Source: a virus. From it: 47,471 nucleotides of DNA. A program made the translations under genes and the position numbers. The notes beneath the pieces are model-generated. The model saw only the letters and a list, made by a program, of their open reading frames with translations, searched no databases and was not told the DNA's origin. The stretch covers positions 1 through 47,471 of IMG/VR virus record IMGVR_UViG_3300017917_001575. One strand, 5' to 3'. Below, piece after piece: positions 1 to 47,471 of the stretch (position 1 is its first letter; each line of letters starts with the position of its first letter).

Positions 1-2129
1 TTTCCATTATCTGTTGTTATAGGTAATGAATTTTTATTTGCTTGATTTATAGTATTTTTATCATTTGTTTTAGTATTTAAAAAATCATTAACAATATTAA
101 CTTCATTTTTATCTAACATTGAATATTTTTGTATCAATTCATAAAAATCTAATTCTTTACATCCAGCAAAAAAAGCATTAATATAATTTTCAGATTCTTC
201 ATCTGTCATATTAACTAATTCTTTTTGTACTAATAAATTTAATATACTTGGATGATCAACAACAATTTTAAAATTTAATGTACCTGTTCTTGTTGTATTT
301 TGATAAGTATAAATTGGTTCTGGTCTACCTAAAAAATCGTTCTCATTCCATTTTGCGGTATTATTATCTGTAACTTTTAAATCATAAGGTGGAAACCACA
401 TAATTCTACCACCATTAGGACCTCTTTCTGCTAAAGGTAAATCACTAACAGTAAAACCTGATTTTTTAGATGTTTTCCAAGCTAAATTTTCAATTGATAA
501 CATATATTTTTTAGCTATCATATTTGAATCATCAATATTGGTAGAATTTTTAAATGAAGTTTTTCCATTTGACATAGGTGCATAATTTGGATTCCATACT
601 CTACTTTGACCTCCAATTACACTACTATCAAATTTTCTTAAATTGCTTTGTTTTTTCATAGTATTTGAATATCTTAAATATGGTCTATCTTTAGTCCATA
701 CTCTACAATATTCAATACCACTTTCTTCTTTATATTTATCTACGTATTTTATTGCTGAACCTTTTGAAATTTTTATATCACCATCGTAAAACGCTCTACT
801 TGTTTGGTCAATAACATTACTAATATGTGATTTTGAAGTTATGCTACTTAAATCCGTATTATTTAATAATTCTTGTGTTTTATTTAAAATTGAATCTTCT
901 CTAAATACAAAATTTTTAGATAATGTATCGTTTATATTATTTTCGTTGGTTAATTGTGTTTTACTATTTTTACTTATCCAAGTTAAATTACCCGATATAT
1001 TTCCATTATTAAAATAACCTTTGTTATTATGAAATAATTCAGCACTTAATTTATCAAACATTAATGTCAAAAAATAATTACTTTTTACAACATTACCATT
1101 GAAATCAGACATACTAAATTTAACATTATCACCTCTATCATCACCAATGTAAGATTTACCTGCAGGTGCTTCTGTACCTAATAAATTTTTAGTTTTTTGT
1201 TCTAAATTGTCAATAAAATTAAAAAGTTTCGATGTATTTTGTGACATCGCTTTTGTAGTATAATTTGGTGCATATTTAGAATAAGATAATAAATCAAAAA
1301 GTTTTTGTTTAGGTCCTTGACCCATATATTCAACCAAAACATCTGAAGGATTTCTTGTTGGTGAATTTCTTCTATTAACACCTATTAATGAACCAATATC
1401 TTGAGCTATATTTACAATTTCATTACTACTTTTAATTTTAGTATTATAGTTATAAGATAATGGGTTAGATAAATAATCACCAGGTATTTGTGAAACAGGT
1501 AAATTAACACCTGTAATTTTTTCAGTAAAATCTAACGCTTTACCTGTTAAATTTTTTGAAACAGTTATCGAATTATCAAATTCAACTAATGATTCTTTAC
1601 CAGTAACTAAATTTAAAGCTGTTGATGTGTTACCATTTAAAGCGTCTAATAATCTATTCTTTCCATTAATTGTAGTTTTAAGATTTTGATTAATTCTTGA
1701 TAATAAAGGACCATTAACATTATTTTTTATATTATTAACAGCAAATTTAAATAATTGTGATTCAGTATCATTAACAGTTGATTTAGTTATACTAATTAAA
1801 TTATAATTAGGTATATCAGTTGAAAAATACGGATAAAGATTTAATTTACCAGTATTAATCACATAACTATTTAAATTTTCATTTATTATATATTCAGTAG
1901 GTTTATACTTATTTAATCCACTATTTCTTTTATTTTGTTCTTCTCTACTAGTAGAATCATTTTTAACCACATCACCAGGATTCACATTTGGATATGAACT
2001 TAATTTTTGATATGTATAATTACTATTATTAAATGATCTAGGTCCTAATTCTAATGGATTATTTAAAGTTTTACTTATAATAAAATCTCTAAATTTTTTT
2101 GTTGAATCGAAATCTAAGTAACTTGGCAT
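1..2129 (-). CDS. Tail/baseplate structural protein, C-terminus beyond window
   Basis: This frame is open from an ATG at 2129 to the left edge, giving at least 709 residues (N-terminus MPSYLDFDSTKKFRDF), so the C-terminus is missing. It follows the tape measure in the direction of transcription, where contractile phages place hub or tube-junction baseplate genes. About 580 residues in there is a segment WFPPYDLKV followed by FLGRPEPIYTYQNTTRTGTL. Segments of this type (FPPYDL, then GR.(E/D)P..YxxT.R.) recall baseplate or tube-cap proteins of T4-like phages; this is my impression, not a verified hit. The rest is rich in Asn, Ser and Lys with no membrane segment or enzymatic motif seen. Virion role is likely; exact role is unknown. 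Confidence 0.6.
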   Translation of the reverse strand, partial: MPSYLDFDSTKKFRDFIISKTLNNPLELGPRSFNNSNYTYQKLSSYPNVNPGDVVKNDSTSREEQNKRNSGLNKYKPTEYIINENLNSYVINTGKLNLYPYFSTDIPNYNLISITKSTVNDTESQLFKFAVNNIKNNVNGPLLSRINQNLKTTINGKNRLLDALNGNTSTALNLVTGKESLVEFDNSITVSKNLTGKALDFTEKITGVNLPVSQIPGDYLSNPLSYNYNTKIKSSNEIVNIAQDIGSLIGVNRRNSPTRNPSDVLVEYMGQGPKQKLFDLLSYSKYAPNYTTKAMSQNTSKLFNFIDNLEQKTKNLLGTEAPAGKSYIGDDRGDNVKFSMSDFNGNVVKSNYFLTLMFDKLSAELFHNNKGYFNNGNISGNLTWISKNSKTQLTNENNINDTLSKNFVFREDSILNKTQELLNNTDLSSITSKSHISNVIDQTSRAFYDGDIKISKGSAIKYVDKYKEESGIEYCRVWTKDRPYLRYSNTMKKQSNLRKFDSSVIGGQSRVWNPNYAPMSNGKTSFKNSTNIDDSNMIAKKYMLSIENLAWKTSKKSGFTVSDLPLAERGPNGGRIMWFPPYDLKVTDNNTAKWNENDFLGRPEPIYTYQNTTRTGTLNFKIVVDHPSILNLLVQKELVNMTDEESENYINAFFAGCKELDFYELIQKYSMLDKNEVNIVNDFLNTKTNDKNTINQANKNSLPITTDNG

Positions 2130-2150
2130 TATTTTATCTATATTATTTAT

Positions 2151-2158
2151 TATAAATA
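2151..2158 (-). promoter_or_regulatory. Candidate late-promoter octamer TATTTATA
   Basis: The sense strand carries TATTTATA 21 nt before the ATG of the partial tail gene. The same octamer lies at the same distance before the tail-tube gene. The region is so AT-rich that chance is a real alternative. Confidence 0.25.
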
Positions 2159-2188
2159 GACAAAAGAAAAAAAATATTATAAATTTTT

Positions 2189-4150
2189 TTAAGTATTAAT
2201 GTTATTTGAAGGCATCATTGAAGAAAACCAATTATATACAATACTTGGGTCTTTATCTATCGCTCTTTGAACTGAAGTTATTAAATCTCTATCATCACCA
2301 TTTATTTTAATGTCAAGTTTAAAATTAGATGTCTGACCTGGTGTACCACCAGATGGTGGTACTGGTGTAGGTGATGTAGGTGATGTAGGTGGTGAGGCTG
2401 GTGTGGGTGGTATGGGTCTTTGATTAGCAGGTAACCCAGGAATACTATTTCTTAAAGTAGTAAATATTATTTCAGCTTGTTCTTTAATAAATGTTTTCGC
2501 ACCTTTATAAATTTCTGTCATTTCTTCTGTTGACATGGTTGATATTATTTTTTCAAAATCTTCTGCATTATTTTTTAAATTTTTTAACGCTGATTTAATA
2601 TCTTGGTCAATAACAACTTTAACTGCTCTTGTTCCTGTCATAGTTAATTTTCTAACTATAACATCAGTATTTTTTACTAATGTCTGCATTTCATTATATT
2701 GACCCATAGCAATATCTTTAATATCCATTTTTTCAAAAGCATCTTTATATTTTACTAATTGTTCTTTTTGAGTATTATTTAATTCATTTAAAGCAATTTC
2801 AGTTTTACCACCAAACATATCTTTTAATGTTTGTGGTATATTAACAACCATTTGACCTTTCGACATTCTAGACATATTAATTAAAAATTCTTTTTCTTCA
2901 TCATTTTTAAATACTAATGATGAACTCATAAGACTTGTTAATGCCTGTCCTCTTTCTAATGCTGCAATTCCTATTTTATTAAATTCAGAAACACTTATAC
3001 CAAATTGTTGAGCCATATCTCTAGCTCTTCTTAAATTTATACCAGATATTTCAAATCTTTGTTGTTGTTCATTATAAACTGCCAATGATTTTGCTGCATT
3101 TATTATATTTCCTTGTAAAGCTTCAACATCATTATTTGCTTGATAAAATAATTTTAATGGGTCATTTAAATCACCAATAGCACCACCAACCATTTGCATA
3201 TTCGCAACAAATTCAATTGTTTTATCCAAATCCATAACTTTTTCAGCAAAAGAAAATGCTGTTGCCATTTCCATTTTAAATTCAATGGATTTTTTAACCA
3301 TATCTTCAAGACCTTTATATCCATTTTTAAATGTGTATTCATTTAATTTTCCGATATTATCTTTTAATAAAGCACCTGTTTTAGTTGCACTTAAACCTAA
3401 TTTTAAACTATTTGTGATTGTTTCTTCTATTCTTTCATTAGTATCTGTTAAACCATAACCCACATTTTCAAATTCATATAACATTGCAGTGTAATCTTTT
3501 AATGTCATGTTTAAAGATTTTGAAGTAGGTATTAAAGTATCTATAAAATTTTGATTTATTAAACCTAATTTACCACTTTTACTAGCTAATTCAGTATAAA
3601 TTTCACTTATCTCTTTTAATGTAACACCATATTCAATAGCGGTAACTGATGAAGCCATCATATCTTCTCTCATTTTTTCAGAAAGTTCACCCCTTAATCC
3701 TGTTTGAAGATTTATATCTTTAATTAATTCTGCTTCTTCTTCAAGCATTTTGAAAATAGGTGACATTATTGATTTAATAACTTCACCAGGACTAAGTTTT
3801 CCAATTGCACTAACAAAATCACCACCATAAGAAACTGTTGGTGATTTTTCAGCTTCACTACCTAATTGTGGTTTTAACGCAGATGATGTAAGAAGATATT
3901 TAGCAGCGTCAGTACCTAATTGTTGAACATAAGAATTATTTAACATTTCATTAATCCTTCTCAATGTATCATTAACAGTTGTACTATTAGTTGTATTAGA
4001 AGTATTACAATTTATTCCATCATAAATGTTTTTAACATCTGTAAAACATTTTTGTTTATTATTAGGATCATTACATAATGCTGTTTGTATTTGAACTAAT
4101 GTATAATTATTAGTACATTTTAATTGTTTTATTACATCTAAAAGAGCCAT
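2189..4150 (-). CDS. Tail tape-measure protein
   Basis: This 653-residue, mostly helical protein lies directly after the tube and gp26-like genes, the usual place of the tape measure, which sets tail length and sits in the tube lumen. Long amphipathic helices rich in Lys, Glu, Asn and Leu fill about residues 120-570. A Pro/Ser/Thr linker (PIPPTPASPPTSPTSPTPVP) near residues 575-600 precedes a short C-terminal domain. At roughly 1.5 angstrom per residue the tail would be near 100 nm. The N-terminus has several Cys (residues 11-50) and an Asn/Thr-rich stretch. No lytic domain or strong transmembrane segment is evident. Assignment rests on position, length and composition rather than a signature motif. 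Confidence 0.7.
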   Translation of the reverse strand: MALLDVIKQLKCTNNYTLVQIQTALCNDPNNKQKCFTDVKNIYDGINCNTSNTTNSTTVNDTLRRINEMLNNSYVQQLGTDAAKYLLTSSALKPQLGSEAEKSPTVSYGGDFVSAIGKLSPGEVIKSIMSPIFKMLEEEAELIKDINLQTGLRGELSEKMREDMMASSVTAIEYGVTLKEISEIYTELASKSGKLGLINQNFIDTLIPTSKSLNMTLKDYTAMLYEFENVGYGLTDTNERIEETITNSLKLGLSATKTGALLKDNIGKLNEYTFKNGYKGLEDMVKKSIEFKMEMATAFSFAEKVMDLDKTIEFVANMQMVGGAIGDLNDPLKLFYQANNDVEALQGNIINAAKSLAVYNEQQQRFEISGINLRRARDMAQQFGISVSEFNKIGIAALERGQALTSLMSSSLVFKNDEEKEFLINMSRMSKGQMVVNIPQTLKDMFGGKTEIALNELNNTQKEQLVKYKDAFEKMDIKDIAMGQYNEMQTLVKNTDVIVRKLTMTGTRAVKVVIDQDIKSALKNLKNNAEDFEKIISTMSTEEMTEIYKGAKTFIKEQAEIIFTTLRNSIPGLPANQRPIPPTPASPPTSPTSPTPVPPSGGTPGQTSNFKLDIKINGDDRDLITSVQRAIDKDPSIVYNWFSSMMPSNNINT

Positions 4151-4278
4151 ATCACTGTTTATTATATTCTAATAAATATGTTATATAATATTTTCTAATA
4201 TAAATAGGCATGGATAAAATATCACTATATGAAAATCCTTTATTTACTAAAAATAATATTTCAGAAAAAATAATTTTT

Positions 4279-5028
4279 TTATAATCCATAGAAATAGCGA
4301 AAAAATTCCACCCCAAATCCAATATTAATTTGGATATTCTCTCCTGATGGGGTTAATACGTTTCTTTTTAAATCTAATCCTGGTTTATTATCATTTACAT
4401 ATCTTCTAAATTCTTGTGAATCTTTAATTGGTAATTGTTGAATAAATTGATAAATTTTCATAATATCTCTTTCACCATTAACAGATTTAATCATAAATTC
4501 TAATTGTTTTGTAATTACAGGTGCAACACCATTACCGTTCCAATTATTTCTTAAATTTTCAATCTCTTCTTCTTGTTTTTTTTCTAAAAATTTGAATGTT
4601 ATTTTAGTGTTACTTTTGCCCATAACATAATCATATTCATTAAATTCATTAGGTTTTAAATTAAAATCTTTAAATTTCAATTCACTTAAATCTATTATAA
4701 TTGTAAATTCTTTTCCTGTTTTTGGATCAGTTAAATCTAAATTATATTCTGAACCAAATGCCGTATTTCTTAAAAATATCAATATTGCTTGTCTATCTTC
4801 TTCAACAATTTCATCAACATTAATATCTTTATCTAATACTTTTCTTTTGATTAATTCATCTATTACTAAACCATTTGAGATGAGATTTTGTGATGATAAT
4901 ATATTTTCATCATTTGCTGTTAAATAAGCTACTCTAACACTTTTTTTATTATTTTTGTAATATATACCTCTACTAGGTAATTCTACAATGTCATAAGCAA
5001 TTGAAGGGTCTATTTTAAATTCTTCCAT
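4279..5028 (-). CDS. T4 gp26-like tail/baseplate assembly protein
   Basis: The protein has 249 residues. Its N-terminal half has the pattern VELPSRGIYY, then YLTANDENIL, then an acidic stretch and DRQAILIFLRNTAFGSEYN. I recognise this as the T4 gp26-like base plate family (PSKG-x-Y near the N-terminus, then an ED-rich region). The C-terminus is IGFGVEFFRYFYGL. It lies between tube and tape measure, where contractile phages encode tail-assembly chaperones, so a chaperone or hub-assembly role is reasonable. No slippery frameshift site or second overlapping frame was noticed. Family call moderate, biochemical role inferred. Confidence 0.55.
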   Translation of the reverse strand: MEEFKIDPSIAYDIVELPSRGIYYKNNKKSVRVAYLTANDENILSSQNLISNGLVIDELIKRKVLDKDINVDEIVEEDRQAILIFLRNTAFGSEYNLDLTDPKTGKEFTIIIDLSELKFKDFNLKPNEFNEYDYVMGKSNTKITFKFLEKKQEEEIENLRNNWNGNGVAPVITKQLEFMIKSVNGERDIMKIYQFIQQLPIKDSQEFRRYVNDNKPGLDLKRNVLTPSGENIQINIGFGVEFFRYFYGL

Positions 5029-5087
5029 AATATTTTTTTTTAAAAAAATACATAAAATATTTTTTTTTATGAATAGTTAAGCATAAG

Positions 5088-5129
5088 AAACCATATGGTT
5101 ATATATAAAAATATATAAACATATGGTTT
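5088..5129. repeat. Long inverted repeat (hairpin) between tube and gp26-like genes
   Basis: Perfect 10-nt arms AAACCATATG (5088-5097) and CATATGGTTT (5120-5129) enclose an AT-only inner inverted repeat, so almost the whole 42 nt can fold into one hairpin. It lies in the 120-nt gap downstream of the tube gene. No T-run follows on the minus strand, so it is not a textbook terminator. An RNA processing, stabilising or attenuating element fits better. Confidence 0.6.
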
Positions 5130-5149
5130 AAAAATAATTTTAATTTATT

Positions 5150-5638
5150 TTAATAAACTAGTATACAACGATCCATTCTTAATGTACAACTAATACCTGC
5201 TAAATCATCTGAAGAATAACTTAAATCTTTAAAATCTAAACTAGTTAAAAAACAACCTTGTAAAATCCATTTTTCAACTACTACACCAGTTGGGTCTAAC
5301 ATTTCTAATTCAATATCTTTTTTATAACCAGCAGCATAACCCATTCTACCTGTAACACTTTCAGCATGTAATCTAAACCATTCCATCAATGCTTGTGCTG
5401 CTGATGGACCTATTGGGTCTCTAAAATCAACTGAAATTTCATCCCAAGTAAATCTTCCTGCAACATATGTTGATGTATTTAAAAATTCAATTTCTTTATT
5501 TGCTATTTTTGCTTTAGGTCTTGATGTTGATGCAACATACCATTCATTTATCCCCAAAGATGATGGGAATCTTAAAATAAATCTATTTTTTCTCTTCGGT
5601 TCAAAAGGGACCGGCATTTTCATTAATAAATCAGCCAT
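5150..5638 (-). CDS. Tail tube protein, T4 gp19-like
   Basis: This 162-residue protein is the right size for the inner tube of a contractile tail. Landmarks are PFEPKRKNRFILRFP near residues 11-25, the segment FTWDEISVDFRDPIGPSAAQALMEWFR near residues 63-89, GYAAGYKKDIELEMLDPTG, and a C-terminal LDFKDLSYSSDDLAGISCTLRMDRC. This is the gp19-type tube fold signature: an (N/K)RF-(I/V) start, a W-x-x-I/V-x-V-x-F(R/Y)D centre and a final beta hairpin with D.C.L. The gene follows the sheath in transcription order, as usual, but is separated from it by an opposing endonuclease gene and hairpin repeats. High copy in the virion is expected. Confidence 0.9.
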   Translation of the reverse strand: MADLLMKMPVPFEPKRKNRFILRFPSSLGINEWYVASTSRPKAKIANKEIEFLNTSTYVAGRFTWDEISVDFRDPIGPSAAQALMEWFRLHAESVTGRMGYAAGYKKDIELEMLDPTGVVVEKWILQGCFLTSLDFKDLSYSSDDLAGISCTLRMDRCILVY

Positions 5639-5659
5639 AATTTATAATTTTATAATTTT

Positions 5660-5667
5660 TATAAATA
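5660..5667 (-). promoter_or_regulatory. Candidate late-promoter octamer TATTTATA
   Basis: The sense strand has TATTTATA 21 nt before the tail-tube ATG. Since the gene upstream lies on the other strand and a terminator follows the sheath, the tube gene probably needs its own promoter, which supports this site somewhat. Confidence 0.3.
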
Positions 5668-5751
5668 AATATACATTTATAAAAAAAAAATAAGTTTAAT
5701 AAAATATTTTTTTTATTATTAAATTTTTCTTATATTTTAATTAAAAAAATT

Positions 5752-6276
5752 ATGGTTTATTTTATTTTAAATAAAGATTCTAATCATGTAAAAATTGGAT
5801 ACTCTAAAAATCCTACATTAAGAATAAAAACATTACAAACAGGTTCTTCAAATAGATTAGAATTAATAGCAATATTGAAAGGTACTATTAAAGAAGAAAA
5901 ATTTCTTCAAAAAAAATTTAATAAATATCATATAAATAATGAATGGTTTGAGTATAATGAAAATATAAGAGAATTTATAAAATATTTAGATTATAATAAT
6001 TTGAGTACAGATTATATTTTAACTTTTTTTAAATTAATGAATTTAACTAATATTGAACTATATGAAGTTTTCAAGTTGGGTATCCATTATAAATCTTATT
6101 TTGAAAAATATTTATTAGAAAAATATTCAAATTATTTTAATCCTAATGGTATTATTGATGAAAAAAATAAAATTATAAAAGAAATTTTTATCAATAAATT
6201 AGATTATCAAAGATTAATTGATGATATAAATTCATATAGAAATGATATTAATGAAATTTTAATAAATAATTCTTGA
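5752..6276 (+). CDS. GIY-YIG family endonuclease, T5orf172/Mug113-like, free-standing
   Basis: The first 70 of 174 residues match the T5orf172/Mug113 branch of GIY-YIG nucleases: VYFI at residues 2-5 (GIY position), KIGYS at 14-18 (YIG position), Arg24 in NPTLRIKTLQTG, Glu49 in the helix KEEKFLQKKF, and NEWFEY. The C-terminal 100 residues are Asn/Ile/Lys-rich with no recognised domain and may bind DNA. The gene opposes the surrounding tail genes and separates sheath from tube, typical of a selfish free-standing homing gene. It converges on the sheath gene with the hairpin repeats in between. Activity is not proven; a role in spreading itself or the repeats is inference. Confidence 0.75.
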   Translation: MVYFILNKDSNHVKIGYSKNPTLRIKTLQTGSSNRLELIAILKGTIKEEKFLQKKFNKYHINNEWFEYNENIREFIKYLDYNNLSTDYILTFFKLMNLTNIELYEVFKLGIHYKSYFEKYLLEKYSNYFNPNGIIDEKNKIIKEIFINKLDYQRLIDDINSYRNDINEILINNS

Positions 6277-6300
6277 TTTTTAATTTTAAATTTTTTAAAT

Positions 6301-6566
6301 TTGCACTGGACCAGTTACTAGTAGCTTCTAGTAATACTAGAATACTAGAAGCAGCTTAAAAAAATATTATTAAATAATATTGATTTTAAATTTTATTTTT
6401 TTTAAATTTGCACTGGACCAGTTACTAGTAGCTTCTAGTAATACTAGAATACTAGAATACTAGAAGCAGCTTAAAAAAAATATTTATTAAATAATATTTA
6501 TTTTTAATTTTATTTTTATTAAATTTGCACTGGACCAGTTACTAGTAGCTTCTAGTAATAACTAGT
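6301..6566. repeat. Three tandem copies of a GC-richer hairpin repeat
   Basis: Copies begin at 6301, 6408 and 6525 with TTGCACTGGACCAGTTACTA and continue with GTAGCTTCTAGTA. The first two each fold twice: an odd palindrome ACTGG-A-CCAGT, and a stem GCTTCTAGTA/TACTAGAAGC with a 9-nt loop (copy 1) or a 17-nt loop (copy 2). Copy 2 has one extra 8-nt unit (AATACTAG). Copy 3 breaks off after the first arm and runs into the sheath terminator. AT-rich spacers, including TTATTAAATAATATT, are also conserved between copies. The whole gap between 6277 and 6620 holds nothing else. Confidence 0.85.
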
Positions 6567-6595
6567 AAAAAAAAAGGTCCAGTATATACTGGACC
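6567..6595 (-). terminator. Rho-independent terminator after the tail sheath gene
   Basis: On the minus strand a perfect 20-nt palindrome GGTCCAGTATATACTGGACC (6576-6595) is followed at once by nine T (A-run 6567-6575 on the plus strand). It lies 25 nt beyond the sheath stop codon. The stem shares the CTGGACC core with the adjacent hairpin repeats. Confidence 0.85.
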
Positions 6596-6620
6596 AGTAA
6601 GGAAAATTTTAGATTTTTTT

Positions 6621-9485
6621 TTAAATGTTCTCAAATGAAGCACCTGTTGGTGTAATTATAAATTCAACATCAATAAATTCTAAACTTCTTGTTGGTTTAA
6701 TATAAACTTTACCTCTCAAAGTATTAGCATCAATATCTTCAGGATCATTTGAAACTGTTACTTTAAATTCATATAAACCTCTTTCTTTCTTAATTGAATC
6801 AAGAATAGGATTTACTAATCTTAAAAATTCATTTCTAACAATTTCATCATTTTGTTCAAATAATAATCTTACTCCAACTGCTGAAATTAATTTTCTTGCT
6901 CTTAGTAATAATCTTCTTACATTAATTCTATCCAAAGCTGATTCTCTTACTTGAAGAGTTTTATTACCCCAAATAATAGTTCCTGTATCAGAAAAAGTTG
7001 CAATAGGGTTAATTCTATTTTTATATAAAACATCTCTTTCATCTAAAGTTAATTTTTTATAAGCTTTAATTGAATTAACTAAACCTCTTGAATAACCAGC
7101 TACAGCAAACCAAGGATAAGAAACATTATCTGTCAAAGCAATATTTTTTACTACTTCACCTGTTGGTGGTAAATAAAGTTGAGTAGCGTTATCAGTATCT
7201 CTAACTTGAATCCATGGCCAATATGTTGCAGAATAGTTAGTATCTAATGAAACAGTATCCAAATCACCAACTACTGTATCAACACTATCTGACATAGGAG
7301 AATTAATTATATACAATGAATCTGCTCTATCATTTTCAATCATATCAATAGATTGATTTACTAATGAACTATGGTCTTTAAAATTAATACCTGGTGTTGC
7401 AAAAACATTAATATCAATTGCTTCAGGATTTGCGAAAGTTTGAATACCTTGTAAATAAGCATAATAATCACTATTACCAGAAACAGAATTGAAAACACCA
7501 TCTGATGTATCAGTTCTACCACTTGTATAAGTTGATTTACCAAATATGTAAGGATCGGTATTTGTTCTTGTTGCTCTATAAATATCCCAACCATCTCTTC
7601 CACCAAATACTACAAAAGTAAATTTACGATAGTTAATATCTTCCAAAACACCTTTATTAGTTCCTTCCAAATCATATGAAGTTGTTTTATATGAATATCC
7701 TGAAGGTGTTGAACCTGTTATTGTTGAAGCGTTTGTTGATAAGTGAAAACCATAGGTAACACCATTCGCACTATTTCCTTTATATTTTAATAAATCTTTA
7801 TCAAAACCAAATTGTGAAGAAATACCGAAAGAAACCTTTCTAATTTTGTCTCCACTAGTCGTTATAGGTGTTCCATCAGCTTCATACCCGATCGTGTCAC
7901 CAGCACCGTAAAATGAGGTTTTATAGACTATTCCTCCCAACGTTGTTCCAGAGAAAGAACTGTTAGTTGTAAAACCTTTAAATCCAGCAGGGAAAGCATC
8001 ATTAGGATGATTATCTGCCATCGATAACATTATGTATTTAGATCTTAATTCATACTCACCATCTGAAGTACCAATTTTTCTTCCAACATAACCTGTTGAA
8101 TCGCTATTCATTGTACATCTTGAATATTTTTCAAGTACTACTTGATTTTCATCAGTATCGTTAAAATCACGAACAATTAAATCAAATTCACCATTATCAA
8201 GATTAATATTAATAATTGAAATTTTAACTTGTGTATTAGCGTCTTCACCATCTGAAATTGTAATTACTTCAAATAAATCATCAACTTTACCACCACGTAC
8301 TTCCGAAACAACCATTGGTGAAATAGGTGTATCCCAAGATTGTAAGAAATCATTACCATTTAATTCATAAGCAGGTGTTAAACTTAATCCTATAATACTT
8401 CCATCTTCATATCCTTTTTTAACAAAATTTGGATAAGTTTCATGTACATATACAGGAACATCACTATTTACTTTATCATAAACTTTTGTACCTAAAACTT
8501 TAGTAATATATTTTGATGATGTAGTATCAAATGAACAAGTAAATTGTTTTGAACCACTTGTTAAACCTGTCACATTAATATTAAATTCACCTAAAGGATT
8601 GGTTGTAACATCATTATTTGTTGCGTTTGTTAATGTGAATGAAGTATTTCCTGTTACTTCTAAATTCAATACTTGTGAACTATTATAAAGTCCTCTTGAT
8701 CTAATTGCAGCTACAGTAACATTATCAAAATCGGTATTCAAAGAAGCTGTATATTTATATCTTGTCACATTAAAACTAGTTCCACTCCATACAAAAAGAT
8801 ATGAATAAACACCTGTCACTGAAGACATAGTTTGTCCTGATTTAACATAAAAAACATTATACCAATCTTTATTACTATTTACCGCTGCTGGTGAAGATAA
8901 TTGTGTTCCTGATAAGCCATCAATAACATCATCAGCAACATAACCAATTTTAAACCATTTATTATTATCACCAGAAGTAAATCCACTATAATTAGATTCA
9001 ATATAAGTAGTCAAACTTGTACCATCAACAGCAGTTTTACCTGATAATTCATTAAAAATAACACTACTTTGAGGACTGTTAGGGTCAAAAGTTACACCTG
9101 TTGAAGATGGAGTTGCACCTGTATTAACATTAACACCACCAATTGTTTTAACACCAAATGTTTTATAAGGTTTGTATCCTGTTAATCCTAAAACTCTAGT
9201 TACAAATAATTGATTTGATTCTTGTAAATATGATTTCGCTACATATGGAAGTTCGTATTTTGGATTTCCATTACCATTAACACCATCTTTTTCAGGGGAA
9301 GTACCACCAAAATATGTTTTAAATTCATCGAAATTTGAAATCAAAATAGGTTCAAAAGCAGGTCCTTTTAAAGTTTCACCTACCAAACCTAAAGTAGTAA
9401 CACCTACACTTTGTGCTACGAAAGTTAAATCTTTCTCTGAAGTATAAACACCTGGAGAAACGAATATTCTATTAGAATTTGCCAT
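6621..9485 (-). CDS. Contractile tail sheath protein, T4 gp18-like, enlarged
   Basis: The N-terminus SNRIFVSPGVYTSEKDLTF and the following VGVTTLGLVGETLKGPAFEP, FDEFKTYFGG and ELPYVAKSYLQESNQLFVTRVLG are hallmarks of phage sheath proteins. The C-terminal third has the conserved core: WPWIQV...LPPTGEV, PWFAVAGYSRG, LTLDERDVLYKNRINPIATF, GTIIWGNKTLQ and RRLLLRARKLI. At 954 residues it is much longer than T4 gp18 (659). The extra length lies between about residues 110 and 600, is Ser/Thr/Gly-rich, and is probably one or more surface insertion domains. It ends at a strong terminator. The sheath assembles around the tube and contracts to drive it through the envelope. Confidence 0.95.
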   Translation of the reverse strand: MANSNRIFVSPGVYTSEKDLTFVAQSVGVTTLGLVGETLKGPAFEPILISNFDEFKTYFGGTSPEKDGVNGNGNPKYELPYVAKSYLQESNQLFVTRVLGLTGYKPYKTFGVKTIGGVNVNTGATPSSTGVTFDPNSPQSSVIFNELSGKTAVDGTSLTTYIESNYSGFTSGDNNKWFKIGYVADDVIDGLSGTQLSSPAAVNSNKDWYNVFYVKSGQTMSSVTGVYSYLFVWSGTSFNVTRYKYTASLNTDFDNVTVAAIRSRGLYNSSQVLNLEVTGNTSFTLTNATNNDVTTNPLGEFNINVTGLTSGSKQFTCSFDTTSSKYITKVLGTKVYDKVNSDVPVYVHETYPNFVKKGYEDGSIIGLSLTPAYELNGNDFLQSWDTPISPMVVSEVRGGKVDDLFEVITISDGEDANTQVKISIININLDNGEFDLIVRDFNDTDENQVVLEKYSRCTMNSDSTGYVGRKIGTSDGEYELRSKYIMLSMADNHPNDAFPAGFKGFTTNSSFSGTTLGGIVYKTSFYGAGDTIGYEADGTPITTSGDKIRKVSFGISSQFGFDKDLLKYKGNSANGVTYGFHLSTNASTITGSTPSGYSYKTTSYDLEGTNKGVLEDINYRKFTFVVFGGRDGWDIYRATRTNTDPYIFGKSTYTSGRTDTSDGVFNSVSGNSDYYAYLQGIQTFANPEAIDINVFATPGINFKDHSSLVNQSIDMIENDRADSLYIINSPMSDSVDTVVGDLDTVSLDTNYSATYWPWIQVRDTDNATQLYLPPTGEVVKNIALTDNVSYPWFAVAGYSRGLVNSIKAYKKLTLDERDVLYKNRINPIATFSDTGTIIWGNKTLQVRESALDRINVRRLLLRARKLISAVGVRLLFEQNDEIVRNEFLRLVNPILDSIKKERGLYEFKVTVSNDPEDIDANTLRGKVYIKPTRSLEFIDVEFIITPTGASFENI

Positions 9486-9518
9486 CTATAATTATTTTTT
9501 AAATTTTTATTTTTATAT

Positions 9519-9526
9519 TATAAATA
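9519..9526 (-). promoter_or_regulatory. Candidate late-promoter octamer TATTTATA before sheath
   Basis: The sense strand has TATTTATA 33 nt before the sheath ATG inside a 159-nt gap. The octamer recurs before other structural genes. Weak evidence in such AT-rich DNA. Confidence 0.25.
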
Positions 9527-9644
9527 TCTTTAAAAATACGAAAGATTATTTTATAATACATAATTTTGTATAAAATACTAGTTAAAAAATAATTATAGGA
9601 TTAAAATCCTCATATATGTGGGACACCTTTTTTTTGTAAAAAAA

Positions 9645-10871
9645 TTAGTATTGATATGTGATAATTATATTTGTTCCTACTTGTGGTTCATTTATAAATG
9701 TTATCTTTCTCAAATCTGAAATAACATAATCCACATCTTGTACTAAATTTTCACCATTAGTTAATGATAAAATTTTAACTATATCATGATTTAATGTAAT
9801 ATAATTTGTAAAACCATTATAAGTTTGTAATTCAACTGTTGTAGTTAAAGAATTTTCATCTTTTATAAATGTACTATTTTTTTTCTTTTTAAAATAAATT
9901 ATAGTAATAACATCATTAGTCGTTAATGGTACTACTAAAGTTATTTTAGGTGTATATGTTACATGATAAAAATCAACATCTTTACTTAAAATAATACCAT
10001 TTTTACTAACACTATGTAATTCACCAATACTTTCACCTATATTAATTGTAGTTTGATTATTAATTCCATTAATATTTAAAGCAAAAATTTCTTCATCATA
10101 TAAATTTATTTTTTTTGGTTTATTTGGTGTTGTTGATAATTCATTCATTAAAACAAATTTATTTAAAGATGGTTTAACTTCAAATTCATCACTATCCAAT
10201 AAAACACCTTGTAATAAGAAATTATATGTTTGAATATAGAATCTACGATTTTCTAAATCATTTGGTGTACTATCATTAATACTTTCAAGTAAAATTGGTA
10301 TATAATGTCCTTTTATTTTTGTATATGATTGTCTTGATGTAAATTTTTGTAAAATAATTCTATTAAAATTATTTAAGTCTTTTATTTTTGTACAAACAAT
10401 CGTTACATCATATTTTATTTCAACTGGAACAGGCATTGGTATTTTATAAATTTCACTATTCATTTGATTACCATCCCAAGTTTTAACTGTTTTATAAAAA
10501 AATGTTCTTCTTTCTGGTATTGTATAAAATTTATTATTTCCAAGTTGAACGTCAGGTTTTCTAATAATAGCTATGAAAGGTATTTTCATGTTATTACTTT
10601 CATCCATATTATTCCAATTGTTTGAAATTTCACTCCATCTTTGTATTGTTAATATTTTAGGTATAATAGGTATTTCTTCACCATCAGATGTTATTTTAAA
10701 ATATTCTTTACAATATTCCAACATTCCTAAATCTAAATCATTATGTAAAATACTATCAGGAAGATTAGTATCTGATTTAATAATCTCATTTAATAATTCT
10801 TCTCTTCTACTATTATTATCAATTGATTTAACACCGTAAACCTTTATATTATTTTTTCTTTTAGTTATCAT
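9645..10871 (-). CDS. Virion structural protein near neck/tail completion genes
   Basis: The 408-residue product has no catalytic motif that I recognise. Residues 120-250 contain a run typical of tail or neck structural proteins of large T4-like phages: MPVPVEIKYDVTIVCTKIKDLN, FTSRQSYTKIKGHYIPI and NRRFYIQTYNFLLQGVLLDSDEFEVKPSL. The C-terminal part (about 255-408) holds two similar beta-rich segments (SKNGIILSKDVDFYHVTY and TNGENLVQDVDYVISD) that look like duplicated small beta domains. Its start codon overlaps the stop of the metallopeptidase gene by 4 nt, so translation is probably coupled. It precedes the sheath in transcription, which fits a tail-terminator or completion role such as T4 gp15, but this is positional inference. 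Confidence 0.55.
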   Translation of the reverse strand: MITKRKNNIKVYGVKSIDNNSRREELLNEIIKSDTNLPDSILHNDLDLGMLEYCKEYFKITSDGEEIPIIPKILTIQRWSEISNNWNNMDESNNMKIPFIAIIRKPDVQLGNNKFYTIPERRTFFYKTVKTWDGNQMNSEIYKIPMPVPVEIKYDVTIVCTKIKDLNNFNRIILQKFTSRQSYTKIKGHYIPILLESINDSTPNDLENRRFYIQTYNFLLQGVLLDSDEFEVKPSLNKFVLMNELSTTPNKPKKINLYDEEIFALNINGINNQTTINIGESIGELHSVSKNGIILSKDVDFYHVTYTPKITLVVPLTTNDVITIIYFKKKKNSTFIKDENSLTTTVELQTYNGFTNYITLNHDIVKILSLTNGENLVQDVDYVISDLRKITFINEPQVGTNIIITYQY

Positions 10872-11470
10872 AATTTAGATGTAATTGTGGTATTATAAAA
10901 TATTTCACCAACACCAATAATATCTGTATACCCTTTTTCTTCAACCATATTAATCATTTTTCTAAGGTGTTGAATAAAAAATGTAATAGGAGCATCAAAA
11001 TAACCTTTTGGTGTCATAATAAAATCATATTGTTTAAATTTATTCATAAATTCTCTCATTTTTCTTGTTGCAAATTCATCAGCAACATCTTCACAATATT
11101 TTAAATGTTTTGCACCTTCTTCTACTGTAATTCTTTTAGTGAAAATTTGATACATTTTTTCTGCACCATATTTTTTATATTGATATTCATGTGCTAATTC
11201 ATGAAATAAAACAAAAACAAGTTTAGAAAAATCAGATGATCTTATTGATTTTGATGTTAATAATAAATTACTTAAATAAACACCATCATGTAAAGCCAAT
11301 CCAAGTGCTGGTATATTGAAATCAACAAATTCAATTTTTTGACAATTAGATTTATTTATTACATCTTCAATAAATGGAAATGTTTTTTCCATTACAGGAA
11401 AATTTTCTTTTAGAATATCAAAAAAATTTTGATGATTATTACTTTCAATTAAATATTTTTTAAATTTCAT
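10868..11470 (-). CDS. Zinc metallopeptidase (HELAH) with capsid-targeting-like N-terminus
   Basis: This 200-residue protein has the zinc protease motif H90-E-L-A-H94 after a hydrophobic strand (FSKLVFVLF) and a downstream E127-D-V-A-D131, the ExxAD pattern that supplies the third zinc ligand in gluzincin-like families. The N-terminus MKFKKYLIE-SNN has the form of a T4 capsid-targeting peptide with an (L/I)-x-E cut site, so the peptidase may be packaged in the head and injected. It sits in a translationally coupled trio with neck and tail genes (4-nt overlaps at both ends). Other options are a prohead maturation role or host-protein cleavage after infection. No signal peptide or membrane helix is seen. 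Peptidase call is firm; role is inferred. Confidence 0.75.
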   Translation of the reverse strand: MKFKKYLIESNNHQNFFDILKENFPVMEKTFPFIEDVINKSNCQKIEFVDFNIPALGLALHDGVYLSNLLLTSKSIRSSDFSKLVFVLFHELAHEYQYKKYGAEKMYQIFTKRITVEEGAKHLKYCEDVADEFATRKMREFMNKFKQYDFIMTPKGYFDAPITFFIQHLRKMINMVEEKGYTDIIGVGEIFYNTTITSKL

Positions 11471-11979
11471 ATCCCTTTAAATTCATTTTCTAATGCTATT
11501 GTACAAACAATTGTTCTATAAAATGGTTTATAACCATTCATAAAATGACCACTATCTGACACTACTTTACCATCATTAACAACAGTATAATATCTTATTT
11601 TATCTTCAGTTTCTACATAACCAATAAAATCACCAAAATTTATATCAATATTTAACTCTTCTAAATGTTTAATATAAACAGAAACTGTCATATTACCAGG
11701 TTCTAAATACCTTACCATTCCTGATGAATATGAATTATTTTTAGGTGATTCAATTTTTACCAAACCGTAAAATTCAATAGGTGGTAAAAATTTTATTTCA
11801 TCTTTACCAACTTCACCATAAACATTATCAATATCTGTATTTTGATAATCAACACGGTATAAAACTAATTTTTGTGATATGTCACCATGTAAATACTCTT
11901 GACCAATTTTTATATTGAAATCAAAATCATCTTGTGAGTAAAATTTATTTAATCTATTTATTGGTAATTTATTGCTCAT
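11467..11979 (-). CDS. Neck or head-tail connector-like structural protein
   Basis: The product has 170 residues and is beta-rich with no enzymatic motif. The segment DFDFNIKIGQEYLHGDISQKLVLYRVD, then a phrase KFLPPIEFYGLVKIESP and MVRYLEPGNMTVSVYIKHLEELNIDINFGD, resembles small virion proteins next to neck genes in large marine T4-like phages. It is the first gene of the minus-strand run into the sheath and overlaps the peptidase gene by 4 nt. A TATTTATA octamer lies 9 nt before its start (11989-11996 on the plus strand). A structural role is likely; homology to a specific T4 neck protein was not shown. Confidence 0.5.
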   Translation of the reverse strand: MSNKLPINRLNKFYSQDDFDFNIKIGQEYLHGDISQKLVLYRVDYQNTDIDNVYGEVGKDEIKFLPPIEFYGLVKIESPKNNSYSSGMVRYLEPGNMTVSVYIKHLEELNIDINFGDFIGYVETEDKIRYYTVVNDGKVVSDSGHFMNGYKPFYRTIVCTIALENEFKGI

Positions 11980-12049
11980 GTTAATAAATATAAATATATA
12001 TTGTTTTTATTAAAAAAAAATATTATTTTTACATTTAAATAGTAAATAT

Positions 12050-15000
12050 ATGCAAAAACAAATTCCTGAAATAGAGGCTAGAGAAATATTAAGTGAATAC
12101 CAAGGTTCTAATAATCAATTATTAGAGTGGAAAGATAAATTTATTACTCAAAAATCATTTTCTTTAACAAGACCACAATCAGAATATGTGTTGAAATATC
12201 ATAATGTTAAGCCAAAGGTAGCTAAAAAATATGTGAATATTGTTAATTCTTTTGGAGAAAAATTAGCTGAAGATAAAATGTTAAGTAAAATACCTGATAA
12301 AATATGGTGTGAAAAATTATTATGTGAATCAGATAAAGCCTATAATTTTTGGGGTAAAATTAATGATAATGAAAAATTAAATAGTTTTTGGATACCTAAA
12401 AGTGCTATTTTACAAGAAGAAAAAAAATTAAATAGAGTTATAGATTATAGTAAATACACTGAAAGACCACCATTGGAGCATCAAAAAGTTGCTATTGAAA
12501 AATTATTAGCTAATAATAAATTTATTTTAGCTGATGATATGGGATTAGGTAAAATGGAATTATCAACCAATAGAGTATTTACACCTTATGGTAGAAAAAA
12601 GATAGGTGATTTAGTTATTGGTGATAAAGTAATTGGTTCAGATGGTAATTCGTATAATGTTACAGGTGTTTTTCCACAAGGTAGAAAAGAAACATATAAA
12701 GTTACATTTAGTGATGAATTTAGTGTAATTGTTGGTGGTGAACATTTGTGGCACGTTATGTCACCAAATATGTATAAAAATATCAATGATTATTTTGTTT
12801 TTTCTACTGAACAAATGTTAAGTACTGAAAAATTAAGAATGGTTGGGAAAAATGGTAAATTTTATAATTTAGACCCACATTTTAAATATAAGGATGGGAA
12901 AAATAAATGGGCAATACCATATGTGAAACCAATTAATTTTGAATTAGATGACATTTTAGATGTTGATCCTTATGAATTTGGTTTTAAGATTTCACAAGGT
13001 GATTATCAATATTTAGAAAATAAAACCGAAATAAAAATACCTAATAAATTCAAATATAGTACAGTTGAAAATAGAATATCCTTATTACAAGGATTATTAG
13101 ATGGTGGTGCTGAATGTGAATTTTCAGAAAGATACAAATTTAAACAAATTGAATTTAAAACAAAATATGAAAATTTATGTGATGATTTAATTGAATTGAT
13201 TCAAACTTTAGGTGGTATTGCTAGGAAATTAATAATTTCTGATGGGTTTAGGGTTACAATGAAAATACCAAAAACAATTAAACCATTTACGAATGAAAAA
13301 AAATTGGATGAATATGTTGAACCTAAAATCACACCAATTAGAAGATATATTAAATCAATAGAAAAACATACTGAAGAAGAATGTGTTTGTATATCTGTTG
13401 ATTCACCAGATAAATTATATGTTACTGAACATTGTATTATCACACATAATACAACATCAGCAACTATTGCTTCAATTGAAAGTGGTGCAAAAAAAATATT
13501 AATTGTTTGTCCTGCTTCATTAAAAATAAATTGGAAGCGTGAAATCATGAACTATACTGATAGACCAATTCATATTGTTGAAGGTCGTAAATGGGCGAGT
13601 GACCATGATTATTATATTATCAATTATGATATTTTAAAAAATTTCCATTCAACTGATAATGAAAATGAAAATGATGATTATAAATTACTAATCAATGAAA
13701 AATTTGATTTAGCTATTGTTGATGAAGCACATTATATTTCAAATAGTGAATCAAATAGATCTAAATTATTAACAGATGTTTTATCGAAAATATCTAAAGT
13801 TTGGTTATTAACTGGTACACCATTAACATCAAGACCAATAAATTATTATAATCTTTTAAAAATTATTGAATCACCATTATCATATAATTGGCAATATTAT
13901 GTAAAAAGATATTGTGCAGGTTATCAATTTAGAGTTGGTAATAGAAAAATTTGGAATATCAATGGTGCTAGTAATTTAGATGAATTACGTGAAAAAACAA
14001 AAAATAATATATTAAGAAGATTAAAAACTGATATATTAGATTTACCTGAAAAAATTGTTACACCAATTTTCTTAGAATTAAATAGTAAAATGTATGATGA
14101 GGAATTGGAAGATTTTATGAAAATCACTAATGATAAAAAAGAAAATGAAACAATTACAGTTACATTAAATAGATTGATGAGGATTAGGCAATTGATTGCT
14201 TATGAAAAAATACCATATACATGTGAATTAATTGATAAATTTATTGAACAAGGTAAGAAAGTAGTTGTTTTGACAAATTTCACTTTATCTTTAGATACGA
14301 TACATGAAAAATATAAAAAAAATTCAGTCATTTTAAATGGGTCAATGTCTAAAGAAAAAAAACAAGAATCTGTTGATAAGTTTCAAAATGATGATAAAAT
14401 AAAAGTTTTTATAGGTAATATTAAAGCTGCAGGTGTCGGTATCACATTAACAGCTGGTGAGGTTGTGATAATGAATGATTTATCATTTGTACCTGCTGAC
14501 CACGCACAAGGTGAAGATAGATGTTTATTTAAAAATCAAGATATTTTAACTGATAAAGGTTATAAAAAAATAAGCCAAATAAAAGTTGGTGATTATCTTT
14601 ATACACATAATGGTAATTTCAAACGTGTTACCGATGTTATGAGAAAATTAAATAGAGGTAAAAATAAAGTTGAATTGAAAATTATCGGTTCAAAAAAACT
14701 TATATCTGTAACTGATGACCACAAAATTTATATCTATGATAAAACAGATAAAGAATTTAAATGGATTGAAAGTGGTAAAATAAATATAGATAATCATTTT
14801 TTAACTTTTAAAACAAATAAAATTAATAATAAAATAAATGAAAATTTAAATGTTGTTTTTAAAAGTGGTTTGGAAAAAAATTTCGTTATCACCAATGAGT
14901 TACTGTATTCGTTAGGTTATTTCTTATCAAATGGTTGGATAGATGGTGAAAAAAAATCTATTAACATTGATTTAAATTTAGGTAAAATAAAATCTTATAA

Positions 15001-15718
15001 TAGTGAAAGAAATTTAATTACGTTGTTTAAAAAACTATTTGAAATTAAAAATACTTTTGAAACTAAAGTAAGTAACAATATAATTCGTAATTCATTTGTA
15101 TCTGAAGATTTATATTATTTATTTTATGATTGGTTTGGTGAAAAAGATTATGAATTAAAAATACCATCATGGATTCTTGAATTACATATTGAACAAATAA
15201 AATGGTTTTTAAAAGGTTTTGAACAAAATGGATTTATTCAAGATAAGAAAAAATCAATTATCAAATCAAGATCATCTTTATTAATTTCACAATTTTTGAT
15301 GTTATATAGTTCTTTAGGTGAAGGTGTTATTTATAAAAGATTGAGTGACGTGAATTATGTTTTAGAAATAGAAAATTATAAAAATTTCAGAAATAAATAT
15401 TATAGACACCATAAAGGTTATATACTTTATCCAATTGAAAGTTTTAGTATTAAAAAGACAAATAATAAAAAAGAACATTTATTTGACTTTACTGTTGAAG
15501 ATGACCACTCTTTTGTGGTAAACAATATCAATGTTCATAATTGTTATAGATATGGACAAAAAAATAATGTTTTGATTTACTATCCTGTATTTGAAAATAC
15601 AATAGAAAAAATAGTCTATAACATTCTTCAAAAAAAGAAAAATATTATAGACCAAGTTATGGGTGATGGAGATTTTTCTGAATCGTTTAGCAAAGAATTA
15701 ATTCAACAAATTCTTTAA
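12050..15718 (+). CDS. SNF2-family DNA helicase interrupted by two inteins
   Basis: After removal of two inteins the mature protein is 583 residues. Helicase motifs are all visible: LEHQKVAIEKLLANNKFILADDMGLGK (motif I, split after Lys168), ILIVCPASLKINWKRE (Ia), VDEAH at 557-561 (II), LLTGTPLTSRP near 586-596 (III), VVVLTNFTLSLDTI (IV), and GVGITLTAGEVVIMNDLSF...DHAQGEDR/CYRYGQ (V and VI, split by intein 2). This is the SNF2/HepA/SMARCAL1-type order and a plausible counterpart of T4 UvsW in recombination, fork regression or replication. Both inteins sit in ATP-binding or hydrolysis motifs, so the enzyme cannot work until splicing is complete. The 3' end overlaps the convergent gene by 21 nt. 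Confidence 0.85.
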   Translation: MQKQIPEIEAREILSEYQGSNNQLLEWKDKFITQKSFSLTRPQSEYVLKYHNVKPKVAKKYVNIVNSFGEKLAEDKMLSKIPDKIWCEKLLCESDKAYNFWGKINDNEKLNSFWIPKSAILQEEKKLNRVIDYSKYTERPPLEHQKVAIEKLLANNKFILADDMGLGKMELSTNRVFTPYGRKKIGDLVIGDKVIGSDGNSYNVTGVFPQGRKETYKVTFSDEFSVIVGGEHLWHVMSPNMYKNINDYFVFSTEQMLSTEKLRMVGKNGKFYNLDPHFKYKDGKNKWAIPYVKPINFELDDILDVDPYEFGFKISQGDYQYLENKTEIKIPNKFKYSTVENRISLLQGLLDGGAECEFSERYKFKQIEFKTKYENLCDDLIELIQTLGGIARKLIISDGFRVTMKIPKTIKPFTNEKKLDEYVEPKITPIRRYIKSIEKHTEEECVCISVDSPDKLYVTEHCIITHNTTSATIASIESGAKKILIVCPASLKINWKREIMNYTDRPIHIVEGRKWASDHDYYIINYDILKNFHSTDNENENDDYKLLINEKFDLAIVDEAHYISNSESNRSKLLTDVLSKISKVWLLTGTPLTSRPINYYNLLKIIESPLSYNWQYYVKRYCAGYQFRVGNRKIWNINGASNLDELREKTKNNILRRLKTDILDLPEKIVTPIFLELNSKMYDEELEDFMKITNDKKENETITVTLNRLMRIRQLIAYEKIPYTCELIDKFIEQGKKVVVLTNFTLSLDTIHEKYKKNSVILNGSMSKEKKQESVDKFQNDDKIKVFIGNIKAAGVGITLTAGEVVIMNDLSFVPADHAQGEDRCLFKNQDILTDKGYKKISQIKVGDYLYTHNGNFKRVTDVMRKLNRGKNKVELKIIGSKKLISVTDDHKIYIYDKTDKEFKWIESGKINIDNHFLTFKTNKINNKINENLNVVFKSGLEKNFVITNELLYSLGYFLSNGWIDGEKKSINIDLNLGKIKSYNSERNLITLFKKLFEIKNTFETKVSNNIIRNSFVSEDLYYLFYDWFGEKDYELKIPSWILELHIEQIKWFLKGFEQNGFIQDKKKSIIKSRSSLLISQFLMLYSSLGEGVIYKRLSDVNYVLEIENYKNFRNKYYRHHKGYILYPIESFSIKKTNNKKEHLFDFTVEDDHSFVVNNINVHNCYRYGQKNNVLIYYPVFENTIEKIVYNILQKKKNIIDQVMGDGDFSESFSKELIQQIL
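12554..13450 (+). other. Intein 1 (299 aa), class 3 type, in the Walker A motif
   Basis: The insert covers residues 169-467, between GLGK and TTSATIAS. It starts with Met rather than Cys or Ser, so class 1 chemistry is not possible. It instead has the complete class 3 WCT set: Trp234 two residues after the block B His (GGEHLWHV), Cys447 at the fourth position of block F (ECVCISVDSPD), and Thr465 before the terminal His-Asn (IITHN), with +1 Thr468. Class 3 inteins are known from phage helicases and the same SNF2 P-loop site. The central part has a degenerate LAGLIDADG-like LLQGLLDGG without the usual Asp, and no clear first motif, so the endonuclease is probably dead. Confidence 0.85.
14522..15541 (+). 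other. Intein 2 (340 aa), class 1 type, in helicase motif VI
   Basis: The insert covers residues 825-1164, between GEDR and CYRYGQ. It begins with Cys825 (CLFKNQDILT) in a standard block A, has TxxH in block B (SVTDDHKIY), a normal block F (HLFDFTVEDDHSFVV), and ends in His1163-Asn1164 with +1 Cys1165, so standard class 1 splicing is expected. Two LAGLIDADG-like motifs remain (LGYFLSNG near 955-962 and FLKGFEQNG near 1053-1061), but the catalytic Asp before Gly is Asn in both. Cleavage activity is therefore probably lost while splicing residues are intact. Confidence 0.88.
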
Positions 15719-16678
15719 ATTTTCAAACTTTTCATTGAAAATTTCATATAAATTTTGGTCATCAGATTTAGATATATTAATTTTAATAGTTTTATTTTCT
15801 GATGACCAAATTATATCATTCTCTTTTGTTTCCAAATTCATTTCAAATAAAATTTTTTTATTGTTACAATAAAAAAGTATATCTCTCAATAAATTTTTTA
15901 ATTTATTTTCTTCTTTGATTTCTTTATTCATATTTAATTCTTCTTTATAATGTTTTAATTTGCCATATGTTTCTATATATTCACTATTATTTTTTAAAAT
16001 AACAATATTTAAATCATCATTTTTTAAATTTATAAAACAAAAATAATCGACATCATATTTTAAATCATTAACTGAACTCTCAACATAATAAGAATTTTTG
16101 TATTTAGTGATAATACCTGTTTTTAATTGAAATGAGAACTCTTTACCACATGAGGTATATATTGTCATATCTTTTCCTTTAAAGTCATTCAAATCACCTC
16201 TTTCCATGGAATAATCTATATGTTTTATTTCATATTCAGGGAACAATCTTTTTATGTTATTTAAAGCGATAAAAGTAGATATTTGACCATATGACCATGA
16301 CTTATTACATTTAAGATTTAATTCGTAATAATAATCATTTGAATTGTTTAATGTAAATATATTATCCCAATTTTTATCAACAAAATCAATTAATTTTTTT
16401 ACATCATTCTTATAATTGTAATCATCATAAAAATTTAATTTTTCATTATTTTCTTTTTCATATATATTACATAAATAAGAAATACATATTGGATTAGTAT
16501 TAACAGTATTTATCCAACTCCATTCTCCATTTTCAACTACACCATGTATCCCATTTTTATGTAAATTCCATGTGCCGTTTCTAATTGAATTTTCTTTTAA
16601 AATTTTTCTAAATAAATTTAGGAAGAAAATTTTTTTCTCTTTTTGTGAAAAGAAAAAATACATATCTGTATAATTCAT
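15698..16678 (-). CDS. Possible PD-(D/E)XK nuclease-like protein
   Basis: I do not recognise a named family for this 326-residue protein. Residues about 170-195 read DFKGKDMTIYTSCGKEFSFQLKTG. This has the shape of a PD-(D/E)XK core, D followed by a beta hairpin and (E/Q)-x-K, here Q-L-K, as in several restriction-like nucleases. Aromatic-rich N-terminal segments (NGTWNLHKNGIHGVVENGEWSW) could form a DNA-recognition part. The gene is convergent with the intein-bearing helicase and its last 21 nt overlap the helicase end, leaving no terminator between them. A selfish or restriction-like nuclease is one possibility, a phage recombination enzyme another. Without structure prediction the nuclease call is tentative. 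Confidence 0.4.
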   Translation of the reverse strand: MNYTDMYFFFSQKEKKIFFLNLFRKILKENSIRNGTWNLHKNGIHGVVENGEWSWINTVNTNPICISYLCNIYEKENNEKLNFYDDYNYKNDVKKLIDFVDKNWDNIFTLNNSNDYYYELNLKCNKSWSYGQISTFIALNNIKRLFPEYEIKHIDYSMERGDLNDFKGKDMTIYTSCGKEFSFQLKTGIITKYKNSYYVESSVNDLKYDVDYFCFINLKNDDLNIVILKNNSEYIETYGKLKHYKEELNMNKEIKEENKLKNLLRDILFYCNNKKILFEMNLETKENDIIWSSENKTIKINISKSDDQNLYEIFNEKFENLKNLLN

Positions 16679-16728
16679 AATTTGTTTATTTAAACAAAAA
16701 TAAATAAAAAAATTGAATATTTATATAC

Positions 16729-17853
16729 ATGGGAACAAATATTATTACACAAACAGAAAAAGAAAAATTATATACACAAGTTTTACATCTTTTGGGTGTA
16801 CCTGTTAGAAGTGTCGAATTAACTGAAGAACAGATGGATACTTTTTTAGAACTTGCAGTATCAGAATATGAACAATATGTAAACGATTGGTTGATAGAAT
16901 CACAATGGTCATCGTTAATTGGTATTAATGTTGATACGGCTTCATTAACAAGAGCATTCACAACAAGAAGTTTAGATTATGAAACACAATTCACACACGC
17001 CTATTCAAAAATAGTCGGTTTACAAGCTGGTGGTGATAGTGAACTAAAAAAAGATTATTTTACTGTTTCAGGTGGTACACAAACATATGTAATTCCTGCT
17101 GGTCGTGAAATAAACGAGTTACTATGGTTTACTAGAGCTGAATTAACAGATTCTGTGATTGACCCTTTCTTAGGTGGTTTTGGTGGTATTGGTGGTGTAG
17201 GATTTGGTGGTATTGGTGGTTTTGGTCAAATCGGAACTGCTGGTTCTTATTTTATGATGCCTGCTTTTGATTTGTTATTGAGAATGCAAGATAGAAGTAT
17301 TAAAAATAGATTAATTGGTGGTGATTTAACTTATAGAATTACTGCAGGACCTAATGGTACTAAACTTGTTCATTTATATAATGTTCCTGGTGGTAGATTT
17401 GATTTCGGTTCAACAACATCAAATAATTACCAAGTTTGGTATTGGTATTATGATACAACAAATAGTGGTAGAGATGAATGTTTGGAAAAAAATAAAGATA
17501 TTATTAAATTACCTTCGGATGTAGAAACTGAATCATTATTATGGTCAGACTTAAATAAACCAGCACAAAATTGGGTTAGAAAATATTTTATAGCTTATTG
17601 TAAAGAAGGTCTTGGTAGAGTATGGGGTAAATTTAGTGGTGATATGAAAATACCTGATGGTGATTTAAAATTAGATTATAATTCACTTTTAACTGAAGGT
17701 AAAGATGAAAAAAGTAAATTAGTAGAAGAACTAATGGCAAGATTAGAAAGACTCCGACCTGAAAAAATTCTTGAAAGAAAAGGTTCAGAATCGGAGAATC
17801 TTAATAAATCATTGAAATTTAGAGCAATACCTACACCTATATCAACATTCTAA
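16729..17853 (+). CDS. Neck protein (T4 gp13/gp14-type)
   Basis: The 374-residue product opens with ITQTEKEKLYTQVLHLLGVPVRSVELTEEQMDTFLELAVSEYEQYVNDWL, a helical adaptor pattern. It later has YVIPAGREINELLWFT and HLYNVPGGRFDF, then SLLWSDLNKPAQNWVRKYFIAYCKEGLGRVWGKFSG. This set matches my memory of neck proteins of T4-like marine phages that join capsid to tail. An unusual Gly/Phe-rich stretch (about 144-166, GGFGGIGGVGFGGIGG) sits in the middle and is probably a flexible loop. The stop codon overlaps the DNA polymerase stop by 4 nt in convergent orientation. It stands alone on the plus strand between replication genes, away from the minus-strand tail genes. Confidence 0.6.
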   Translation: MGTNIITQTEKEKLYTQVLHLLGVPVRSVELTEEQMDTFLELAVSEYEQYVNDWLIESQWSSLIGINVDTASLTRAFTTRSLDYETQFTHAYSKIVGLQAGGDSELKKDYFTVSGGTQTYVIPAGREINELLWFTRAELTDSVIDPFLGGFGGIGGVGFGGIGGFGQIGTAGSYFMMPAFDLLLRMQDRSIKNRLIGGDLTYRITAGPNGTKLVHLYNVPGGRFDFGSTTSNNYQVWYWYYDTTNSGRDECLEKNKDIIKLPSDVETESLLWSDLNKPAQNWVRKYFIAYCKEGLGRVWGKFSGDMKIPDGDLKLDYNSLLTEGKDEKSKLVEELMARLERLRPEKILERKGSESENLNKSLKFRAIPTPISTF

Positions 17854-20789
17854 AGTTCTAATTTATAGATGGAATAATCATCTTCGTTTATTTCATCTAT
17901 AATTTCATCTTCATTATCTTTAATAAGACTTTTATTATCCTCTAATAATTTTTTATTTAATTTAATCCATTTTTCATCTACATGATTGATACTATCATCA
18001 AAGTAAATAAAGAATGGGTCTTTTTTTATTTTATTCCAAAAATTTATTTCACCTTCAGACATAGTTAAAATTTCTTCTAAACTATCTTGTCCGTTTTCTT
18101 TTAATGGATAACCATTCACTAATTCACATTGTAATTTAGTAAAATAAGGTCTATCTTTAGGGTCTTCAATAATTATATCATTTCTTATTTCAGGATTGAA
18201 TACACATAATAAAGGTTCAATTCTTTTATTAAAATTAGCCATATATCTTGCAACATTATAATCACCTTTTAAATCAGGATTATTTAATATTTCCTTTTCA
18301 TCGATCATATAACAACTAATTTTTAAAGGTCCTCTTTCTTTTGGATAAGGTTTACCATTATTTAATTCGTATTCTTTTAATTCTTTTGCTGTTAAATTTG
18401 GTTTTAAATATGTTATTTGTACATCACCATCACCTTTTTTCTGACCATTATTAACATAATAAATGGTGTCACCTAAATTGGCTGGATAATTATTTAACAA
18501 TATTAATTCCATATGTGCCTGTCTTGACATTAAATTACCTGCTTTTGTATATTTTTGAGTATAATTTTTATACTCATTAATAGACATTTTAACTCTTGAC
18601 TTATTAGCAATTTTTGATAATGGAATGTCTTTATTAAAAATCTTTTCCACATAACTATAATAAAGTTCAATAAATGAAAACCCATCACCATCTAATAAAT
18701 ATTTTAAACCTTCATCCAAAAATTCAACAATATATTGTGGTAATTTTTTGGACTTGATAGTATTACCTGTTAATTTAATCTTCTCTTTACCTTTCTTTAA
18801 TATTTTAATGATATAATTTTTTCTTGATACATTAATACATGATGGTGCAAAATAATCAATATCTAATCCCATTTCATTTCTCATAAAAATATCATTAAAC
18901 TCTGCAACATCAGACTCAACACCTGTATATTCTTTATCTTTTTTTACTAAATCATTTTTACCTAAACCGATATATTTTTTGTTTTCTATATTTTCAGGTA
19001 TAGTGAAGTTCACACCATCAGTATCTAATACAAGTGGTTGATAACCTTTTTTCATGAAAAACATAATCATCATTCGTAAAAATTGTCTTCCAATACAAGT
19101 AATAGATTCACCTGAATTCATTTCACCCCATGGGAAAACTTGTGGTGCAGATAATGAACCGAAATAAGCGTTAATAAAAATTTTAATTGGTAATTGCTTT
19201 CTATCAAACATTTCAGAAAGAATCGGATCTGATTCTTTATAAACACCTGTAAGATTTTTATATTCAATACGAATATTTCTGAAATACTTTAACATAGATT
19301 TTTGTACACCCATAACATCACAATCAGGAAATATATCATATACTAATTGTATTGATGGATATAATGAACTGTAGTCAAATTTAACTATGTTTTTTGAAAA
19401 CCCTACTTTTATTAAACGTGACAATCCACCTGTGAATGGTCTTTTATCATCTTTAGATGGTATAGCTAAATTATTTTCATATGACCATGATAACATGATA
19501 ATCTTCCATAAAGTAGCTGTACCCATGGTAGATATTCTTTCATATGTTGTCGGTACTAATTTTGATAATAAAAATGTCGATTGACTAAATGAATCATCAA
19601 CAATTAATGTTTCATAAAGGTCATCGTCCAAATATTGTTCAACTATTTTTTTACCTGTCCAAATTTCGTATCTATTTGGGTATTTTGTTAATAAATTTTC
19701 AGTACCTGGTTCTCCAATTTTTTTATATTTACCTGTTTTAGGATTCATATAATATGATTCATTATCCAAATAAATTTTAGAAATTGATTTTCCTTCCACA
19801 TAAACACGATTAGGTTTTTCTTTTTCAATAAATTTTGTTATATATTTTAATGACCAAGACTTTATTTCTGAATTAATCGCTTGTGTTCGTCTAACTGAAT
19901 GTGAAATATCAATGATATTAAATCCCCATATAATATGTTGATTATAATCTTCAACTTCACTAGCTAATTTTAAAATACCTTTTTTTTCCTTAATACCAAC
20001 ATTATTTAATATTGATGTTAATTCTTTAATGTTAATACCTAAAATTTGTGCTCTTTTTAAAATAAATGGAAAGTCAAAAGAAGCTGAATTGTATCCCCCG
20101 ATTATTGTAGGGTTTAATTCTTTAATCACATTAAAAAATTTGATAATACAATCTTTTTCACCATCTTCACCTAAAGCGTAAAATGTTTCTTGATAACCTC
20201 TATTATCTTTTACACCTATTAATATGATTTTATTATTTTCAGGTTCTAAACCTGTTGTTTCAATGTCAAATACAAATCTATGTATATCTGAATAATTTTC
20301 AATACCTTTAAATAATCGTTTCTTTTTTTGTATTAAAAATTGTTCTGATGGTGATAAAATTATAAAATTATTTTTATATTTTTCATCCCAAGGATTTATA
20401 CCTCCACTCCTAAAAAAATTGATTAAATCAGTATATGTTTTCATTGATTTAACCATATACTTCATACCATTTTCTAATCTTTCATTATTATGTGTATCTA
20501 ATTTTTCAATTACGATACCATAATGACCCATCATTTCTCTTTGCTTAGTTTTTGAATTTTTATAAAAATTCAAATTATTCAAATTACTTACCCATAAAAA
20601 TGGTGTAAATGAATCCCTCTTAATTACTTTTCCTTTAACTGGATCTTGTATGATTTTATATATATTATTGCTTGCGTAGTCATACTCAATACCAACAATA
20701 TACTTTTCATCATCTGAACCATAAAGAAATCTCTCAATTACTTCTTGCGATATTACTTCTTTATTCATAAATTTATTATATTTTGACAC
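17850..20789 (-). CDS. Family B replicative DNA polymerase with 3'-5' exonuclease (T4 gp43-like)
   Basis: All family B landmarks are present in 979 residues: Exo I FDIETTG at 174-180, Exo II YNSASFDFPF at 233-242, Exo III YLDDDLYET near 386-394, motif A DYSSLYPS at 472-479, motif B KIFINAYFGS at 536-545 and motif C LDTDG at 588-592. Proofreading and polymerase activities should both be intact. No intein or split is seen, unlike many phage polymerases. The listed start is GTG; an ATG seven codons on (20768, MNKEVISQEV) is an attractive alternative in so AT-rich a genome. A perfect palindrome lies 7 nt before the GTG and could be a regulatory hairpin. The 3' end converges on the neck gene. Confidence 0.95.
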   Translation of the reverse strand: MSKYNKFMNKEVISQEVIERFLYGSDDEKYIVGIEYDYASNNIYKIIQDPVKGKVIKRDSFTPFLWVSNLNNLNFYKNSKTKQREMMGHYGIVIEKLDTHNNERLENGMKYMVKSMKTYTDLINFFRSGGINPWDEKYKNNFIILSPSEQFLIQKKKRLFKGIENYSDIHRFVFDIETTGLEPENNKIILIGVKDNRGYQETFYALGEDGEKDCIIKFFNVIKELNPTIIGGYNSASFDFPFILKRAQILGINIKELTSILNNVGIKEKKGILKLASEVEDYNQHIIWGFNIIDISHSVRRTQAINSEIKSWSLKYITKFIEKEKPNRVYVEGKSISKIYLDNESYYMNPKTGKYKKIGEPGTENLLTKYPNRYEIWTGKKIVEQYLDDDLYETLIVDDSFSQSTFLLSKLVPTTYERISTMGTATLWKIIMLSWSYENNLAIPSKDDKRPFTGGLSRLIKVGFSKNIVKFDYSSLYPSIQLVYDIFPDCDVMGVQKSMLKYFRNIRIEYKNLTGVYKESDPILSEMFDRKQLPIKIFINAYFGSLSAPQVFPWGEMNSGESITCIGRQFLRMMIMFFMKKGYQPLVLDTDGVNFTIPENIENKKYIGLGKNDLVKKDKEYTGVESDVAEFNDIFMRNEMGLDIDYFAPSCINVSRKNYIIKILKKGKEKIKLTGNTIKSKKLPQYIVEFLDEGLKYLLDGDGFSFIELYYSYVEKIFNKDIPLSKIANKSRVKMSINEYKNYTQKYTKAGNLMSRQAHMELILLNNYPANLGDTIYYVNNGQKKGDGDVQITYLKPNLTAKELKEYELNNGKPYPKERGPLKISCYMIDEKEILNNPDLKGDYNVARYMANFNKRIEPLLCVFNPEIRNDIIIEDPKDRPYFTKLQCELVNGYPLKENGQDSLEEILTMSEGEINFWNKIKKDPFFIYFDDSINHVDEKWIKLNKKLLEDNKSLIKDNEDEIIDEINEDDYSIYKLEL

Positions 20790-20796
20790 ATTTTAC

Positions 20797-20810
20797 TCAC
20801 AATATTGTGA
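20797..20810. promoter_or_regulatory. Palindrome TCACAATATTGTGA in the DNA polymerase leader
   Basis: A perfect 14-bp palindrome ends 7 nt before the GTG start (28 nt before the alternative ATG). As RNA it forms a 5-bp stem with a four-base loop near the ribosome site. T4 gp43 represses its own translation by binding a hairpin at this place, so an analogous operator is possible. A protein-binding DNA operator is equally possible. Confidence 0.45.
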
Positions 20811-20878
20811 TTAGTCTTTGAGTTACAAATATAATAATTTATTATTAACTTGTAATTACATAATAAAAAAAATGTTTT

Positions 20879-22699
20879 TTAATCGAATTTTCGTTTTTTC
20901 ATATATAAATTGTATAATTCTCTATATTCCAAAATTTCATCATTTTTTAAATAATATAATTGTTCTTCTTTAATTATTCCACCATCATTAATAAATTTTT
21001 TTAAGTTTTCAACTGATAAATAAGTATAATCATTTATAGGGATTTTATTTTTAATGTGAAAAAAATAAATAATATCATAATTATTTAAAAATAATTTTTT
21101 TAAATCTTCATTACTATAAATAATTTTTATATATCTTTCCACATTACTAAAATAATTATTATCATATAAATCATATAAATCATTAATATATTCACTAATA
21201 GTAGTTGTTTGAAAAAACATATCATATAAATATTCACTTAGATAATCATCAAAACCATATATAGATGATATATTTTTAAATAATTTTTCTGAACAAATAT
21301 TTTTATACTTATTAAAAATATATTTATCATTATGAATTCCATCTAAAATATCATTTGGGATTTCTGAATTATCATCTATCATTAATTTTATGTAATTTAT
21401 TATTTGTGTATCTGATAAATTATAAAAAATATCAATATCAATATCTATTCCATATTCTTCTATTAAATAATTAATAACATATTCATCAGTATTAAAAATT
21501 ATATAAAATAAAAAATTTTTACCTAAAAGTTCGTTTAATTTTAAAATATTAGTTTTATTTAAATTATATATTACATTTGATAATACACTTTTAAAATTTG
21601 ATTTTGTTTGGTCAATATTTTTACGTATCATAATGTCTTTAGTGTATTTTTCAAAAAATTTAATAAAATTATCATAAAAAATTGAATCATCTAATATAAT
21701 ACCTGTTTTAAAAAATGTTACACCTACCATCCTTTCATAATTTTTAAACTCCTCAACGTATTTAGGATGTTCATTAAACTCCAAGTATTCTTTTTGTTTA
21801 TATGTTAATTCATTACCTTGATTTATGTATGAATGAATTATTTTTAATGGTGTATGATTTATAAACATTTCATCAGTTAAATAATTTTTACTTATATAAA
21901 TTAATTTATCTTTAATTGATAATTCACTATACTCTTTATCACTTAATTTTGTAATGAATTTTTTTTCATCTGAAGTTAATTTTTTATGTGTAAAAATATT
22001 TTTATAGTCATTTATATCAGGGAATATATTAATTATTTCATCCCAAGTCATAGTAATGTCACCATCATTTTTAGCACTAGTTACTATATACTTTCCATTC
22101 TTTAATACTTGAATAACAAAAAAACAATATTTTAAACTTTTTTCTAAAAATTTAAATGAAAATGTTCTTTTAACAATATCACTATTTAACAAATCTACAT
22201 TTTTCACAAAATAAAATGTTGTTTCTTCTTCACTTAATCTATAATAGTAATATTCATTTCCTTCATTCATAAAAACACACCATCTCACATCAAAACCACC
22301 TTTTATTTCTACACACCCTTTTGGTGTATTCGCTCTTTGAATAACTATTTTATCATTTTCTATTAATGTTTCAGAATCTATTAAATTAGCATCAAAATCA
22401 TTTTTATTATAATTTTGTCTATCAATATAGTCAATAAATAATTTTAATTTTTCAAAATCTTTAAAATTATCAATATTATTTCTTAAATTAGAATCCATAA
22501 TATTATCGAGATAATTGTTTTTCAATTTAAAATTTATATTATTACTATTTTTATATTTCTGATATAAATTTGTATATTTTTCAATTTCTTCATTATTAAT
22601 ACCATCGTTACGGTATTTTTTTTTCATATCAGATAAACTTTCATTTAAAAAAATATTTATGATATTTTTAAATTGTTTTTCTTTTAATAATATTTTCAT
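20879..22699 (-). CDS. Uncharacterised candidate capsid-cargo protein with W-C domain
   Basis: The N-terminus MKILLKEKQFKNIINIFLNE-SLSD resembles a capsid-targeting propeptide ending in L-N-E. Residues about 118-165 carry a recognisable phage domain: IQRANTPKGCVEIKGGFDVRWCVFM, then EYYYYRLSEEETTFYFVKN, that is, a W140-C141 pair followed by a YYxR and FYFV strand. I have seen this pattern in uncharacterised proteins of large phages but know no function. From about residue 230 on, the protein is a long run of Asn/Tyr/Ile/Asp-rich helices with repeated ..EYLIxxG/N-like units suggestive of ankyrin-like or similar helical repeats. It heads toward the polymerase and starts 1 nt after the next gene. 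Confidence 0.5.
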   Translation of the reverse strand: MKILLKEKQFKNIINIFLNESLSDMKKKYRNDGINNEEIEKYTNLYQKYKNSNNINFKLKNNYLDNIMDSNLRNNIDNFKDFEKLKLFIDYIDRQNYNKNDFDANLIDSETLIENDKIVIQRANTPKGCVEIKGGFDVRWCVFMNEGNEYYYYRLSEEETTFYFVKNVDLLNSDIVKRTFSFKFLEKSLKYCFFVIQVLKNGKYIVTSAKNDGDITMTWDEIINIFPDINDYKNIFTHKKLTSDEKKFITKLSDKEYSELSIKDKLIYISKNYLTDEMFINHTPLKIIHSYINQGNELTYKQKEYLEFNEHPKYVEEFKNYERMVGVTFFKTGIILDDSIFYDNFIKFFEKYTKDIMIRKNIDQTKSNFKSVLSNVIYNLNKTNILKLNELLGKNFLFYIIFNTDEYVINYLIEEYGIDIDIDIFYNLSDTQIINYIKLMIDDNSEIPNDILDGIHNDKYIFNKYKNICSEKLFKNISSIYGFDDYLSEYLYDMFFQTTTISEYINDLYDLYDNNYFSNVERYIKIIYSNEDLKKLFLNNYDIIYFFHIKNKIPINDYTYLSVENLKKFINDGGIIKEEQLYYLKNDEILEYRELYNLYMKKRKFD

Positions 22700-22700
22700 T

Positions 22701-23231
22701 TTATATTGTAAAATCAGGATATGATTTATTTTTATTAAATTTATTTTTATTAATTGTTTCGTTTCTGTTTAAAATATCTGATTTAGAACCCACTACGCCA
22801 TCATTATCACCTTTACCTTTTTCATCACCATTTGATATTGCGTTTGGATTATTACTATTATATTCGTTTTTATTTGTATAAATATTTTTAGATAAAAGTT
22901 CTTTTCTTGCAGCAATATCTGATTTAGAACCAACAGCACCATTATAATCACCTTTACCTTTTTCATCATTATTAGATAAAGCGTTTGGATTATTACTATT
23001 ATATTCATTATTTTTTGTATAAATATTTTTATTAATAGTGTTAATTCTAGTGTTTATATCTGTTTTACTACCTATTGTCCCATTATTATCACCTTTACCT
23101 TTATCATCGCCATTTGATAAAGCGTTTTTATGATTTGAACTATAAAAATTTTGTTGATTATATGTGTTTTTAGTAATAACTTCATTTCTTAATTTTTCTG
23201 AAATCAATTCTAATTGTGTTTTATTTTCCAT
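22701..23231 (-). CDS. Repeat protein with three 47-residue GDxKGKG units
   Basis: The 176-residue product consists almost wholly of three tandem repeats starting at residues 36, 83 and 130, with the core NALSNGDxKGKGDxNGxxGSKxDI followed by a linker ending NKNxYxxNNxYNSNNP. The period is exactly 47 residues. The N-terminus MENKTQLELISE-KL also ends in an (L/I)-x-E site, so it may be processed and packaged like its neighbours. Gly, Asn, Asp and Lys richness suggests an extended or disordered chain. Repeats of this style occur in structural proteins of other Bacteroidetes phages as far as I recall. It lies in a close run of four minus-strand genes. Function unknown. Confidence 0.55.
   Translation of the reverse strand: MENKTQLELISEKLRNEVITKNTYNQQNFYSSNHKNALSNGDDKGKGDNNGTIGSKTDINTRINTINKNIYTKNNEYNSNNPNALSNNDEKGKGDYNGAVGSKSDIAARKELLSKNIYTNKNEYNSNNPNAISNGDEKGKGDNDGVVGSKSDILNRNETINKNKFNKNKSYPDFTI
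22719..23126 (-). repeat. Three tandem 141-bp repeats inside a coding region
   Basis: Each unit encodes 47 residues with the core GDxKGKGDxNG. Copies begin at about 23126, 22985 and 22844 (minus strand). The middle and third copies share the string KNEYNSNNPNA, pointing to recent duplication. Confidence 0.8.
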
Positions 23232-23232
23232 A

Positions 23233-23724
23233 TTAATAACTTATTAATTTTTTAATTTTATTTATTTCTTCAAAAATACCATTACTAATTAAACCAGAAA
23301 CTGAAGTTTTTTCTGAATTACTTTTTATTAAATTTGTTGGTATTTTAAAATTAGTTTTTTTATTATGTTTTTTCAAATATGAATTATTTCTTTCTATACC
23401 ACTAATTTCATCGCTATTTTTTCTTGATTTCTTTCTACTTGATACAATATCTCTTTCACCTTGTAAAAATTGTTGTGACCAAATTAACATAGAATCACCA
23501 CCAGCTAAATTATATTTGACATTATCTTTTATTTTATCCATATTTTTTAATTCATGAATAATTTTTTTTAATTGTCCATAATTTACTTTTTTATCATTTA
23601 GTAATTTTTTAGCACGTTTTACACCATAAACATACTTACCATTTAATTTTTGTAATGAAAAATTAATTGTGTTTAATATATTTAAAGGAATATCGTAAAC
23701 ATTATCTTTTAAATTTTTATTCAT
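23233..23724 (-). CDS. Conserved phage protein of unknown function
   Basis: This 163-residue basic protein has no catalytic motif known to me. Landmarks are VYDIPLNILNTINFSLQKL, VKRAKKLLNDKKVNYGQLKKIIHELKN, NLAGGDSMLIWSQQFLQGERDIV, and a Lys/Asn/Ser-rich tail. The helix-then-GG-W-L-ERD pattern is one I associate with hypothetical proteins found next to head and tail genes in Bacteroidetes phages. It overlaps the preceding gene by 8 nt (23717-23724) and precedes the repeat protein by 1 nt, so it belongs to the same transcript as the cargo-like genes. Its own N-terminus lacks the (L/I)-x-E propeptide form, so it may be a partner or scaffold protein rather than cargo. Confidence 0.45.
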   Translation of the reverse strand: MNKNLKDNVYDIPLNILNTINFSLQKLNGKYVYGVKRAKKLLNDKKVNYGQLKKIIHELKNMDKIKDNVKYNLAGGDSMLIWSQQFLQGERDIVSSRKKSRKNSDEISGIERNNSYLKKHNKKTNFKIPTNLIKSNSEKTSVSGLISNGIFEEINKIKKLISY

Positions 23725-24463
23725 CTTTATTTAATAGTTTTAATATTTGGTCTTTTTTCAAACCATGTGTTTTAATACTTTTCTTTAATGAATTTATTTG
23801 TTTTAAAATAATAGGATTTATTTCCTCATCTTCAACATTATCTTTTTCAAGAATATCATTACTCTTATATTTATTCGTTATAAGTTCATCAATATATTCC
23901 TCAATAAATTTTTTAGGATTTTCAATCATAATGATTTTATCTTTAGGTAATTTTTTATTATAACCTAAATTTTTCATTTTTTCTAATGCTTGTTCTTTAT
24001 CTAAACCTAATTTTTTTGTGAAATATTTGTACGCTTTATCAAATGATAAATCTTTTTCTATGGTTTCTTCAGCACCTAAATTTTGACCCAATTCAACTTC
24101 TAAAATCTCACCCCATCTTCTGGTATAATTTTGAACACCGAACTTACCATAAACACTACCAGCACCTGTTGCTTTAATAACATCATCAGTTGTTTTCTTT
24201 TGTGTGACATTTTTAGTATTGAAATTTAATGGTTTTTTTTCTGTTTGAACTACACCTAATTCATCTACTATTTCATCAACATCTTTTTTATTGTCTGGTA
24301 ATTTTTTAAAATCAGTTTTAGATGAAAATTCTTTAGCCCATTTACCCCATTTATTTCTTTCTTTTTTAGGTAAATTTTTGTCATTTGCTTTTGCGTAGAA
24401 ATATTTTTGTTGAGATTTTGATTTAAACTCTTCTTCTATAATGTTTTTTATAAAATTATTCAT
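23717..24463 (-). CDS. Candidate capsid-cargo protein with SKxQQxxFYAKA basic domain
   Basis: The 248-residue protein starts MNNFIKNIIEE-EFKSKSQQ, with I-I-E or I-E-E as possible prohead protease site. Directly after it comes FKSKSQQKYFYAKANDKNLPKKERNKWGKWAKEFSSKTDFKKLP, a short basic module of the SKAQQ-type found in many small phage and bacterial proteins. A middle part has GSVYGKFGVQNYTRRWGEIL and the C-terminus two charged helices with DLSFDKAYKYFTKKLGLDKEQALEKMKNLG. The positive charge would suit packaging beside DNA. It is first in the four-gene minus-strand run and lies divergent to the fibre genes that start at 24518, with a 54-nt shared promoter region. Function unknown. Confidence 0.5.
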   Translation of the reverse strand: MNNFIKNIIEEEFKSKSQQKYFYAKANDKNLPKKERNKWGKWAKEFSSKTDFKKLPDNKKDVDEIVDELGVVQTEKKPLNFNTKNVTQKKTTDDVIKATGAGSVYGKFGVQNYTRRWGEILEVELGQNLGAEETIEKDLSFDKAYKYFTKKLGLDKEQALEKMKNLGYNKKLPKDKIIMIENPKKFIEEYIDELITNKYKSNDILEKDNVEDEEINPIILKQINSLKKSIKTHGLKKDQILKLLNKDE

Positions 24464-24517
24464 ATTTTATTCTTTTTTAATAAATATCAAATTAATTAAA
24501 AGATATTTATTAATAAT

Positions 24518-25594
24518 ATGAATACTCAAAATATTTTAAAGTTTTACGGCTTTATTTTAGACGTAAAATTAGATAGTTCTGAATACTATGATTTTGAATT
24601 AACTACTGATAATGATTATGACCATAGTGTTTTAGATTTCACTAGTGGTGGTACAAAAACATATGATAAATTAGTTTTTGATTCATCTTGTTTAACTAAT
24701 ATTAATTTACCGATAACTATCGAAATTAATTCTGGTTATACTGAAGATAATTGTAATTTTTTAATAAATGATAGAGTAGAGAAAGGATGGACTTTAGATT
24801 TGATTTTTGATAAAACAAATATTAATTGGTCTGATGGTAAAACATTTTATTATTTAGGTATTAGTGGTGAAACTGACCCATCAAATTATTTAGACAATAA
24901 TTTATCTTTTTCTTTTTCAAATGATGGAAAAATTATATGGGAATCATATCATGTTTCAGGTACTTGTACAAATACAGGTTATACTATTACAAATTATATT
25001 AGTTCTGGTATAACATCAACATTAAATGTTGGTGATGTTTTTAATATGACAATTACATTTGAAAGATATAAAGAATTAAATTTATGTGATTTATCTAATC
25101 GTGGAGGTTTAAATGATTTAATTACAGGATATACTGTAACTAATATACCCGATGTTATTACTGGTGCTACTGAAAATATTGAAATGGTTGAAACATTAAA
25201 TACAAAATGGTATAAAAGTAGAGAGGATAGATTGGGTATATTAAAAATTTATATTAATGGTAAAAAGATTTATCAAATAAATGATTGGGAAGAAATTATA
25301 CCATCACAAAGAAATTCAACAAATAAATTAATACAGAAATATGGTGGTGGTACTATTAATTCAGGAAATATACATAGTGGTGACACATTGTTCAATATTA
25401 CAAGAATTAAATATTTTGAAGAATCACTAAATTCTGTAAATATTTATCATCATTATATGACAACAACAAAAAATTTAATTGATGATATTACAGTTCAATG
25501 TGAAAATACAATTACACCTTATTCAACATTAGGCTTAATAACAGAAAATAAAGATATTTTATTGACTGAAAATAATGATATAATTATATATTAA
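24518..25594 (+). CDS. Virion structural protein, lectin/laminin-G-like fold suspected
   Basis: The 358-residue protein is almost all beta-strand by composition, with alternating Asn/Thr/Ser and aromatic residues. A segment RVEKGWTLDLIFDKTNINWSDGKTFYYLGISGETDPSNYLDNNLSFSFSNDGKIIWESY looks like a concanavalin-A or laminin-G-type sandwich, and SREDRLGILKIYINGKKIYQINDWEEIIPS like its closing strands. Such domains occur in phage tail fibres and decoration proteins that bind sugars. It leads a run of three structural genes (24518-26854) and starts just after AAAGATATTTATTAATAAT. Receptor binding is an inference from fold style and neighbours. No signal or membrane segment is seen. Confidence 0.5.
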   Translation: MNTQNILKFYGFILDVKLDSSEYYDFELTTDNDYDHSVLDFTSGGTKTYDKLVFDSSCLTNINLPITIEINSGYTEDNCNFLINDRVEKGWTLDLIFDKTNINWSDGKTFYYLGISGETDPSNYLDNNLSFSFSNDGKIIWESYHVSGTCTNTGYTITNYISSGITSTLNVGDVFNMTITFERYKELNLCDLSNRGGLNDLITGYTVTNIPDVITGATENIEMVETLNTKWYKSREDRLGILKIYINGKKIYQINDWEEIIPSQRNSTNKLIQKYGGGTINSGNIHSGDTLFNITRIKYFEESLNSVNIYHHYMTTTKNLIDDITVQCENTITPYSTLGLITENKDILLTENNDIIIY

Positions 25595-25605
25595 ATAAAA
25601 TTAAA

Positions 25606-26493
25606 ATGGGAACAAAAAAAATAACACAATTATCAAGTTCATTAACACCACCATTATCAGGTGTAACTGTAATTGTTCATGATAGTATAACTTATAAAAC
25701 ACCTTTATCAACATTAAGACAAGTTTTAGTTGATAGTGGATCACACGCTTACAGTGGAAGTCAAACAATCAATGGTAATTTAAATGTAACTGGTAGTTTA
25801 AATATTTATGGTGATATTCAAACAACAGGTACAACTACTTTGAAAAAAGTAATGATTGGTAGTGGTTCTTTTGATGATTTACCGAACCAAGAAATTATAC
25901 ATGTTCAAAATTCTGGTAGTAATTTAATTGGTAAATTTATTGGTAATAGTCAATTTTATACACAATTACATGTACAAAATATAAATGATGGAAACAGTGC
26001 AAGTTCAGATATTGTAATTAGTTCTGATAATGGTACAGATTTTTTACATTTTATTGATTTAGGTATTAATTCATCAAATTATCAAGCTGGTTTTGTTGGT
26101 GAAGAAAATGATGCTTATTTAATAAATGTTGGAAAAGATTTATATATCGGTACTATTGGTAATCCACCGACACATTATAGTAAACTTAAATTATTCGGAA
26201 TGGGTAATTGGAGAAATCCTGAAATGACAATTGATAATACAACAGGTAAACATTTAATTTCTTTCAATACTGGTTCTGTAACTTCAGGTTATACATATGA
26301 ATTTAGTGGTAGTATGAAAATTAATCATGATGTGAAAATCAATGGTGCGGTAACTATTGACAATATTTTAACATTAACACCTTTGGATACATTACCAAGT
26401 AATCCACCTATTGGATCAATTGCAAGTTCAGGTTCAGTTGGACAATGTAAACCTTATTTTTGGGATGGTTCATCTTGGACTTCATTAATATAA
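25606..26493 (+). CDS. Tail-fibre-like structural protein
   Basis: This 295-residue Gly/Ser/Thr/Asn-rich protein has the look of a fibre or appendage subunit. The N-terminus MGTKKITQLSSSLTPPLSGVTVIVHDSITYKTPLSTLR is the ITxLxxxTxxxxxDxxVVxDGSxTYKxTLxxLR motif of phage fibre anchoring segments. Residues 50-75 show a beta-helix-like register (NGNLNVTGSLNIYGDIQTTGTTTLKKV). The C-terminus LPSNPPIGSIASSGSVGQCKPYFWDGSSWTSL resembles fibre tips. It follows the lectin-like gene by 11 nt and precedes a small baseplate-like gene by 7 nt. Host recognition or appendage structure is the likely role; specificity cannot be read from sequence. Confidence 0.6.
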   Translation: MGTKKITQLSSSLTPPLSGVTVIVHDSITYKTPLSTLRQVLVDSGSHAYSGSQTINGNLNVTGSLNIYGDIQTTGTTTLKKVMIGSGSFDDLPNQEIIHVQNSGSNLIGKFIGNSQFYTQLHVQNINDGNSASSDIVISSDNGTDFLHFIDLGINSSNYQAGFVGEENDAYLINVGKDLYIGTIGNPPTHYSKLKLFGMGNWRNPEMTIDNTTGKHLISFNTGSVTSGYTYEFSGSMKINHDVKINGAVTIDNILTLTPLDTLPSNPPIGSIASSGSVGQCKPYFWDGSSWTSLI

Positions 26494-26500
26494 AAAAACT

Positions 26501-26854
26501 ATGGAATTCTTTATTAGACAAAATTCAACAGAACCATCATTAAAATTAAGATTAATTGATGATGGCAAAAATGATAAATCATCATTTAATGATTTATTAG
26601 AAACCTCAACAATAACATTTGAAATGTTTGATGTCAAAACAAATGAATATGTTATAATTGATAGTCCTTGCTTATTAACAACAAGAACAAAAAAATATAA
26701 TCAAACAACTGATGAATATTATATTTTACATAAATTTAATTCAACACATACAATTAATAAAGGTAGATTTGAAGGTAAAGTTACTATAACATTTGAAAAT
26801 AATGATATTTTAATTGTACCAATTAAAGAAAAACTTTATATAAATATTATATAA
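26501..26854 (+). CDS. Small virion protein, BppU-N-terminal-like
   Basis: The 117-residue product starts MEFFIRQNSTEPSLKLRLIDDGKND, continues with STITFEMFDVKTNEYVIIDSPCLL, EEYY-like YILHKFNSTHTINKGRFEGKVTITF and ends with LIVPIKEKLYINII. This order of beta-strands (polymer of ordered R(Q)GDT.P.l...l.D, then F.m.d..tg, then GRYEGEFxIxF) is the pattern of phage baseplate upper protein N-terminal domains, which join fibres to the baseplate. It directly follows two fibre-like genes and precedes the first large cargo-like gene by 1 nt. A linker or adaptor for the fibres is likely. Confidence 0.5.
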   Translation: MEFFIRQNSTEPSLKLRLIDDGKNDKSSFNDLLETSTITFEMFDVKTNEYVIIDSPCLLTTRTKKYNQTTDEYYILHKFNSTHTINKGRFEGKVTITFENNDILIVPIKEKLYINII

Positions 26855-26855
26855 A

Positions 26856-28598
26856 ATGAAAATAAAATTAACAGAAAAACAAATAAGATTAATTATTCAA
26901 GAATCTATTGGTTATAAATATGTTAAACGATATTTAGAACCTAATAGAAACGATGAAATTGAAAATAGATTAAAAAATATTTTTGAAACATTAAAAACAA
27001 ATCCTGAATATATTGATTCTAATAGAAATGGTGATAGATTATATTTTAAATTTATTGAATCAGTTTATTTAATAGTAGAGAATATTATTGATAAAATTAA
27101 TAAAATATCAGATGAAAATTATAAACTAACACCTGATTTATTTAAATCGAATCTTATTGAAGTATCATATAAAACAAAATTAAATCAAGATAAAATTCAA
27201 AATTTTTCACTTATTAAAATTTTATCAAAATTTGTTAATAAAATTGATGAATTCAACGAAAATGATTTTAATAATTTAAAAATAAAATTAGATAAATTTT
27301 TTGATATTAGTAGAAAAACTGACCAAGATTTAATAACATCAAATTTATATGTGGTCATTTCTAAAGCAAAATATGATTTAGCTGCTATGTCAGGAAATAG
27401 AAATTGGAAAAGTTGTATGACAATCCCCACTAAAGAAAATAATGATTTCAATGGTGGAAATTGTCGTTTTATTTTGAAAGATATAAAACAAGGAACGTTG
27501 ATTGCTTATATAATAAAGAGTGATGATAAAAATATAAATAATCCGATTAGTAGAATGTTAATAAAACCTCATTTTTCAAAAAATGGTGATGTTTTATATA
27601 AACCAGAAGATAAAATTTATGGTACATATGATAAAGATATATTATATCCATATCTTACGGAAATATTAACAAAAGTTAATGAAAATAGTAAAGATGGGTT
27701 TTATACTAAAGATTCCGAACTTTATGATGATGATTTAGTAACAAAAATTTTTGTGAATAAAAATTTAGTTAAATCATTAAAACAATACGGTTATAATAAA
27801 GAATTTATAACTGATGGTCAAATTGAAAAATTTTTAATCAAAAATAGTAATAATAATAATTTTTTTAAAATATTAGAAATATTAGATAATTTCAATTTAG
27901 AAGAGTATTATTTGGAAATTTATGATCGTATAAATTTATATAAAAAATTAAATACTTACAAAACTTATATTGATAAATCACAATATAGTATTAAAAATTT
28001 AAAATTATTAAAAGTAAATAATTTTAAAAAATTTGAAAAATATTTATTAAATATGTTAGATATTGATAATTTTATTGAATATTTTTTGGATGAAAATTTA
28101 ATAACATATAAAGATAAATTTCAAACAGAAATTACAAGATTTTTGTATAATAATGAAAAATATTTAAAATTATTGATTGATAATAAAGATTATTTTTGCG
28201 GTCAAGAATTTAAAACAAAAATAAATTTAATTTATGCCATAACAGTTATGTTTAATATGGATTTAACTGATAATTTTTTAATAGATTATTTTATCGAAAA
28301 CGATTGTTTAAGTGATTATGATATTGATGAAACAATTTTTAATTTATTAAATAATTTTAAATTTTTTAATTATATAATTAATAAACCCGATTTCACTAAA
28401 AAATTAAAAGAATATGGTTATGAAAATTTCATTAAAATGACATATAATAATAATAGAAAATTTAAAAATCATATATTTGAAAAAATTAAAAATAAATTAA
28501 GTACTGAAGAATATAACGAATTTTTTAATAAAATTGACAAAGTTGAAAAAAATTATATTGATACAGATAAATTATTACATAAATTTATGAATAGATAA
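26856..28598 (+). CDS. Candidate capsid-cargo protein, paralogue A
   Basis: The 580-residue protein begins MKIKLTEKQIRLIIQE-SIGY; the first 16 residues are identical to those of the next gene and end in I-Q-E, a T4-type prohead cleavage pattern. The middle shares with the paralogue YVVISKAKYDLAAMSGNRNWKSCM (Trp184, Cys187), then GTLIAYIIK, NPISRMLIKPHF and KIYG, forming one conserved domain of about 110 residues. The C-terminal 300 residues are a series of Tyr/Asn/Asp-rich helical units (NFKKFEKYLLNML.., TRFLYNNEKYLKLLIDN) that may be ankyrin-like repeats. No known catalytic signature. Spacing to both neighbours is 1 nt, so it is co-transcribed. An injected host-takeover factor is a hypothesis only. 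Confidence 0.5.
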   Translation: MKIKLTEKQIRLIIQESIGYKYVKRYLEPNRNDEIENRLKNIFETLKTNPEYIDSNRNGDRLYFKFIESVYLIVENIIDKINKISDENYKLTPDLFKSNLIEVSYKTKLNQDKIQNFSLIKILSKFVNKIDEFNENDFNNLKIKLDKFFDISRKTDQDLITSNLYVVISKAKYDLAAMSGNRNWKSCMTIPTKENNDFNGGNCRFILKDIKQGTLIAYIIKSDDKNINNPISRMLIKPHFSKNGDVLYKPEDKIYGTYDKDILYPYLTEILTKVNENSKDGFYTKDSELYDDDLVTKIFVNKNLVKSLKQYGYNKEFITDGQIEKFLIKNSNNNNFFKILEILDNFNLEEYYLEIYDRINLYKKLNTYKTYIDKSQYSIKNLKLLKVNNFKKFEKYLLNMLDIDNFIEYFLDENLITYKDKFQTEITRFLYNNEKYLKLLIDNKDYFCGQEFKTKINLIYAITVMFNMDLTDNFLIDYFIENDCLSDYDIDETIFNLLNNFKFFNYIINKPDFTKKLKEYGYENFIKMTYNNNRKFKNHIFEKIKNKLSTEEYNEFFNKIDKVEKNYIDTDKLLHKFMNR

Positions 28599-28599
28599 T

Positions 28600-30333
28600 A
28601 TGAAAATAAAATTAACAGAAAAACAAATACGTTTAATAATTCAAGAAGCGTTTGTACCTAAAGAAGATGTTAAAAATTTTTTAAAATTAGACAATGAAAA
28701 AGATTTTTTAGTTAGAAGACCTAATGAAATAAAAAAATCTTTAAACAATATATTTGACAAATTAAGAGAAAAAAGTATTCCTGAACTTAATAATGATCCT
28801 GATAGATTATATTTTAGATTTTCAGAAGATGACGTTTTAAATATATTATTGAATAGAATAAAAAAAATATTAATTAAAATTAATGATTATAATCAAAAAA
28901 ATAAAATTAATATTGAATATTATATTGATTATAATTTATTTAAAGACAATCAATTAGAACAAATCAACAAAGATGAGATTGGTAAATTTGTTATGAAAGA
29001 TGGTCAATATGCTTTAGATTCTGAAGGAAATAAAAGACAAGTAAAATATAAATATCCTAAGAAAATAATAAACATATTAGAAATGTATGTTAATAAAATT
29101 TCTAATTTTAATGAGAAAAAATTTTCCGATTTAAGAGATAAATTAAGTGTTTATTTTGGTAATACTAAAAATTTAAAAATTGAGAACCAAAATTTAATTG
29201 TTCTATCAAAAAAACCATACGATATTGTAGGTATGTCATCTTGTAAAGATTGGACTAGTTGTATGAACATTTATGATGGTATCCATAAAGAAAAAGTTAA
29301 AGATGATATTCGTGAAGGTACAATAGTGGCTTATTTAATTAAACCTGATGATTTAGAAATAGAAAATCCAATAAGTAGATCTTCAATAAAACCATTTATT
29401 TCACAAAATGACTCAAATGATATAATGTATAAAACTGAAGAAAAAGTTTATGGTCAAAAATTTAGTATAGATAAATATTTAAATAATTTTATATTACCGT
29501 TAATAAATCAAAATAAAATAAATTACCCTTATATTAAAAATTCAAAACTATATAATGATGATAGTAAAAGTGTAATAAATGAACCAATTTATGATTCATA
29601 TAATAGTTATGATGTTATACATATTTTAAATAAAAATTTAAATAGTGATAAATTTTATGAAATTTTAGAAGAATTTGATGATTCAGAAATAGAATATTTA
29701 AATTTATATTTATTTGACCATATTGACATTTATAGGAAAATTAACACTTTTGAACCATATATAGAAAATTCAATTTATAGTATAAAAAATTTACAAATAT
29801 TAAAAGAAAATAATTTTAATAAATTTCAATATTTTTTAGATCAATTAAAAAGAGAAAGATATTTCTTTAAAATTGTAGATTATTATGTTGAAGAAAATTT
29901 AATAAAATACAATGATATGTATGAAGATTATATAATAATATATTTACTTAATTCTTCTAATTTTTTAAAAAGTGTTTTTGAAAATAATTATTATATTCAA
30001 ATTCTTAAAAATTTTAAAAATAAAAAATCGGATGATTTATTTTTATCAATGAATATTATAGTTAATTATTATAATAAAATTAAAGGTTTTGATATTAGTA
30101 ATACTGATATTTTCAGTGAATTAATTAATGAAAACTTATTAGATTATTATATATACAAAAATAATACTATTTCATGGTTGAGTAATTTTGATTTTAAAAA
30201 ATTCTTTGTAAATAATAAATTTTCATTAAATTATCTAAAAGATTACCAAATAGAAAAAATATATAATAATTTAAATGGTCTTGAAAAGGCTTTCTTCAAA
30301 AGTAAAATAATAAATTTAAAAAACAATCAATAA
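28600..30333 (+). CDS. Candidate capsid-cargo protein, paralogue B
   Basis: The 577-residue protein is a tandem duplicate of the gene before it. The two share the leader MKIKLTEKQIRLIIQE (nearly identical in DNA as well), the central LIVLSKKPYDIVGMSSCKDWTSCMNIY (Trp218, Cys221), GTIVAYLIK, NPISRSSIKPF and KVYG, and helical C-terminal repeats (SIYSIKNLQILKENNFNKFQYFLDQL matching SQYSIKNLKLLKVNNFKKFEKYLLNM). Between leader and core, sequences diverge and an extra segment (about 125-150) is present here. This points to an old duplication with the leader and core kept by selection. Function unknown; the domain is one I recall from uncharacterised large-phage proteins. Confidence 0.5.
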   Translation: MKIKLTEKQIRLIIQEAFVPKEDVKNFLKLDNEKDFLVRRPNEIKKSLNNIFDKLREKSIPELNNDPDRLYFRFSEDDVLNILLNRIKKILIKINDYNQKNKINIEYYIDYNLFKDNQLEQINKDEIGKFVMKDGQYALDSEGNKRQVKYKYPKKIINILEMYVNKISNFNEKKFSDLRDKLSVYFGNTKNLKIENQNLIVLSKKPYDIVGMSSCKDWTSCMNIYDGIHKEKVKDDIREGTIVAYLIKPDDLEIENPISRSSIKPFISQNDSNDIMYKTEEKVYGQKFSIDKYLNNFILPLINQNKINYPYIKNSKLYNDDSKSVINEPIYDSYNSYDVIHILNKNLNSDKFYEILEEFDDSEIEYLNLYLFDHIDIYRKINTFEPYIENSIYSIKNLQILKENNFNKFQYFLDQLKRERYFFKIVDYYVEENLIKYNDMYEDYIIIYLLNSSNFLKSVFENNYYIQILKNFKNKKSDDLFLSMNIIVNYYNKIKGFDISNTDIFSELINENLLDYYIYKNNTISWLSNFDFKKFFVNNKFSLNYLKDYQIEKIYNNLNGLEKAFFKSKIINLKNNQ

Positions 30334-30335
30334 AA

Positions 30336-30773
30336 ATGAACAATTTAAATAACTTAATAAGAAATAATATTAGAAAAGAACTTTTATTATTAAAAGAACA
30401 AGAATCAAAAAATTATATGTTCTTTAAAAATATTGAACAAATAAAAGAACAATGTGAAAATATATTAAAAATGAATCAAAATGAAATTGATAATATATTA
30501 TTAAATGGTCATGATTGGGCAGATGACCATATTACTGTCGCTAAAGAAAAAATTGATGATGTATTTGATTTTTTAAAAGGTGAAATGAGAACAAATATTC
30601 AAGAAATCCAAGTAATGGATGAAGCAAAACATAAACCAACTAATCCTAAGTTATGGAGTCAATGTCTATCATGGGCAAGAAGTAGATATAAAGTTTGTCC
30701 ATCAGCTTATTGTAATGGTGCTGCTGCTAAAAGATATAAACAAAAAGGAGGAAAATGGAAAACCGAAAAATAA
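30336..30773 (+). CDS. Candidate capsid-cargo protein with YPSAY-like C-terminal module
   Basis: The 145-residue protein starts MNNLNNLIRNNIRKELLLLKE-QESK, an amphipathic leader ending in L-K-E. The C-terminus HKPTNPKLWSQCLSWARSRYKVCPSAYCNGAAAKRYKQKGGKWK is a module common in marine phages and giant viruses (NP.LW.R....A+..+.VYPSAYAN..A...Y+..GG.W), here with Cys in place of the first Tyr of YPSAY and of the Ala before Asn. I believe this corresponds to a DUF5872-type domain but am not sure of the number. Its last 19 nt overlap the next gene. The basic tail could bind nucleic acid. Function unknown. Confidence 0.55.
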   Translation: MNNLNNLIRNNIRKELLLLKEQESKNYMFFKNIEQIKEQCENILKMNQNEIDNILLNGHDWADDHITVAKEKIDDVFDFLKGEMRTNIQEIQVMDEAKHKPTNPKLWSQCLSWARSRYKVCPSAYCNGAAAKRYKQKGGKWKTEK

Positions 30774-31045
30774 AAAAAGAACTACCATTTGAAGAAAATT
30801 TTCTAAATGGTTTTTATGAAAGGACATTTTCAAAGGATTTAAGTGAAAATGAATTAAAATGGCATTGGGATGAAGAAGATAGATATGTAATATGTGAAAA
30901 TAATACAGATTGGAAATTTCAATTCGATAATCAATTACCAATTGAAATAAAAAGAAATGAACCAATATTTATTAAAAAAGGTGAATATCATAGAATTATT
31001 AAAGGTAATAACGATTTAAAATTAAAAATAAAAAAAATTAAATGA
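30755..31045 (+). CDS. Small cupin-like protein
   Basis: This 96-residue protein overlaps the gene before it by 19 nt and the next gene by 4 nt, so it is translated in a coupled group. An ATG at 30755 follows GGAGGAAA, the clearest Shine-Dalgarno match noticed in the window. The segment LKWHWDEEDRYVICENNTDWKFQFDNQLPIEIKRNEPIFIKKGEYHRIIKGNNDL reads like a minimal cupin barrel: WHxDxEDR, then W.(F/I)Q.DN.LP, then IPKGxYHR(I/L)IKG. Possible metal ligands are His36, Asp38 or Glu39 and the late His. It lacks the capsid-targeting form at its N-terminus. A small-molecule or metal-binding role is possible; function unknown. Confidence 0.55.
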   Translation: MENRKIKKELPFEENFLNGFYERTFSKDLSENELKWHWDEEDRYVICENNTDWKFQFDNQLPIEIKRNEPIFIKKGEYHRIIKGNNDLKLKIKKIK

Positions 31046-32016
31046 AAATATTAGTTAATGAAGAGGATTTAATTTTAATTGAAGAATTAATTTCTGAAGG
31101 AAAAATCTTAAAAGAAGATTTAAAAAGATGGTTTAAAGAAAAATGGGTAGATGTTTCAAAAAAAGTAAATGGAAAACATCCACCATGTGGAAGACAAGAT
31201 ACAAGTAAAGGTGGTTATCCTAAATGTCGACCATTGAAAAAAGTTTCTAAAGAAACACCTAAATTGGCAAATTCTTATGATAAAAAAGAAAAAGAAAAAT
31301 TAGTAAATAAAAAACGAAGAGCAGAAAAGAAAAATCCTAAAATAGGAAAAGGAAATAAACCAACATTTACTGGAGATATAAAAGAGAACGAAATCAATGA
31401 AAGTCAAGTTATTAGTCTTAACATGGAAAAGCGTACAATTAATGAGAACAATACTAACATATTGTATTTAAATGAAAATAAAATAAGTGATGGTATTAAA
31501 TATCATGTTAATAACAATTTACCTTTAACTGAAAATGTTTTTAGAATTTATTCAAAAGAATATTTTAATCTTTTAAATGAATCAAGAAAACTATATACTA
31601 AAGGTGTTTTAAATTTAACAAATGATGATATTGAATTATTAAAAACTGACATAGGTAAAAAAGGAATTTATGAAGGTAAAGAAGTTTATTTAGACATTCC
31701 TTTTATTGATGAAGATGATTTTTTAACCGAAGCTAAACATCATGGTAAAAACGTTCATTTAAATAGACCATTCAGAACACCAGGTGGACCTAAAAAATTC
31801 GCTGTTTATGTAAAAACACCAAAAGGGACAATTAAAAAAGTAACATTTGGTGATCCTAACTTAAAAGTAAGAAATAATAATCCTAAAGCTGCAAAATCAT
31901 TTAGAGCAAGACATAAATGTGATCAGAAAAAAGATAGAACTAAAGCTGGTTATTGGTCATGTAATGTTTCTAGGTATCGTAAAAGTTTGGGAATAAAAAG
32001 TAGTAGACCTTGGTAA
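31042..32016 (+). CDS. Candidate capsid-cargo protein, basic, two Cys-containing modules
   Basis: The 324-residue protein opens with MKILVNEEDLILIEELISE-GKIL, an acidic-amphipathic leader ending in I-S-E. It is followed by KWVDVSKKVNGKHPPCGRQDTSKGGYPKCRP (Cys49, Cys62), a module familiar from marine phages and large DNA viruses. The C-terminal 95 residues HHGKNVHLNRPFRTPGGPKKFAVYV, VTFGDPNLKVRNNNPKAAKSFRARHKCDQ and YWSCNVSRYRKS form a second module widely seen in T4-like cyanophages, usually as a separate small protein. The two modules are joined by a Lys/Glu/Asn-rich linker of about 150 residues containing additional N-E-(S/N) sites. Fusion of two common viral modules in a single packaged protein is suggested. 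Function unknown. Confidence 0.55.
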   Translation: MKILVNEEDLILIEELISEGKILKEDLKRWFKEKWVDVSKKVNGKHPPCGRQDTSKGGYPKCRPLKKVSKETPKLANSYDKKEKEKLVNKKRRAEKKNPKIGKGNKPTFTGDIKENEINESQVISLNMEKRTINENNTNILYLNENKISDGIKYHVNNNLPLTENVFRIYSKEYFNLLNESRKLYTKGVLNLTNDDIELLKTDIGKKGIYEGKEVYLDIPFIDEDDFLTEAKHHGKNVHLNRPFRTPGGPKKFAVYVKTPKGTIKKVTFGDPNLKVRNNNPKAAKSFRARHKCDQKKDRTKAGYWSCNVSRYRKSLGIKSSRPW

Positions 32017-32019
32017 AAA

Positions 32020-32967
32020 ATGAAAAAAATATTTTTAAGTGAACAAAATTACAGAAAAACCGCTAAAACAAATAAAATAGAAAAAGCTATTACTAATAGA
32101 CATCCTGTTTCATTTTTTTATAGAGGTTTAGAAGCTAAAACAGGTGTAAGAATTAAAGCTGAAATAGTTGCTTTAGGTTTAAGTAAAAGAAATAATTTAA
32201 TTGTAAGAGCATATATACAATATCCATCGGTTACTAAAAAAGGTTTTGATAAAACACATTGGAGAACATTTATTGTTAATCAAATGAGAAATATTGTTGT
32301 TCATGAAGATGAACAATTTACTGTTCAAAGAGAACAATATAAGATGGGTCAAGAATCATCAAAAAGTCCTATGTTAATAACTTATTTAACTACTAAATGG
32401 GATGATGTTAAAGAACCTGAAATCGAACCTGAAATTGAGCCAGAGGTAGAACCTGAAGTAGAACCCGAAGAAGAACCAGAAGTAGAGCCAGAGGTAGAAC
32501 CTGAAGAAGAACCTGAAGTTGAACCCGAAGAAAAACCAGAAGAAGAACCTGAAGAAGAACCTGAAGAAGAACCATATGATTTTAATAATTTACCTGAACC
32601 TAAAGTCACAGAAAAACCATCTGCAACACCTGATACTTATGAAAAAGATTTAGCTTCTGATGTTTTTAAAGAATTGGAAAGTTCAGTTATAAATGTTAAT
32701 AATCAAAAATTCATAACGACACAAGATTATGAAAAATATGTTAGAATGTTATTTAGTAAAAAAGTTAAGGATTGGCAAGAAAAACAAAAATCAATAGGTG
32801 TCAATATTAAAGCAGGTGAAGGAACAAGACGTAAAATAGAAATAACATCAAATACTGAATTGTCTAATTTATTAAATAAAAATAAAATTAAAGTAACTAA
32901 TATTATACCTCAACAATTACAAGAAAGTATTGACAGAATAAAAAGTTTAATGTTTAAAATAATTTAA
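32020..32967 (+). CDS. WYL-like domain protein with EPE(V/E) repeats and cargo-type leader
   Basis: The 315-residue protein begins MKKIFLSE-QNYRK, a very short leader ending in L-S-E. Residues 22-95 resemble a WYL domain: KAITNRHPVSFFYRG, RIKAEIVALGLSKRNNLIVRAYIQYPS, HWRTFIVNQMRNIVV (an I..A(I)..R..V.f.Y start, then xxxP..LG..+.g..(L/V)RA, then WR.F.(V/L)(D/N).I..I.V). WYL domains bind nucleic acid or nucleotides and regulate defence and CRISPR genes in bacteria. An acidic Pro/Glu linker of 54 residues (132-185) follows, then a Lys-rich helical C-terminus. A packaged WYL protein could act on host regulation at once after injection; this is speculation from domain style. Confidence 0.5.
   Translation: MKKIFLSEQNYRKTAKTNKIEKAITNRHPVSFFYRGLEAKTGVRIKAEIVALGLSKRNNLIVRAYIQYPSVTKKGFDKTHWRTFIVNQMRNIVVHEDEQFTVQREQYKMGQESSKSPMLITYLTTKWDDVKEPEIEPEIEPEVEPEVEPEEEPEVEPEVEPEEEPEVEPEEKPEEEPEEEPEEEPYDFNNLPEPKVTEKPSATPDTYEKDLASDVFKELESSVINVNNQKFITTQDYEKYVRMLFSKKVKDWQEKQKSIGVNIKAGEGTRRKIEITSNTELSNLLNKNKIKVTNIIPQQLQESIDRIKSLMFKII
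32413..32574 (+). repeat. 12-bp tandem repeats coding for EPE(V/I/E)
   Basis: About 13.5 units of a 12-bp repeat encode 54 residues of E-P-E-(I/V/E), with GAACCTGAA and GAACCCGAA codon variants. It forms a rigid acidic linker and could change length by slippage. Confidence 0.85.
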
Positions 32968-32991
32968 TTATATTTAATAAAAAATATTGTT

Positions 32992-33552
32992 ATGAATACA
33001 AATGAAAATGATTTAATGCGTAGATTAGCTACCGCAAAGAAAATAATGAATAAAGTAGATAATGGTGATTATCAAAAAGGTAATATTGATGAAAGTATAT
33101 TATTATCTGACCCTGAAAATTTAGTACAAAATTTACCTAATAATAGTGTACCAAAAAACATAAAAGAAAATATTAATGTTGATAAAATCAATAATTCTAA
33201 ATTACCTGATGTTATTAAACAAGCCATGATTGATAGACCAATTCAACAAATTTCATTAAATGAAACAATTGATATGAAAATTGTTGATGGTGCTAAAAAA
33301 TTAATGGAACGAGAAGGTATGATTTCAAATAAAAAAGAATCACATATCAAATCAAATAATAATTTTAATAATAATGATTTAATTAATGTAATCACACCAA
33401 TTATTGAAAATACTATTAGAAAAGTATTAGATGAAAAATTAAATCAATTATTAACTACCGAAAAAAATACTACATTAAACGAAAATTTAGTATTAAAAGT
33501 TGGTGATTCTATTTTTAGTGGTAAAATTACCAATGTAAAAAAATCAAAATAA
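32992..33552 (+). CDS. Conserved phage protein of unknown function
   Basis: The 186-residue product starts MNTNENDLMRRLATAKKIMNKVDNGDY. Recognisable parts are the motif KLPDVIKQAMIDRPIQQISL in the centre, a helix IVDGAKKLMEREGMI, then a helical LINVITPIIENTIRKVLDEKLNQLL and a final beta hairpin LVLKVGDSIFSGKITNVKK. I recall this layout (low-complexity start, ..P.aI..aM...PI.., C-terminal LKVG..IFxGKIxKVKK) from T4-like marine phages in head-gene neighbourhoods, where it is uncharacterised. It closes the cargo-like run, 24 nt after the WYL-like gene. It lacks an obvious (L/I)-x-E leader. Scaffold or core association is a guess. Confidence 0.45.
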   Translation: MNTNENDLMRRLATAKKIMNKVDNGDYQKGNIDESILLSDPENLVQNLPNNSVPKNIKENINVDKINNSKLPDVIKQAMIDRPIQQISLNETIDMKIVDGAKKLMEREGMISNKKESHIKSNNNFNNNDLINVITPIIENTIRKVLDEKLNQLLTTEKNTTLNENLVLKVGDSIFSGKITNVKKSK

Positions 33553-33604
33553 AATTTATTTTATTATTTTTTTTATTTATACTTTTATTATAAATAAAAA
33601 AAGG

Positions 33605-34831
33605 ATGCCGAAAATTAGAATATTAGCAATATCACCTGATAATTATGGTGTAGGTAAATTTAGAATATTAGACCCATATAAATTTTTAGGTGATAATTAT
33701 TCAAATGAATTTCATGTAGATATAACATATAATACAGAAAATAATGATGATGTATTTAAAAATTATGATGTAGTAGTTTTTCATAGTTTTATCCATCAAT
33801 TACCACATGAAATTAATTTAAAAAGAATCAAATGGTTACAAAATAAAGGAATTAAAGTTGTTATGGATATTGATGACTATTGGTCAGTAGATAACAAACA
33901 TCCTTTATATGCTCAATTTAAAACTCAAAATATAACTGAAAAAAAATTTGAACTTCTTAAAACTGTAGATTATATCACAACTACAACAGAATTTTTTGCT
34001 AATAATATTAGACAAAGAATAAAAAAAGATAATATATTTGTATTTCCAAATTCAATTGATGAAAATGAAAAACAATTTATTAGTAATCCAACAAAATCAG
34101 ATAAAATAAGATTTGGTTGGTTAGGTGGTAGTTCACATAAATATGATATAGAATTAATGAAAGATGGTATAGATTTAACATATCAAAACTTCAAAGATAA
34201 AGTTCAATTTGTATTATGTGGTTATGACACTAGAGGTACTATTACTGAATTTAATAAAAATACTGGTGAAACAAAAACAAGAAATATTAAACCTGAAGAA
34301 ACTGTTTGGTATTATTATGAAAAAATATTTACGAAAAATTTTTCAGTATTAGATGAAGAATATAAGAAATTTTTACATACATTTGTGGAATCAAATTATA
34401 ATGACGAAAATAAACCATATAGAAGAAAATGGACAAAAGAAATAAGTAAATACGGTTTTAATTATAATAATTTTGACGTATCATTAATACCATTAGTAAA
34501 TACTGAATTTAATAACAATAAATCACAATTAAAAGTTATTGAATCAGGATTTCATAAAAAAGGTGTTATAGTAAGTGAAGTTCAACCATATATTGACGAT
34601 TTAGTACCTTTCATTAAAGAAGGTCAAATAAATCCAAAAGGTAATTCATTATTAGTAAATCCAAATAGAAATCATAAAGAATGGGGTAAACATATGAAAA
34701 AATTAATTGAAAATCCAAATATGATTGAAGATATGTCAAATAATTTATATGAAACTGTAAAAAATAAATATTCTTTAAAAACAACAACAGAAAAAAGAAT
34801 TGAATTTTTCAAACATTTAATTAGTAAATAA
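33605..34831 (+). CDS. GT-B glycosyltransferase
   Basis: The 408-residue enzyme has the GT-B two-domain layout. The N-terminal domain begins RILAISPDNYGVGKFRILDP (ligand-binding loop with Gly) and continues with YDVVVFHSFIHQLP, GIKVVMDIDDYWSV and YITTTTEFFANNI. The C-terminal domain has IRFGWLGGSSHKYDIELM, VQFVLCGYDTRG, and SLIPLVNTEFNNNKSQLKVIESGFHKKGVIVSEVQPY, the E-x7-like retaining GT4 motif. Phage glycosyltransferases modify their own DNA, virion glycans, or host surface sugars; substrate cannot be read here. Two more glycosyltransferases lie at 38508 and 39582. The gene has its own 52-nt AT-rich leader with GGATG start. Confidence 0.75.
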   Translation: MPKIRILAISPDNYGVGKFRILDPYKFLGDNYSNEFHVDITYNTENNDDVFKNYDVVVFHSFIHQLPHEINLKRIKWLQNKGIKVVMDIDDYWSVDNKHPLYAQFKTQNITEKKFELLKTVDYITTTTEFFANNIRQRIKKDNIFVFPNSIDENEKQFISNPTKSDKIRFGWLGGSSHKYDIELMKDGIDLTYQNFKDKVQFVLCGYDTRGTITEFNKNTGETKTRNIKPEETVWYYYEKIFTKNFSVLDEEYKKFLHTFVESNYNDENKPYRRKWTKEISKYGFNYNNFDVSLIPLVNTEFNNNKSQLKVIESGFHKKGVIVSEVQPYIDDLVPFIKEGQINPKGNSLLVNPNRNHKEWGKHMKKLIENPNMIEDMSNNLYETVKNKYSLKTTTEKRIEFFKHLISK

Positions 34832-34859
34832 TTTTTTTTTAACTATAAATTTTTATATT

Positions 34860-35090
34860 ATGTATTATTTAGTAACTATTGGTTATGAAACTGACCAAAC
34901 AGACAGAAATGGTAATGTTAGATTACAAAAAATTAAGTATGTTGTTCAAGCACAAAGTGTTGAAGAATTAACAATTATTGTTGGAAAATATCGTTCAGGT
35001 GATATGAGATCCAGTGAAATTGTTTCAATTAATAAAATTGAAATAGATTGCGTTATTGATGAAAAAAATAGTCCTGAATATTACAAATAA
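34860..35090 (+). CDS. Small DUF4494-like protein
   Basis: This 76-residue protein (MYYLVTIGYETDQTDRNGNVRLQKIKYVVQAQSVEELTIIVGKYRSGDMRSSEIVSI...) matches the style of the Bacteroidetes DUF4494 family: a short beta-strand start, then K(I/V)KYLV-A-SV-EA and a later strand. The family occurs in Bacteroidetes chromosomes and their phages, which supports the host guess. Function unknown. It starts 28 nt after the glycosyltransferase stop. Confidence 0.5.
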   Translation: MYYLVTIGYETDQTDRNGNVRLQKIKYVVQAQSVEELTIIVGKYRSGDMRSSEIVSINKIEIDCVIDEKNSPEYYK

Positions 35091-35107
35091 TTTAAATAAT
35101 TAAAGAA

Positions 35108-35356
35108 ATGGAATTTTATAGTAAAGACATTCAAATTTTGAGACAATCTCAAATTAAATTAGTTCTTGAAATGATGACATTACATAATGTTGTACCGACT
35201 GTTTTAGAACTTCAAAAAGCGACTGATATTTTTGTTGAATGTGGATTGAAACCAATGGATAATGACCTAAAACTAAAAGTTAAAAATTTAGATGAATGGT
35301 TAAAAAAGAAAAAAGAAGAAAATAAAAATTTAAATAAAGGATCAAATGAAGAATAA
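35108..35356 (+). CDS. Small conserved helical protein
   Basis: An 82-residue charged protein, largely helical: EFYSKDIQILRQSQIKLVLEMMTLHNVVPTVLELQKATDIFVECGLKPMDNDLKLKVKNLDEWLKKKKEE. The order helix-turn-helix-like (residues 10-50) then PMD.DL+.+(I/V)..+D suggests a small regulatory or DNA-binding protein known to me only as hypothetical in Bacteroidetes phages. Its last 11 nt overlap the dUTPase start, so the two are probably translated together. Function not recognised. Confidence 0.5.
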   Translation: MEFYSKDIQILRQSQIKLVLEMMTLHNVVPTVLELQKATDIFVECGLKPMDNDLKLKVKNLDEWLKKKKEENKNLNKGSNEE

Positions 35357-35765
35357 TCAAAATTTTTTAGAAAATAATGATGATGACGATGAAAAATTAG
35401 ATGATTTAATTGAAAAATTGAAGAACTATGATGAAATGTTATCAAATGAAGGTGATATGGATAATGAAGGTTTTTTTGAAATAGAAAATTTCATTAATAG
35501 TATTTTTGGTGGTGGAAACAATCAATTAAATGTTAATGTAAAAAAACTTTCTGAAAAAGCAATTTTACCACAATATTCGAGAGATGGTGATGCTGGTATG
35601 GATTTAACAGCAACTGATTTCGCTTTTGATGGTGATAATTTAATATCTTATAACACAGGTATAAGTCTTGAAATACCATATGGTTATGTAGGTTTGGTGT
35701 TTCCTAGATCATCAATTAAAAATTATTCACTTTCTCTAAGTAATTCAGTAGGTGTTATTGACTCT
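35346..35765 (+). CDS. dut: dUTPase, exon 1
   Basis: Exon 1 codes for 140 residues: a low-complexity acidic N-terminal extension of about 60 residues, then dUTPase motif 1 (DAGMDL at 82-87), motif 2 (PRSSI at 120-124) and the first half of motif 3 (GVIDS, ending at Ser140). The unspliced frame runs into the intron and stops at 35783 after five foreign codons (KLIYL), which would give an inactive product. Joined to exon 2 the enzyme is 202 residues. It hydrolyses dUTP to dUMP and pyrophosphate, keeping uracil out of DNA and supplying dTMP synthesis. The splice point falls inside an active-site motif, a typical homing target. The stop of the upstream gene overlaps the start by 11 nt. Confidence 0.88.
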
Positions 35766-36681
35766 AAACTAATTTATCTATAAGTTTGACAAATAAAAAT
35801 TTTTTATTTATTATTATGATAAATAAAAAATAAAAAAAATGAAATTTAATTGTGTTATTTGTAATAAAGAATTTACAAGATATGGAAAACAGTCTATAGT
35901 GGCGAAAACATGTAGTTTTGAATGTTTAGGTAAATATAATTCAGGTGAATTAAATACTAAATGTACTCAATGTGGTAAAATGTATCATTTAAAAGAATCA
36001 TCAAAAAAAAGATATAAAAGAACACATGGATACTTTTGTTCAACTAATTGTGTGGCAGAATTTAGAAAAGAACAATATTTAGGTGATAAAAATCCTAATT
36101 TTAGAATTCAAGTTACTGAAGATAATGGTTATAAGTTAGATTATATACCTAAATTTGGTAGAATTAAATTACATCATAAAGTAGTATTTGAATATTTAAA
36201 CATTGATAAGATGCCAAAAAATATGAATGTACATCATAGAGATTGTGATATAAATAATAATTCTATTGAAAATTTAGTAATTTTATCTGATTCAGATCAC
36301 AGATGGTTACATAAACAATTCGGAAATGCTACATTATGGGCATATATGAATAAAAAGATACAATTAGATGAATTATTAAGTTGGTCAAACAATTTAGAAA
36401 AAGCTAGAATACTTTTACCTCTAAGTATTATAGAACAAAAAATAACTGGAGTCTTTAAATCGGGTGAACTCATGGAAAATCCAGAAGTGGACAATCATGA
36501 GCCAAGCTAACTTTTAAATGGAGTTAGAAGGTGCAACGACTAGGTATTGAAACTATTTAATATAGAATATAATATACCCAAGAGCGCCCGACACTTAAAA
36601 TAAGTGATGATATAGTCTGAACTACATATATAACAAAATAAAATGTAGAAGTTGAGATAAAAAGCTCAACGATAACAAATG
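35766..36681 (+). ncRNA. Group I intron in the dUTPase gene
   Basis: A 916-nt intron is inferred from the split enzyme: exon 1 ends in T (TCT, Ser), the intron ends in G (ATG just before GGTTAT), and joining gives DS-GYRGE, an exact dUTPase motif 3. The 3' half holds the group I core: GCAACGACTAGG with P7 5' strand GACTA (36538-36542), and GATATAGTC with P7 3' strand TAGTC (36613-36617). These are standard R and S elements. The reading frame in the loop codes for an HNH endonuclease that begins 73 nt into the intron. P1 pairing was not resolved by eye. Subclass is not assigned. Confidence 0.88.
35839..36510 (+). CDS. HNH homing endonuclease inside the intron
   Basis: The 223-residue protein has N-terminal zinc knuckles, C5-x2-C8 with C25/C29 and C42-x2-C45 with C67/C71, which probably bind DNA. 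The HNH core follows: LHHKVVFEY (His112-His113), MNVHHRDCDINNNSIENLVIL (His132-His133, Asn140) and SDHRWLHK (His154). This matches group I intron HNH enzymes of phages such as those of SPO1 and T4-like viruses. It should cut intronless dut alleles to drive intron homing. The stop lies just before the conserved intron core, so the frame does not overlap P7. All expected catalytic residues appear present, so it may be active. Confidence 0.85.
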   Translation: MKFNCVICNKEFTRYGKQSIVAKTCSFECLGKYNSGELNTKCTQCGKMYHLKESSKKRYKRTHGYFCSTNCVAEFRKEQYLGDKNPNFRIQVTEDNGYKLDYIPKFGRIKLHHKVVFEYLNIDKMPKNMNVHHRDCDINNNSIENLVILSDSDHRWLHKQFGNATLWAYMNKKIQLDELLSWSNNLEKARILLPLSIIEQKITGVFKSGELMENPEVDNHEPS

Positions 36682-36870
36682 GGTTATAGAGGAGAAATTA
36701 AAGTGGTTTTTAATATTTTAAAAAATAAAGAAGAGTTAAAAATTTATAATGTCGGAGATAGAATTTGTCAATTAATTATTTTACCTTATCCTAGTGTAAA
36801 ATTTATTGAAGTTGATGAGTTAAGCGACAGTAACAGAGGTGATGGTGGGTTCGGTTCATCTGGACAATAA
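36682..36870 (+). CDS. dut: dUTPase, exon 2
   Basis: Exon 2 codes for 62 residues that complete the enzyme: GYRGEI (second half of motif 3), NVGDRICQLII (motif 4, GxRIxQ) and RGDGGFGSSG (motif 5, the flexible P-loop-like C-terminal tail that closes on the phosphates). The ATG at 36679 is produced by the intron terminal bases and is probably not a real start. No frameshift or loss is seen, so the spliced enzyme should be active. Confidence 0.88.
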   Translation, partial: GYRGEIKVVFNILKNKEELKIYNVGDRICQLIILPYPSVKFIEVDELSDSNRGDGGFGSSGQ

Positions 36871-36903
36871 TTTACCGATAAAAAATGTAAACAATATTGA
36901 AAG

Positions 36904-37611
36904 TTGATAAAGAAAAATAAATCAATATCGGAAGAAAAAAAAATACCTAATAAACAATTTATTAGAAGTATAATTAAAAAACCTAAAGAAAAATTCTTGA
37001 CTAAGAATCAAGAAGAGTATTGGAAAGTACTTGATGAAAATCAAATAACTATCTGTTTTGGTCCTTCAGGTGTGGGTAAATCATATATTGCAATGAAAAA
37101 AGCAATTGATTTATTACATGATGAAGATAATAAATATGAAAAAATAATTATAGTTAGACCTGCAGTTGAAGCTGAAGAAAAATTAGGTAGTTTACCTGGT
37201 GATTTAGAAGCTAAACTAGATCCTTATATTTATCCATCTTATTATTTATTAAATAAGATAATTGGAAAAGATGCTAGAGAACGATTAAAAGATGAAGGAT
37301 TCATCGAAATTGCTGCTCTTGCTTATATGAGAGGTTGGAATGTTGATAATACTATATTAATTTTTGAAGAAGCACAAAACACAACTCCTTCTCAAATTAA
37401 ATTATTATTAACAAGAATTGGGTTTAACTCTAAGTTCTTTATTTCAGGTGATTTAGAACAATCAGATAAATTTAAAGATAAAACTAAATCAGGTCTTTAT
37501 GATGCCAAAATAAGATTAGGTGATTTAAAAGGTGTTGGTATTTTTGAATTTAATAATGATGATATTGTAAGAAATCCAATTATCGGTGAAATTTTAAAAA
37601 GATACGAATAA
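36904..37611 (+). CDS. phoH: PhoH-like ATPase
   Basis: This 235-residue protein is a PhoH family P-loop ATPase. Walker A is GPSGVGKS at 53-60 and Walker B is ILIFEEAQN at 151-159, with the family strings IIIVRPAVEAEEKLGSLPGDLEAKLDPYI, RGWNVDNT and SGDLEQSD between and after. PhoH is common in marine phages and is thought to act on RNA as an ATPase or helicase; its exact phage role is not settled. The start is TTG: no ATG occurs before Walker A, so an unusual start codon, perhaps lowering expression, is likely. It lies 33 nt after the dUTPase exon 2 stop. Confidence 0.88.
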   Translation: MIKKNKSISEEKKIPNKQFIRSIIKKPKEKFLTKNQEEYWKVLDENQITICFGPSGVGKSYIAMKKAIDLLHDEDNKYEKIIIVRPAVEAEEKLGSLPGDLEAKLDPYIYPSYYLLNKIIGKDARERLKDEGFIEIAALAYMRGWNVDNTILIFEEAQNTTPSQIKLLLTRIGFNSKFFISGDLEQSDKFKDKTKSGLYDAKIRLGDLKGVGIFEFNNDDIVRNPIIGEILKRYE

Positions 37612-37649
37612 ACTTTACTAATAATATTTTTATAATTATATTTTTAATT

Positions 37650-38255
37650 ATGGAAATATTAATAAGTATAGATGGTGTTCTTAGGAACATTATACAAAAA
37701 TTTGACTATCATTATAGAGATTGCTATATTAATTCTGAATTTGAAAATGAAAAAGATTTTGAATACGGAGTTATTGAACCAATCTATAATGATAGTCTTT
37801 TTAATTCATATAAGTTTCAATCAATAGAAGAATTTGAATATTTCTATTATATTGAATATCCCTTAGAAATATTTGGTCACGCAGGACTAAGTTATCCACA
37901 TGTTTTCACTGAATTACATAATTTAATTTTCAATAATAAAGATTTAAAATTCACATTAGTTGGTATTGATGAATTAGGTAAATCTAAACCAGGAACATTA
38001 TTTTTTTTATCAAAAAATGGATTTTTAGGTGATAATATTAAATTTATCAAATATGATGAAATTGATAAATTGTGGGAAAATTATGATTTATGGATAACCG
38101 ATAATAAAACAATTATTGATAAATGTCCTAAAGAAAAAAATGTTATTAAATTTAAAACAAATTATAATAATCATTTTGAATATAAAAATGAAATAAATAA
38201 ACTTTCTGAAATTAATTTACCATGTTTACAATATACGGAAAAAATTACTACATAG
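37650..38255 (+). CDS. HAD-like phosphatase-related protein, possibly degenerate
   Basis: The 201-residue protein starts MEILISIDGVLRN, where HAD hydrolases have DxDGVL; here the position of the nucleophile Asp is Ser (I-S-I-D-G), leaving only the second acid. Later parts fit a HAD cap and core: EFEYFYYIEYPLEIFGHAGLSYPHVF, LKFTLVGIDELGKSKPGTLFFLSKNG (KP-like motif III) and YDLWITDNKTII (D-x-W(I/V)TD-like motif IV). It is similar in layout to phage deoxynucleotidase-like proteins. Loss of the first Asp argues for a binding rather than catalytic role. The last 34 nt overlap the next gene. Confidence 0.5.
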   Translation: MEILISIDGVLRNIIQKFDYHYRDCYINSEFENEKDFEYGVIEPIYNDSLFNSYKFQSIEEFEYFYYIEYPLEIFGHAGLSYPHVFTELHNLIFNNKDLKFTLVGIDELGKSKPGTLFFLSKNGFLGDNIKFIKYDEIDKLWENYDLWITDNKTIIDKCPKEKNVIKFKTNYNNHFEYKNEINKLSEINLPCLQYTEKITT

Positions 38256-38506
38256 ATATTGAATCTATAACTGACTTATGTGCAATACAAAATAATAATG
38301 AAGATGAAAATTTGGATGAATTTACACCAACAACATCTGTTGATATTTTTAAATATGATATAGTAAAAATATGTATTGATAGAATTATGAATCCAACCGA
38401 AAATGATTTAGAAAGTTCTGGTTTATTTAGTGAACCATCATTTACATTGTCATTCAATACATTATTAAAATATAAAATAATAAAAGAAGAAGAAGAAAAA
38501 GATTAA
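38222..38506 (+). CDS. Small conserved phage protein
   Basis: The 94-residue protein MFTIYGKNYYIDIESITDLCAIQ... has an acidic middle (NNNEDENLDEF) and a conserved ending SFTLSFNTLLKYKIIKEEEEK. I recall small proteins of this type (F.I..K.YYIDI.., then V.K.....+, then (I/T)xxFNTLLxYGII) in Bacteroidetes phages, with no function known. It overlaps the HAD-like gene by 34 nt in a different frame and precedes a glycosyltransferase by 1 nt, so the three are probably co-translated. Confidence 0.5.
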   Translation: MFTIYGKNYYIDIESITDLCAIQNNNEDENLDEFTPTTSVDIFKYDIVKICIDRIMNPTENDLESSGLFSEPSFTLSFNTLLKYKIIKEEEEKD

Positions 38507-38507
38507 A

Positions 38508-39566
38508 ATGAATAAAAACGAAAACATATTAAGACTTGAAGAATCTATTGATAGATTAAAAAATAATGAAAGTGTGATATATTTTTTAACATATGATACA
38601 AAAAATAATCCACGTGCTAGTGTTAAATATATCTATGACTTATGTTTAACATTAAAAAATAATGGTATCAATTCAAAAATTTTAGTAGAAGATAAAAACT
38701 ATACTGGTGTAAAAAATTGGTTAGGTGATAAATACGATTCATTAGAAGTCGTGTCGATTAAAGATGATAAAATCGAATTAAGAATTGATGATACAATTGT
38801 TGTACCTGAATATTATTCAAATGTTTTAGAACAAATCAAAAACATTAAATGTGTGAAAATAATGTTAGTACAACAAAAAGATTATATCTTTGAAAATTTA
38901 CCTATTGGTAGTAGATGGTCAGATTTTGGTTTTGATAGAGTTATTACTACTACTAATAGTACCAAAAATTATTTAAAAGAAATTTTCCCTGAATGTCTTT
39001 TTTATACCGTTCCACCTATTATTGATGATATTTTCACACCATCAACAAAACCAATAAAACCTTATGTGGCTATTAGTTGTAGAGATAGAATTTTACATAG
39101 AAGAATTATATCTGAATTTTATTTAAAATACCCACAATTAAGATGGATCACATTTAGAGATATGATTCAATTAAGTTATGATGATTTTGCTGATAATTTA
39201 AAAGAATGTATGGTTTCAGTATGGGTAGATGATGAATCAACTTTTGGAACATTCCCATTAGAATCAATGAAATCAGGTGTACCTGTAATTGGTAAAATAC
39301 CAAAATTAGAACCTGATTGGTTAAATGAAAATGGTATGTGGACATATGATGATTATAAATTAGTTGATATTTTAGGTCAATTTATTTTATCTTGGATTGA
39401 AGGTATTGAACTTTCAGATGATGTTAAATTGAAAATGAAAGAAACTTTATTACCGTATGAAAAACAAATAACAGAAAATAATATTCTATCAATTTTTAAT
39501 TCTTTTATTTCAAAAAGAATTGATACAATAACAACAACAATTGAAACATTAAAAAATGTTGAATAA
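38508..39566 (+). CDS. GT-B-like glycosyltransferase
   Basis: The 352-residue protein has an N-terminal domain with SVIYFLTYDTKNNPRASVKYIYDLCLTLKNNGINSKIL, typical of GT4 enzymes (Gly/Asn loop followed by a helix), and a C-terminal domain with PYVAISCRDR, FADNLKECMVSVWVDDESTFGTFPLESMKSGVPVIGKIP and a later helix. The string FPLESMKSGVPVIG is the GT4 motif E-(x)-M-(x)2-G-x-P-V(I/V), which holds the nucleotide-sugar phosphate. It is directly followed by a GT-A type glycosyltransferase. A two-step sugar addition to DNA, capsid or cell-wall material is an inference. No membrane segment is seen. Confidence 0.65.
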   Translation: MNKNENILRLEESIDRLKNNESVIYFLTYDTKNNPRASVKYIYDLCLTLKNNGINSKILVEDKNYTGVKNWLGDKYDSLEVVSIKDDKIELRIDDTIVVPEYYSNVLEQIKNIKCVKIMLVQQKDYIFENLPIGSRWSDFGFDRVITTTNSTKNYLKEIFPECLFYTVPPIIDDIFTPSTKPIKPYVAISCRDRILHRRIISEFYLKYPQLRWITFRDMIQLSYDDFADNLKECMVSVWVDDESTFGTFPLESMKSGVPVIGKIPKLEPDWLNENGMWTYDDYKLVDILGQFILSWIEGIELSDDVKLKMKETLLPYEKQITENNILSIFNSFISKRIDTITTTIETLKNVE

Positions 39567-39581
39567 AATATAGATAATAAG

Positions 39582-40373
39582 ATGAATAAAAAAATAACAG
39601 TAATATTACCAATACATAAATTTGATGATAATTATAAATCAATGTTAGATAATTCATTAAAAAATATTAATGAATTTCATAATGATATTAAATTATTAAT
39701 CATTTGTCCTGATAATGTTTATAAAACATTATCTAAATACGATTTCGGTCAAAAATTAGAAGTTAATATTGAAAAACATAATTTTACAAATTCTGATTTT
39801 ACAACACAAATTAATTTAGGTATTAATAAATGTGATACCGAATGGTTCTCAATTTTAGAAATTGATGATGAATATACATTAAATTGGTTAAAATCAATGA
39901 ATGAATATATGACAGAATATAATGATGTTGATGTATTTTTACCAATTGTTAAAGACGTGAATCAAGATGGTGTATTTATTAATTATACAAATGAATCAAC
40001 TTGGGCGTATGGATTTTCTGAAAAACAAGGTTATTTAGATAATGAAGTTTTATTAGATTTTCAAAATTATCAAACTAGTGGTGGTCTCTATAAAACTGAA
40101 GTAATTAAAGAAAATGGTTTATTTAAAGATAATATTAAATTAACTTTTACTTATGAATTATTATTGAGATTAACACATAATGGTCATAAAATTATGACAG
40201 TACCAAAAGTAGGTTATATCCATGTTAATTTTAGAGAAGATTCATTATTTTGGAATTATAAAAATGATGAAAAATCATTATTAACTGAAGATGAAGTTAA
40301 ATTTTGGTTAGATACAGCGAAAAAAGAATTCTTCTTTAAAAATAAACGTGATATTATATATGAAAATAAATAA
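39582..40373 (+). CDS. GT-A (family 2-like) glycosyltransferase
   Basis: The 263-residue protein begins KKITVILPIHKFDDNYKSMLDNSLKNI, the usual family 2 nucleotide-sugar binding start, and has DTEWFSILEIDDEYTLNWL with an (I)DDE(Y) in the DxD position, then YQTSGGLYKTEVIKENGLFKDNIKLTFTYELLLRLTHNGHKIMTVPKVGYIH, which corresponds to the acceptor and ED/Y-motif region of GT2. Size is that of a single catalytic domain. Its stop shares one base with the sigma-factor start. Together with the two GT-B genes it makes a set of three glycosyltransferases within 7 kb. Confidence 0.7.
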   Translation: MNKKITVILPIHKFDDNYKSMLDNSLKNINEFHNDIKLLIICPDNVYKTLSKYDFGQKLEVNIEKHNFTNSDFTTQINLGINKCDTEWFSILEIDDEYTLNWLKSMNEYMTEYNDVDVFLPIVKDVNQDGVFINYTNESTWAYGFSEKQGYLDNEVLLDFQNYQTSGGLYKTEVIKENGLFKDNIKLTFTYELLLRLTHNGHKIMTVPKVGYIHVNFREDSLFWNYKNDEKSLLTEDEVKFWLDTAKKEFFFKNKRDIIYENK

Positions 40374-41068
40374 TGCCAAAAAGAAAAACCCAAAAAAATT
40401 ATTTTGGGGAGGAACAAGAAGAAGCGGTAAAAAGATATTTAGAATCTGAATCGGAAATAGAAAAAAATAAGATATTCTTAGAATATTTAAAAGAACCTCT
40501 CGATATAATGGTCGAAAGTATTATTAGACGTTATAAACTTTATAGAAAAGACTTGGAATTTGAAGACTTACATTCAGATACCATGTCTTTTCTGATTACT
40601 AAAATAAATAAATACGATTATACAAAAAACCATAAAGCCTATTCTTATTTTGGAACTATATGTAAGAATTACTTAATGGGTACTATACAAAAAGACGTTA
40701 AAGAAGTTAATCGTAGTATTTCATATGATGATATTTCATCAGATATTGAAAATGATTTTGATTTATCATATACAATTGATGATTATCAAATTGATTATAA
40801 AGACGTTATTACTAAATTAACTAATGAATTAGAAGAATTTATTGAAAAACATAATTTAGATGATAATGAAAAAAAATTAGGTTACGCTTTATTAGATATT
40901 TTCACGAATTTTGAAACAATATTTCAAGTTGGTGATGGTAATAAATTTAATAAAAATTTAATTCTTTTATCTTTAAGAGAAATGACATCTTTATCAACTA
41001 AAGAAATAAGAGTGTCAATTAGAAAATATAAAAGACTTTATAGTGGTATATTAACTAAATTTTTATAA
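40373..41068 (+). CDS. Late-transcription sigma factor, T4 gp55-like
   Basis: The 231-residue protein shows the pattern of phage late sigma factors: NYFGEEQEEAVKRYLES near the start, PLDIMVESIIRRYKLYRKDLEFEDLHSDTMSFLITKINKYDYTKNHKAYSYFGTICKNYLMGTI at residues 42-105. The string KAYSYFGTICKNYL corresponds to sigma region 2 (core binding and -10 recognition), as in T4 gp55, which recognises TATAAATA late promoters with the sliding clamp. The C-terminal half has acidic and helical segments and no region 4, consistent with gp55. The genes after it are baseplate genes. It is expected to direct transcription of the structural genes in this window. Confidence 0.75.
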   Translation: MPKRKTQKNYFGEEQEEAVKRYLESESEIEKNKIFLEYLKEPLDIMVESIIRRYKLYRKDLEFEDLHSDTMSFLITKINKYDYTKNHKAYSYFGTICKNYLMGTIQKDVKEVNRSISYDDISSDIENDFDLSYTIDDYQIDYKDVITKLTNELEEFIEKHNLDDNEKKLGYALLDIFTNFETIFQVGDGNKFNKNLILLSLREMTSLSTKEIRVSIRKYKRLYSGILTKFL

Positions 41069-41085
41069 ATTAAATATTTATAGTT

Positions 41086-41469
41086 ATGAGAAATAAAAAA
41101 AATAATATTACACTGGAAGTTGATTCGGCATTATCTTTAATGCAAGAAATTTACAATGATATTGTAGAACAAAAAAATACGGCTACTTTGATAATGAAAA
41201 AAATGTTAGCTTTTATGAAAGAATCTGAAGATATGAGTATTATCGGTCCTGTCATAAAAGAACAACAAAAATTATTAAATGAATGTACTGAAAAAAAAAT
41301 ATCATTAGTAAAATTACAAAGTACATTATTGAAACAATCCGCTACATTAGATAAAAATAATGGTGGTGGAATGGGTAAATTAACATTAACAGATGAAGAC
41401 CGTGAAATTTTGGAAAAATTGGTTAATGATAATAATATTGATAATGATGATAATAATTATAAACAATAA
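41086..41469 (+). CDS. Helical protein of unknown function next to sigma factor and baseplate genes
   Basis: The 127-residue product is predicted almost all helix (ALSLMQEIYNDIVEQKNTATLIMKKMLAFMKES, then a long coiled-coil-like stretch to residue 90, then GGGMGKLTLTDEDREILEKLVND). The layout of a coiled-coil plus short acidic tail would fit an accessory protein such as a sigma co-activator (the T4 gp33 role) or a baseplate chaperone; I do not recognise it. Its stop overlaps the start of the large structural gene by 1 nt. A TATTTATA octamer lies only 3 nt before the ATG, too close to serve this start as promoter. Confidence 0.45.
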   Translation: MRNKKNNITLEVDSALSLMQEIYNDIVEQKNTATLIMKKMLAFMKESEDMSIIGPVIKEQQKLLNECTEKKISLVKLQSTLLKQSATLDKNNGGGMGKLTLTDEDREILEKLVNDNNIDNDDNNYKQ

Positions 41470-43391
41470 TGGAACAAAATTTACCACCCACAGAAAAAAA
41501 AAATAAATTAAAAAGCAAGTTAGAAGCCATAAAAAAAATTTATGATAGTGGGTATGATATTTCAAAAACAATAGGAAAAAAAACTAATTTAAATAGTGAT
41601 GATTCTTTTTTAAAAGATTTACCTACTACTGAAAAATTATTTGGTAAAAAATTAAGTGATTATAAAGATAAAAGAAAAAAAAATAGAGAAAATAAAAATA
41701 ATATTTTTAATGATTTAATTGATTTTTCTGATAGTTTTTTAGGTGTACCTACTAATATTGAGTCAGACAAAAAAATGACTTTAAAACAAAAATTAAAGAA
41801 AATCACATTAGATTCGATTCATAAAACTTTAGAAAGTGTACCACAAATCGTAATTAATAATGTTTTAAATAGTTTATTTATAAATGAAGGTGTTTGTGGT
41901 ACTAATACACTAATGCCTTTAAATTCTTTACAATTATCACCCAAAGAATTTGATTTCTTAAATTTATTAACAATGTCACCACAATCTAATTCAGGTAAAT
42001 TAATTTATGAATTAGAAACAACCTCTTCAAGTCTTATTAAAATGAATCGTGAATTTTATAAAAATTTTAATAATTCAGGATATGATTTTACCACTAAAGA
42101 TGGACAAACATTATTTAATATTTCTTGGGATGATAATAATCAAGTATATGATATATCAAATCTTAAAAATCAATATGACCCAATTAAACTTTATGATTTC
42201 ATTTTAGAATATTATACAAATATTGAATTTTTAGATATTAGTGGTGTAACTAAAACAGCAATGTTAATGACACTACAAGGTAATCCTTATGATACACCAT
42301 TATTTGATGTTGGTCTCAATTTTTTAGATAGATTACTAAATAAATTATGTACCATATGTGGTAAATCAAAAAACAATAATTTAACAGAAACACCATCAAG
42401 TGAATTTAATGAAAATGATGTTGATGTTGAATCTTATTTTAATTTTGATGACCCTGAAGGTATTGATGACGAAAAAGAAAGACAACGACTTACAAAAAAA
42501 TTATATTTTAAAGATTGTAATAATTATGAAACAGATGTCAATCCTGACCATTTAGAAGATTTTTCTTATTTCTCAAATAAGAAAAATTTAGATGATTTAA
42601 TATCTTCAACAATTCAAAATGTCGCTGCTGATACATTTGAAAATTCAGGTAATTCTGATTCATTAGAAAAATTTCATATTTCACTTATTAATAGCTTTAT
42701 AAAAAATTTACCTAACGCTTTGATTGGTTTAATTTTATCACCAAAATATATTTTCCCAATTGCCTTAACTTATAAAATTATTAATAACGAATATAATGAA
42801 ATAAAATCATTAATGAAAAAATTAAATAAATTATTTTATAATATTATTCGTGAAATTTTTTGGGATTTTATTTCAAGATTTTGGAAATTATTGAAAATAG
42901 AATTAAATAATTTTTTATATATTATTGGATTAGGTATTCTAAAAGATAAAATAAAAAGATATAGATTACTTATAACATCATTATTGAATTTTTTAAAATC
43001 TTTATTAAATAAAAAAATAAAAACGTGTGATGATTTATATGATTTTATTAATGAAAGTGTTAATTTGGCTTTAAATCAAAGAACAAGTAATATTAAAATA
43101 CCAAATTTTTTATTAACATTATCAGATAAAAAAGGTGGATTTAGTACAAATCGTGCTTTTATTAATATAATTGATTTATTGAAAAAAAATGGAGTTAATG
43201 TCGATCCATTATATGGTGAAGAAAATAAATTAGTTTCAACTATACATTCAATATTAAAAGGACATGATGAAGAAATTATTAAAAATTCATACGTTACATC
43301 ATCAAATAAATCATTTATAATACAGCCACCAGATGGAGCTCCTATTTTTGTTCCTCCTGGTATTATGTCTGTTGTTGGAAATCTAATTTAA
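41469..43391 (+). CDS. Large virion structural protein, probably baseplate
   Basis: The 640-residue protein has an N-terminal charged helical part, a central domain with several Cys (CGTNTLM, CTICGKS near residues 290-300, DCNNYET), and a C-terminal helical section that includes hydrophobic stretches (PNALIGLILSPKYIFPIALTYKII and LLKIELNNFLYIIGLGIL) that could be buried or membrane-active. The ending GGFSTNRAFINIIDLLKKNGVNVDP and IIQPPDGAPIFVPPGIMSVV recall large baseplate proteins of Bacteroidetes phages. It heads a module of baseplate-type genes with near-zero spacing. Zinc binding by the CTICGK region is possible. Function otherwise unknown. Confidence 0.5.
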   Translation: MEQNLPPTEKKNKLKSKLEAIKKIYDSGYDISKTIGKKTNLNSDDSFLKDLPTTEKLFGKKLSDYKDKRKKNRENKNNIFNDLIDFSDSFLGVPTNIESDKKMTLKQKLKKITLDSIHKTLESVPQIVINNVLNSLFINEGVCGTNTLMPLNSLQLSPKEFDFLNLLTMSPQSNSGKLIYELETTSSSLIKMNREFYKNFNNSGYDFTTKDGQTLFNISWDDNNQVYDISNLKNQYDPIKLYDFILEYYTNIEFLDISGVTKTAMLMTLQGNPYDTPLFDVGLNFLDRLLNKLCTICGKSKNNNLTETPSSEFNENDVDVESYFNFDDPEGIDDEKERQRLTKKLYFKDCNNYETDVNPDHLEDFSYFSNKKNLDDLISSTIQNVAADTFENSGNSDSLEKFHISLINSFIKNLPNALIGLILSPKYIFPIALTYKIINNEYNEIKSLMKKLNKLFYNIIREIFWDFISRFWKLLKIELNNFLYIIGLGILKDKIKRYRLLITSLLNFLKSLLNKKIKTCDDLYDFINESVNLALNQRTSNIKIPNFLLTLSDKKGGFSTNRAFINIIDLLKKNGVNVDPLYGEENKLVSTIHSILKGHDEEIIKNSYVTSSNKSFIIQPPDGAPIFVPPGIMSVVGNLI

Positions 43392-43393
43392 TT

Positions 43394-43594
43394 ATGGAAA
43401 TACAAAAAATAATAGAAGTATGTAATGATGCAGAAAATAAATCAAATAAAGATTTACAAACAGCTTCAGATTTTTTATATACTGAATTTAATAAAACTAA
43501 AGAACTTATCATAGATTTAACAAGACATCTTGAAAGTCTTGAAACTCATTATAATATTCTACAAAAAGAATTAAAAAAAAGACATAATTTATGA
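43394..43594 (+). CDS. Small coiled-coil protein
   Basis: A 66-residue protein of almost pure heptad character (NKTKELIIDLTRHLESLETHYNILQKELKKR in its C-terminal half). It lies between two baseplate genes, overlaps the next one by 4 nt and follows the last by 2 nt. Its size and place fit a baseplate assembly or trimerisation factor. No family recognised. Confidence 0.5.
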   Translation: MEIQKIIEVCNDAENKSNKDLQTASDFLYTEFNKTKELIIDLTRHLESLETHYNILQKELKKRHNL

Positions 43595-45105
43595 AAATAA
43601 TAGATATTGCTATTTGTATTGATAATGTTGATCCTGAAAATTTAGGTAGAATACGTTGTTTAAGATATTCACAATATACAGGTGAAATTGAAAACGCTTT
43701 TAATTATAAAAAATGGGATGACAAAGATTTATTTGTTGCAACACCATTTTTACCTACTAATATTAACTTTATACCCGAAATAGGTCAAAGTGTTAAAATA
43801 ATTAATTATAATACAGATAAAGAAACTGTAAATATTGAATATATTAGTGGACCTTTTAATACTAGACATGATTTTAACTCGCAAAATTATTCAACACAAT
43901 TAGAAAAAACAACATATGGTCTTTTTGTAAAACATGGAAAAAATATTGTTGATGAAAATGGTTTTTATTTAAATAAAAAATCTGAAGGTGCTTTTGCTAA
44001 ACATACTGATTATGGTGTTTATGGTAAATATGGTTCAGATGTTTTATTTACTGAAAATGGTTTAGTTTTACGTGGAGGTAAATTAAAAGACAAAAATAGT
44101 TCTACACCCGATGAAAAAGTAGATATGTTATATGAACCAATTATGAGTAAAAAAATTGCTTCATTACATTTAAAAAAATATAGTAATTACGCTGATAATG
44201 AATTAAAAACAGTCACAAAAGAAGTTTACCCTGTTTTAGATTTAAATTATATGGTTGAGTATGAAATAACAAATTTTCAAAACTCAACATCAATACCTAT
44301 TAATTTTTATATATATAAACTTACAAAAACTTATAATAATTTATATACTACAATAAATCCATCACTAAGAACTATTAATTTAGTTGATGGTTATTATAAA
44401 TTAATTAATACCGATAATACAAATACTACCCCAACATTTACAATAATTTCAGAAACTACTGATACAATACCAAGTGTAGTAAGAGATGTTTTACAAAATT
44501 TACATAATAAAGATTTATCATATTATAATGAAATTTTTACAAAAGAAAAATTACACCCATTTTATTTTAGACCAACATCAGGTACTAGTCAAACTATTTT
44601 AACTAATACTACTGAAATTAATAATAGAAAAGATATTTTTAATAAAATCACATTAAATAAAATATCAGGACCTGAAAGTGGTTTGGTTATTAATCAAAAT
44701 AATATAACCCTATCACCAAAAAAAGTAACAACTACTGAAAATGTTTTAAAATATAGTAACGATAATTTAGAACAAACTTTCTCATCTCTTAAATCTGATA
44801 GAATTTATCTTTTATCAACAGATAAAAAAAATATTACAAAAAAATCAATAAATTTTGAATCATTAAATAAATACGAATTAACACAAGAAAATTATTTATT
44901 AGATATTGAACCAAATACAAATTCAACTGTTAGAGGTGAAGTACTTGTCGAAATATTAAGAAAAATGTATGAGGTACTAACTACACACGTACATAATATT
45001 AATGAACCATACGCAAGAACAACTTATGATTCACATAAAGAAATGGAAAATCTTTTTAAAACAATTGAAGATGATTTATTAAATAAAATGATAAGAATAA
45101 ATTAA
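43591..45105 (+). CDS. Baseplate hub/spike protein with gp5-type OB domain
   Basis: The N-terminus of this 504-residue protein, KIIDIAICIDNVDPENLGRIRCLRYSQYTGE..., then FVATPFLPTNINFIPEIGQSVKIINY, is the OB-fold pattern of contractile-tail hub proteins (V..nvDPe.lGRvRv......, then PfLP.....P..G..V.v). Such domains join the membrane-piercing spike to the tail tube. After it come segments with Gly/Asn turns and regular strands (KHGKNIVDENGFYLNKKSEGAFAKHTDYGVYGKYGSDVLFTENGLVLRGGK) like a spike helix. No lysozyme signature was seen. The C-terminal helix contains HVHNINEPYART-like His residues that might bind a metal. It belongs to a baseplate operon. Confidence 0.6.
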   Translation: MKIIDIAICIDNVDPENLGRIRCLRYSQYTGEIENAFNYKKWDDKDLFVATPFLPTNINFIPEIGQSVKIINYNTDKETVNIEYISGPFNTRHDFNSQNYSTQLEKTTYGLFVKHGKNIVDENGFYLNKKSEGAFAKHTDYGVYGKYGSDVLFTENGLVLRGGKLKDKNSSTPDEKVDMLYEPIMSKKIASLHLKKYSNYADNELKTVTKEVYPVLDLNYMVEYEITNFQNSTSIPINFYIYKLTKTYNNLYTTINPSLRTINLVDGYYKLINTDNTNTTPTFTIISETTDTIPSVVRDVLQNLHNKDLSYYNEIFTKEKLHPFYFRPTSGTSQTILTNTTEINNRKDIFNKITLNKISGPESGLVINQNNITLSPKKVTTTENVLKYSNDNLEQTFSSLKSDRIYLLSTDKKNITKKSINFESLNKYELTQENYLLDIEPNTNSTVRGEVLVEILRKMYEVLTTHVHNINEPYARTTYDSHKEMENLFKTIEDDLLNKMIRIN

Positions 45106-45136
45106 AATTAAGATATTTATATAATAAAAATATATA

Positions 45137-46510
45137 ATGTCATACTATCGTTCATATTTAGAAAAAAATAATACTATAATAAAAAATTCATATGTTAATA
45201 CTTCTAAAAGTCCAACAACTGAATTATTTTATGGTTCATCATATTCAAGATTCATTTTTAAAATAGATTTAACTGATTTAAAAAATAAAATAGATAATGG
45301 TTATTTAGTATTAAATAATGATACTAAACATTATTTAAATCTATATAATTGTATAACAGGTGATAATTCACTAATCGGTCAAACTAAAAATAATACTAAA
45401 AATAGGGCAACTTCTTTTGACTTAACATTATATAAATTAAATCAAAGTTGGGATGAAGGTTTTGGTTATGATTCAGAAAATAATGTTAATGATTTCCCTA
45501 AAGATTTAAAAACATATACCGAAGTACCATCAAATTGGTATAATAGTAATACTTTAAGTGGTTGGACATATGAAGGTTCATTTAGTACTGGTTCAACAAT
45601 AATTACTAATATACATTTTGATAATGGTAACGAAAATCTATATGCTGATATTACAAATTATATAAATGATGTATTAACAGGTAATACTACTGATTATGGA
45701 TTAGGTCTTAAATTTAGAACTGATTATGAAAATTCACCATCAAGTATTGACCAATCAGTTTCATTTTTTACAAAATATACCCAAACATTTTATGAACCTT
45801 TTGTTGAATCAATTTTTAATGATAGAATAATTGATAATAGACATAATTTCATAGATAAAATGGAACAAAATCTTTATCTTTATGTAAATAAAAATACTAA
45901 TCCATTTGATTTAGATTCACTACCTATTGTTGATATTTTAGATTCACAAAATAATGTTATTGATGGACTATCTAATATCACAAGTACTAAAGTAAAAAAA
46001 GGTGTTTATAAAGTATCATTTGCTATTGATGGTATTGTTTGTGATGGGAAAAAATTCCTTTATGATAAATGGAAAAATATTGAAATTGATAATGTTACAT
46101 TGTCTGATATAACACAAAAATTTATTCCTAAACCTTTTAATGAACAATTCTTTTTAGGTAGTTATTCAAATTCAAAAAATAAATACATTATCCAATATCA
46201 AGGAATAAAACAAAACGAAAAAATAAAACAAGGTGAAAATAGAAAAATAACTATTTTATTCAAATCATTTAATACCCAAAAAAATGAAAGTTTTGAAAAT
46301 GTTTATTATAGATTATTTATTAAAGAAGGTAAAACAGATGTGATCATTCATGATTGGACTTATGTAGATATGTCTTTTGAAAACCATTTTAATATTGATA
46401 CTTCATATTTAATCCCTCGTGAATATACTTTAGAAATAAAATCTTTAATAAATTCTGAAGAATTAATTTATAATAACCAAATAAACTTTACAATAATTAA
46501 TATTAAATAA
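45137..46510 (+). CDS. Virion structural protein, probably baseplate or fibre-associated
   Basis: The 457-residue beta-rich protein begins MSYYRSYLEKNNTIIKNSYVNTSKSPTTELFYGSSYSRFIFKIDL, a start that I associate with appendage proteins in Bacteroidetes phages (RSYFxKNNTIxxNS..NTGxNPVxELFYG...SR(F/Y)IF). Further parts are YKLNQSWDEGFGYD, WSNxG-like WTYEGSF and FHFDNGNENLYADITNYINDVL, all typical of large carbohydrate-binding or structural sandwich domains. The C-terminus holds Ig-like strands. It follows the hub gene by 31 nt, with TATTTATA 15 nt before the ATG (45114-45121), a candidate internal promoter. Role is inferred from position. Confidence 0.55.
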   Translation: MSYYRSYLEKNNTIIKNSYVNTSKSPTTELFYGSSYSRFIFKIDLTDLKNKIDNGYLVLNNDTKHYLNLYNCITGDNSLIGQTKNNTKNRATSFDLTLYKLNQSWDEGFGYDSENNVNDFPKDLKTYTEVPSNWYNSNTLSGWTYEGSFSTGSTIITNIHFDNGNENLYADITNYINDVLTGNTTDYGLGLKFRTDYENSPSSIDQSVSFFTKYTQTFYEPFVESIFNDRIIDNRHNFIDKMEQNLYLYVNKNTNPFDLDSLPIVDILDSQNNVIDGLSNITSTKVKKGVYKVSFAIDGIVCDGKKFLYDKWKNIEIDNVTLSDITQKFIPKPFNEQFFLGSYSNSKNKYIIQYQGIKQNEKIKQGENRKITILFKSFNTQKNESFENVYYRLFIKEGKTDVIIHDWTYVDMSFENHFNIDTSYLIPREYTLEIKSLINSEELIYNNQINFTIINIK

Positions 46511-46511
46511 A

Positions 46512-47027
46512 ATGAAATTAGAAAATTATATAAAAAAAATTATATTAGAACATTTAGAAAATGAAAAAGAAATGAAAGATATTCTATTAAAAAGAATACC
46601 ATTTTTAAATGATTTTACAGATTACTCACCACAAAATGAAGAATATAAAAATTCATTATTATATAAAAAAGAAGGCGTTACAAAAGATTTCCAAATGGTT
46701 ATAGATGATAACGAAATTATTACATTTCCTGCCTGTTTCACAACTGTTAAAGTAATTTATCATCCATATAAAAATTTATCAATTTTTTCTGTTGATTTTA
46801 GTTTAACTTTAGTACCACCAAGTGATATGACAAATACACAAGAAGCAAGTGAAATAATTAAAATAACAAATGATGTTTCTGAAAAATATACATATTACGA
46901 TGATGTATATATACCTGATGGTAGAACTATTTCTAAAGAAAATTTAGATAGAATTATAAATCAAATGAATGGTGCTTTATTTAGAATTGAAGATTACACA
47001 AATAAAATTGGTGTTAATCTTTTTTAA
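46512..47027 (+). CDS. Phage protein with cargo-like N-terminus at end of baseplate operon
   Basis: The 171-residue protein starts MKLENYIKKIILE-HLENEKEMKD, ending in I-L-E, like the other candidate capsid-targeting leaders, but the leader region here merges into a longer helix, so it may simply be an N-terminal helix. The body is beta-rich (IITFPACFTTVKVIYHPYKNLSIFSVDFSLTLVPPSDM) without recognisable motif. It follows the structural gene by 1 nt and is the last gene before the terminator, so it is co-transcribed with baseplate genes. A baseplate or appendage role is equally plausible. Function unknown. Confidence 0.4.
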   Translation: MKLENYIKKIILEHLENEKEMKDILLKRIPFLNDFTDYSPQNEEYKNSLLYKKEGVTKDFQMVIDDNEIITFPACFTTVKVIYHPYKNLSIFSVDFSLTLVPPSDMTNTQEASEIIKITNDVSEKYTYYDDVYIPDGRTISKENLDRIINQMNGALFRIEDYTNKIGVNLF

Positions 47028-47088
47028 ATAAAATTGATTTTAAGACACTTTTTTTAATTTTATATACACTTCATTAACTTTTAATAAA

Positions 47089-47123
47089 AAACCTACCAGA
47101 ATTGAAATTTGGTGGGTTTTTTT
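47089..47123 (+). terminator. Bidirectional rho-independent terminator
   Basis: Stem arms AAACCTACCA (47089-47098) and TGGTGGGTTT (47110-47119) pair over 10 bp with one G-T, followed by TTTT. On the minus strand the same stem is followed by TTTTTT. It separates the baseplate operon from the convergent gene remnant at the right edge. Confidence 0.85.
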
Positions 47124-47316
47124 ACGTTAATTTTTGTTTACTAAAATAATAATTTCTACCACAACTATATCTATTCATATTATACCCATCTTTTCTAATA
47201 ATAATTTGTGATATTTCATTTAAATGTTTTTTGTTTTTTAAATCAATACCTATTATAAAACCATTATTAAATTTCTCATAAATAGTTTCTCTAATATATT
47301 TACCGTTACGAAAAAC
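47122..47316 (-). pseudogene. 3' remnant of a gene cut by the TnpB element
   Basis: On the minus strand a frame is open from 47316 to a stop at 47122-47124, coding for about 64 residues (parts: NGKYIRETIYEKFNNGFII, DGYNMNRYSCGRNYYFSKQ, ending KLT). AT-rich codon use is like that of the phage. Immediately upstream, from about 47310 to 47320, composition shifts toward more GC and the TnpB reading frame begins to appear in another frame, so the start of this gene is probably lost to the insertion. It could also be a short intact gene with an unusual start. The product is not recognised. Confidence 0.5.
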
Positions 47317-47471
47317 TTACACAAATCTACACATTGCTGTTTAGACTGTCGTTCTCTTCCTGCTTCATAGTATCCCTAAGTAATGAACTTTCGGTATTTT
47401 TTGACACTCCACAGGCATTTGAAGCCGTGTAACTCACGGACTTATTCCTTAAATTGATAGAAGCGTTCAAA
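47317..47471 (-). ncRNA. Possible 3' part of a TnpB-associated omega RNA
   Basis: In IS605-type elements the guide-bearing omega RNA overlaps the 3' end of tnpB and runs to the right end of the element. Here the minus-strand sequence holds a stem CCGTG/CACGG (47425-47439) and other short pairings upstream of the TnpB stop and ends near 47317, next to phage-like DNA. Extent and boundary are inferred, not seen directly. Confidence 0.3.
47327..47471 (-). CDS. tnpB: TnpB (IS200/IS605 OrfB) RNA-guided nuclease, C-terminus only
   Basis: The last 47 codons before a TAG stop (47327-47329) are inside the window. They read LNASINLRNKSVSYTASNAC, then GVSKNTESSLLRDTMKQEEN. The string NA(S/A)INLRN is the end of the RuvC III region (the D-x-NAAxN(I/L) motif), and the ACG/TES/MKQEE tail is typical of the TnpB C-terminus. 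TnpB is a single RNA-guided DNA nuclease that helps keep IS605 elements at their donor sites. No transposase TnpA can be seen in this window. The more GC-rich composition compared with the phage suggests recent transfer, probably from a host or another mobile element. Confidence 0.7.
   Translation of the reverse strand, partial: LNASINLRNKSVSYTASNACGVSKNTESSLLRDTMKQEENDSLNSNV

Follow-up and report, generated by a model that had tools for sequence, protein, structure and literature searches.

Ten genes in the 47,471-base IMG/VR record analyzed here (the window) were proposed to begin with short T4-style leaders ending in (L/I)-x-E on otherwise unrelated proteins, raising the question of whether this uncultured, AT-rich, T4-like myovirus loads a suite of proteins into its head. 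All ten N-terminal peptides are present in the window, letter for letter. Besides a tail module made up of sheath, tube, and baseplate hub, the window encodes a gp14/neck-type head-tail adaptor, PhoH, DNA polymerase B, and a protein with sigma-70 region 2. Genes for a capsid, portal, terminase, or protease were not found within its 47,471 bases, and the record is a fragment; a related sheath is encoded in at least 597 IMG/VR stretches. Overall, we put at roughly 80% the probability that at least five and perhaps eight of the window genes (the latter figure possibly including 23717, 10868, and 46512; genes are named by their lower coordinate) carry capsid-targeting propeptides of the T4 type, in a greatly expanded system.

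The motif alone says little. A bare [LI]xE ending at residues 8 to 22 occurs in 14 of 44 window ORFs, compared with 9.1 ± 2.6 after shuffling (P = 0.049), and across 646 families of relatives [LIVMF]xE was as common internally as N-terminally, with a small bump at residues 7 to 9. A simple longest-ORF caller was run on 20 records and ∼160 loci; start sites rest on that caller, and family counts vary with the BLAST thresholds. With the bare motif near chance, comparative evidence was required to sort the ten peptides (Table 1). The same figures, marginal in the window and without enrichment genome-wide, are what would be expected if the peptides were unconnected, that is, chance (L/I)-x-E occurrences in AT-rich, Glu- and Ile-rich proteins, with the identical pair at 26856 and 28600 reflecting a recent duplication. 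Chance accounts for 22701 and perhaps for 10868 and 46512; as an explanation of the whole set, it is improbable on the evidence below.

Table 1. Leader and leader-like peptides in the window (arrows mark predicted cuts)
Feature	Protein	Positions	Strand	Reading
Leader A, MKIKLTEKQIRLIIQE	580 aa, 26856-28598	26856-26903	+	Predicted cut after Glu16, IQE↓S; leave-one-out score 25.6
Leader A, MKIKLTEKQIRLIIQE	577-aa paralogue, 28600-30333	28600-28647	+	Predicted cut IQE↓A
Leader A variant, MKILLKEKQFKNIINIFLNE	606 aa, 20879-22699	22640-22699	-	Predicted cut LNE↓S; leave-one-out score 18.7
Leader, MNNLNNLIRNNIRKELLLLKE	145 aa, 30336-30773	30336-30398	+	Predicted cut LKE↓Q
Leader, MKKIFLSE	315-aa WYL-domain protein, 32020-32967	32020-32043	+	Predicted cut LSE↓Q
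C-terminal tail, LQESIDRIKSLMFKII	32020 protein	32917-32964	+	Resembles leader B (MNLQENIQRIKEVMGIINE)
MNNFIKNIIE	248 aa, 23717-24463	24434-24463	-	Predicted cut after Glu10 or Glu11
MKFKKYLIE	200 aa, 10868-11470	11444-11470	-	Candidate leader, T4-like shape only
MKLENYIKKIILE	171 aa, 46512-47027	46512-46550	+	Candidate leader
MENKTQLELISE	22701-23231	23196-23231	-	Rejected leader
MKILVNEEDLILIEELISE	DUF5872-type protein, 31042-32016	31042-31098	+	Proposed ISE site rejected

Alignment of leaders across phages, put forward in the original prediction as a check, favored 26856, 28600, 20879, 30336, and 32020, whose leaders are well supported as putative capsid-targeting peptides. The claim that two leaders are identical despite divergence of the proteins held: 26856 and 28600 agree at 16 of 16 residues, with three nucleotide changes that are all synonymous, and are 38% identical beyond the leader. 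Chance leaves this identity, preserved through synonymous changes against 38% elsewhere, unexplained. The only homologue of 26856 recovered from IMG/VR was its paralogue. Bodies of the 20879 type in relatives carry MKITDLLLE↓Q or MKFTELLFETLTE↓E instead (hhalign E value, 3e−6); an AlphaFold model of 20879 built from three sequences had a pLDDT of 41, too low for use. For 30336, a hydrophobic-x-E precedes the body in 16 of 17 distinct homologues, often with V at P3, while the leader itself is replaced. Glu8 of 32020 is retained in 14/14 homologues, with I or L at P3 throughout; leader length and sequence vary. The AlphaFold model of 32020 had a mean pLDDT of 72, and its 13 best Foldseek matches were all WYL proteins (PafBC, DriD, and CapW; probability 1.00; E values, 4e−3 to 4e−2), a domain for which Pfam gave no sequence match. 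Given this WYL-like fold, the predicted product is a candidate packaged transcription regulator or ssDNA-responsive regulator.

The remaining listed peptides fared less evenly. Both Glu residues of 23717 are kept in 14/14 homologues, with I or V at P3; as its entire N terminus is conserved, this provides no independent leader signal, and the peptide is a plausible leader. The 10868 translation contains a metallopeptidase-like HELAH (HExxH) motif. Homologue searches with 10868 and with 46512 found none. A cleavable leader was rejected for 22701, in which P1 is E in seven, N in three, D in two, and Q in one of 13 homologues. The ISE site proposed for 31042 was likewise rejected, since P1 at residue 19 is S in 20, N in five, and E in one of 28 sequences, the E occurring in the window alone. 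An L-x-E↓D at residue 25 of 31042 is invariant (26/26 aligned) and lies inside the DUF5872-like region; DUF5872 (6.5e−12) was the sole match of note when the window cargo was compared with Pfam and NCBIfam.

The leaders of 26856, 28600, and 20879 belong to a family, leader A, with the pattern MKK-x-x-I-T-E-S-Q-L-K-x-I-...-(L/I)-x-E. A loose form of this pattern (around TEx(Q)Lxx) was N-terminal in 18 families and internal in seven, a 45-fold difference per residue. A profile with the consensus (I/K)-(I/K)-(I/L)-T-E-S-Q-L-K-(K/R)-(I/L)-(I/M) yielded ∼30 families with a leave-one-out score of ≥14, having been trained partly on the same genomes to which it was applied. Used unchanged on four further genomes, mostly distant (capsid protein 50 to 77% identical), it matched 20 families N-terminally and 12 internally, where internal windows were 15 times more numerous; 15 of the 20 had no homologue in the training set, and several of the internal matches were upstream-start errors or tandem leaders. 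Profile matches on a thioredoxin and a pterin dehydratase-like protein were judged to be chance from their known bodies, and one on an SNF2 protein was also counted as chance. When IMG/VR was scanned with an exact degenerate-DNA pattern for MKKxx-TESQLK, 27 stretches matched, compared with 0 for a swapped control (TESQ to ETQS), and the same scan of bacterial and archaeal genomes gave one match in 84,980. Using tblastn with the short leader A query, no match was found in isolated phages.

The bodies that follow leader A are unrelated, as 50 A leaders with a site fell into 47 body clusters. For the end motif, 59 leaders were chosen by nine core columns alone and the next 18 residues were scanned. 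[LI]xE was present in 50 of the 59, compared with 19.6 ± 3.2 after segment-wise shuffling (maximum, 30 in 2,000). The alternatives [LI]E, [LI].K/R, [LI].N/Q, and [LI].D were at or under the shuffle level, and [LI]..E was mildly above it (27 versus 18.7 ± 3.2). With V, M, and F also permitted at P3, I or L was used in 49/52 A leaders versus 89/165 internal controls (p = 1e−8). The site lies at a median of residue 21, and the residue after the Glu is mainly Q, S, E, N, or G. L/I-X-E is the cleavage rule of T4 gp21 (PMC9026906).

A second family, leader B, has the form MK(K/Q)xLNExxRMQxLAG(I/L)IxE and occurs in at least 120 IMG/VR stretches. Among the matches listed, in-frame leader B heads 55 body clusters, 54 of which have the [LI]xE end (shuffled, 24.3 ± 3.7; maximum, 35) and 41 of which have S, N, or G after the Glu. 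Chance does not explain TESQLK and RMQxLAG leaders shared by dozens of unrelated bodies, nor (L/I)-x-E ends in 50/59 and, among the matches listed, 54/55 cases, nor the leader exchange described below, and for leader families A and B it is already refuted. A tblastn search with the short MNLQENIQRIKEVMG form of leader B gave no match in isolated phages.

A related form, LQENIxRIKxVM, was found N-terminally in 25 cases, C-terminally in nine, and internally in none. One of the nine is the C-terminal tail of 32020, a protein with an N-terminal leader as well; this tail could be a second docking element or propeptide. The presence of leader B at C termini too, the distance of some cargo genes from the head module, and cleavage being a prediction here would all suit a different signal, such as a tag for phage-nucleus import, a degron, or docking on the tail or baseplate, in which the Glu end is no protease site. 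This is very unlikely: the end follows the exact L/I-X-E of gp21, with a small polar residue or Q after it and variable spacing from the core, and leader genes of Flavobacterium phage immuto and of relative G002 adjoin terminase, portal, protease, and capsid genes. Moreover, processing of T4 Alt likewise takes place at both ends (PMC9026906).

In four families, a single type of body was seen with exchanged leaders. A small body (..FA.TR.GGA.KI...A..KGG..) follows MIKFFDILNE↓S, MKLIEMLNE↓G, or MKVILSESQLKRIIE↓S, and MRLLELLRE↓A in immuto. The 30336 family carries MNNLNNLIRNN..LKE↓Q, MKNLESIIRKN..ISE↓Q, or leader A, and a third family has leader A in G029 and leader B in G038. Leaders also occur in tandem (G027_30859 and G056_124998) and at fusion junctions, where a DUF5872 protein is joined to a family-14 body; these arrangements suggest that several products may be released in a polyprotein-like manner. 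Domains found in the cargo of relatives include an InPase plus cREC (a leader-A protein in G053), a glucosaminidase, an SprT-like protein with an internal leader, and a C39-like peptidase with a leader-A core and no nearby [LI]xE site. Most bodies match nothing in Pfam; a further Pfam search with 19 proteins of relatives and one window protein, 20 in all, found nothing, and a search of IMG/VR for further homologues of two cargo families found none outside the query records.

As no head gene or protease lies in the window, the link between leader and protease runs through relatives. Genes for an S77 protease (PF03420) were identified in two relatives that share the sheath, G002 and G005, in a T4-like order with genes for a terminase, a portal, a scaffold-like protein, and a capsid protein. 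S77 was present in all nine leader-A records of ≥107 kb and, among the matches listed, in all ten leader-B records of ≥79 kb; combined, it was present in 19/19 leader-bearing records of ≥79 kb (among the matches listed), all T4-like. Leader-bearing and S77 phages belong to the same T4-like lineage, so that this co-occurrence partly reflects shared ancestry and is consistency rather than independent proof. The gp21-like protease that the original prediction called for is thus absent from the window fragment and present both in sheath-sharing relatives and in the long leader-bearing records. The capsid protein of relatives reads ENQASYLINE↓AA in 50 of 52 sequences, and SYLINE↓S in G056 and G061. 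We take the INE↓A site to correspond to the T4 gp23 cut position.

Immuto (vB_FspM_immuto, NC_055915; host, Flavobacterium sp. LMO8) is a cultured relative (MCP identity of 40% across the aligned part) that encodes S77. Two of its proteins, from 25061-25456 and 111675-112139, have a near-identical leader B in common and hardly anything more: BLASTP aligned residues 1 to 33, plus a weak match of 19 residues (E value, 0.011). With a cut after the Glu, the predicted mature products of 111675-112139, 25061-25456, and 112261-112575 would begin SQFNE, SEMWD, and AKEAI, respectively. Searches with immuto leader B gave no matches outside the immuto phages themselves. More leader-like genes lie directly upstream of the immuto terminase, portal, protease, and capsid genes. 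The immuto annotation is silent on leaders, and a cargo homologue is labeled tRNA(Ile2) agmatinyltransferase.

The idea of T4-style leaders on unrelated proteins thus drew support from the shared leader families, their exchange, the (L/I)-x-E end, the S77 protease of relatives, and the gp23-like capsid site; it failed for the peptides of 22701 and 31042. Late in infection, a leader of 8 to 21 residues, amphipathic in character, would dock its protein on the prohead scaffold core, and the S77 protease would cut at the end of (L/I)-x-E, just past the Glu, as at the capsid INE↓A, freeing the body inside the head. The few leader families (A, K-x-[IL]-TESQLK-x-[IL]-..; B, [QL]xEx..R[IM][KQ]x[LV][MA]G-I-..E; and short T4-like leaders) would act as exchangeable address labels. 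Part of the cargo would then probably be ejected with the DNA into the next host. Predicted packaging into the head is well supported, and the weakest support is for ejection and effector function: a leader predicts prohead entry and cleavage, and to read an ejected effector from it, as originally proposed, goes beyond the evidence.

Proteins with such leaders could instead be core or scaffold components that are consumed during head maturation. T4 gp22, gp67, and gp68 share these sites and end up destroyed, and the 30336 and 32020 families are conserved clade-wide beside structural genes. Most of the bodies, however, are patchy in distribution and mutually unrelated, and some have enzyme domains (InPase plus cREC, SprT, C39 peptidase, and glucosaminidase), which fits cargo better and makes the scaffold explanation rather unlikely.

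Beyond this locus, we consider it slightly better than an even chance that a large and mostly overlooked group of environmental T4-like phages possesses an open-ended loading system, in which a few leader families are interchangeable, dock on the core, are taken off by S77, and tag hundreds of unrelated and mostly uncharacterized head-cargo proteins, tandem and internal leaders release several products per chain, and a C-terminal tag can also be used. The head-packaged proteins known in T4 number only a handful, and, not being highly conserved, such proteins are difficult to find by homology. The leader sequence by itself singles out a large set of candidate head-cargo proteins in uncultured phages, likely including counter-defense, transcription-control, and cell wall enzymes, and makes directly testable which proteins enter with the phage DNA. 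Leaders could also act as tags to load chosen proteins into phage heads.

Among known systems, T4 is the closest. Its IPI, IPII, IPIII, and Alt likewise carry a short N-terminal propeptide ending in L/I-X-E on unrelated proteins, with a gp21-type (S77) protease and a gp23-like capsid protein site, and the IPII and IPIII leaders are identical (PMC9026906). The leader sequences found here differ from those of T4 and are longer (median site at residue 21), and a few families label dozens of unrelated bodies, compared with a handful in T4; here leaders are also swapped between orthologues and occur in tandem and internally. In T4 IPIII, Asp in place of the Glu prevents cleavage and leaves targeting intact. 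A precedent for 26856 and 28600 is the pair gp53 and gp54 of SPN3US, which have an identical 15-residue N terminus on bodies that are 34% identical (PMC5694885). The inner-head propeptides of SPN3US and phiKZ also have Glu at P1, but they are cut at A-x-E or S-x-E and for the most part exceed 100 residues, in contrast to (L/I)-x-E and 8 to 25 residues here. In phage P1, the N-terminal 30 residues of DarB suffice to bring a reporter to the capsid, and the cargo is counter-defense (PMC9024508). P1 has an HK97-like head and another protease, and no shared leader families are known. Polyvalent proteins, for whose InPase domains packaging and possible injection have been predicted (Iyer et al. 2017; PMC5512222), resemble the InPase plus cREC protein bearing leader A in G053. 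A literature search that covered few subscription journals found no paper describing these leader families and no virion proteomics for any of the phages that bear them. Leader cargo is mostly small and single-domain, unlike polyvalent proteins, and where packaging of the latter was deduced from gene context, here it is predicted from the leader.

Leaders A, short N-terminal peptides mostly ending in (L/I)-x-E that are predicted to act as capsid-targeting propeptides, were found in tandem within single proteins at locus L202:10859-12178 and in the genome of a relative, G056 (L313, C1 124998-125810). They were also identified at fusion junctions in the DUF5872 proteins of relatives, and together these tandem and junction leaders constitute a polyprotein-like arrangement. 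The WYL protein of the window and its homologues end in a tail resembling the second leader family, leader B, and similar C-terminal ends were carried by the relatives' scaffold-like protein (RMKDLMGKIK) and S77 prohead protease (RMKKLMGRLD). These ends possibly represent a common core-docking element.

A homologue of the putative cargo in Flavobacterium phage immuto (NC_055915; L336:12261-12575) is annotated as a tRNA(Ile2) C34 agmatinyltransferase. This annotation is doubtful, as the immuto protein had no NCBIfam match and its homologue in the relative G030 had no Pfam match.

The protein encoded at 22701-23231 is kept at the same position in relatives, with homologues of 125 to 224 aa. It contains approximately three tandem repeats of ∼45 residues (..NALSNGDDKGKGDNNGTIGSKTDI..).

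The Hint/intein-like insertions in the SNF2-type helicase gave a PF05203 match and a sub-threshold Hint_2 match, and the helicase of relatives is 583 aa long and free of Hint/intein-like insertions.

Features identified in the window
Feature	Position	Details
T5orf172/MUG113 (GIY-YIG-like) ORF	5752-6276	opposite strand; flanked by the genes for tail tube and tail sheath
SNF2-type helicase gene	12050-15718	1222 aa; two Hint/intein-like insertions
WYL protein C-terminal tail	32917-32964	LQESIKRIKRLMF; leader B-like
dUTPase-like gene	35346-36870	split in two pieces
HNH endonuclease ORF	35839-36510	between dUTPase-like pieces
Group I intron	36404-36634	RF00028, E 6e-16; between dUTPase-like pieces
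Sigma-70 region 2 protein	40373-41068	PF04542, at threshold

The Sigma-70 region 2 protein is possibly a gp55-like late sigma factor.
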